A DNA stretch of 33,219 nt from a virus, in IMG/VR virus record IMGVR_UViG_3300017952_003070, positions 1-33,219 of that record; one strand, written 5' to 3'. Both the position numbers and the translations under genes were made by a program. Below, piece after piece: positions 1 to 33,219 of the stretch. Each line of letters starts with the position of its first letter. The stretch's first letter is position 1. The notes beneath the pieces were generated by a model. The model did not search any database, was not told the DNA's origin, and saw only the letters and a program-made list of their open reading frames with translations.

Positions 1-128
1 AATTTTGGAAGACCGTGGATGTGGGTGTGTGCGCGGAAGTGAGCAAAACGTTGCTCTCGTTTGATTCGATCTGCGTCATTTTGCGACCAGTCAGCGATCC
101 AGTTGTCGGCAAAGTGTTTTGGTGCCAT
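1..128 (-). CDS. Unknown protein, 3' end beyond window
   Basis: This is the first 42 codons of a gene that runs off the left edge. It begins MAPKHFADNWIADW and is rich in charged residues and histidine (HTHIH near the visible end). The ATG at 126..128 has a good ribosome-binding site: GAGGAA ends about six bases upstream, overlapping the stop region of the carbamoyltransferase gene. The gap to that gene is 9 bases, so the two are probably co-transcribed. I do not recognise the family from this fragment. Confidence 0.6.
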   Translation of the reverse strand, partial: MAPKHFADNWIADWSQNDADRIKREQRFAHFRAHTHIHGLPK

Positions 129-137
129 CGTATTTCC

Positions 138-1580
138 TCACGTTACAAGTTTTACTTGTGGGTTCATTTCTTGCCATACTAGGGCATCGAGTTCGTCGTT
201 GAGCATAGGCTGGTCACGAACATTGAGACTGGTATTTAATAGAACTGGCATCCCGGTTTGGTGATACCACATTGATAAAACGTCGTAGAGGCCGGGGTGT
301 TGATATTCGTTCACGGTTTGGATTCGTGATGTTCCGTCGTGGTGCACTACGGCCGGCATGAGTTCTGGAAAGCGCGCTTTTACGGCAAATTGCATGTATG
401 GGACGGGGCGGTCAATTTCGAACCATTCGGACACGTGATCTTCCATAATGATTGGTGCGAATGGACGGAAAGGTTCCCGTTTTTTAACTTGGTTCACGCG
501 ATCTTTCATGTCGGCTGGTCGGGGATCAGCCAAAAGGCTACGGTTCCCCAATGCTCGCGGACCGAATTCGGCTCTTCCGTTTGCGACTGCAACAATTTTG
601 TCTCGTAGCAGTACGTCAATGATGTCTTCGGATGGGTAAAAGTCGCCGCCGATGTCGTGACCGAGGTATGGGCCGCGCCATTCGATGTGTGATCCGTAGA
701 TTGCTAGTGCGGCACCGAGGCTTGAGCCGGCGTCGCCGGGATTCGGCATTATCCAAACTTCGTCCCAGATGTCAAGAAGTTTCGTGTTGGCTGAACAGTT
801 GAGTGCGCAGCCGCCCATGAAAACAAGGTTTTGTGTGGGTGAGTCGCGCCGCACATAGCGCATCAGGTCAATTAAACGATTTTGATATATGAGTTGAACT
901 GCTGCTGCTATATCGTATTTGTCTTGTTCGCAGATGATTGGGTGCGGCCAGTTGACTCCGTGGTGGAAGTTCTGTGTCTGGCTGTTCCACTTTGGGAACA
1001 TTTTGTTGATCTCGGCCGCGTATCGGGATGGGTCTCCGTAGGCGGCCATTCCCATAAGTACGTATTCGTCAAAGCCGGGTTTTAGCCCGACTAGATCGGT
1101 GAATGCGCTGTAGAACAATCCGAATGAAATCGGGTACCGTAGCGATTCTCGTTTGCGGATATTGTTTCCGCTGGCGTCCCAAATCGTTGCGGTTTCAAAT
1201 TCGCCGATGGCATCTAGTACAACTACTGTTGCTTCCGCAAATGTCGACGTGAAATATCCGGCGGCTGCATGACTGTAGTGGTGTGAGACCTGCACCTCTT
1301 TTGGCCATTGATATTTATGCAGTTTTTTGTATAGGTTTTGGTAGGCACCGTTGATGCCTCCGTGTCTAAATCTGCGAGCCCGCTTAAATGGACGTTTCTC
1401 AAAGTAAGCAATCAAGTCGGGCGGATCCGACATGACCTCTTCAATCAGGTCGTCAGAAATTGCGTAAGTGTTTTTTTGTTTGTTGTAGCGTTCGCTGTGC
1501 GCCGCAAAAACGATTTCTCCGTTGTCAATTACACTTACTGCTGCGTCGTGGCTTGAGTCGTTAATCCCTAGGATGCGCAC
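138..1580 (-). CDS. NodU/CmcH-family carbamoyltransferase
   Basis: Family members move a carbamoyl group from carbamoyl phosphate, through a carbamoyl-adenylate, to a hydroxyl on a sugar, antibiotic or nucleoside. The N-terminus (MRILGINDSSHDAA) is the usual HSP70/actin-like strand with the conserved His11-Asp12 pair. Further signatures are HHYSHAA (100-106), GGCALN (256-261), GDAGSSLGAA (282-291) and GRAEFGPRALGNRS (335-348), and a C-terminal NTSLN (449-453). At 480 residues it is shorter than the 550-600 residues of many cellular members but keeps both conserved regions. The start is GTG, 9 bases after the preceding stop, with no clear ribosome-binding site, suggesting coupling. It closes an operon that includes an oxygenase, so a hydroxylate-then-carbamoylate modification is a possible inference. 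The substrate cannot be read from the sequence. Confidence 0.9.
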   Translation of the reverse strand: MRILGINDSSHDAAVSVIDNGEIVFAAHSERYNKQKNTYAISDDLIEEVMSDPPDLIAYFEKRPFKRARRFRHGGINGAYQNLYKKLHKYQWPKEVQVSHHYSHAAAGYFTSTFAEATVVVLDAIGEFETATIWDASGNNIRKRESLRYPISFGLFYSAFTDLVGLKPGFDEYVLMGMAAYGDPSRYAAEINKMFPKWNSQTQNFHHGVNWPHPIICEQDKYDIAAAVQLIYQNRLIDLMRYVRRDSPTQNLVFMGGCALNCSANTKLLDIWDEVWIMPNPGDAGSSLGAALAIYGSHIEWRGPYLGHDIGGDFYPSEDIIDVLLRDKIVAVANGRAEFGPRALGNRSLLADPRPADMKDRVNQVKKREPFRPFAPIIMEDHVSEWFEIDRPVPYMQFAVKARFPELMPAVVHHDGTSRIQTVNEYQHPGLYDVLSMWYHQTGMPVLLNTSLNVRDQPMLNDELDALVWQEMNPQVKLVT

Positions 1581-1589
1581 ACTGGCAGT

Positions 1590-1949
1590 TTACTCGTCGT
1601 CCTCGCTTGCAGCGGTATTGACGGTGTGGATGAGGACGCGACCGATTCGCTCGAGAACTGAAAGGTCAAGCGGGAACGGATAGTCCACTTCCTCATCGGG
1701 GTTTTGATGTCCGAGAACCTCGTACGAAACAATTGGAGGTTTTCCTTCAGAGGTGTGTGTTGCAATGCCCTTAAGGAGGATGAAAGTGGTGCCGTTCCAT
1801 CGAACTTCAAATGTTCCCCACTCGTTCGTGGTTAGTAGGACGGATTGGAAATGCGATGGAGATGAGGTGACTTCGGCCAACTGTTCGGAGTCGACTGAGG
1901 GCAGATCCTCGATGGAGGTGATTTCAATTTCTGTTGATTCTTCGCTCAT
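1590..1949 (-). CDS. Small acidic protein of unknown function
   Basis: This 119-residue protein has an acidic N-terminal tail (about residues 1-30), a predicted beta-rich middle with the WGTFEVRW and FILLKG strands, and an acidic C-terminus ending ASEDDE. There is no signal peptide or membrane segment. It lies between an oxygenase gene (19-base gap) and the carbamoyltransferase (9-base gap). The hexamer TAGTAT at 1956..1961 (minus strand) sits 6 bases before the ATG, the same geometry as the apparently leaderless starts elsewhere in this window, so it may have its own weak promoter. I do not recognise the family. Confidence 0.7.
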   Translation of the reverse strand: MSEESTEIEITSIEDLPSVDSEQLAEVTSSPSHFQSVLLTTNEWGTFEVRWNGTTFILLKGIATHTSEGKPPIVSYEVLGHQNPDEEVDYPFPLDLSVLERIGRVLIHTVNTAASEDDE

Positions 1950-1968
1950 GTCTAGATACTACATCTTT

Positions 1969-2685
1969 CTAGTGTCGCCGCATGTCACTGAGTAGGCGGT
2001 CAACCTTATCACAGTCGGAGTACTTGTATATCCATTCATTTATGCGGGTTTTATCGTGACCCAGACACATTGCGATCGTTTTTGCACGTGTCCAGAAGTG
2101 GGCGGAAATGTATCGTTCGCCAGAGGTGATCTCATTTACTCCATGAATGTATCTGTCGGTGCATGGCATCATGATGAGCATTCCGCGTTCCGGCTTCAAT
2201 GAGATATTTGGCCGGTGGAAAAAGATTTCTCCGCCTTCAAAATCGTCGTTGTAGTAGAGGACGGTTGCTACGTCGTGAAAAGCAATAGGGAAAGCCGATT
2301 CTTTTGCTTCGCTGTTTGTGCGCCAATCTAGACCTGCCCCATACTCGTAGCATGCGTCATGGTGCAGCCCTTGTGTCATTCCGGCAACCCACTTCCGATA
2401 GTAAAGGGTTGTGGGCGTGAGAAACTGTTCCCCAAAAATTTGTTCGACCTTGGCGTTGATTTTTGATACTAAGACCTCATTGTCTTGAAGCAATGAAAGG
2501 TCGTTGCGCATATTGTCGCCGTCGATGGAAATGTGGTTTCTTTGAGTTGAGTGTTCGTGGTCACTTGCTGGAATTTCTTTCCAGAATGTTTCTGCGCGGA
2601 GCCGATTGTTCCAGAGGTTGATTTCGTCCTCGTCTAGGAAGTTCGGGAAAATGTAAAGTTGTTCTAGTCCGTCAATCTGACTCAT
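1969..2685 (-). CDS. 2-oxoglutarate/Fe(II)-dependent oxygenase
   Basis: Members of this superfamily hydroxylate proteins, nucleic acids or small molecules using 2-oxoglutarate and O2. The metal facial triad is visible: His108-x-Asp110 (GLHHD) and His181 (YIHGV), with Arg191 (GERY) placed to bind 2-oxoglutarate. Strands TVLYYNDDFEGGEIFF (141-156) and GMLIMMPC (168-175) are typical of the double-stranded beta-helix core, close to prolyl-4-hydroxylase-like members. The ATG overlaps the end of the upstream helix-turn-helix gene by 14 bases and has AGAGG five bases upstream. It differs clearly from the two other oxygenases at 6342..7662. The substrate is unknown; a host or virion protein, or a modified nucleotide, are all possible. 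Confidence 0.85.
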   Translation of the reverse strand: MSQIDGLEQLYIFPNFLDEDEINLWNNRLRAETFWKEIPASDHEHSTQRNHISIDGDNMRNDLSLLQDNEVLVSKINAKVEQIFGEQFLTPTTLYYRKWVAGMTQGLHHDACYEYGAGLDWRTNSEAKESAFPIAFHDVATVLYYNDDFEGGEIFFHRPNISLKPERGMLIMMPCTDRYIHGVNEITSGERYISAHFWTRAKTIAMCLGHDKTRINEWIYKYSDCDKVDRLLSDMRRH

Positions 2686-3346
2686 CGTTGCCTCTGTAAT
2701 TTTCTAGCACTTCAACATCTCGGATAACTTCGACGATCTCGGCTTCCTCGATGTCTTGTTCCTCTTCTGTCCCTGTTCCTAACATTTGCTGCACTTCTGC
2801 GTCTGGGAGGACGCCGGATCTGCCCATGAGTTCTAGTAGTTGGCGGGCTTCTTCTTTAGGGTCAAATGCGTCGACTGGTGCGGCACCCGTGTCGGTTTCG
2901 CTTGCCATGGAAACTCGGATCGGGGTCGCGGTGTCTGTGGAAATGTCCATTTGAACGGTGAGGTTGTTCTGGTCCATTCCAAGAAGTTTTGAGCGACGAT
3001 CCATGATGCTCAGCACCTGCTGAATTGCTTTCATGTCAGGTTCAACTGAAACTTCTTGCCCATCGTCAAGGGTCACTCGTCGATGTTGTGTCATCGGCCA
3101 TATTGCGGCTTGTAGCGCATCTAAGCGTTCCAGTTCCATTCGCAAAACTTCAGGGTAAGCCATCATGGCTTCCCGGTTCATTTTTTCGAGTTGACGACCG
3201 ACCGCTTTCGACACAACTGATGTGCTGACATTGAAGCGTCGCGCAATTTCAGTTGTCGTCACGCCGGCCTGCCTCATTTTGAAGATGCGCAGGTCACGTT
3301 CGGCTAAGAATTCTCGTGATAGGGCTTTTCCACTGTCGTCGCTCAT
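2672..3346 (-). CDS. Helix-turn-helix protein, terminase small-subunit-like
   Basis: This 224-residue protein has an N-terminal helix-turn-helix (about 19-50; core AGVTTTEIARRFNVS), a long helical middle, the segment MDRRSKLLGMD near residues 114-124 and an acidic tail rich in Glu and Asp. A DNA-binding N-terminus followed by a helical oligomerisation region and an R-x-K-L-L-G-L/M motif is the usual layout of phage small terminase subunits, which recognise viral DNA for packaging. No large terminase subunit is visible in the window, so the assignment is by architecture only. It could instead be a phage transcription regulator. The start codon overlaps the upstream stop as ATGA, implying translational coupling. 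Confidence 0.6.
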   Translation of the reverse strand: MSDDSGKALSREFLAERDLRIFKMRQAGVTTTEIARRFNVSTSVVSKAVGRQLEKMNREAMMAYPEVLRMELERLDALQAAIWPMTQHRRVTLDDGQEVSVEPDMKAIQQVLSIMDRRSKLLGMDQNNLTVQMDISTDTATPIRVSMASETDTGAAPVDAFDPKEEARQLLELMGRSGVLPDAEVQQMLGTGTEEEQDIEEAEIVEVIRDVEVLENYRGNDESD

Positions 3347-3825
3347 AATTGTTCCAAATGTTCAACTCCGATTACGCGGGTGTTGTCGGGGTCATATGAG
3401 GCCGGTTCGCCGATTTCCCATGCCTCGTCATATTTTTTCCAGCCAAATATTTCGACTTGTGTCATTTCTGGCAATACAGGCCTTGCTACAAATAATACTA
3501 AACCTTTTCCCAACTGGTGTCGCCTTACAGCGGCAGACATGCGGGTGCGGATACGTCGGACTTCAATGTTTTCACCTACATCGGCGAGATCCCGATACAA
3601 GTGATGTTCGCTCTTGTGCCAAACATGTCCAGACCAATAGCGGTTCGTTGCTTTTGCGACAGCCAACTCGCAGACGCAAGCCGCTGCTTGAGCAGTCCGG
3701 TCGTCCTCCATGTTCTTGCGGTGGTAATGCGGAGCATCTTGTTTACCCCAGTTGGCAGCACACCGGCGAGCAGCAACACTCAGCGCATGGTCATACTCCC
3801 ACGGGTGTAGATCAACCAGTTTCAT
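3343..3825 (-). CDS. Unknown protein, possible nuclease-like fold
   Basis: The reading frame stays open further upstream, but that part lies on top of the primase gene. The ATG at 3823..3825 overlaps the primase stop as ATGA, so I place the start there (160 residues, MKLVDLHPWEYD). The middle reads CELAVAKATNRYW (helix with a Glu), then DVGENIEVRR, a hairpin and FGWKKYDEAW. A helix Glu followed by Asp and then E-x-R/K is compatible with a PD-(D/E)xK nuclease-like core, as in many small phage proteins next to replication genes, but the catalytic lysine is not clear. It is coupled at both ends (ATGA overlaps) to the primase-helicase and to the helix-turn-helix gene. Confidence 0.8.
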   Translation of the reverse strand: MKLVDLHPWEYDHALSVAARRCAANWGKQDAPHYHRKNMEDDRTAQAAACVCELAVAKATNRYWSGHVWHKSEHHLYRDLADVGENIEVRRIRTRMSAAVRRHQLGKGLVLFVARPVLPEMTQVEIFGWKKYDEAWEIGEPASYDPDNTRVIGVEHLEQL

Positions 3826-5597
3826 ACTTTCATAAACTCCAATACTTCGAACGGAAACTTCTTGCCGCGTGTCATTTGCGTGGGCCATGCGCGAAGGTCT
3901 CGAGCACCACGGAAATGATTTACGTCGTAAACAAAATCGTGAGGGCGAACGGGGTCTGGCTGTAACGCGAGTCCAAACTCTGGCCAACGTGACCAGACAG
4001 CGGATCCAAACGGACGTAACTCGCGAGAGGTTTGTGATGCTCCAAGTGGAGCGTGGTGTTCCAGCCAGAGCGCACAGTTGTAGGTTGACCGTATGCGGTC
4101 GAGATATTTTGCGACTTCGATTGCAACCGCTTCAGAAGTTTTAGTACCGGGGTCGAGAAATGCTTTGTAGAGGGGTCCCATTACTAGGATTTCTGGCTCG
4201 ACTGCCTCGATGTGTTGTTCCAAGATCATTCGGTCTTGCACCGATAGCAGGTTCAGGCCGTCCGGCTTGATAACAAGATGGTTGTCACCTTTGCGTTCGT
4301 AACCCATTGACTTTGCTGCTCCGACGATTTTGTCGGACGTTCGTTTGATGATTCGCTCAGGGTTCTCTAGGTCAACGGTGAGCGTGCGTACACGTGGCAT
4401 GCGTTGAAAAGTGAATGGGTGAACTCCGTATCCTGAGCAGATCGCCACTTGACGGGCAAGCATGGTTTTGCCAACACCTTCAGCGGCTACGACCATTACT
4501 CGTTCTTGTTTTTCCAATAGTCCGGGTAGGAGCCATTCATACGAATCGTCAGTTTCCTCCATGACGAAGTCATCCCAGTTCACCAGTCGGCCCGGATCTG
4601 GCTGCGAGAACTCTTGGCCTTGTGATAAGGCGATGTCAGCGATTTTTAGAAGAATGTGTTTTGGGTTTTTATCTGACGTGAGCAGATGGGCGATGTCGAG
4701 GATTGCTTTTTCTTGCGGAGTGTGCTCGACAAGTTCTGGCTCGTCACCGTCTTCTTCCTGTTCTTCTGGCTCGATTGTTTGGCCAGCAAACTCAGAGATC
4801 AGGGTTTCGTATGGGATCTGTTCGAGGTCGGTGGTTGACCCACCCGCTTGCAGGTGGTCGTAAATGTCTTTTTGAGTTTGGCTTCGCCAAATCGCTACGT
4901 CCGAACCGGCTTGAGTGAGGATGCCTGCGACAAGGTGTGCATGTCGGCGTCCGGGCTCGTCGTTGTCGACGATAACGTCCACGATTGCTCCAGCGAGAGC
5001 CTCAGTGTGTATGTCGAGCCATTTACCTGCCCCTCCGGGCATAGTTGTGGCACAAGCACCCATTGAGATGAGAGCGTCTGCATCTTTCTCTCCTTCCACG
5101 AGAAAGATTGGTTCTCCGTTTGCTTTTGCCTCTAAGACGGCGGGCAGGTTATATAACACCTTTGGGGTGTCTCCAAGGCTGTATGTCCAGCCCCCAGATC
5201 CGTCGGGCTTGCGTTGGCGGAAAGTCTTTTTGCCATCGGGTTCGGTGTATCGAACTTTCTCAAAAAGCAGGGTTCCGTCGGCGTCGCGGTATTCGTATTT
5301 TGCGACGAACTTTAGTTTTGGACGTTCCTGTTTTGGATAATCGATTGATGCAGTTTGCGTCTTGTCAGATGGTGGCATTAAATCTGAAAGTTGCAAACCG
5401 ATAGCCGAGCAGATTTCAGCGGCACCACATCCGTTGTTCCTGTGACAGAACATGACGATTTTTCCATCGGAATTTTCTTTAACGGAAAGTGATGGGTTGC
5501 GGTCATCTTGACGGCATGGGCATCGTGCTTCCCATCCGTTCGCAGATTTTACGACGCCGTCTAGTTTCGACAGAAGAGTTTCGGTGTGGCCATACAT
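3822..5597 (-). CDS. Bifunctional primase-helicase (zinc finger, Toprim, RecA-like ATPase)
   Basis: This is a 591-residue replication protein with three parts. The N-terminal zinc finger uses Cys26, Cys28, Cys51 and Cys57 (CPC and CHRNNGC), as in CHC2 primases. A Toprim domain follows, with VEGEKDADAL (167-176, Glu168 region) and the acidic DND at 211-213. The C-terminal half is a RepA/RecA-like ATPase with Walker A AAEGVGKT (371-378) and a Walker-B-position strand ILVMGPLYKAF (470-480), where Gly replaces the usual Asp. Together they would prime lagging-strand synthesis and unwind DNA. An acidic linker (276-292) joins the halves. Its ATG shares a base with the WhiB stop (TGATG) and its stop overlaps the next start. 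Confidence 0.9.
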   Translation of the reverse strand: MYGHTETLLSKLDGVVKSANGWEARCPCRQDDRNPSLSVKENSDGKIVMFCHRNNGCGAAEICSAIGLQLSDLMPPSDKTQTASIDYPKQERPKLKFVAKYEYRDADGTLLFEKVRYTEPDGKKTFRQRKPDGSGGWTYSLGDTPKVLYNLPAVLEAKANGEPIFLVEGEKDADALISMGACATTMPGGAGKWLDIHTEALAGAIVDVIVDNDEPGRRHAHLVAGILTQAGSDVAIWRSQTQKDIYDHLQAGGSTTDLEQIPYETLISEFAGQTIEPEEQEEDGDEPELVEHTPQEKAILDIAHLLTSDKNPKHILLKIADIALSQGQEFSQPDPGRLVNWDDFVMEETDDSYEWLLPGLLEKQERVMVVAAEGVGKTMLARQVAICSGYGVHPFTFQRMPRVRTLTVDLENPERIIKRTSDKIVGAAKSMGYERKGDNHLVIKPDGLNLLSVQDRMILEQHIEAVEPEILVMGPLYKAFLDPGTKTSEAVAIEVAKYLDRIRSTYNCALWLEHHAPLGASQTSRELRPFGSAVWSRWPEFGLALQPDPVRPHDFVYDVNHFRGARDLRAWPTQMTRGKKFPFEVLEFMKV

Positions 5598-5932
5598 CAG
5601 CCTTTCACCGCAGATACGTTACGTACCCCTTTTCCGGGAACAGAGATAAACGCATTGTTCGAGCATTCGATACCACGCTTCGCTCGAAGAACCGCTCGTG
5701 GGTATTCTGGCATACCTCCCCACACGCCTAGAGGTTCGTGATGCAGGCTCCACTCAAGACACTGTTCTTTGTATTCGCATGAATTGCAGATTTCGATCGC
5801 TTTTTCACGGTTCTGTCGCATCACTGCGATTGAACCATTTCGTCTTGGATCAAAATGCGGAAACCACCAAGACACTGGCATTTCGTAGCATGCACCGGCG
5901 CCGGCTGGTACCGGCTCAACCTTACTGTTCAT
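5597..5932 (-). CDS. whiB: WhiB-like iron-sulfur regulator
   Basis: The 111-residue protein has the four cluster ligands of the WhiB family: Cys15, Cys49, Cys52 and Cys58, the last three spaced C-x2-C-x5-C. The family turn GVWGG is at 69-73, followed by a basic RAVLRAKRG segment (79-87). WhiB-like proteins occur almost only in actinobacteria and their phages, bind a [4Fe-4S] cluster and act with the principal sigma factor. In phages such as mycobacteriophage TM4 a WhiB protein down-regulates a host whiB and can affect superinfection. An extra Cys90 lies outside the motif. Its start overlaps the upstream stop (ATGA) and its stop overlaps the primase start, so it is made together with replication proteins. 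Confidence 0.92.
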   Translation of the reverse strand: MNSKVEPVPAGAGACYEMPVSWWFPHFDPRRNGSIAVMRQNREKAIEICNSCEYKEQCLEWSLHHEPLGVWGGMPEYPRAVLRAKRGIECSNNAFISVPGKGVRNVSAVKG

Positions 5933-6345
5933 CGTTCTCCCACTAACCGGAATATGTCTTCCCCAGAGAGGAACACCAGTCCACCGTTGTAGACGAGTGT
6001 GCCTTCTGGCCCAATTGCAACGTGTATGTCGACTGCTTCGACTGGCACACCGAATCTTTTGGCGATGATGCTGGCTGTCTTTGCGAGTCGTATTTCATCT
6101 TGGCCTGCATCGTGTCCAATGTCAACAGGATTCTCGTTAACTATTAGTAAATCTTCGAGTTCCGCTTCTTTTTCGGAGATGCGCAAGCACATCACACAGC
6201 CGAGGCGTGGGGCCGACGACGCTCTTGGGCGCGACTCGACATGGCCGCACTCGAGATGATGCAGGTACCGCACTTTTCCCCATGCGCCAACCCGTTCGAT
6301 GTTTGTAACTTTTTTGCGAGGTGAGCGGCGATGTTCTGTTGTCAT
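5929..6345 (-). CDS. Small zinc-finger-like protein
   Basis: The 138-residue protein has a basic N-terminus (RRSPRKK) and then a likely zinc site: Cys33-x-His35 (LECGH) and Cys50-x2-Cys53 (GCVMC). After a Glu-rich helix (57-68) comes a second region with GVPVEAVDIHVAIG and a short C-terminal sheet. Small proteins of this CGH...CxxC type are common in actinophage early regions; their roles are unknown, with nucleic-acid binding the simplest guess. Both ends overlap neighbouring genes as ATGA, which ties it to the WhiB gene and the upstream oxygenase. Confidence 0.75.
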   Translation of the reverse strand: MTTEHRRSPRKKVTNIERVGAWGKVRYLHHLECGHVESRPRASSAPRLGCVMCLRISEKEAELEDLLIVNENPVDIGHDAGQDEIRLAKTASIIAKRFGVPVEAVDIHVAIGPEGTLVYNGGLVFLSGEDIFRLVGER

Positions 6346-7004
6346 TTATGCGGCTCGGGATTTTCGATTACAGGCCTGTTCCAGTACACGGACCAATCAG
6401 CATTTGGGTCAACCGTTGGGTCAACGGGCCCGAGGTTCATGCTTACAACGAGACGAGACGTATCGGATTTGTTGCGAGACGTCATGTGTTGGATGTATGA
6501 GTTGAAAATGACACATGTTCCGACTTCCGGTTTCACACTTGCGGTGCCGCTCATCATGTTGCAGTAGTCGTAGTTGAAAACGAGTTCTGCGGAGCCCTCG
6601 GGCACTTGCGGATAATAAGTGACGCTGTAGTACTCGTGGGGATGTACGTGCAGATTGGAGTGGTGTGAGTGGGCGATGACACTCTGATTGTATTCGAGGT
6701 CAACAGCCCACATATCGTGGATCTCGTAGTCTCTGCCTGTTAGATGATGGAGGCGCGCTTTTACGGCTGTTTCCAGTTTTGTAACTTCCGGTGTGATCGG
6801 CATTACTAAATCTTCAAATTGAACGAACCCACGCGAAATTACGCCGTAATCAGGGCATTCCTGATCGATGGTTTGAGCGTAATTATGGATATCCGACGAG
6901 ATTTGTTTTGGGTTGACCTCATCAATTTTTCCTACCCAAACACCAAGTTCAATAAGCGATATTCGTTCGAGTTGCATAATTGTTTTATTCGTAAAAGAAC
7001 TCAC
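6342..7004 (-). CDS. Putative 2OG-Fe(II) oxygenase (PF13759-like)
   Basis: The pattern HVHPHEYYSVTYYP (119-132), then PEVGTCVIFNSYIQH (159-173) and RLVVSMNLG (184-192), matches the putative 2OG-Fe(II) oxygenase family whose consensus runs HxHxxxxxSGVYY ... FPS..H...R.S.SFN. His119 or His121 and His173 would be metal ligands and Arg184 the 2-oxoglutarate anchor. Similar genes are frequent in cyanophages and freshwater phages, where targets are mostly unknown. The longest frame starts at a GTG overlapping the upstream oxygenase gene by 20 bases; an ATG at 6975..6977, 7 bases after the upstream stop, is an equally possible start. Residue numbers here count from the GTG. Confidence 0.8.
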   Translation of the reverse strand: MSSFTNKTIMQLERISLIELGVWVGKIDEVNPKQISSDIHNYAQTIDQECPDYGVISRGFVQFEDLVMPITPEVTKLETAVKARLHHLTGRDYEIHDMWAVDLEYNQSVIAHSHHSNLHVHPHEYYSVTYYPQVPEGSAELVFNYDYCNMMSGTASVKPEVGTCVIFNSYIQHMTSRNKSDTSRLVVSMNLGPVDPTVDPNADWSVYWNRPVIENPEPHK

Positions 7005-7662
7005 CAGTCTCTAGAGCAGTCGGAGGTTTATCTTTGAGCCAAACATTGATTACCATGACCTGACGTTTTCCTGAAAGTGTCTTCGTTGTTTCATGTAGGC
7101 GGTGACCGGCGTCGAATACGACTAGGCGATTCGGCTGGTACTTAATTCGCTCACGTTCTTCAATGGGTGACATCATCGGGTCAAGTAAATTGCGTTCTAA
7201 AACGCCTCTTCCTTCTTTGAGGATATTGTCGTGAAGTTCAAGAAATCCGCCTGTTGCTTCGGATGGCCCATACCAAACACATCCGATGATGGGGCCACGA
7301 AATATTTGCGATTTCTGGTACAAGAACGTGTCTTCATCGCAGTGCACAGCCAAAAATTGTCCGGGTAGAAACGTTCGTGTCCAGTATTCGAAGCCGACGA
7401 CGTCATCAATGTCGCATGGGAGCAAGCCCGGGGTCGACCAAATTTCTTGAATTACTTTTTTGCGAGTTGTGTCTGCGGGCGAATTATGCCATCCATCCCA
7501 AAACATGTATGGGGCGTAGCAGTCACATTCTTCGTCATGAAATTCGTTCAGGTATTCGCCAATGTTGATTCCTTCCATTTCTGGCGGAAAGAAACCTTCA
7601 TCGAGGCGAACTGCTTCGAATAACTCTGGATTGATGAAATTGTCTCGAACTTCGAGTGCCAT
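6985..7662 (-). CDS. 2-oxoglutarate/Fe(II)-dependent oxygenase
   Basis: This 225-residue protein has His107-x-Asp109 (AVHCDED) and a later FDAGHRLHETT segment (183-192), in which His187 or His190 completes the metal site, with Arg200 (SGKRQVMVINVW) as the likely 2-oxoglutarate ligand. The IIGCVWYGPSEATGGFLELHD strand pair (125-145) is typical of the jelly-roll core. The sequence resembles phage proteins annotated as prolyl-hydroxylase-like. It differs from the oxygenases at 1969..2685 and 6342..7004, so the three are not recent duplicates. It follows the histone-like gene by 18 bases and overlaps the next oxygenase frame. An AGGGCAGG stretch upstream could serve as ribosome-binding site. Confidence 0.8.
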   Translation of the reverse strand: MALEVRDNFINPELFEAVRLDEGFFPPEMEGINIGEYLNEFHDEECDCYAPYMFWDGWHNSPADTTRKKVIQEIWSTPGLLPCDIDDVVGFEYWTRTFLPGQFLAVHCDEDTFLYQKSQIFRGPIIGCVWYGPSEATGGFLELHDNILKEGRGVLERNLLDPMMSPIEERERIKYQPNRLVVFDAGHRLHETTKTLSGKRQVMVINVWLKDKPPTALETGEFFYE

Positions 7663-7680
7663 CAGGCCTGCCCTACGCGG

Positions 7681-8019
7681 TTATTTTTTGAAGACCGCCA
7701 CGAGACGCGAGCGCCAAGATGGCTTCTCGACGACAATATCAATCTTTTCGGCTGTGGTCTCAACCGGAGCAGGAGCAGGTGCTGGTGCTTCCGTGAACTG
7801 TTTTGCTTCAGTGTTGTTCCCAGCGTATGGGCCAGTTGCCTGAGCGCGCTTCCTCGGTGCTGCATTGGCAGGTGCCTTCTTTGCAGGTGCCTTCTTTGCG
7901 GGTGCCTTCTTTGCTGCGGATTTCTTAGCAGCAGCGGTCTTCTTTCCTGAGGCTGGCGCCGTTTTCTTGGCGGGTGCCTTTTTCGCTGAGGTTTTCTTTG
8001 CCGGTTTCTTGCTTGCCAT
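7681..8019 (-). CDS. Lysine-rich histone H1-like protein
   Basis: The frame is open further upstream, but the real start is the ATG at 8017..8019, with GGGAGA seven bases before it (112 residues). Residues 1-58 are an AKKAPAKK-type repeat of Lys, Ala and Pro like the tails of histone H1 and of the C-terminal extensions of actinobacterial HU. Residues 77-86 are an Ala-Pro stretch and residues 92-112 form a short amphipathic C-terminus (IDIVVEKPSWRSRL). Such proteins bind and compact DNA. A phage copy could coat viral or host DNA or be packaged. It is the first gene of the leftward block, driven by a TACAAT element at 8053..8058. Confidence 0.85.
   Translation of the reverse strand: MASKKPAKKTSAKKAPAKKTAPASGKKTAAAKKSAAKKAPAKKAPAKKAPANAAPRKRAQATGPYAGNNTEAKQFTEAPAPAPAPVETTAEKIDIVVEKPSWRSRLVAVFKK
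7868..7912 (-). repeat. Three tandem 15-bp units in the histone-like gene
   Basis: Three nearly identical 15-base units (7868..7882, 7883..7897, 7898..7912) encode successive KKAPA repeats. Only one base differs between units, so copy number could change by slippage and vary the length of the basic tail. Confidence 0.8.
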
Positions 8020-8051
8020 TGATTTCTCCCTTGATTTTGGCGTGCGTGGAC

Positions 8052-8058
8052 TATTGTA
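8052..8058. promoter_or_regulatory. Overlapping divergent -10 elements
   Basis: The 7-base core TATTGTA reads as TATTGT (8052..8057) on the plus strand and TACAAT (8058..8053) on the minus strand. The plus element ends 8 bases before the GTG of 8066..8692, as in a leaderless actinobacterial transcript. The minus element lies 33 bases before the ATG of the histone-like gene and leaves room for its ribosome-binding site. The only gap between the two divergent genes is 46 bases. No convincing -35 hexamer is seen on either side. Confidence 0.5.
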
Positions 8059-8065
8059 GCCAGTC

Positions 8066-8692
8066 GTGGACCAATATCCAGACATATATTCCAAGGTTGC
8101 GCTTTCGCTGACTTCTGCCCAGATCGCGAAAGAAGTTCTCATTGCTGATGAGGGTGTTGGTAAGGATATCCCATTCAATTTCTTTGGGTGGGTAGGAGAC
8201 GAACTTGCTCTTGTTGTCCAATTAACTCGTGAATTCATGAAGAAGGATTTGCAAGAACGATTCGAGATGTGTCTTGGCGCTTTACACGCAATGAGGTATT
8301 TTTGGGGTTGTGACGAGGTTACGTTTGTGGCCGAAGGATTTCATTCTCAAACTCCGGAGATGACGGCGGGGAAGAATCTTGCCGCATTATTTGCCGATGG
8401 CAATAAAAACGTAAGGGAATGCGTGACTGTGACTCACGTTTCACTCGGCGTAGATGATTCTCCTAATGTAATGTTAATAAGTGCGCCATATAGTTATATT
8501 AATAAAGAACACATCTGGTGGGAAGATAATGTCGCATACACGCAAGGTGCCGCTTCGGTGTTGCGCGAGGCAATCATCCCCGCTATGATCGCAGCAACTC
8601 TCAGGGGGCCGTGTTCGGATGAAGACGAAACCCTCGGTGAGGATCCAATCACGATGCTGAATGCCGCTGGCTTCAATGTCCAAGAGTTCTAA
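8066..8692 (+). CDS. Unknown protein, apparently leaderless
   Basis: This 208-residue protein is probably cytoplasmic: no signal peptide or membrane helix is evident. It begins with GTG (MDQYPDIYSKVALSLT) and has no ribosome-binding site; a TANNNT hexamer lies 8 bases upstream. Recognisable segments are GWVGDELALVVQLT (41-54), RYFWGCDEVTFVAEGF (77-92) and a C-terminal helix ending in MLNAAGFNVQEF. The alternation of strands and helices suggests a compact alpha/beta domain, but I do not recognise the family. It starts the only plus-strand block, ahead of the ribonucleotide reductase, and is thus probably an early gene. Confidence 0.75.
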   Translation: MDQYPDIYSKVALSLTSAQIAKEVLIADEGVGKDIPFNFFGWVGDELALVVQLTREFMKKDLQERFEMCLGALHAMRYFWGCDEVTFVAEGFHSQTPEMTAGKNLAALFADGNKNVRECVTVTHVSLGVDDSPNVMLISAPYSYINKEHIWWEDNVAYTQGAASVLREAIIPAMIAATLRGPCSDEDETLGEDPITMLNAAGFNVQEF

Positions 8693-8704
8693 CGCTATGA
8701 GGGG

Positions 8705-8710
8705 TACAAT
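8705..8710 (+). promoter_or_regulatory. TACAAT -10 element, leaderless start
   Basis: TACAAT ends 6 bases before the ATG at 8717, so transcription would begin at or beside the start codon. No clear -35 hexamer is present. It is one of four TACAAT hexamers found in the short gaps of this window. Confidence 0.5.
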
Positions 8711-8716
8711 TAAGGG

Positions 8717-9037
8717 ATGATCGGATACAACTCTTTCGGACGAAATGACGGAGTGATCCGCATTGATGGTCTGGAAGTTGGCTTTTCTGCTGCAAGCAGG
8801 GAGCCATGTCCGGTATGTGGCCACCCTACTGGTGACTGCAAAGGAGATCTTCAGCCACCAGAACATGTGGCCGGATACAACCAGATCGAATCCTTGGTTG
8901 AGTCTCAAACCTTTCTGCTCGAGGAAGATGTGTGGGAGGAGAAAAAAATTACTCCGTTCACCGTCGCTAAAGTCCTTAAATATCCGGCAGGAAAACACAT
9001 TCCTCTCGAAGAAGCAAGAAATCTCGGATTGGCTTAA
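8717..9037 (+). CDS. Small zinc-finger protein (CPVCGHPTGDC type)
   Basis: The 106-residue protein has CPVCGHPTGDC at 31-41 (Cys31, Cys34, His36, Cys41), a likely zinc site often seen in small actinophage proteins. The rest is mostly helical and acidic (SLVESQTFLLEEDVWEEK), followed by a KITPFTVAKVLKYPAGKHIPLEEA segment whose last part looks like a degradation- or anchor-type tail motif. Its role is unknown. The start lacks a Shine-Dalgarno sequence but lies 6 bases after TACAAT, so it is probably leaderless. It is 24 bases from the preceding gene and 90 from the ribonucleotide reductase. Confidence 0.75.
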   Translation: MIGYNSFGRNDGVIRIDGLEVGFSAASREPCPVCGHPTGDCKGDLQPPEHVAGYNQIESLVESQTFLLEEDVWEEKKITPFTVAKVLKYPAGKHIPLEEARNLGLA

Positions 9038-9061
9038 CGCTTTCAGTATTTGTCGGTCAGA

Positions 9062-9067
9062 TACAAT
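9062..9067 (+). promoter_or_regulatory. TACAAT -10 element upstream of ribonucleotide reductase
   Basis: TACAAT precedes a leader of about 55 bases before the ATG at 9128. The leader holds a small inverted repeat, ACGGG (9074..9078) and CCCGT (9088..9092), which could form a hairpin or bind a regulator, and an AAAGAGG ribosome-binding site just before the gene. I see no match to the B12 riboswitch or to an NrdR box. Confidence 0.45.
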
Positions 9068-9127
9068 CGACAAACGGGGATTTACTACCCGTCATAACCG
9101 CACAAAATACTTCGAAAGAGGCCCCAA

Positions 9128-11053
9128 ATGACCCTGCTTGAACAGTCGTTCCTAGATTCGTACGCCCAAAAAACACCTCCGTGGGGCTTTAATGGAATGG
9201 GCGAGATTGTCTATCTGCGTACCTACAGCCGTCCGAAAGATGACGGAACGATTGAAACTTGGCCAGAAACAATCGCTCGAGTCATTGAGGGCGCTGGAGA
9301 GATCGGTGTTCCTTACACCAAGAAGCAGGCCGAGACATTGTTCGATCACATGTTCAATTTGCGGTGTTCATTTTCGGGTCGTGCGTTGTGGCAGTTGGGT
9401 ACCCCGTTGGTTCAGCAGTTCAACGCTGCTTCCCTGAATAACTGTTACTTCGTCAACATTGAAAAGGTTGAGGACTTCGAATTCCTGTTCGATCACCTCA
9501 TGCTCGGTGGTGGCGTCGGGTTCTCGGTGGAACGCGCAAAAATTCACGAGTTGCCAAAGGTCAAGTCGGGTGTTGCTATCTCTCATGAGAAGACGAATGA
9601 CGCCGACATCATTGTCCCCGACTCGCGTCAGGGGTGGTCGCGTCTGGTTCATTCCGTTTTGAAGTCGTACTTCTACACGGGCAAGTCGTTCTCGTATTCA
9701 ACGATTCTCATCCGCGAGTACGGTGCACCACTCAAGACGTTTGGTGGCACGGCATCAGGTCCGGGTGCGTTGATCGACGGCATCGAGGATATCTGCAAGG
9801 TCATGGATGCTCGCGTTGGCAAGAAGTTGCGTTCCGTTGATGTCCTCGACATTTGCAACATCATTGGGCGTATTGTGGTTTCTGGTTCATCGCGACGTTC
9901 CGCTCAAATCGCGATCGGAGACCCGGATGATGTTCTCTTCCTTCGGGCAAAGAACTGGTCTGCCGGCAACGTGCCCGCATGGCGTGCAAACTCCAACAAC
10001 TCGATTTACGCTGACGCGTGGGAAGAAATTGTGCCCGAGGTGTGGAAGGGTTACGACGGCTCAGGGGAACCATACGGTCTTGTCAACCGAAAGTTGGCAC
10101 GCAAGTTTGGTCGTCTGGGACACAAGAAGGCAGACCCGAGCATTGAGGGTTATAACCCGTGTGCTGAAATTGCTCTTGGCGACGGGGAGTCGTGCAACCT
10201 TTCGACGATCTTCCTTCCAAATATCGAGTCGCTTGCTCAGTTCCGGGAAATTTCAGAACTGCTCTACATGACTCAGAAGCAGATCACGCGTCTGTCATAT
10301 CCTTACGAGAAGACTACGAAGATCGTTTCGAAGAACGCTCGTCTTGGTCAGTCGGTGACGGGCATTCTTCAGGCATCGGAAAAGCAGATTTCGTGGCTCG
10401 ATCCGGTGTACGAGTATCTGGAAGGTCTCGATGAGAAGTATTCGGCGGAGCATGGTTTCCCGAAGTCGATTCGTCTGACTACTGTTCAGCCTTCTGGAAC
10501 GTTGGCTCTGCTACCGGGTGTGACTCCGGGTGTTCATCCTGCGTATGCTCGTCATTACATTCGTCGTGTTCGATTTGGCTCGTCAGATCCGTTGGTTGAT
10601 GCTTGCCGTCGGCGCGGCTACCCAGTCAAGTGGGACGTGGGCATCGATGGACGCGAAGATCGCACTCGCTATGTTGTTGAGTTCCCATGTGAATCGCCAG
10701 AGGGTTCAGTACTTGCTGCTGACATGACTGCTATTGACCAGTTGGAATGGGTTAAGAAGATGCAGACCGTCTGGGCAGACAACGCTGTGTCCGTAACCGT
10801 CTACTATCGAATTGAAGAACTTGACGACATCCGTGAGTGGCTGTCGAAGAATTACACCGACGGTGTCAAGTCTGTCTCGTTCCTTCTGCACTCGGATCAC
10901 AACTTCCCGCTTCCGCCTTACGAGGAATGTACTGAAGATGAGTACAAGAAGATGTTGGAAAAGATTGACTTCTCGGTTCCCTTGGTGCAGTCAATCTTCT
11001 CGGAGGACGTCGTTATGGATGACTGCGCTACGGGCGCATGTCCAATCAAGTGA
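9128..11053 (+). CDS. nrdJ: Adenosylcobalamin-dependent ribonucleotide reductase (class II, monomeric)
   Basis: It reduces ribonucleoside triphosphates to deoxynucleotides for phage DNA synthesis, using B12 to make the cysteine radical. NNCYF (104-108) supplies the first active-site cysteine (Cys106). NPCAEI (343-348) supplies the radical cysteine Cys345 and Glu347, and Cys356 (ESCNL) completes the redox pair. VQPSGTLALLPGVTPGVHPAYARHYIRR is a strongly conserved barrel segment, and the C-terminal C-x4-C (Cys633, Cys638) is the swinging dithiol tail. At 641 residues it is shorter than the Lactobacillus leichmannii enzyme (about 740) but complete. An AAAGAGG site precedes the ATG. The stop overlaps the convergent gene at 11046 by 8 bases. 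Its host must make or import cobalamin. Confidence 0.95.
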   Translation: MTLLEQSFLDSYAQKTPPWGFNGMGEIVYLRTYSRPKDDGTIETWPETIARVIEGAGEIGVPYTKKQAETLFDHMFNLRCSFSGRALWQLGTPLVQQFNAASLNNCYFVNIEKVEDFEFLFDHLMLGGGVGFSVERAKIHELPKVKSGVAISHEKTNDADIIVPDSRQGWSRLVHSVLKSYFYTGKSFSYSTILIREYGAPLKTFGGTASGPGALIDGIEDICKVMDARVGKKLRSVDVLDICNIIGRIVVSGSSRRSAQIAIGDPDDVLFLRAKNWSAGNVPAWRANSNNSIYADAWEEIVPEVWKGYDGSGEPYGLVNRKLARKFGRLGHKKADPSIEGYNPCAEIALGDGESCNLSTIFLPNIESLAQFREISELLYMTQKQITRLSYPYEKTTKIVSKNARLGQSVTGILQASEKQISWLDPVYEYLEGLDEKYSAEHGFPKSIRLTTVQPSGTLALLPGVTPGVHPAYARHYIRRVRFGSSDPLVDACRRRGYPVKWDVGIDGREDRTRYVVEFPCESPEGSVLAADMTAIDQLEWVKKMQTVWADNAVSVTVYYRIEELDDIREWLSKNYTDGVKSVSFLLHSDHNFPLPPYEECTEDEYKKMLEKIDFSVPLVQSIFSEDVVMDDCATGACPIK

Positions 11054-11327
11054 TGGTGTTGCCCCTGTGGGCGTCCTTCACCATGTTGATTTTGGTCTGT
11101 GCGTTGGCGAGGAGCAAACCCTCGTCACCACAGACCCAACATGTTTCTCTGTCCACCCAGTAAACATCACATGGGTAACATCCGTAAACATCGGATGTCC
11201 ATGGCATAAGTGAGACGATTTTTACGTTTTCTCGTAGCCGTTTGATGAGCATTGCCTTTGCTGGGGTCCCATCTAGGTTCCAGTAATGGTCGTTAGAATT
11301 CACCCACCATCCGGGCGAATCCGACAT
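11046..11327 (-). CDS. Small zinc-ribbon protein
   Basis: The 93-residue protein has a clean zinc-ribbon pattern, Cys50-x2-Cys53-x9-Cys63-x2-Cys66, inside CYPCDVYWVDRETCWVC. Before it, a tryptophan- and histidine-containing N-terminus (SPGWWVNSNDHYW) and a basic helix (LIKRLREN) may contact nucleic acid. It is the last gene of the leftward operon 11046..11853, two bases after the nuclease stop, and converges with the ribonucleotide reductase, overlapping its stop by 8 bases. No terminator lies between them. The exact role is unknown. Confidence 0.75.
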   Translation of the reverse strand: MSDSPGWWVNSNDHYWNLDGTPAKAMLIKRLRENVKIVSLMPWTSDVYGCYPCDVYWVDRETCWVCGDEGLLLANAQTKINMVKDAHRGNTIT

Positions 11328-11329
11328 GA

Positions 11330-11695
11330 TTATCGTGCTCCACCAAAGTATTCGACAGCGTGACCGGAGTCAACTAACTGTTCGTTAAGAGAGAACTCAC
11401 ACTTTTCGTCTGGGTAGATATTGGCGAGAAGGCGACCATACTTGCCTTTGCCATCCTTCATGGTTTGAACAAAACACTCTTTATTCCAATTAAACCAGTC
11501 TTCCACGTAGGCTTTAGCGGCAAGACCTTTTTCTTTTTCAGCAAGGTCTTTTGTTCGGCTCTCGGGAGTGTTGATTCCATAAAGACGACAACGGACTTTG
11601 TGGTGGATATCAAATCCAAGGTCAATGGTTAGGTCGACGGTGTCTCCGTCAACAACACGGTCAAGCCGTGCCCGATAGGTGTACAGAGTCATCAT
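11330..11695 (-). CDS. Staphylococcal-nuclease-like (thermonuclease) protein
   Basis: This 121-residue protein is a compact OB-fold nuclease of the SNase family. RVVDGDTVDL (13-22) carries Asp16 and Asp18, VRCRLYGINTPE (34-45) carries Arg37 and Glu45, and KYGRLL (85-90) carries Arg88, which together match the calcium- and phosphate-binding residues of staphylococcal nuclease. No signal peptide is present, so it probably acts in the host cytoplasm, for example on host DNA or RNA. The first two codons are ATG ATG, and I take the first because it overlaps the upstream small gene as ATGA. It is the middle gene of a three-gene operon. Confidence 0.9.
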   Translation of the reverse strand: MMTLYTYRARLDRVVDGDTVDLTIDLGFDIHHKVRCRLYGINTPESRTKDLAEKEKGLAAKAYVEDWFNWNKECFVQTMKDGKGKYGRLLANIYPDEKCEFSLNEQLVDSGHAVEYFGGAR

Positions 11696-11853
11696 TCGTC
11701 GGTCATCTTTTCTTTTCTACGGCGATGGATGCGCACGTGCCGATGTTCATCAACAACAAGTTCCTCGAGGTCTTCTGGTCCACCCCTGAAGTCTCGACCA
11801 ATCCGTTTGTATTCATCCCAATAATCGTTGTCGGCGTTGCTGTTCTTTGCCAT
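11692..11853 (-). CDS. 53-residue basic/acidic small protein, leaderless
   Basis: This short frame starts MAKNSNADNDYWDEYKRIGR and ends RRRKEKMTDE. It is highly charged, with an aromatic N-terminal part (YWDEYKR), an acidic middle (PEDLEELVVDEH) and an Arg/Lys-rich end. Three observations support it as a real gene. TACAAT lies exactly 7 bases before its ATG. Its stop overlaps the nuclease start as ATGA. It also fills a gap that would otherwise be empty. It has no ribosome-binding site, so it would be read from a leaderless transcript and would couple translation into the nuclease gene. The function is unknown. Confidence 0.65.
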   Translation of the reverse strand: MAKNSNADNDYWDEYKRIGRDFRGGPEDLEELVVDEHRHVRIHRRRKEKMTDE

Positions 11854-11860
11854 ATTAAAC

Positions 11861-11866
11861 ATTGTA
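11861..11866 (-). promoter_or_regulatory. TACAAT -10 element of the nuclease operon
   Basis: TACAAT (read 11866 to 11861 on the minus strand) lies 7 bases before the ATG of the 53-residue gene. It begins only a few bases after the T-rich tail of the capsid-gene terminator, so the two units abut without spare sequence. Confidence 0.5.
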
Positions 11867-11870
11867 CATA

Positions 11871-11903
11871 TAAAGGAAAATCCCCCGGGGACTAACCCGG
11901 GGG
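11871..11903 (-). terminator. Rho-independent terminator after the capsid gene
   Basis: Read on the minus strand, an 8-bp perfect GC stem CCCCCGGG/CCCGGGGG (11903..11896 and 11889..11882) with a 6-base loop is followed by ATTTTCCTTTA. A second, smaller hairpin (ACGGC/GCCGT, 11926..11922 and 11916..11912) lies just ahead of it. Together they end the late transcript about 40 bases after the capsid stop. Confidence 0.9.
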
Positions 11904-11944
11904 ACGTTCCTACGGCTCTAGGCCGTTAGTTGTTGATCCGAGGA

Positions 11945-13261
11945 TCAGGGAGCCTCGGGAGCGCCGTCGAAGGAAACCTTCACGAAGGCCTCCGGACGCT
12001 TGACCGCGAGGGCCAGACGCTGCTCGGCGAGCACCACGATCGCGTTGCGAACGAAGAAGTCCGAGTGCTGCTCGGAGATCCGGATGTTCGCCTGCTCGCG
12101 GTCGTACAACTGGGCGCCGGTACCGAACGCACCGACGAGAGCGGTGCCCTCGGCGATAGCGGGGGTCTCGACGACCGGGAGACGCCAGACGCGCGGCTCG
12201 CCACCCATCGCGACCGAAACCGCGACGAGGTACTGACCGTTGCTGTCCTTCGTCAACTCGATGTCCTCCCAGTCGTTCGGGTGAAGAACGACGCCGGTCG
12301 GCTCGTAGTAGGCGAGGAACGAAAGCGTGGCGGCGCGACGAATCGCGTCAGCCTTCGTGTCCGGAACCGGGCTGAGCGCACCGTCGGACCAGTCGTAGGT
12401 CTGGATACCAGTGGTGTTGAGAACACCAGTGAGGTTCTCACCAGTTCCGTCACCAGAGAGGATCTGAGCGTCTTCCTGAAGACGGAGGCCGTACATCAAC
12501 TCGTTGTCGATGATCGAACGCAACTGCGGCTCGTCGGCGAGGACGTTACGGTGAGCGGCCTCCCAGTGAGCGATGGTGCGAACGGGAGCCTGAGCGCCCT
12601 CAAAGGTCATCGTCGACTGCGGCTTCGCAGCGAACGTCTCGGGGGTGCCACCACGCTCAGCGACGGTCGCCGCGTTGTTGGTGAATCCGGTCATGCGGAA
12701 GTACTCGATGATCGCAGCCGAAGTGGTGCGGGTCGGGAACAGGTCGCGGACGCGCTTGGTGCGCTGCGGCGGGATCACAATCGGATCGCGCTGGATCGAA
12801 CCAAACTGACCCGGGGTGCCGGAAGGCATCGCCGAGTAGATGTCCTTAACGCCGTAACCGCTGGTGGTCAGCGAGCCAGAGTACTGGAATGGCGACGGCA
12901 TGTTCGCGCCGTTACGGCCACCCTGAAGGCTCTTGAACTCGTCGGAAGCGAGGAATTCCTCACCGATCGACTTGAACTGAGCGCGAGCCTCGCGGAGGCC
13001 CTCGCCAGCAGCAGCGGCAGCAGCGACGGACTCAACCGACTCTGCACTCCACGACTGAACTTCGCTGAAGTCCTGAAGGCCGGCGATCAGTGACTTGATC
13101 TCCTTGATGTCCTTCATGTTCGCGTCGAACGCGGACTTCTGGTCATTTTCGACGACGACGACGCCGTCCTCAATTTTGAACGAGTCGGCAATGGCCTTGT
13201 TCTCGTCCATCTTGCTCTGGAGCGCGGTCTGCAACTCCGTAATGCGGCTTGAATCTGCCAT
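11945..13261 (-). CDS. Major capsid protein, HK97 fold
   Basis: The 438-residue protein has the usual layout of phage capsid proteins with a built-in scaffold. A helical, charged delta-like domain (about 1-115) is followed by a Gly/Ala linker and the HK97-type core. Core landmarks are the N-arm, the E-loop region near TMTFEGAQAPVRTIAHW (227-243), the spine helix EPQLRSIIDNELMYGLRLQEDAQILSGDG, and the P and A domain strands ending ALAVKRPEAFVKVSF. The linker QGGRNGANMPSP (113-124) is a plausible place for maturation cleavage. By eye its codons are much richer in G and C at the third position than the neighbours', as expected for high expression. AAGGAG precedes the ATG by about 10 bases, and a terminator follows. 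Confidence 0.9.
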   Translation of the reverse strand: MADSSRITELQTALQSKMDENKAIADSFKIEDGVVVVENDQKSAFDANMKDIKEIKSLIAGLQDFSEVQSWSAESVESVAAAAAAGEGLREARAQFKSIGEEFLASDEFKSLQGGRNGANMPSPFQYSGSLTTSGYGVKDIYSAMPSGTPGQFGSIQRDPIVIPPQRTKRVRDLFPTRTTSAAIIEYFRMTGFTNNAATVAERGGTPETFAAKPQSTMTFEGAQAPVRTIAHWEAAHRNVLADEPQLRSIIDNELMYGLRLQEDAQILSGDGTGENLTGVLNTTGIQTYDWSDGALSPVPDTKADAIRRAATLSFLAYYEPTGVVLHPNDWEDIELTKDSNGQYLVAVSVAMGGEPRVWRLPVVETPAIAEGTALVGAFGTGAQLYDREQANIRISEQHSDFFVRNAIVVLAEQRLALAVKRPEAFVKVSFDGAPEAP

Positions 13262-13330
13262 GATGGGTCTTCTCCTTGGAAGAATTACGTGATGGATGGT
13301 TTACAAGGCCTACGTAAGCACGCGCCCTTA

Positions 13331-13359
13331 CCTATAAGGTACAACATCACTAGCCCCAA
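13331..13359 (-). promoter_or_regulatory. Candidate capsid-gene promoter
   Basis: On the minus strand, TTGGGG (13359..13354) and TATAGG (13336..13331) are separated by 17 bases and lie about 70 bases before the capsid ATG. The match to a sigma-70-type promoter is only moderate. The 151-base gap 13262..13412 is the longest in the window and otherwise holds the hairpin at 13384..13407, several TAAGG repeats and the capsid ribosome-binding site. Confidence 0.35.
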
Positions 13360-13383
13360 ATAAGGCAAATAACACTATTTTTT

Positions 13384-13407
13384 TAAGGGCATTACATAAG
13401 GCCCTTA
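13384..13407. other. Inverted repeat after the zeta-like gene
   Basis: TAAGGGC (13384..13390) and GCCCTTA (13401..13407) form a 7-bp stem with a 10-base loop, 6 bases after the stop of the 534-residue gene. The T-run sits on the 5' side on the plus strand, so on the transcribed minus strand the stem is followed by A residues. It is therefore not a classical terminator; RNA processing, partial termination or protein binding are possible. Confidence 0.5.
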
Positions 13408-13412
13408 TCTAG

Positions 13413-15017
13413 TTAACTACTTGACTTACTATCCCAGTAGTTCTTGACGTACTCGGCTCCGGTCGGACTAAAGAAATCATTGAAAGCATCAATATCATTG
13501 ATGTTGTAATTTCCGTCTTTGGTGCGCTTAGCAATCAGAACGGGTGTGTCTCCGCTGTTATCCCACAAGAAGAATTCATCAAATAATCCGGATGTAATTT
13601 GACGAGGAACAATCGGCTGTAGTTCACGACCAATCTGGCTCCCAAACCATTCCGGGATTATCGCTCCACCATTCTGCCTATTGTCAGCATTTCGCTGAAC
13701 AATCCGGCGATCTGCTTCGTCACCGGGAATATGAACAAAGTGCCCAACAGTTGCATATCCATTTTGACGAGCCATTTGAAGGTGCTCAGTCCTCTTGCCA
13801 GTACCCTGAACGACCATATCGGTTTTTTCCTCAGCCGCTGCTTTCATGGCGTGATCGGTAACTCGTCGTGAAGAATCGTGAACGGCACCAGCACCACGGC
13901 CATTATCCCAGCCAACCAAACCGGCCTTAATCTCATCAGGGTCAATATGTGCAGCAGCATCAGGCCCCGGTATCCCAAATCTGTCATTTCGGGTGAGAGT
14001 TGACTTCCCCGCACCAGTTGTTCCGCCAATGAAATAGAGGGTTCTATCCTCTTTTCCACGATGCTCTGGCATGACTTGTTGCATGATTCGACTCACTTGA
14101 GCACGACCACCGGACCCGGTTTGCTGCGAACGAAGCCCAGAAACACGTAATTTCCGGTGTTTTTCTCTCGCTTCCTGCGACGCTGCTCTTTGAATGTTTT
14201 TTGGTGCCTCGGACATCCAACCGGGCTCCATCTCAATGAGGTCTTTCCATGTTTTCGACTTACCGACACCCTTGGGGATTGCTGGTCTAGCAAAAGCGGT
14301 GCCATCTTGCACCATCCCGTCGTTGTCACCATCCGTGGCATTGGCATCGAAAACAGCAGCAGCCTGACGGATTTTCCTGCCGAGCGCTTTCCCGTGAAGT
14401 TCTTCAAATAGGGAAATTTTACGCTTGTAGCGACCGCGCTTGCGTTCTTCTTCAACGATTCGACGCGCTTCTTGCCGTCGCATTCGTTCTATGTATCGAC
14501 GGCCAAGGGCGGTGCTTCCTGTGCGTCGCGCATAGTCGGTGATGTTTGAACACGGAGTCCATACGACTTGACCGCCAGTGGAACGACGTCGTGCAACTCC
14601 GATACATCCCAGTTGTCGCGCCCTTCGACGTGCTGAGTTGATGTCGGTAAAAACATCTTCTTCTCCGTCACGGGGGATTGCTGATGCAACTTTTCCAGCG
14701 ACAGCGCCCGAAACGAGCCCGCCGCCAGTGATTGTGTCGATTGAAACAACGCCACGTTCACCGAGTTTTTCCCAGTTCTTTTTATTTTTCTTTTTGCGGC
14801 GTTTGCCTTTTCGTTCGCGAACACTTTGGAATTCACGAACACGAGAAAGAACGGATTTTTCTTCTTGCTCGGACTCTTCTTCGGCTTCTAAACGCTCGTA
14901 CTCTTCATGGGTGGAGCATGCCATCCAGCCGCCGTCAGGATGTTTGTGTGCACCAGTGCATCCCAATTCTTTAGCGCGTCGGAGTGCTCGCGCTTTCCCG
15001 GCGGCCCCTTTATTCAT
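13413..15017 (-). CDS. Multidomain protein with C-terminal zeta-toxin-like kinase
   Basis: The 534 residues divide as follows. Two related Cys-pair modules (about 11-43 and 128-165) share R-R-A-x-x-L-G-C-x-G and a second C-S about 14-17 residues later. A Lys-rich linker lies at 66-82. An ALGRK motif (211-215) is followed by the EF-hand-like D-G-D-N-D-G loop (229-234). GLRS is at 294-297. The zeta-toxin-like P-loop kinase spans about 320-500, with Walker A G332-x4-GKS, HIDPDEIKAGL (357-367) and VVQGTGKR (402-409). Zeta toxins phosphorylate UDP-N-acetylglucosamine and block peptidoglycan synthesis. No epsilon-like antitoxin is adjacent, which argues against a toxin-antitoxin locus and for a delivered effector. 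The ATG shares a base with the upstream stop (TGATG). It is the last large gene before the capsid gene. Confidence 0.85.
   Translation of the reverse strand: MNKGAAGKARALRRAKELGCTGAHKHPDGGWMACSTHEEYERLEAEEESEQEEKSVLSRVREFQSVRERKGKRRKKKNKKNWEKLGERGVVSIDTITGGGLVSGAVAGKVASAIPRDGEEDVFTDINSARRRARQLGCIGVARRRSTGGQVVWTPCSNITDYARRTGSTALGRRYIERMRRQEARRIVEEERKRGRYKRKISLFEELHGKALGRKIRQAAAVFDANATDGDNDGMVQDGTAFARPAIPKGVGKSKTWKDLIEMEPGWMSEAPKNIQRAASQEAREKHRKLRVSGLRSQQTGSGGRAQVSRIMQQVMPEHRGKEDRTLYFIGGTTGAGKSTLTRNDRFGIPGPDAAAHIDPDEIKAGLVGWDNGRGAGAVHDSSRRVTDHAMKAAAEEKTDMVVQGTGKRTEHLQMARQNGYATVGHFVHIPGDEADRRIVQRNADNRQNGGAIIPEWFGSQIGRELQPIVPRQITSGLFDEFFLWDNSGDTPVLIAKRTKDGNYNINDIDAFNDFFSPTGAEYVKNYWDSKSSS
14283..14393 (-). 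other. KALGR plus EF-hand-like module (copy 1)
   Basis: These bases encode residues 209-245 of the zeta-like protein. The module is K-A-L-G-R, then about 12 residues, then D-x-N-A-x-D-G-D-x-D-G-x-V-Q-D-G-T and an A-R-P end. The D-x-D-x-D-G core is that of EF-hand, dockerin or Excalibur calcium loops. It recurs at 18488..18628 and 24173..24322. Confidence 0.75.
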
Positions 15018-15400
15018 CAGTCTTTATATGCTGATGGTGGTCCGATGGGCTTTACGTCACGCATGGAGATGCCGTCATTCTTTGCGGCCGCTTTCTGGGC
15101 GCCAACAAAATCCCTACCATAACGCTGTTTGTAGAGTTTGGCCTCGTCAAGGTCATCTTCCCATTTCGCCATAAGTGTTGAGAATGGTCGATCTTCGATT
15201 GCGTCGCTTTCACGAATTTGTTCAGAGATTTTCACGCTGTAGGCCATGACTTCTTCGCGATACTCGTTGTGTTTTTCAAGATTGATTGAAAATGGCGGGT
15301 AGTCGGTCAAGTCCATCAACTCGTTAAACCGGTCGGTGAATTGCTGTCGACGCTCTACCTCTTGCAGATCTTCGCCCCATTCGTTAGTTGTATCACTCAT
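15017..15400 (-). CDS. Small acidic unknown protein in head operon
   Basis: This 127-residue protein is mostly helical and acidic. It starts MSDTTNEWGEDLQEVERRQQ, carries a DLTDYPPFSINLEKH segment near residues 30-45 and has the C-terminal part KQRYGRDFVGAQKAAAKND ahead of a short PIGPPSAYKD tail. It contains no cysteine, membrane helix or recognisable motif. It lies between two giant proteins, 9 bases after one stop and overlapping the next start by one base (TGATG). Such small helical proteins among large effectors could be chaperones or inhibitors that keep them inactive until delivery, but this is a guess from position. Confidence 0.75.
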   Translation of the reverse strand: MSDTTNEWGEDLQEVERRQQFTDRFNELMDLTDYPPFSINLEKHNEYREEVMAYSVKISEQIRESDAIEDRPFSTLMAKWEDDLDEAKLYKQRYGRDFVGAQKAAAKNDGISMRDVKPIGPPSAYKD

Positions 15401-15409
15401 GTCAATAGT

Positions 15410-18400
15410 TTACCCTTCATTGAGGCCATCTACAATTGTCTTTGCTGCTCCGCCGCTGAGCGGTTCGGCGACGTCAAGCACAGCAACACTGCCTCGGTTG
15501 TGAACAAGGAACACGCCCTCGTTTGAGGTGACGTAGTCGTAGCCGAGGATTGGAGCCCAATATCCCTCTCCGCCTGACCATTGCGCCTGCCTCGATTGGC
15601 CGAGCATATATTGAATGGCATTCCACGTATTTTCACGCTTTGTGTCATTCGGGGTCATGCCCTTGTACCTGTCGAGCAATTGGCGAGCCACTTGGATGAT
15701 TTCATTATCTTTTTCGAGGAGACCTTCGAGACCATTGGAGCGGAGTCGTTCCATTACTTGATCAACGAAGTTTGCAGGGTCTTCACCTTGTGCAACTCCA
15801 TCACCTAGTTCATCGATGAGATCTTGGATTTCCTTCATTGCTGGCCAAGATTCATCTGATAATCCCTTGAGTTTATTCCTCTGGATCCTTTTGCCTTCTG
15901 GGTCAATGAAGGCAAGCATGCCAGAACCGTAACCTCCCCAGTGCCCACTCCCCGGAGCAGCCCAGTATTCGCCAACGCCATGTGCTCGTAGATTAGTTTC
16001 GCCGGGCGTGAAACGGTCCAAGTCTTCCTTGTACGAATCTGTGTTTGCTTGTGCTTGAGTTCCCAGTCTGTCAACTCCTCGGTGTAGAACCTGCCAACCC
16101 GCATCGCTGAGGGCCTGCATCTCGTCCGCAGAAATGAGTTCGGGGCGTTGGTTGAATCCTCCGTTTTGCCAAAGGTCTCGAAGGACGCTGTCGCGAACGT
16201 CTGATGAGAGTTCACCTTTTTGACGTTTATCAATATTTGATCCGACGAAGGCAAGGTAATCAACGTACTTGTCATTGACTTCTGGAGCGCCTTCTTTTGT
16301 ACGGGCCAATGGGTGATTTTTCTTCTTTTCGTCAAAGATTTTACGGATCGCTCTTTCGTCGCGTTCTCCTTTAAATCTGCGTCGTGCTCGACGAAGTTGA
16401 CGAGCCAGTTTGCGTCGAGCATTTTGCGTTGCAGAAACGTCAGCCTCTTGACCGCGAACAAGGCCTCCCCGACGAATCGCTTGTGCTCGTTGACGACGAG
16501 CCGCCCGACGCTGTAGTCGTTCAACATTCGGTGTGATAATGCGGTCAGCGAAAGGCCGCTTCCTTTTCGGTTTCCGATTCTTACCGGCGCTACGACCACT
16601 GGCTGTACGGGCTTGATCACCGAAGAACGTTGACGGACCATCAGCCTTCAGTGCACGAACACCCGGAATGCTTGAATCTTCACCCCGAGCGTCCTTGATG
16701 ATCTTGGCACGACTTGCCGGATGCAGGTGCTCCAGCGCTTCGTAGTTGTCGCTTTCCTTCATGTTGCGCAACGTCTTGATGTCGTCCAAAGTTTTCTGCC
16801 ACTTTACGTGGGTTTCCTCCGTGATTTTTTCATCGCGAAGCAGATCGTCAATTTCTCGTTGCGCCAATGGGATGATGTTTCGAGCAAGCGGTTTGTTGTA
16901 ATTCCGCACAACGTTGCCGTCCTCGTCGATTTCGTCGAAATCGCCATCATCTATCATCTTGTTGCGGAACTTTCGCATTCTCGCATCCTGAGTGAGATTC
17001 CGCATCAACTGAACTTCACGCGCCTGTGCAAATTGCTTGAACAAATCGCGTTGGTTGTCATCCAATTGTTCCCAGATTTTTCCGTCGCTTTCACCTCTTG
17101 CGACACCGGGCTTTCCAAGTTTGCGCAGTTGGCCCGAGCGGAGGCTTCGTCCGGTTGTGGTGGGCGTTGCTACTCTTTCCGTTGAGGCAGTACGAGTGCG
17201 AGCACGAGACGTTGCGGAACGCAATCCAGTCGCGCCGGTGCTAGTTGAAGGAATTACTCCGATTCGACCAGTGCCGCGCTTATCGCCGGGTTTCTTGGCG
17301 TTTGCTTCCATGTCGTCCCATGCGGTGTCGCCAAAAATGGTGCGCAGGAAACGTTTCGCCATGTTTTCAGGACGTTGTGGCGTGTCCTTGCCGGGGTGTA
17401 CGTGAATGAAGCCGGCTGCCTGATTTTCGCGGGCTGGTTTGAATTTGCCCCACTGATTACGGACGCTGTCGGGCTGGTCAAGTGTCCAGTCGGACATGCG
17501 GTCGGGTAGGAAAATCCTAACTCTGCCACTGGTGTCAGGCTTGTCGTCCCAAACGAATCCGTTGGCAGCAAGTGTTTGGAAGAACTTCCTGTTTGCCTTC
17601 ATGGCTTTGGGGACGGTTGTTCCTACACCGGTCAATTCGGCATTTCTGTTGGCGGTGTCACCGGTCCTGCTGCGCAGTCCGCTCCGATCACGTGCCGGTG
17701 GTTCTGGGACAACTCGGCCAGAGCGCTCCCGGACTGCACGACGTGGTGGACCACCATCAGCGTTCGGGGTGTTAATGATGCGGTTTTGACGTGCACGACC
17801 AGAACGACTTGTCTCGGGAACAAATCGTTCATTTCGCAACCTGTTGATGAGATCAGGGTCGATACGAGGGTAGTCCTCGTCATCCCCGCGTCGACTTCTT
17901 GACCGAAGGCCATCACCGCCCGGTGCGCGGACATTGATAAGGTCCAAAGAGTCTTCCCATGTTTCGTTTTCGAAACTGAGAACGACACCATCAGGCGTGT
18001 AAACAGTCAACTCATCATTACCACCGAGCGTTTCACCCGGATCATTAAAGTTGCTTTCGGTGTAATCGCGTGCGGTTCGAAGTTCAAAGAAAGAACCAGC
18101 AAGCGGCCCCTCATCGAGTTGGCCTTCGATCCAATCCTCGCTTGAGTAACGGCGCTGACCAAAAATGCTGCCGGTAGGGCTGGATGAGCCACGGCGCGAG
18201 GTCAGACCTTCAATCTCGAGATCATCAATGTCGGTATATTCGAAATCTTCCGGGTTAAAGGTTCTCAGCCAGTCATTGATTTCTTTTTGATTGTCATCGT
18301 CGAAACCCATTTCACGCATGCGATCGGCAAGTTTTTGCTGTCGACTGTTACGCGCCGCTGTAAGCCTGTCCTGAATGCTTTCTCCATCACCCGTCCGGCT

Positions 18401-19255
18401 ACGCATCCCGACATCTGGAGCAATTTCGCTTCTTGCCCGCTGCTGCGTTGGGGTTAAGCGAACGCCACGTCCACCAACTCTGACTGCTGGACGTTCCCAA
18501 GGTGTTCCTTCTTGAACAATTCCGTCCATGTCGCCATCGATTGCGTTCGGGTCGTATGGCTTGAAGGCGCGAGCCGCACGTCTGCCAATGCGCGCACCTC
18601 GACCGAGGCTACGCCCGATTGCTTTTTCCTCGATTCCAACCTGATATCCCGGATGATTTTCTAGGAAGGTTGATTTTGCGTCTCTGATATCCAACAGCGC
18701 ACGTCGAAGATTGCCATGTCCACGAGCCACACTGGACATGTCTTCATTCAGGAAACTGTTATTGCTTGCAGACTTGAAGCCGACAGTTGTGTCGCTGATG
18801 CCGTATCTTTCAAGACGTGACTTCAGCATCACTGACGCTCTCGCAGAGTCGGAGAGGAAAGCGCGAATCTTGTAGTCAACTGCGGTTTGCAGGTCATCCA
18901 TCAAAAATGCTGAAAGCGGCGTGTTTGAAACGGCAGGAAGGCTTGAATTAGCGTCTGTTTTGTGGAAAGACAGTTGCTTCAGTTGAGTTCTGTCTGGGAA
19001 ACGAACAGTGTTGCCGTCAAGCATGTGTTCGACAAGGATTTCCTCGCTTTGAGTCAACGCATGGAATTCTCCGATTTTCACACCATAGGGAAGACCATCG
19101 TCAAGGGACTTAGTTTCGGCGTTGTTGTAAGATTCCGCCCACTTTTCGCCTACACCTGAAACACCTTTGCATTCGGTAAGCCCATTTTCACGGATGACAA
19201 CGCCATAGTAAGACGAGCCGTTAACCATGTCCTTTACTAAAGCGTACTGTTTCAC
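15410..19255 (-). CDS. Giant multidomain protein with C-terminal ADP-ribosyltransferase-like domain
   Basis: The 1281 residues read as a string of domains. An N-terminal alpha/beta domain (1-100) and a helical region come first, followed by KAIGRSL plus the EF-hand-like module (211-256). A beta-rich region lies at 335-445. A compact domain at about 550-640 ends in GFIHVHPGKD and LRTI and resembles HicA. A helical region (725-865) and a very basic linker (890-960) precede the ADP-ribosyltransferase-like C-terminus (about 1045-1265): LHRGV with Arg1059, GEYWAAP, then ILGYDYVTS and FLVHNRGSVAVLD. Disordered linkers hold GMRS (283), GLRS (449, 526, 677) and SLRS (704). The start is GTG, overlapping the upstream stop as GTGA. 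I infer a head-packaged effector, possibly cut at the linkers; individual domain calls are tentative. Confidence 0.85.
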   Translation of the reverse strand: MKQYALVKDMVNGSSYYGVVIRENGLTECKGVSGVGEKWAESYNNAETKSLDDGLPYGVKIGEFHALTQSEEILVEHMLDGNTVRFPDRTQLKQLSFHKTDANSSLPAVSNTPLSAFLMDDLQTAVDYKIRAFLSDSARASVMLKSRLERYGISDTTVGFKSASNNSFLNEDMSSVARGHGNLRRALLDIRDAKSTFLENHPGYQVGIEEKAIGRSLGRGARIGRRAARAFKPYDPNAIDGDMDGIVQEGTPWERPAVRVGGRGVRLTPTQQRARSEIAPDVGMRSRTGDGESIQDRLTAARNSRQQKLADRMREMGFDDDNQKEINDWLRTFNPEDFEYTDIDDLEIEGLTSRRGSSSPTGSIFGQRRYSSEDWIEGQLDEGPLAGSFFELRTARDYTESNFNDPGETLGGNDELTVYTPDGVVLSFENETWEDSLDLINVRAPGGDGLRSRSRRGDDEDYPRIDPDLINRLRNERFVPETSRSGRARQNRIINTPNADGGPPRRAVRERSGRVVPEPPARDRSGLRSRTGDTANRNAELTGVGTTVPKAMKANRKFFQTLAANGFVWDDKPDTSGRVRIFLPDRMSDWTLDQPDSVRNQWGKFKPARENQAAGFIHVHPGKDTPQRPENMAKRFLRTIFGDTAWDDMEANAKKPGDKRGTGRIGVIPSTSTGATGLRSATSRARTRTASTERVATPTTTGRSLRSGQLRKLGKPGVARGESDGKIWEQLDDNQRDLFKQFAQAREVQLMRNLTQDARMRKFRNKMIDDGDFDEIDEDGNVVRNYNKPLARNIIPLAQREIDDLLRDEKITEETHVKWQKTLDDIKTLRNMKESDNYEALEHLHPASRAKIIKDARGEDSSIPGVRALKADGPSTFFGDQARTASGRSAGKNRKPKRKRPFADRIITPNVERLQRRAARRQRAQAIRRGGLVRGQEADVSATQNARRKLARQLRRARRRFKGERDERAIRKIFDEKKKNHPLARTKEGAPEVNDKYVDYLAFVGSNIDKRQKGELSSDVRDSVLRDLWQNGGFNQRPELISADEMQALSDAGWQVLHRGVDRLGTQAQANTDSYKEDLDRFTPGETNLRAHGVGEYWAAPGSGHWGGYGSGMLAFIDPEGKRIQRNKLKGLSDESWPAMKEIQDLIDELGDGVAQGEDPANFVDQVMERLRSNGLEGLLEKDNEIIQVARQLLDRYKGMTPNDTKRENTWNAIQYMLGQSRQAQWSGGEGYWAPILGYDYVTSNEGVFLVHNRGSVAVLDVAEPLSGGAAKTIVDGLNEG
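18488..18628 (-). other. KAIGR plus EF-hand-like module (copy 2)
   Basis: Residues 210-256 of the 1281-residue protein show K-A-I-G-R-S-L, a basic stretch, then Y-D-P-N-A-I-D-G-D-M-D-G-I-V-Q-E-G-T and W-E-R-P. It matches copy 1 at nearly every conserved position. Confidence 0.8.
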
Positions 19256-21207
19256 TTCTGACCTCCGAGAACACGCATCAAAACTTCCCTACTGTCGGTA
19301 AGTACATCAATACGTGTCTTAATAATTTTAGCAATAATGTTCAAGTGTGTCTTCTCCGCTGAGGAGAGTTCTCCATCTGCGTAGAGTTTGTCGCGGAATT
19401 TGGTGAAGTTAAATTCGCGTGCTTTCGCAATGAGTTTGTCGATCTCTTCTTGCATTTGTCGGCGCTGTTCAGCCTTCAAACTCTTATAGTATTTACTGTA
19501 AATGCTGTCGGGTTGCAATGCTTTCATGTCGCGAATCTTTTTCTGGGTACGTTCACGAATTTTGGCATCCGAAAGATCCACGAGTTCACTTTGGGCAAAT
19601 GTCGCAATGAGCGACGACTCATCCCCCTTGTCGAAGATCGCAACCGTGTTGCTGGCGCGACTTTCTATATCCATAACCATGTCAGATACGAAAAGTTTTG
19701 CCACGTCGTCCACATCGAGGTCATTGAATGACTTCTCTTTGGAAAGCGCACCGTCGACGATCTCGGATTCCGGGGTCATGGACAAGTACTTGCGCTTCGA
19801 TGATCCCTTACCGACAAATGCGATATCAACACCGTTGAGTCCGAGGTGGTCTTGGACTGCGGATGACATGGCTTGCGTAATGTGTTCGCCTGACTTGCCC
19901 GAAGTGCGCAGTGTGTAAACCCTGCCATCGGCAGCCTTGTACTTGTCAGTACCTGTCTTTTTGAAGAGATTCGTTTTACCAATCGCTTCTTGCAGGATTG
20001 TTGGGCGGATAGAGGAGATGTCTCCTCCGTCTCGAACTGTTTTTGCGGCGTCTCCAAGCGGATCGACAGTTTCTGAATCTTTCGATCTCGAAACTTTGCC
20101 TTTCCCGGAAAGGATTTTTTGAATCGTGCGACCGCCTCGTAGGCTCTCAACGAGATCGATGCCATCACCGGTCTCATCTGAAACGTATTTCAGGCGTGCA
20201 AGAGGGTCACTTTCGTTATCAACTTTCATCGCCGCGTTCACGGTGCGACCCAACTTGCGTCGCTCACCACGGGTCAATGAACGAACTTTTCGAATCTGAA
20301 CGTAAGATCCGTCTTGAAAAACATACGTGACGTTGGTTACGCCTGTATTTGAAAGAAGCCCAAGTTCTTGGTCGCCAAGGTCTGCGCGATTCTTGGCAGT
20401 CAGAATAAATGTTGCATCAACCATGTCTCGGTTGTCTGGGATGGTTCGAAGAACTCGGGGTGTCACGACTGGCTCGAGAACATATCCGTCACGTCGGACG
20501 AGGCGAGTGGCGTTGATGTCTGGCTTGCCCATCGTTTTGATTACTTCAGCGGTGCTCTTATCGCGATCGGTTTTCTTCGTGGTGGCTGACACGCGCGGAA
20601 TTTGTGCCGCACGAACGGCACGGTCACGATTCACTGTTCCTTGTGAGGCAATTGGCGTAGCGGCAGTTCGCGGTTGGGCTGGTCCTCGAGCGGCGGCTCT
20701 TTGCTGCTCACGAATTGCGCGAATTGTTGCGCCAAGGGGAGATGGAACATCGAACAACTGTTGCCCACATGTCGAGAATTCATTGTCAGTAAAACGACCA
20801 CCGTACTGGAATCCTTCTGGACACCTAGAGGTTCGTCCCCGGCGACGTACACCACGCATACCACCGGGTTTGCCGGGAGTCAGGGCACGAGCAATTCCTG
20901 ACCTGATTGGGCTGCGGTAAGGGGAAATATTTCCGGGGGTGGCAATGGTTCCGATTGCTTGGGCTGCTTGCCCCAGACGGCTACTTGACCCGATTGCGCC
21001 AACTCGTTTGACGTCATACTGGCGAATATTCCCGTTTCGTTTAGAAAGTGCTTTAAATTGCACGAGTTCTTCACGATTTGCGCGAGTTTGCCGGAGGTAA
21101 CGAACGTTTTCTTTCTGTTCGAGTTTGGCGATGATCGTTCTTTTCACGCGAACACTTGGACACGCTTCACAATCAACTTCTTTTTCGTAAATGTATGAAG
21201 TGGCCAT
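19252..21207 (-). CDS. Multidomain protein with Cys module and possible kinase-like fold
   Basis: This is a 651-residue protein. The N-terminal part has C-x2-C at 13-16 and a basic region. Residues 128-150 carry the module R-C-P-E-G, G-R-F-T-D and C-G-x-x-L-F, with Cys129 and Cys147. The C-terminal half could be a divergent HipA/PI-kinase-like fold: a strand-rich start (GRVYTLRTSGKSG, 428-440), helix and strand DHLGLNGVDIAFVG (453-466), hinge RKYLSMTP (472-479), and FVSDMVMDIESRASNTVAIFD (506-526), in the place of a D-R-x-x-N catalytic loop. The metal-binding Asp is not obvious, so it may be inactive. The rest is helical. The ATG overlaps the upstream stop (TGATG) and the stop overlaps the next GTG. 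A virion-associated role is inferred from location and shared modules. Confidence 0.85.
   Translation of the reverse strand: MATSYIYEKEVDCEACPSVRVKRTIIAKLEQKENVRYLRQTRANREELVQFKALSKRNGNIRQYDVKRVGAIGSSSRLGQAAQAIGTIATPGNISPYRSPIRSGIARALTPGKPGGMRGVRRRGRTSRCPEGFQYGGRFTDNEFSTCGQQLFDVPSPLGATIRAIREQQRAAARGPAQPRTAATPIASQGTVNRDRAVRAAQIPRVSATTKKTDRDKSTAEVIKTMGKPDINATRLVRRDGYVLEPVVTPRVLRTIPDNRDMVDATFILTAKNRADLGDQELGLLSNTGVTNVTYVFQDGSYVQIRKVRSLTRGERRKLGRTVNAAMKVDNESDPLARLKYVSDETGDGIDLVESLRGGRTIQKILSGKGKVSRSKDSETVDPLGDAAKTVRDGGDISSIRPTILQEAIGKTNLFKKTGTDKYKAADGRVYTLRTSGKSGEHITQAMSSAVQDHLGLNGVDIAFVGKGSSKRKYLSMTPESEIVDGALSKEKSFNDLDVDDVAKLFVSDMVMDIESRASNTVAIFDKGDESSLIATFAQSELVDLSDAKIRERTQKKIRDMKALQPDSIYSKYYKSLKAEQRRQMQEEIDKLIAKAREFNFTKFRDKLYADGELSSAEKTHLNIIAKIIKTRIDVLTDSREVLMRVLGGQK
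20758..20826 (-). other. Cys-pair FTD module (copy A)
   Basis: Residues 128-150 of the 651-residue protein contain R-C-P-x-G, then F-T-D about seven residues later, then a second Cys and L-F. The same order of residues appears in the 2342-residue protein at 31268..31456. Confidence 0.65.
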
Positions 21208-21842
21208 CAGTCACATCCGCAATCTTCGGTTTTCACGAATGTTGCCGAAATTTCATCGCCGTTTTCGTCGTCTCCGACGATTTCCCAGTTTTCGTAATCT
21301 CTGATATACGAGACGAAATCAGGTTCCATGTCCATGAAGTCTGACAAAACGGACATCGCATGCTTGAAATCTGTTTCGGTAACTACTTGATTATAGTCGA
21401 AATCTGTTTCAAGTTCTTTACGTTCAATAAAATCACCGTAGAACATGTCATCAACTTGATGATCAAAGATAGATTTCTTGTTCTTTTTGAAGCGTCGAGC
21501 CATCCTCTTGCTCCAGTCGGCATCAGACCAGTTCCGCTTCTTGAGTTTTCCTCTACAGTTTTTCATTCCGGGATGGTGACATCCCTCATTGGGCCAAAGA
21601 CCGGTTGTCTCATGGTGCAGCCAAGCACAGATTCGTTCGAGTGGGTAAAGTTCTGGGTGGTCCGCAAGAATTACACGACACCTTCTGAATCCACCCGGCT
21701 TTTTCATGATGGGACGCCAATAGCGCAACAACCTCTCAAGGTTGCCGCGACGCGGTCCCCTGCCGCCAGTAATCGCCGTGACTCGTTCCTGTGGAAGGTC
21801 GAGGATTACATCTTGTGGGCCTTTGACTTCGATTTCATCCAT
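21207..21842 (-). CDS. Unknown protein with Cys/His-rich segment
   Basis: The 211-residue protein has a basic middle. ERLLRYWRPIMKKPGGF (36-52) is followed by RVILADHPELYPLERICAWLHHETTG, WPNEGCHHPGMKNC and a Lys/Arg-rich stretch, then a long acidic C-terminus that ends CGCD. The H-H-x-x-x-G and C-H-H pattern (about 76-97) could bind a metal, and the RLLRYWxPIMKKPGGFRRC type of opening looks familiar from phage head regions, although I cannot name a family. It is preceded by a 33-base gap with a possible TATTCT element and shares a base with the next start codon. A role in head assembly is inferred from position only. Confidence 0.8.
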   Translation of the reverse strand: MDEIEVKGPQDVILDLPQERVTAITGGRGPRRGNLERLLRYWRPIMKKPGGFRRCRVILADHPELYPLERICAWLHHETTGLWPNEGCHHPGMKNCRGKLKKRNWSDADWSKRMARRFKKNKKSIFDHQVDDMFYGDFIERKELETDFDYNQVVTETDFKHAMSVLSDFMDMEPDFVSYIRDYENWEIVGDDENGDEISATFVKTEDCGCD

Positions 21843-21875
21843 GGTGTATCCAGTTTAGAATAGATAATGATGATG

Positions 21876-22214
21876 CTAGGAAACTTCTAGTTGTACTCGA
21901 TTCGGTCCGAAATAGGTTGGAATCCGCTTATTTCGTTCTTTTGGAGGCAAGAGAACTGTCCGGAACTCGATCGTTGACCAAATTTCACGATCTCGATCGT
22001 CCCTAAAAGGATTGTTTGGGTTTACGCGCTTATTTGAATGGACATCAAGAAATTGCTCAAATTTTTCCATTCTTTTGTCAGCGAATGGATCCTTTCCATC
22101 TTCAGCCTCCCGAATCTTCCCAATCAGTTGATCACTGGATAGCGCAGTGAACATTTCACTGATTGGAAAACCGGTAGTTTTCTCGAGTTTTTTGTTCCAT
22201 TCTTTCTGATTCAT
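21876..22214 (-). CDS. Small unknown protein in head operon
   Basis: This 112-residue protein is charged. It begins MNQKEWNKKLEKTTGFPI, has a helix SSDQLIGKIREAEDGKDPF and ends with a short strand region (FRTVLLPPKERNKRIPTYFGPNRVQLEVS). No motif is recognised. Its ATG overlaps the stop of the 829-residue gene as ATGA, so translation is coupled and a partner role with that protein is plausible. A 33-base gap separates it from the following gene. Confidence 0.75.
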   Translation of the reverse strand: MNQKEWNKKLEKTTGFPISEMFTALSSDQLIGKIREAEDGKDPFADKRMEKFEQFLDVHSNKRVNPNNPFRDDRDREIWSTIEFRTVLLPPKERNKRIPTYFGPNRVQLEVS

Positions 22215-24700
22215 GACTTTGCCTTCTCTTTACCGTTTAACGCGAAGGGGAGTTCGGGCCACAGCCACGAAATCAATTTCTGCAATGCTTCATATGTTGG
22301 TTCAGATGGGTCAAGTTCGCGAATCCCGCCAGCCTGTTCATCCGCCATTTCTGCCACATTGCCGAATAGGGCTAAGGGGCCAAGTTCGGCGAGCAGTTCA
22401 TAGTTGAGTCCATCGAAAACTCGACCCAACTGCGTGAAGTTAGTGATATATCCAGCGTACGAAGCATAAAGACCGCCACCCGACATTGCGGCATAGTTCT
22501 TAGCAAGATCGCGTTGCTGTGGGGTCAGGTCGTCCCATACGCCCAAGAGTAAGGCGAGGGTGTCAATGATTCTTCCTCGATCACGGTCCGTGCCGCTTGC
22601 TTTAACGCTTTCCCAAAGTTGCGATACTCCCCCTCGAATACTGGATTGAACGTATGCTTCACGCATGCTTTGATTTGCGATATTCCCAGTAAGGCCCAAC
22701 CAAACAGCGGGAGCAATTTGTGTTTGGTTACTTGCCGCAATAGCAGCAAAATTCCTGATGCTGTCTGGATTACCTGATTGAAGCACTTCCGAGATTACTT
22801 CTCCAATGCGAATATTTGCCATAAGCAATGTTTTTACATCTTCTGAATCAAGGTCTGTATTTGGAATTCCATGTTCCAAGAGGAGCGGCCAATTCAGGGC
22901 AATGTCATCTTCGCTCTTACCAAAGTTAACTGCCTTCCGTCCAGCCCACGGAAGCCTATTCTGGTAACCATTTCCAGAACCCAAGTCGTTGACCAGATGC
23001 GCAAGTATGTTCATAGTCGAGTTGATTGATAAAGCGTCACCTTCTTCGAAGGTTGTATCTTGTGGATCGTTTGGCTTAGCAAGATTTTTCGGGATTTGCT
23101 TGTCATTAAGAAACGCGGAGAGTTTCTTTGAGACACGCAATGGTTCAGGGGCATTGGGTTGACCATCCGTGAGATCCGCATTGATCGCATCAAGCATGGT
23201 TGATTTCGCTCTTGGATCCATACTGGAACGAAGCATAAGATAATTCAAGACACGGTTGACTAATGCAACTGGCATGGCAATAGTTTCTGCCCAGAATTGA
23301 TCGGCAAGAAGGGATGCTTTTTCTGGTGCTAAATCTGATATTGCTGTATACACCTCATCCAAGATCGCATCGGCGTCGGTTTTTTCGTCAGGCTGTAAAC
23401 CGACTGACGCCAATGAATCTGTGAACGCTTTAAAATACATGCTTCCATGTGTCATTTCGTGGAATGCTGTTGAGCGAGCATGAAAACGACGAACAAACTC
23501 CTGCTTCTCATCGTCTGGCAAATCAGACCTCAATATGGACGCAATAATCTTGGTGTTCTCAAGTTGCAAACGTAAACGAGCATCCATTTGTTGCGCATCT
23601 CTAAATTTCGCTTCGGGAAATTCATCTTTGTAGGAGATCTCGATAAGCATTTTTCGGTTTCGAGGCAAATCTCGTGCTTTTCCAAGTCTGTCGATTTTGT
23701 TCGGCCCTTTGAAAGCAGCGGCGCCAGAAAACTCTTCGGATGGATCAACTTTAGTGAATTTCCAGTTTGCTTTCGTTAGGTCCGGATTCGACATAAGTGC
23801 CAAAAGAAACATGTAGCCATGTTCCCTAACCGTGTCTTTTAGTTCCTCATCAGGATCTGCGCTATTCAAGTATTCGGCAGTGCTGTCACCTGTAATGAAA
23901 CCCGGATGAGCACGTTCAAACGCTTTACGCATATCGCCAACGGTCTTGATTCGCTTGCCGTCAGAGAAACGGCTTTCGATCATTTGGTCAACTTTCTCCA
24001 TGCGGTCGATGTAAAATCGCGCTTTACGTTTTGCAAGTCGTTCACTGATCGATCCGCTTAGATAGTTCTGATAATTGCGCCTTTGTTGACTTCTAAGCGC
24101 GCGATAGTGCTCAACGTTGACTTCGGGTGGAGAAGGCTTATTCGGTTTCGTCACATTAGCACCGGTTATCCGACGAGCGAACTGTGTTCCTTCCTGAACC
24201 CAACCATCACCGTCAGCATCCAATGCGTCAGGGTCCCATCGGGCATTACGAACGAATCCACGAACACCCGCAGTAGCCCTTCCACCGAATCGATTTAGAC
24301 TTCGACCCAGTGCTTTCTCGTGCTGCTCGCTCTCAACAAGCGCTTTGTAGGCATCTGCTCTCAGCGCTTTTTCCTCAACGGCTTTCGATCGCGCCGGATT
24401 CTTCTTTTTTGGTGGAGTGGTAAGCATTTGAACTCCACGCAACAGTTTGTCTGGCACATCTTGAACGCGATGGATAAAAATGTTTTCCCATCTTTTGCTG
24501 CTCTCTTTGGAACCATTCCAAAAGAAGTCAGTGAAGTCGGAGTCGTTGATGGGTTCTATGAGGCCTTTGCCAATGAGGGAGATAACGTTGACCGGAACAA
24601 CGTTGTTTTCTTTATCGACAACGAACGCGTCAGTTTCTTTTCCGTCTAGGTCGTAGTAGACCGGGTTTTTTCTAACTTGACCAATTAGTACTGCTCTCAT
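22211..24700 (-). CDS. Multidomain protein with HExxH metalloprotease motif
   Basis: This is an 829-residue protein. A small N-terminal alpha/beta domain (1-95) is followed by a basic linker, then KALGRSL (129-135) and the EF-hand-like module W-D-P-D-A-L-D-A-D-G-D-G-W-V-Q-E-G-T (155-172). ALRSQQ (201-206) lies in a linker similar to the GLRSQQ of the zeta-like protein. His414-Glu415-Met-Thr-His418 is a classical zinc-metalloprotease helix, with Glu472 (QFWAETIA) a possible third ligand in the usual downstream helix. The C-terminal 250 residues are helical. The start overlaps the upstream stop (ATGA). Protease action on capsid partners or on host proteins after delivery are the main alternatives; the fold outside the motif is not recognised. 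Confidence 0.85.
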   Translation of the reverse strand: MRAVLIGQVRKNPVYYDLDGKETDAFVVDKENNVVPVNVISLIGKGLIEPINDSDFTDFFWNGSKESSKRWENIFIHRVQDVPDKLLRGVQMLTTPPKKKNPARSKAVEEKALRADAYKALVESEQHEKALGRSLNRFGGRATAGVRGFVRNARWDPDALDADGDGWVQEGTQFARRITGANVTKPNKPSPPEVNVEHYRALRSQQRRNYQNYLSGSISERLAKRKARFYIDRMEKVDQMIESRFSDGKRIKTVGDMRKAFERAHPGFITGDSTAEYLNSADPDEELKDTVREHGYMFLLALMSNPDLTKANWKFTKVDPSEEFSGAAAFKGPNKIDRLGKARDLPRNRKMLIEISYKDEFPEAKFRDAQQMDARLRLQLENTKIIASILRSDLPDDEKQEFVRRFHARSTAFHEMTHGSMYFKAFTDSLASVGLQPDEKTDADAILDEVYTAISDLAPEKASLLADQFWAETIAMPVALVNRVLNYLMLRSSMDPRAKSTMLDAINADLTDGQPNAPEPLRVSKKLSAFLNDKQIPKNLAKPNDPQDTTFEEGDALSINSTMNILAHLVNDLGSGNGYQNRLPWAGRKAVNFGKSEDDIALNWPLLLEHGIPNTDLDSEDVKTLLMANIRIGEVISEVLQSGNPDSIRNFAAIAASNQTQIAPAVWLGLTGNIANQSMREAYVQSSIRGGVSQLWESVKASGTDRDRGRIIDTLALLLGVWDDLTPQQRDLAKNYAAMSGGGLYASYAGYITNFTQLGRVFDGLNYELLAELGPLALFGNVAEMADEQAGGIRELDPSEPTYEALQKLISWLWPELPFALNGKEKAKS
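24173..24322 (-). other. KALGR plus EF-hand-like module (copy 3)
   Basis: Residues 127-176 of the 829-residue protein: H-E-K-A-L-G-R-S-L, a 20-residue basic stretch, then D-P-D-A-L-D-A-D-G-D-G-W-V-Q-E-G-T and F-A-R-R. It aligns with copies 1 and 2. Confidence 0.8.
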
Positions 24701-24921
24701 TCTTCAACCTCACGCAGCGCCATGATGTAGGTGTTTTTGTAAAGATCGATTACTTCACTGACTTGTGGCAGCGCAGTAAAGATCTGCTGGAGGTACGGTT
24801 CAACGTCGGGGTCTTTATCAAGCAGTTCACGAACAGCGCTGGTTTCCATGTACTTCAAGTACGTCTGGCTAGGCTGAAAACGGATGCCGTCATCTCCGGT
24901 GGTGACTCGTTTGCTATCCAC
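24697..24921 (-). CDS. Small protein between giant genes
   Basis: The frame is open further upstream over the end of the giant gene, but a GTG at 24919..24921 preceded by GGAG at six bases gives a compact 74-residue product. It overlaps the giant gene by 8 bases and the next gene by ATGA. The product is acidic and helical (ETSAVRELLDKDPDVEPYLQQIF, split by short turns) and ends ALREVEE. It resembles short tail-assembly or chaperone-like helical proteins in size only. Its position between a giant effector-like protein and a metalloprotease-like one suggests a chaperone or adaptor, which is a guess. Confidence 0.7.
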   Translation of the reverse strand: MDSKRVTTGDDGIRFQPSQTYLKYMETSAVRELLDKDPDVEPYLQQIFTALPQVSEVIDLYKNTYIMALREVEE

Positions 24922-27900
24922 TGATCGCTCCAAATTCTGTTTCCAACTTCTCAAGAACCCACTGTGTTCTTTCTTCCGGTGATAGGCCGATAGGAATGTC
25001 CATGTCGGCACCAAGCACTTTGGCGCGTTCCAAGAGGCGATCCCATGGTTTTGCCTCAGCCCACTCTTGACCCGTATACGTTGTGTCTTGCAGGATTGCT
25101 GCCGAGCGGTTCAGAATGACAACGCGGTTATCATCTCGTGTCTCGGAAATTGTAGCGTCATAGCCCAAGAGCAACGGAATTACTGTCCGTCCGTTAACTG
25201 ATCCTCCGTCAAACTTTGCTGGGTCGGTTGAATCAACAATCGCCGAATCTAACGCTTCCAACAAATCGGCCTGAGATGGGTCGTTCACGAGGCTGCGCCT
25301 CAGGGCGATCAGAGGGTTCGCTTCCCCTCCTGCACCAACATCCTCACCTAGAGTTTCCAACCGGTATTCTTCAGCCATTCGTGTTGCAGCAGAAATTTGC
25401 ATTACTTTCGCGCCGGGGTTTAGCGCGCCACGGATAACAGAAGCATCTGATACGCCTTCGATGTAGCCGTCGGCCTCGTGATGTCCGCCACCCAGTCGGG
25501 TGGGGCTTGTTCCTTCGATAGCGAAATAGAGCCCAGCACCGTCAATGCCGCCTCCGGTGAGGAATTCTTCTGACGAATCAAGGGTTGCGCGTTGCATGTT
25601 GTTGGTAGCACCACGTGAGATTGGCATAAGTCCACGGGTGGCTAGAAGAAGATCCATTTCTGCTTCATTTACAGTCATTGCTGGCGCGTCATAACCTCTG
25701 CTTCTAATGAGCGCTTCGGTAAGTCGCGCTCCGACCAAGCCTCCGGACTCTCGCCATATTTCATTGACGTCCCAGTCTGCGGGGGGTGGGTTAAGGGCGT
25801 AAACATCATTCATCCAGTTGCCGATCCCCTCCTTGATGATGGGGGTTCGTTCCTGAATGAGGCCAAGCCATTTGGTGATGTTTTCGTTCTCGAGCAGGAG
25901 CGTGCGCAACTCATCACGGTGTTCTGGCAAGGTGAGGTCGGCAGCGGGAGCGACAGTCTGTTCTGCGATTCGCTGGACCTCTTTGGGGTCACGAACAATG
26001 CCTTGCTGTGGGGCGTGTTGTCTGGGATCGATTTTGGCCGCTTGTGTGGTTGTGGCTTTTCCAACTGGTGCAGTTCTATCAATTTCTTCTGTCAGACGGT
26101 CAGCGGTAACCATTTCGTATCTAGCCAGTTCATTGATTACTGACTCAAGTTCTTGCCTGCGTGTTTCCACTTCGGATCGACGATTTTCTCGCTCGGTGAT
26201 AGTTGCTTGGCGCTGATTGAATTCGGTTGTAAAAATCGTTGAATCTGCAAGGATCTCATCGAGACGTTCGCGTGCTTGCGCAGCGGTGTACTGAGGCGGC
26301 GTTTCTGGAACTTCTTCTGGACCGTCAGAGAATGGGTCGTTTGCTGTAGGCCTTCTTGGTGGTGGTGCGCTTGGCCTTCTTGGTGGTGGACCACCAAATG
26401 GGTCATTCGTATCAGTGACTTGATCAGGTGTCCTCCGTTGCATGATGTCAAACCGGAAGGCGTCAAGTTCTCGCATCTGCTCGGATGCCGCGAGCAGTTC
26501 CCCAACGCGTTGCTTCTGTTCGTCAGAAAGCGGCATATCGCCCAGTTGCTCGCGTACTCTGTTGGCAATATATGAAGGAATGCTGTCAGTGATGTCTTCC
26601 GCATATTTGCGTGGTTCACCAGTGAGAAGATCGGGAGTTTCTATATCGCCAATAATGTCTCGCAACTCTTCTGCCATGATGCTCACGTGGTTATTAGGGT
26701 TTCTTGAATCTGGTTGCGTAAGGGTTCGCAGTTCGTCGGCCAATTTGTTGATGTCGTCATCAGATTCAATGTCAAAAATTGGTTTCGACTGTGCGAGAAT
26801 CGAACGCCCAGTTTGAGAGCGAAGCCCTCCACCGGAGATAGGTGCGAACGGATCATTCGCGGAGAATGGGTCGTTGGGTGTGGACGGAAGAGCAGGAGTA
26901 TCGGCCGTGCGACCCCTATCAAAAATGTCCCCAACACGATCACCAAGGTCAAGTTCACGCACACGTTCAGCGGCGGCGCTTGCGATTTCCCTAGCACGAT
27001 CGGCTGCGTCTGAGTTGATGGCTCGCTGCGCTTGTTCACCAATTGCGTTCGTCACCGCATCAGGAAGTCCTTCTGGTGCAACGGTGTCTGCGGCGCGCAA
27101 GATTGCGTTGGCTTGGCTGTCGGTGATCCAACCTTGTTCGCGTGCTTTGCGAACACCAAAATCGATTCCTTCACGGCTTCCGCGTCGAGCGAGAACCAAT
27201 CCGACGCCGGCCGGTCCGGAAGTTCCGAAGGCAGCAGCAAGTTCACCGACAAAGCGGATGTTCTCAATGTCGTCTGTCTCAAGTCCGGCCCGACGAAGCA
27301 AATTTTCTGCTCGGTCCGATTGAAGAACGTTCATGCCAACTCTTTGTATGCCGCGATTCTGAACTTGACGACGGGAAAGTTTGGCTCCCAGACGGCCAAT
27401 CTTCTCTGTTGCAAGCGCCGTTGCTCTTTCGCTTACTTCGTCGCGAATACGGTCGGTGACAACAGTCCGTGCTCGGTCAACCACACCGCCAAATGGGTCA
27501 TCACTAAAGGGGTCAACGACATTGATTGGGGCGTCTCGGCGTGGTGAAGAGGTTGCTGAACGAAGACCAACACCAGATCGAATTTGTTTGGCAATGTCTT
27601 CTGCGCGCTCGGCGATTTCTCCCTCAAGGCGTACACGCAGGATGTCGTCGGCACGCTTGGATGCTTCGATGCGGCCAATACCCGGTGTTTCTACCGATAC
27701 CGAAGCACCATCAAGGACGTTAATGCCCTTATCGTTGGTGAAAGTTGTGCTGATACCGACTCTTGCGAAACGGTCTGCCTGTTCCCGTGCTGCTTTGTTC
27801 ATTCGTAGCAAGTCGGCTGATTCGAGGTCGAGGCGGCCGCTTTGAGCGAACTCAAACACGGTGTCTACTTCAGTTTTAGAGAGACCGGCAAGACCGAGCC

Positions 27901-30900
27901 TCTTGCGGAGTTCGCTGTTGTTCGCGCCGACTTCTGCTGGTGCTAGGAATTGACGTTTGTAGTTCAGTGAAGCACTACCGATTCGAACATTTTCTAGTTC
28001 TTCGCCGTTGAATCCGCCTGCGATAAATGCATCTGCGTCTACTCGTCCACGGATAGTTCGATCTCTGACGTCTACGCTGAGGCCAGCGTCAAGGGAAAGG
28101 GTGTCCATCGGGGTTCTGATTCCCGAGTAGTCACCGGTCAGGTCTGCGTGCAAGAAGTCCAATGCTGCGCCTGTGGTTGCGGTGTCGTCAATAGGTCCGC
28201 CAAATCGACGTGTCAGGAGTGCTTGACGGACACGCGCTGGATCGTCGTCGTGAATCATGACGCCAAACGCGATTTGACCTCGTGCATCACCAATTCCGTA
28301 TCCGGTTCGGCGAGCGACATCGGCACGAAGAACCAATTCGACATCTCCGGTTAGGACTTTGCCGAGTGGCGACTCAGTTACCCGATCGAAGAACTCCGAG
28401 TCTCGAATAGCGGCGTAACCCTTGATGTTGTCCAAGTAGCGTTGAATGGCGCTGTCATCGTCAGCGTGCAGCAGATTGCCGAAGAGTGGACGAATTCCAT
28501 CATCTGGAGTGAACCCTTGCATGGCATCTTCAGCATCAAGGAACGGATCCCACTGAGAACCGCGTGGCGGGATGAGGCCACGTGAGTCCCCTGTGTCAAT
28601 GATGCTCTGAAGGCCGTCCATGTCGGTCCGGTATCGTGGGCGTGAATCGAAACCGTTGTGGTACTCCATTACAGCGCGTTCAATACGCGCACCGATTTCG
28701 CTTTGGCGGGCGGTCTCTAGGAATTCTCTGACTTCATCAGTTGCTTCCAATGCTCGACCAAATCGCCCAGTTGTTGGTCGGCCACGGAGATCTTCGATAG
28801 TTTCGAGCGCACGTCCGTAAGCCTCTTCTGCTTGGGCACGGGTGAATGGTGGACGTTCACCGGGTCTTACAGAGCCCCAGATGCGTTCGATATCTCTGTC
28901 GGTTACGCGGAATGGGTTTGCTCCACGTTGCCGAATTTCTTCGACAATCGCCGCATTGCGCCGCTCCATACGTTGTGCGGTGGCCGGGTCGCTGGATCGC
29001 GTGGCTCGACGAATCTTTTCCTTTTTCTGGACGTACTTCTGCGCCCGTTTCTGAACTGTTCTTACAGCATCGCGAACGTCGTCTATGTCGGAACTTCCAT
29101 CAAGACTGTCGATGAGGCGACGAGCAACGGTGTCGGCATCATCTTGGCTGCGGGGAACTAGCGTGACAGTTCCATCTGGGTTAACAGAACGGACTTCGTA
29201 TTCTCCGCCGGGAATCTCAACCTGATCGGGCTCGTTGTTCGCCGGGTTTTGTTTTTCGATGCCTTTTGTTCCCTTAGGTAGAACAAAGTTGACTTTCCGT
29301 TTTCCTTCGTCAGCCGAAAGGTCTTGTTCTTGATCAGCATCCATGCGGCGATCAAGTGTTTTGAATCCTTTGAATCGGATGGCATCGCCGACCTCGAGAT
29401 CCCCAACATCGTCGATTTCTCCTGTTGCTGCGATGTCCTCAGCAAGTACTTCGCGGTCAATGATTTGCTGTTTCTTAACCGTCAGGTTTTCAATGTCGAG
29501 AGCGGTTTTGCCACTTCTCAGTTGTTCGACAACGTCATTGCCGTTCTGGATTTCGACGACTTCGCTTCTTGGATCAAAAAGGTCTCTTTCGGCGTCGGGA
29601 AGACTGCGATTGAGACTTGAGATGCGTGAATTGATGGCATCGATATGTTCCTGTTTTCCGCCAAGGTCAGGAATGAACGGGTTTGGATCTTCAATCGGGG
29701 TGCGGCTAATTGTGTCCCACGTTCCATTGGGATCCGGCTGGAACACTTGCATTGCTGAACTTGTCGGCGGCGGCCAGATAACTCCTTGCGGATCAGGGCG
29801 TTCCGGTGTTCTGGGGTCAACGTCGTCCATCCATGACACGAGTCGGTCGAGTTCTGGATCCATGAGGACACCCATATCTCGAAGCGCGCGCAATTCTGTC
29901 ATGCCTTCGAGCATCATCAATGCCGACTGTCCTCGTTTGGCATCATCATTCAAGTTGAAGAAATTTTGAACTTCGTCTTGGTAATACCTTCCCGCCATGA
30001 TGTGAAGCATTGTTCCTTCGAACGTCTCAAGCGACGTCGGTGGGAAGCCATCGGCGAGGTACTTTTCTGGGATAAGACGTTGAACCTGACTCGTCACCAC
30101 ATCAACCCATTGCTGGTTAGTCCACTGATCGGGAGAAACGTCGAGCCGTTCAATTTGACCTGAAGTTGAGTTGACTAAGTAGGTGGAGCCTGTTTTGGCG
30201 TGGGTGTCCAAGACGGCATTTTTAATGAACTGGTACTGGCGGGCGTGACCAAGTTCATGTTTTGCGATATGCACACCCTTTGCTTCGATTGAGCCGTGGC
30301 GTGCGGTAGAAAGGTCTTGAGCGTAAACATTTCGCCACCGTTCAAGATCGACGGTGTTCTGCATCAGGTTTCCGATTTCGGCCCACTGTTCGGCTTCCGA
30401 AGTGAATGAGCGAGACACATCGTTGGGGTCGATATCGAATAAGAGGATGCGGCCGTCAGAAGTGTAATTTGCTAGTCCGTTTTGGATTGCTGGTTTCAGA
30501 GCCACTGCTGCCGCGTTGAAGTCAATATTCAGAGCGAACCCATCTCTGGGGTGGAAACCTGCCGGGCTGCATTCTCCATCTACTCGCCAATAGTCATCAA
30601 ACGCCTCGCCATCACGGATTTGCGTTCGGCCTAGCGTCTTTACTTGACGCATGATTTCCGGGGATTCTTGATACTCCTGAAGAATCGCCTTTAAGAAGCC
30701 ACGCTCTGCTGCCAGATGGCGGGTAACCATTTCGTCAATGAGGGCTCTGGCTTCGGGGTCTCCATCTCGGTACCTTTGGCGCATTGGGCCGTCCGACACC
30801 CAGTTGTCAAACATTGAGATGTATTGGCTACGAACGTCGGCAGTGTGATCTGCTGCTGCTTGAGGAGTGCGACCCTTTGGGTCGGCAAGCATGTTTTTGT

Positions 30901-31942
30901 TCCACGAACCCCAGCCTTCCGGTCCGGAAAAAATCCCTGAGAAGTCAAGGTCTTGCCATTCATCGGCGGCCAGCGTTGCCAGCGCGGTCCACATGTCGGC
31001 ATTGTCTGTGGTGTCGCGAGTCGTTCCAAGTCGTGTTTGGAGGGCATCAATTGCGGTGTCCATTCGGGATTGAACTTCTTGGACGCGTTCTTTTGGCGCA
31101 ACACTTCCAGCAGCCCGAACCATGTTTCGGATGTTTTGCCTGTATTGAGGGGTTAGGTCGTCTGGCCCGACACCGTATATGCCCATGCTTTCAAGCAGTT
31201 GGATTTGTTCTCCGAGTTCAACATATTTGTCGAACCACCGACGCATCGCTCCAATGAGTCGACGCGAGGAGAGTGCTGGTTTGAAACAGTTTGTACCAAA
31301 TTCATCGGTGAACTGGTTGGCTGCCGGAGTTCCGGGCGGGCATCGGAATTTCCCGTTTGCGTCAGTTAGTACTCCAACTGCCCCAGCCGCACGTGAGGAC
31401 AAATTCCCTCCGGGAACAATCTGGTTCAGTTTTCTGCCGAGTCCTTTTACTTCGACATCGACACCGGAATCCTCTACTCGTTGACCTGTTCTTGGGTCAG
31501 CACGAAAACTCCTGACGCGAACTTTGGGTCGGCGCTTCTTCCAATCCAACAGTTCACGCATTTGTTTGCGTGTTTCCTCTTCGGATTTTTTCTCAGGAGC
31601 AGGAATCCAACCAAAGTTTGGTTCGTTGCCAGTTGTGAGGTCGCGTGGGGTTACATGCAGTTTGAGTACGTCGCCACGGCCACGTTTGCCGTTAGGCGCA
31701 TAGCGAAGTTCGGGGAGTTGTTCTTCAACTCCCGTACCAGAAGTGCGCTTCTCAGAATCTTTTTTATCTTTTTTGGGAAGATCCTGATTTAACGCTTTTA
31801 CAGAGATGTTTGGGTCAAGGCTCTCTTGGGAAGCAAGTACCGCACTCTTTATCCGAAAGAGAGCACCAATGGTTTCGTAATCACGTCGATAGGTGTTGAC
31901 GCGATCAGAAAGTATTACTCGTTCGGCCCGGATGTTGGCCAT
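24914..31942 (-). CDS. Giant 2342-residue multidomain protein (metalloprotease motif, ADP-ribosyltransferase-like)
   Basis: Domains in order: K-G-L-G-R-K-L (166-172) and the Cys-pair FTD module (200-221). A helical region leads to H562-E-L-G-H566, a zinc-protease motif. A beta domain (845-930) has GDAIRFKGF, VLPKGTKG and Q-V-E-I-P-G-G, like the second half of ADP-ribosyltransferase exoenzymes. A region at 1090-1230 has RPLFG and VELVLRADVARRTGYGIGD, somewhat like DUF3626. GLRS sites occur at 1459 and 1706, and six DPF tripeptides at 1477-1871. A coiled-coil lies at about 1885-1955, and an ADP-ribosyltransferase-like C-terminus at 2100-2290 (ISRGA with Arg2110, GAGLYFA, LLGYDATIS, VVILNRSAAIL). 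No membrane segment is seen. The ATG is 23 bases after the scaffold-like gene. I infer a packaged polyprotein-like effector; a tape measure is unlikely because long hydrophobic or uniform helical regions are absent. Confidence 0.85.
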   Translation of the reverse strand: MANIRAERVILSDRVNTYRRDYETIGALFRIKSAVLASQESLDPNISVKALNQDLPKKDKKDSEKRTSGTGVEEQLPELRYAPNGKRGRGDVLKLHVTPRDLTTGNEPNFGWIPAPEKKSEEETRKQMRELLDWKKRRPKVRVRSFRADPRTGQRVEDSGVDVEVKGLGRKLNQIVPGGNLSSRAAGAVGVLTDANGKFRCPPGTPAANQFTDEFGTNCFKPALSSRRLIGAMRRWFDKYVELGEQIQLLESMGIYGVGPDDLTPQYRQNIRNMVRAAGSVAPKERVQEVQSRMDTAIDALQTRLGTTRDTTDNADMWTALATLAADEWQDLDFSGIFSGPEGWGSWNKNMLADPKGRTPQAAADHTADVRSQYISMFDNWVSDGPMRQRYRDGDPEARALIDEMVTRHLAAERGFLKAILQEYQESPEIMRQVKTLGRTQIRDGEAFDDYWRVDGECSPAGFHPRDGFALNIDFNAAAVALKPAIQNGLANYTSDGRILLFDIDPNDVSRSFTSEAEQWAEIGNLMQNTVDLERWRNVYAQDLSTARHGSIEAKGVHIAKHELGHARQYQFIKNAVLDTHAKTGSTYLVNSTSGQIERLDVSPDQWTNQQWVDVVTSQVQRLIPEKYLADGFPPTSLETFEGTMLHIMAGRYYQDEVQNFFNLNDDAKRGQSALMMLEGMTELRALRDMGVLMDPELDRLVSWMDDVDPRTPERPDPQGVIWPPPTSSAMQVFQPDPNGTWDTISRTPIEDPNPFIPDLGGKQEHIDAINSRISSLNRSLPDAERDLFDPRSEVVEIQNGNDVVEQLRSGKTALDIENLTVKKQQIIDREVLAEDIAATGEIDDVGDLEVGDAIRFKGFKTLDRRMDADQEQDLSADEGKRKVNFVLPKGTKGIEKQNPANNEPDQVEIPGGEYEVRSVNPDGTVTLVPRSQDDADTVARRLIDSLDGSSDIDDVRDAVRTVQKRAQKYVQKKEKIRRATRSSDPATAQRMERRNAAIVEEIRQRGANPFRVTDRDIERIWGSVRPGERPPFTRAQAEEAYGRALETIEDLRGRPTTGRFGRALEATDEVREFLETARQSEIGARIERAVMEYHNGFDSRPRYRTDMDGLQSIIDTGDSRGLIPPRGSQWDPFLDAEDAMQGFTPDDGIRPLFGNLLHADDDSAIQRYLDNIKGYAAIRDSEFFDRVTESPLGKVLTGDVELVLRADVARRTGYGIGDARGQIAFGVMIHDDDPARVRQALLTRRFGGPIDDTATTGAALDFLHADLTGDYSGIRTPMDTLSLDAGLSVDVRDRTIRGRVDADAFIAGGFNGEELENVRIGSASLNYKRQFLAPAEVGANNSELRKRLGLAGLSKTEVDTVFEFAQSGRLDLESADLLRMNKAAREQADRFARVGISTTFTNDKGINVLDGASVSVETPGIGRIEASKRADDILRVRLEGEIAERAEDIAKQIRSGVGLRSATSSPRRDAPINVVDPFSDDPFGGVVDRARTVVTDRIRDEVSERATALATEKIGRLGAKLSRRQVQNRGIQRVGMNVLQSDRAENLLRRAGLETDDIENIRFVGELAAAFGTSGPAGVGLVLARRGSREGIDFGVRKAREQGWITDSQANAILRAADTVAPEGLPDAVTNAIGEQAQRAINSDAADRAREIASAAAERVRELDLGDRVGDIFDRGRTADTPALPSTPNDPFSANDPFAPISGGGLRSQTGRSILAQSKPIFDIESDDDINKLADELRTLTQPDSRNPNNHVSIMAEELRDIIGDIETPDLLTGEPRKYAEDITDSIPSYIANRVREQLGDMPLSDEQKQRVGELLAASEQMRELDAFRFDIMQRRTPDQVTDTNDPFGGPPPRRPSAPPPRRPTANDPFSDGPEEVPETPPQYTAAQARERLDEILADSTIFTTEFNQRQATITERENRRSEVETRRQELESVINELARYEMVTADRLTEEIDRTAPVGKATTTQAAKIDPRQHAPQQGIVRDPKEVQRIAEQTVAPAADLTLPEHRDELRTLLLENENITKWLGLIQERTPIIKEGIGNWMNDVYALNPPPADWDVNEIWRESGGLVGARLTEALIRSRGYDAPAMTVNEAEMDLLLATRGLMPISRGATNNMQRATLDSSEEFLTGGGIDGAGLYFAIEGTSPTRLGGGHHEADGYIEGVSDASVIRGALNPGAKVMQISAATRMAEEYRLETLGEDVGAGGEANPLIALRRSLVNDPSQADLLEALDSAIVDSTDPAKFDGGSVNGRTVIPLLLGYDATISETRDDNRVVILNRSAAILQDTTYTGQEWAEAKPWDRLLERAKVLGADMDIPIGLSPEERTQWVLEKLETEFGAISG
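26349..26389 (-). repeat. Direct 17-bp repeat, proline-rich linker
   Basis: Two identical 17-base units (26349..26365 and 26373..26389, period 24) encode P-P-P-R-R-P twice in the giant protein, between two NDPF motifs. They probably arose by local duplication in a disordered linker. Confidence 0.75.
31268..31456 (-). other. KGLGR plus Cys-pair FTD module (copy B)
   Basis: Residues 163-225 of the 2342-residue protein: K-G-L-G-R-K-L, about 25 residues, then R-C-P-P-G-T, F-T-D and a second Cys followed by F-K-P. It joins the LGR motif of the EF-hand proteins to the Cys module of the 651-residue protein, which links the two module types. Confidence 0.7.
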
Positions 31943-31965
31943 AGTGGGCCACTCTTTCCCAGCCT

Positions 31966-33219
31966 TCAGGAGTTCCCGTCGTTGCTGTCGTCCTCGTTCA
32001 TGAGCATTTCAAACTCGACCAGCGAACGCATGAAACTTGCGTCGTTGATGTCGTTCACCTCGGCGTCTTCTTTCTTGGCGGATGTCCAAGCAGCAGGAAT
32101 CATCTCTTCCTTACCCATTTCTCGGGCGCGCTTAATGATGTGCTTCTTGGCTTTCTCCTTGTCGACGGCGCGGCCATGGGCCATGATTGCGTTGCGCAGA
32201 TCGTCAACATTGGAAATTGGGAAAGAACCATCAGGAAGCGCAAGACCTTCTTTGGCCATTTCCTCTCGCTGGGATTCATTAAACGCACGCTTGAGGGCGA
32301 TTTCTGCCGCTTCGGCTTCAATCTCTTCCGCCTCGTCCGGTTCGTAAGTGTCGAAACCAAGCACTTCTCCGTCTAGAGCGACGAATACGTCATATGACTT
32401 GCCATCAATACCGTCGACCTCTACTGCGTAAACGTCAAAGCCTTCGAAGGTGTCAGGCTCCACAGCGGTAACGATGCCTTCAACCCCTTCGATTGATTTG
32501 ACGGCAATTTCGGCAGCGACGTTGAAATCGATTAGTTCGGTGTCAGCGGTCAGCGATTTCTGCTCAAACACAGAGTCGTCGAGACGATGGAAGCCGAGGG
32601 TTTCGCCAGTGGATCCCTCCATGAACACTTCGATGGCGTGTCCGTCCTTAACTTCAAGGTCAATGACGTAGATGTCGCTGTCCTGCGAGTATCCGGAATC
32701 AATGACGGTACCGTTGAACTCTGCTTCGGCCTTGCCTTCGATTTCGATGAGACCGGGCATGCCTTTTTCGGCGATACATCCACCCGGGCAGTCGTCACAG
32801 ACGGATGCGCTTCCCGGGTACACCTTGCGCTCGACGGCGCAGAGGAAGCCGGTCTGACCAAGGTCGGCAGATTTGCGCCCCATGGTCTGGAGGCGGCGCT
32901 TGCGAGCGTCACCCATCCAGCCTTTTTCCTCTTCGTCGTCCTCTTCCTCGTCTTCGTCTTCTTCTTCTTCCATCTCGGCATCAGAATCAGGGGTGGGCTC
33001 ATCATCGGCAGGAGTGGCCTCTTCGGCTGGGGCGGCCTCTGCGGGGGCAACGTCGTCCTCTTCTTCGTCTTCGTCTTCTTCGTCTTCTTCTTCATCCATC
33101 TGTGGAGCGTTGCCAACAGCCTTCATCTCGGCGTCATCATCCGATTCCTCGTCGGACTCTTCCTCGTCCTCGTCCTCGTCTTCATCGGTAGCAACGGCGG
33201 CGAGTGCCTTTTCGATAAT
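31966..33219 (-). CDS. Scaffold/maturation-like protein with PepSY-like repeats, 5' end beyond window
   Basis: The frame is open to the window edge, so the ATG at 33126 is internal and at least 417 residues are encoded here. Counting from that Met: a very acidic Glu/Asp tract (starting upstream and ending near 67), a four-Cys cluster (Cys96, 110, 113 and 117), and two similar PepSY-like units (about 140-183 and 218-262), each a strand pair with D-G-x-x-x-x-V-F and a G-E-x-L-G-F turn. A final helical domain (285-347) carries ALPDGSFPI, DLRNAI, GRA and HIIKRA, often seen at the end of phage protease or scaffold proteins. PepSY domains usually inhibit or guide proteases. The upstream, unseen part may be the protease. 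It heads the visible part of the head operon. Confidence 0.8.
   Translation of the reverse strand: MIEKALAAVATDEDEDEDEEESDEESDDDAEMKAVGNAPQMDEEEDEEDEDEEEDDVAPAEAAPAEEATPADDEPTPDSDAEMEEEEDEDEEEDDEEEKGWMGDARKRRLQTMGRKSADLGQTGFLCAVERKVYPGSASVCDDCPGGCIAEKGMPGLIEIEGKAEAEFNGTVIDSGYSQDSDIYVIDLEVKDGHAIEVFMEGSTGETLGFHRLDDSVFEQKSLTADTELIDFNVAAEIAVKSIEGVEGIVTAVEPDTFEGFDVYAVEVDGIDGKSYDVFVALDGEVLGFDTYEPDEAEEIEAEAAEIALKRAFNESQREEMAKEGLALPDGSFPISNVDDLRNAIMAHGRAVDKEKAKKHIIKRAREMGKEEMIPAAWTSAKKEDAEVNDINDASFMRSLVEFEMLMNEDDSNDGNS
32928..33186 (-). repeat. Low-complexity acidic tract
   Basis: GAA/GAG/GAC-rich codons encode long Glu/Asp runs broken by an Ala/Pro segment (about residues 26-46 from the internal Met). 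The tract is disordered and resembles acidic scaffold segments. Repetitive triplets make it prone to length change and to assembly error. Confidence 0.8.

Follow-up and report, generated by a model that had tools for sequence, protein, structure and literature searches.

A variable cassette of giant modular proteins in a phage head operon, with shared tags, phage-specific linker peptides and a putative role as virion-packaged effectors

Results

Layout of the cassette and its boundary genes

The window, i.e., the whole stretch of viral DNA that was analysed (IMG/VR record IMGVR_UViG_3300017952_003070, positions 1 to 33,219; 33,219 nucleotides), carries on its minus strand, between positions 13413 and 31942, ORFs for proteins of 534, 1281, 651, 829 and 2342 aa and for small proteins of 127, 211, 112 and ~74 aa. 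They are flanked by an acidic scaffold-like ORF on one side and an HK97-type capsid gene on the other. The ORF calls bear out the preliminary description of this DNA, in which five proteins of 534–2342 residues and four small ones had been placed between a scaffold-like gene and the capsid gene.

31966..33219, minus strand: acidic scaffold-like protein, 417 aa, truncated by the end of the window (520 aa in the longer record)
24914..31942, minus strand: 2342-aa giant, conserved in its N-terminal half, with a HELGH domain, a pair of linker sites and an ART-like C-terminus
24697..24921, minus strand: ~74-aa small protein, GTG start (ORF reading)
22211..24700, minus strand: 829-aa giant, free of linker sites, with a DGD tag and a metallopeptidase-like domain containing HEMTH
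21876..22214, minus strand: 112-aa small protein (family F12, 6/26 records)
21207..21842, minus strand: 211-aa small protein (27 profile matches; phrog_6439, E 4e-5, a function-less family)
19252..21207, minus strand: 651-aa protein of family F3, no linker site (present in 26/26 records)
15410..19255, minus strand: 1281-aa giant, GTG start
15017..15400, minus strand: 127-aa small protein (family F9, 12/26 records)
13413..15017, minus strand: 534-aa giant with two copies of DUF3721, a DGD tag, one linker site and a zeta-type P-loop domain (ORF and Pfam)
11945..13261, minus strand: 438-aa major capsid protein of HK97 type, which bounds the cassette on its downstream side (phrog_10, E 2.4e-67)

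The label "scaffold-like" denotes acidic composition and gene position, and family searches with this ORF returned no supporting match. Upstream of it, in the same head operon, an S78 prohead protease is encoded (Pfam E 4.1e-12). The smallest ORF appears in the program listing as 105 aa from a TTG, and an in-frame GTG lies at 24921, directly after the stop of the 2342-aa gene.

A variable slot between scaffold-like and capsid genes

The viral collection contained 437 capsid-related stretches, from which 80 capsid loci were kept and 36 records examined, and 192 stretches related to the 651-aa protein. The capsid gene was found in all 36 records and the scaffold-like gene in 30, and across these 30 the slot between the two measured 8,690–32,380 b. 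After exclusion of four of the 30 as presumed near-duplicates (G006, G020, G023 and G028), 26 records were compared, and their payload content varied from phage to phage. Judged by sequence comparison, the cassette is a swappable set of giants between the scaffold-like and capsid genes, and its recurrence in related records argues that the arrangement is more than chance. Many of the giants begin, by the same comparison, with conserved N-terminal parts and a shared tag of DGD or RCP type, after which come payload modules on linkers (23 of the tags counted with the tag profile had also gone into building it). Searches against 50,697 phage records left four of the five cassette giants without a match at E 0.01, and the fifth matched only three cyanophage PSS2 records, over its zeta part. 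The preliminary description had also called these proteins larger than the known cases, which holds for the whole cassette but not for single proteins, the virion RNA polymerase of phage N4 being ~3,500 aa long.

Domains of the 534-aa giant and payload modules of its relatives

14907..14996, minus strand: DUF3721 copy 1 (Pfam PF12518, E 7.4e-10, two stretches)
14538..14639, minus strand: DUF3721-like copy 2, limits approximate (internal repeat by profile; second Pfam stretch)
14286..14348, minus strand: DGD tag DANATDGDNDGMVQDGTAFAR
14127..14138, minus strand: linker site GLRS, separating the tag from the zeta domain
13671..14051, minus strand: Zeta_toxin domain (Pfam PF06414, E 7.3e-9; kinship with P-SS2 ORF030, BLASTP 3e-13)

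A zeta-type P-loop had been noticed in the 534-aa protein, and both its sequence (GGTTGAGKST) and a Pfam Zeta_toxin match exceeding the curated cut-off are present, i.e., the profile and the P-loop expected of zeta-type kinases. Zeta was the sole curated activity domain that Pfam recognised in the ten window proteins scanned. Relatives of this gene carry more: in G012 it combines Zeta with pentapeptide, ArdcN (PF08401, E 6.4e-25) and MPTase-PolyVal (PF18818, E 7.9e-43) modules, and in G015 NUDIX, HTH, DnaJ and Zeta stand in one chain. RNase_T exonuclease, KTSC and sigma-70 region 4 were further Pfam modules in relatives. MPTase-PolyVal and ArdC-N, which are hallmarks of phage polyvalent proteins, were not found by Pfam in the window proteins themselves.

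The 651-aa protein and the HExxH domains

20767..20826, minus strand: RCP tag RCPEGFQYGGRFTDNEFSTC (651-aa protein)
~19273-20010, minus strand: HipA/CotH/CtkA-like kinase fold, C-terminal part of the 651-aa protein (AF2 and structure comparison)
24173..24235, minus strand: DGD tag DPDALDADGDGWVQEGTQFAR (829-aa giant)
23447..23461, minus strand: HEMTH (829-aa giant; HExxH in 7/7 aligned, window included)
31286..31345, minus strand: RCP tag RCPPGTPAANQFTDEFGTNC (2342-aa giant)
30245..30259, minus strand: HELGH (2342-aa giant), in a conserved metallopeptidase-like domain at ~29768-30460
27557..27568, minus strand: linker site GLRS (2342-aa giant)
26816..26827, minus strand: linker site GLRS (2342-aa giant)

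The C-terminal part of the 651-aa protein is modelled with a HipA/CotH-like kinase fold (AF2 pLDDT 88; CtkA Z 14.1 at 3.7 A over 213 aligned residues, CotH Z 13.7, HipA Z 12.4), and Foldseek gave E 2.8e-5, with six chains at E <= 0.001. Asp509 and Arg517 are invariant in the 23 aligned sequences of this family, the window included, and no clear counterpart of the usual catalytic-loop Asn was seen by eye in the same alignment. Both HExxH motifs noticed earlier proved to be conserved: the HExxH pattern is kept in 7/7 aligned sequences at HEMTH and in at least 90% of 24 at HELGH (window included in each). The window proteins matched no recognised metallopeptidase family in Pfam, and nothing usable came from PDB sequences when they were searched with profiles of the kinase-fold domain, the HExxH domain and the 1130-1460 domain.

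The 1281-aa giant and the ART-like C-termini

18578..19255, minus strand: conserved N-terminal domain (28 matches in 24 genomes/loci)
18491..18553, minus strand: DGD tag DPNAIDGDMDGIVQEGTPWER
18398..18409, minus strand: linker site GMRS
17900..17911, minus strand: linker site GLRS
17669..17680, minus strand: linker site GLRS
17216..17227, minus strand: linker site GLRS
16622..17146, minus strand: conserved helical domain (13 profile matches; AF2 helices)
15470..16369, minus strand: C-terminal domain with R-G, GxGEYW and LGYD...NR, weakly ART-like
24917..25975, minus strand: C-terminal ART-like domain of the 2342-aa giant, homologous to its 1281-aa counterpart

The 1281- and 2342-aa giants have homologous C-termini (96.6% in hhalign, E 6e-10), and in the 2342-aa protein this C-terminus stands in one chain with the conserved HExxH domain. 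The R-G and L-G-Y-D...N-R signatures on which an ADP-ribosyltransferase (ART) type had been proposed are indeed present in both and conserved in relatives of the 1281-aa protein, with R-G and the Y of GxGEYW invariant in 14/14 aligned C-termini, window included, but the assignment itself is weak. Of the catalytic triad of ARTs (R-S-E or H-Y-E/D), no conserved acid was seen in the last strand of the 14 aligned sequences, where N-R stands instead, and neither a Pfam scan of these sequences nor a PDB profile search returned anything relevant to ART identity. The AF2 model (pLDDT 76) found no PDB chain at E <= 0.001 by Foldseek; in BFVD it had eight matches at E <= 0.001, none bearing a functional name. 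PARP- or exotoxin-A-type ARTs made up 14 of the 50 matches listed in the structure comparison (VIA), at Z 3.6-5.1, the best among those listed reaching Z 5.1 (4.0 A, 134 aligned). At the top of the PDB lists for the model stood matches to helical proteins, to calcium-dependent kinases and to Cas12b. We describe the window C-termini as weakly ART-like; catalytic ART activity is not borne out, given the missing Pfam and PDB sequence matches, the fold scores and a last strand in which no conserved acid was seen. A resemblance of region 770-960 of the 2342-aa protein to the end of an ART was also considered, and no test supported it. Fold matches confined to tail or baseplate proteins, which would have spoken against effectors, were not seen in the two modelled stretches.

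A repeated linker peptide, specific to each phage

A point absent from the preliminary description is that 18 of the 26 records have a repeated linker peptide of their own: GLRS in the phage of the window, and GMRS, GFAS, GLAS, LSSG, PLGS or ISGRM in others. The tetrapeptide is over-represented at p ~1e-7 or less in these 18 records, the pattern for each record having been chosen after inspection of the data, and one earlier pattern set having been looser than the later ones. The remaining eight (G013, G018, G019, G022, G025, G029, G031 and G036) have no clear motif of the linker type and were excluded from the site counts; in four of them another word (PGDS, PAKK, PxAP or AERL) also reaches p ~1e-7 or less, so that the p-value alone is not specific. 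The 18 motif-class records contain 279 sites in 62 proteins, and the genome-by-motif table is near-diagonal. At the level of sequence, the peptide is common to the giants of one phage and differs between phages, including at a share of aligned positions. Within the window, the 829- and 651-aa proteins have no site.

G[LM]RS was found in none of 18 portal-like, 29 scaffold, 26 capsid and 26 F3 proteins, and in nine of the 26 records, which served as whole-record controls, the record's own motif was absent from its portal-like, scaffold, capsid and F3 proteins. The other 1,082 ORFs of these nine records held 8 sites vs 8.35 expected, and the tape-measure-like proteins 12 vs 1.5 expected (the tape-measure group was set by homology, the "giant" groups named after the hits had been seen). 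Shuffling ruled out a composition effect as the source of the motif. An origin at the DNA level, by duplicated repeats, was likewise ruled out, the 279 sites having 236 distinct codings, their flanks being 11% identical, and only 5 of 2,616 flank pairs being at least 50% alike.

Sites tend to lie where homology depth is low (3.1 vs 5.06 +/- 0.28 when permuted), and 0 of 46 fall within a Pfam domain, with ~4 expected from domain length. The share of sites without homology cover was not elevated (0.265 vs 0.244, P 0.19). In a 3462-aa protein, single sites part NUDIX, HTH, DnaJ and zeta. Profile-based segment limits are no evidence for sites between domains, because the segments were partly cut at motif positions. 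When giants were aligned with the motif letters hidden, a relative of another motif class had its own motif within three residues at 22 of 155 sites (12 distinct pairs) vs 61 of 3,100 random positions, and a relative of the same class at 178 of 336 sites vs 131 of 6,720. The corresponding unmasked count for switching (92/287 vs 140/5,740) came out too high, since an aligner tends to pair letters that two motifs have in common, and the masked count replaces it; both switching counts take every pair in both directions and include some non-orthologous alignments.

The S78 protease carries the motif of its own phage in 12 of 23 records, three of the 26 having no S78 in the stretch covered, and in 12 of the 15 motif-class records that include S78; the S78 proteins of G001 (the phage of the window), G015 and G035 lack the motif. 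Inspection by eye showed no clean covariation of S78 residues with the motif, as the domain differs little from one motif class to another and no column cleanly tells the classes apart, and G026 (GFAS) and G034 (PLGS) are similar by eye in both S78 and capsid. The capsid region EFK[SAT]L, where an HK97-type cut would presumably fall, does not follow the motif either. A comparison of trees was uninformative, since the motif has to change five times on each of them, whether the tree is built from S78, capsid, scaffold, F3 or the giant N-terminus (15 records each).

Discussion

The best reading of the window proteins is that they are polyvalent proteins of the phage type. In the relatives G012 and G015 a single polypeptide combines at least two disparate activity domains, and in 30 of 36 records genes of this kind lie among late virion genes, with the scaffold-like gene on one side and the capsid gene on the other. 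The earlier proposal of virion-carried effectors acting on the host gains indirect support from the place in the head operon after S78 and the scaffold-like gene, from the polyvalent domains of a relative and from a zeta homologue in P-SS2 virions.

In the explanation that we favour, the cassette would encode phage polyvalent proteins used as head polyproteins. The N-termini and tags would bring the chains into the prohead along with scaffold and protease, where the linker peptide would be recognised in trans, most likely by the S78 prohead protease that the phage itself encodes; the chains would be cut there into individual effectors (kinases, metallopeptidases, DNA mimics, nucleases and ART-like domains), which would be ejected with the DNA and disarm or reprogram the host. 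That the giants are virion-packaged effectors is very probable. If they are packaged, recognition of the linker peptide in trans at the protein level is likely; if it is so recognised, proteolysis is a reasonably good guess as to the form this takes, and, if proteolysis occurs, S78 is the protease that we would somewhat favour. Packaging, trans recognition and proteolysis by whichever protease, taken jointly, form a serious possibility on which doubt slightly prevails. More tentative is the wider proposal that tailed phages make true polyproteins, i.e., that the capsid maturation protease cuts tag-loaded chains at each of a dozen copies of the peptide, or more, and that the effectors are ejected, with motif and protease changing together; payloads might then spread as motif-flanked cassettes that would have to take on the motif of whichever phage receives them.

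The main rival to processing, which we judge unlikely, takes the peptide as a docking motif, whose copies would bind a surface of the capsid, the scaffold or a carrier and so load the giants, the chains being ejected whole; the cargo peptides of encapsulins offer an analogy, and the N4 virion RNA polymerase is ejected whole. Docking fits the multiple copies in flexible linkers, the genome-specific letters and the selection at the protein level, as well as the capsid region and S78 domain that do not follow the motif, and the N4 enzyme is packaged unprocessed (PMC5512222). However, it would not lead one to expect the motif in tape-measure-like proteins, whose presence in the head would not be expected, or copies between modules, as with the single sites of the 3462-aa protein, and the N-terminal tags are already candidate loading signals.

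Cutting by a protease other than S78 (the non-S78 share of the favoured explanation, listed apart) seems quite improbable. A metallopeptidase module of the giants or a host protease, before or after ejection, would do the cutting; both the 829-aa and the 2342-aa family keep their HExxH domain, MPTase autoprocessing has been proposed (PMC5512222), and the tape-measure copies would suit a protease acting outside the prohead. Yet the specificity of a host protease would need to change between phages as close-looking as G026 and G034, and the window proteins match no recognised metallopeptidase family. That these are ordinary proteins of virion structure or morphogenesis, with linkers of low complexity and an incidental resemblance to enzymes, as the head-operon location, the presence of F3 in 26/26 records and the weak ART-like matches might suggest, is highly improbable, since the payloads differ by phage and include ArdC-N, MPTase-PolyVal, zeta, exonuclease and NUDIX modules, and since the enrichment of the peptide survives shuffling.

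If processing of head polyproteins by a phage protease is correct, a small number of loading signals and a single protease would suffice to deliver many unrelated enzymes, the short peptide of each phage would provide a sequence handle for finding and delimiting effector modules that domain databases miss, and sequence would allow tests of what phage heads contain and how it is processed. In environmental data, the family of uncultured bacterial viruses with this cassette is large.

Comparison with known systems

A homologue with virion data is P-SS2 ORF030, a "minor head protein" of 1499 aa with an average of 96.5 peptides in purified virions (Table 2 in PMC2784084), one of the two highest virion peptide counts in the published mass spectrometry (PMC2784084). 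It shares a homologous zeta domain with the window 534-aa protein (BLASTP 3e-13), but also has a MuF domain; MuF (PF04233) was not found in the ten window proteins in a Pfam scan at E up to 1. Its C-terminus matched the window ART-like domain with an hhalign probability of no more than 20%, and a segment of P-SS2 used as a phmmer query gave no match. MuF polymorphic toxins resemble the cassette in being phage-associated with a variable C-terminal toxic domain (PMC12226406), whereas the relatives of the cassette carry several payloads per chain. T4 Alt is a head-packaged ADP-ribosyltransferase injected with the DNA (PMC5512222); it has an R-S-E active site, which could not be shown for the window C-termini. 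The P1 Dar proteins (DarA, Hdf and DdrB) are internal head proteins ejected with the DNA and act in anti-restriction; DarA is cut by the prohead protease, N-terminally, and the account in PMC12810830, as far as it concerns this cut, describes no string of modules.

A precedent for motif-directed processing is found in SPN3US, whose gp245 prohead protease cuts head substrates after AXE, with Ser preferred at P1' (PMC10052503). As in the cassette, one phage-specific motif occurs across several head or ejection proteins, but of the 14 known sites 13 serve to take off N-terminal propeptides and the other to take off the protease's own C-terminus, none being reported, in the relevant part of PMC10052503, to release separate modules. 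Polyvalent proteins (Iyer et al. 2017, PMC5512222) are giant multi-domain proteins encoded near virion genes and predicted to enter with the DNA; like the cassette they include MPTase, ArdC-N, ART and kinase modules, and the analogy with polyproteins and their processing was already proposed there. Processing is ascribed in PMC5512222 to embedded MPTases and C-terminal assemblin-like peptidases, and its relevant sections make no mention of a repeated linker peptide, whereas the modules of the cassette are parted by a phage-specific peptide and accompanied by recurring shared tags.

The cassette and its setting

The 33,219-base window is probably a fragment of a virus genome. Five giant proteins of 2342, 829, 651, 1281 and 534 aa, with four small ones, are encoded on the minus strand between a scaffold-like and a capsid gene, which bears out the preliminary description of a giant-protein cassette inside the head operon. 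The same sequence recurs in a longer record (G001; 99,771 bases), where the genes preceding the cassette can be read: one that we take, from its appearance, to be portal-like, then those for a 566-aa protein with Peptidase_S78 (prohead protease; Pfam E 4.1e-12) and DUF6321, a 907-aa protein and the 520-aa scaffold-like protein. Beyond the capsid gene lie auxiliary genes (138-11053); a lysine/alanine-repeat protein (7681-8238) had no match in the profile search of window proteins.

Cassette boundaries and auxiliary genes of the window
31966-33219, minus, acidic scaffold-like gene, cut by the window end; one cassette boundary
11945-13261, minus, HK97-type capsid gene (phrog_10); other cassette boundary
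9128-11053, plus, ribonucleotide reductase
6985-7662, weak endonuclease V match only
5597-5932, WhiB
3822-5597, primase/helicase
1969-2685 and 6342-7004, 2OG-Fe(II)-oxygenase matches
138-1580, carbamoyltransferase

A search of the viral collection with the capsid protein found 437 related stretches, from which 80 loci were kept and 36 records examined. All 36 have the capsid; 30 also have the scaffold-like gene, at a distance of 8,690 to 32,380 bases from it. In the 26 of these 30 records whose slot contents were read, the 651-aa family is always present and the remaining content varies; the gene before the capsid (family F2), where present, encodes 207 to 3,927 aa. Among phage records, 977 have a capsid match, all below 60% identity, the top one being Brevibacterium phage Cantare (51%), with Gordonia phages next; these relatives and the WhiB gene suggest an actinobacterial host. 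Four of the five giants had no match (E 0.01) among 50,697 phage records, and the zeta part of the fifth (534 aa) matches cyanophage PSS2. A 12-kb contig that bears the label Phycisphaerae MAG (L271) encodes a relative of the 651-aa protein (42% identity); it may be viral and have been binned with that genome.

Domains of the giant proteins

In the 534-aa protein, a Zeta_toxin domain (E 7.3e-9; P-loop GGTTGAGKST) accompanies two DUF3721 stretches. Relatives of the window genes show openly what is no more than hinted at here: the 2281-aa relative of the 534-aa protein in record G012 combines Zeta, pentapeptide repeats, ArdcN and MPTase-PolyVal, a second G012 giant has RNase_T, and giants of G036 and G015 contain NUDIX, sigma-70 region 4 or HTH, DnaJ and Zeta. 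Modules of this sort are typical of polyvalent proteins. A scan of six more giants (926 aa in G012, 784 aa in G036, 1264 aa in G015, and three of 1270, 1107 and 1050 aa) yielded no Pfam domain above cut-off or no match whatever. Collagen-like GATG/GPTG repeats are numerous in G017, G024 and G027 (GATG 105 times in G017). The earlier reading of the cassette as virion-carried effectors is well supported for the class, polyvalent proteins, and unproven for these phages themselves.

HExxH is kept in 7/7 aligned sequences of the 829-aa protein and in at least 90% of 24 of the 2342-aa protein, the window included in both. The structure model of residues 200-651 of the 651-aa protein (pLDDT 88) matches CtkA (Z 14.1, 3.7 A, 213 aligned), CotH (13.7) and HipA (12.4), with a Foldseek E of 2.8e-5; Asp509 and Arg517 are invariant in the family alignment, in which no clear counterpart of the usual catalytic Asn is seen. 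The predicted fold is kinase-like and kinase activity is putative.

Phage-specific linker peptides

Tetrapeptide counts gave many phages a word of their own (GLRS/GMRS, GFAS/GLAS/GFSS, LSSG, PLGSR or ISGRM), repeated between modules. This word reaches p ~1e-7 or less in 18 of 26 records; since a different word does so too in four of the remaining eight, the case rests on other tests, not on p. A table of genomes against motifs comes out nearly diagonal. Over the 18 records, 279 sites were counted in 62 proteins. G[LM]RS is absent from the portal-like, scaffold, capsid and 651-aa proteins of the 26 records, as is the own motif from these proteins in each of nine records. Over the same nine records, the remaining 1,082 ORFs hold 8 sites vs 8.35 expected, further giants hold 28 (0.30 expected) and 24 (0.65), and tape-measure-like proteins, so judged by size and place (one with a sub-threshold Gly-zipper match), hold 12 vs 1.5; the latter carry the own peptide in six records and, by loose match, in a seventh.

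Tape-measure-like proteins with the motif (locus:coordinates)
L171:79-4224
L141:11612-15955
L147:14704-19254
L163:10814-15487
L175:687-5546
L186:1-4188

The 279 sites have 236 distinct codings (lowest shares 22/38 in G012 and 21/36 in G017) and flanks only 11% identical, which argues that selection acts on the peptide. Cross-genome homology is shallow at the sites (depth 3.1 vs 5.06 +/- 0.28 in 2,000 permutations); the share of sites without any homology cover is not raised (0.265 vs 0.244). None of 46 sites lies inside a Pfam domain, where about four were expected (six proteins, three records), and in a 3462-aa protein of G015 the NUDIX, HTH, DnaJ and Zeta modules are separated by one site each. 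When motif letters were masked ahead of alignment and the partner's own motif was sought within three residues, it was found at 178/336 sites within a motif class (records using one peptide type) vs 131/6,720 random positions, and, between classes, the partner's different motif stood at 22/155 aligned sites vs 61/3,100 random aligned positions. The letters can change with the flanks kept, as in GPSASEYGFSS (G026), GPSASEYGALGSR (G034) and GPTADEFRGLSSG (G032). Such a pattern, with fixed places and letters that switch in concert from gene to gene, would be expected from one shared recogniser acting in trans. Further repeated words, e.g. GPVG, in S78 loci other than those of the 26 records (L202, L216-L223) suggest that more motif classes exist.

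Two short stretches also recur. The DGD tag (FDPNAxDGDxDGxVQEGTPFxRPA-like) is found in otherwise unrelated proteins, among them three window giants and, by simple pattern, the S78 protein of 11/23 records; its profile, seeded with 23 of the tags counted, marks 39/380 proteins of cassette regions and 7/1,100 elsewhere (nine records), all seven exceeding 1,200 aa. The RCP tag (RCPxG...FTD...C) is carried by the 2342-aa and 651-aa families. Both tags may be loading signals. About 10 kb downstream of the capsid, G024 and G027 each encode a DGD-tagged giant with ten linker sites:

L145:8355-17690 (G024), 3,112 aa; NUDIX and DUF3626 (the one of the pair scanned)
L165:9378-19013 (G027), 3,212 aa

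Processing or docking

Proteolytic processing at the linker peptide fits best, because the sites separate modules, lie in poorly conserved linkers and change in concert; a shared trans-acting factor would recognise the phage's own peptide across its giants. The natural candidate is the S78 protease, which would cut the chains there, since it is encoded beside the cassette and bears its own phage's motif in 12/15 motif-class records. In 12/23 records the motif sits in a long C-terminal extension of the S78 protein (e.g. L090:4445-9382, L123:351-7223); in the window's phage two genes encode the 566-aa protease and the 907-aa protein that bears the motif. S78 is grouped with herpesvirus assemblin, which cuts between Ala and Ser. 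SPN3US gp245 prefers Ser after the cut (PMC10052503), and four of the five motif classes here have Ser in fourth place. Against S78 as the cutter, motif copies in tape-measure-like proteins point to recognition outside the head too, the presumed cut region of the capsid, EFK[SAT]L, does not vary with the motif, and S78 sequences show no clean covariation with it; trees cannot tell motif partners apart. That neither the capsid region nor S78 tracks the motif favours a serious rival, in which the linker peptide is a docking motif. The phage-specific linker peptide is the new, testable feature; by title or abstract start, the open literature (subscription papers mostly outside) gave no paper on genome-specific linker peptides in head proteins.

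Comparison with known systems

The C-termini of the 1281-aa and 2342-aa proteins are homologous to one another (hhalign 96.6%). The preliminary description called them ADP-ribosyltransferase (ART) type. Among relatives of the 1281-aa protein, R-G and GxGEYW show little or no variation, and LGYD...NR is conserved as well. The ART call itself is weak: Pfam and PDB sequence profiles gave nothing, no conserved acid was seen in the last strand, and of the 50 rows listed by VIA for the model, 14 are ARTs of the PARP or exotoxin-A type, the best at Z 5.1, below the level the tool calls safe. Foldseek listed no PDB entry at E 0.001 and eight viral models at that level, none functionally named. The name used here for both C-termini is ART-like rather than ART. 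According to PMC5512222 (section 9), polyvalent ARTs are of the H-Y-D kind and related to PARPs and to cholix/diphtheria toxins; the window C-termini agree with them only in the direction of their fold matches. In the cultured Gordonia phage Gray, whose capsid is related, a separate gene between portal and protease encodes a VIP2-like ADP-ribosyltransferase (L269:5731-6819; PF03496, E 9.5e-14).

P-SS2 supplies virion evidence by relation:

ORF030, 17648-22147 (L270:4708-9207), 1500 aa

Table 2 of PMC2784084 gives this protein 96.5 peptides on average in purified virions, one of the two highest counts, and the paper calls it the major capsid protein; its sequence record says minor head protein, and its Pfam domains are MuF and Zeta. 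The latter can be aligned to the zeta domain of the window's 534-aa protein at 3e-13, so that one giant of this kind with a zeta domain is part of the virion.
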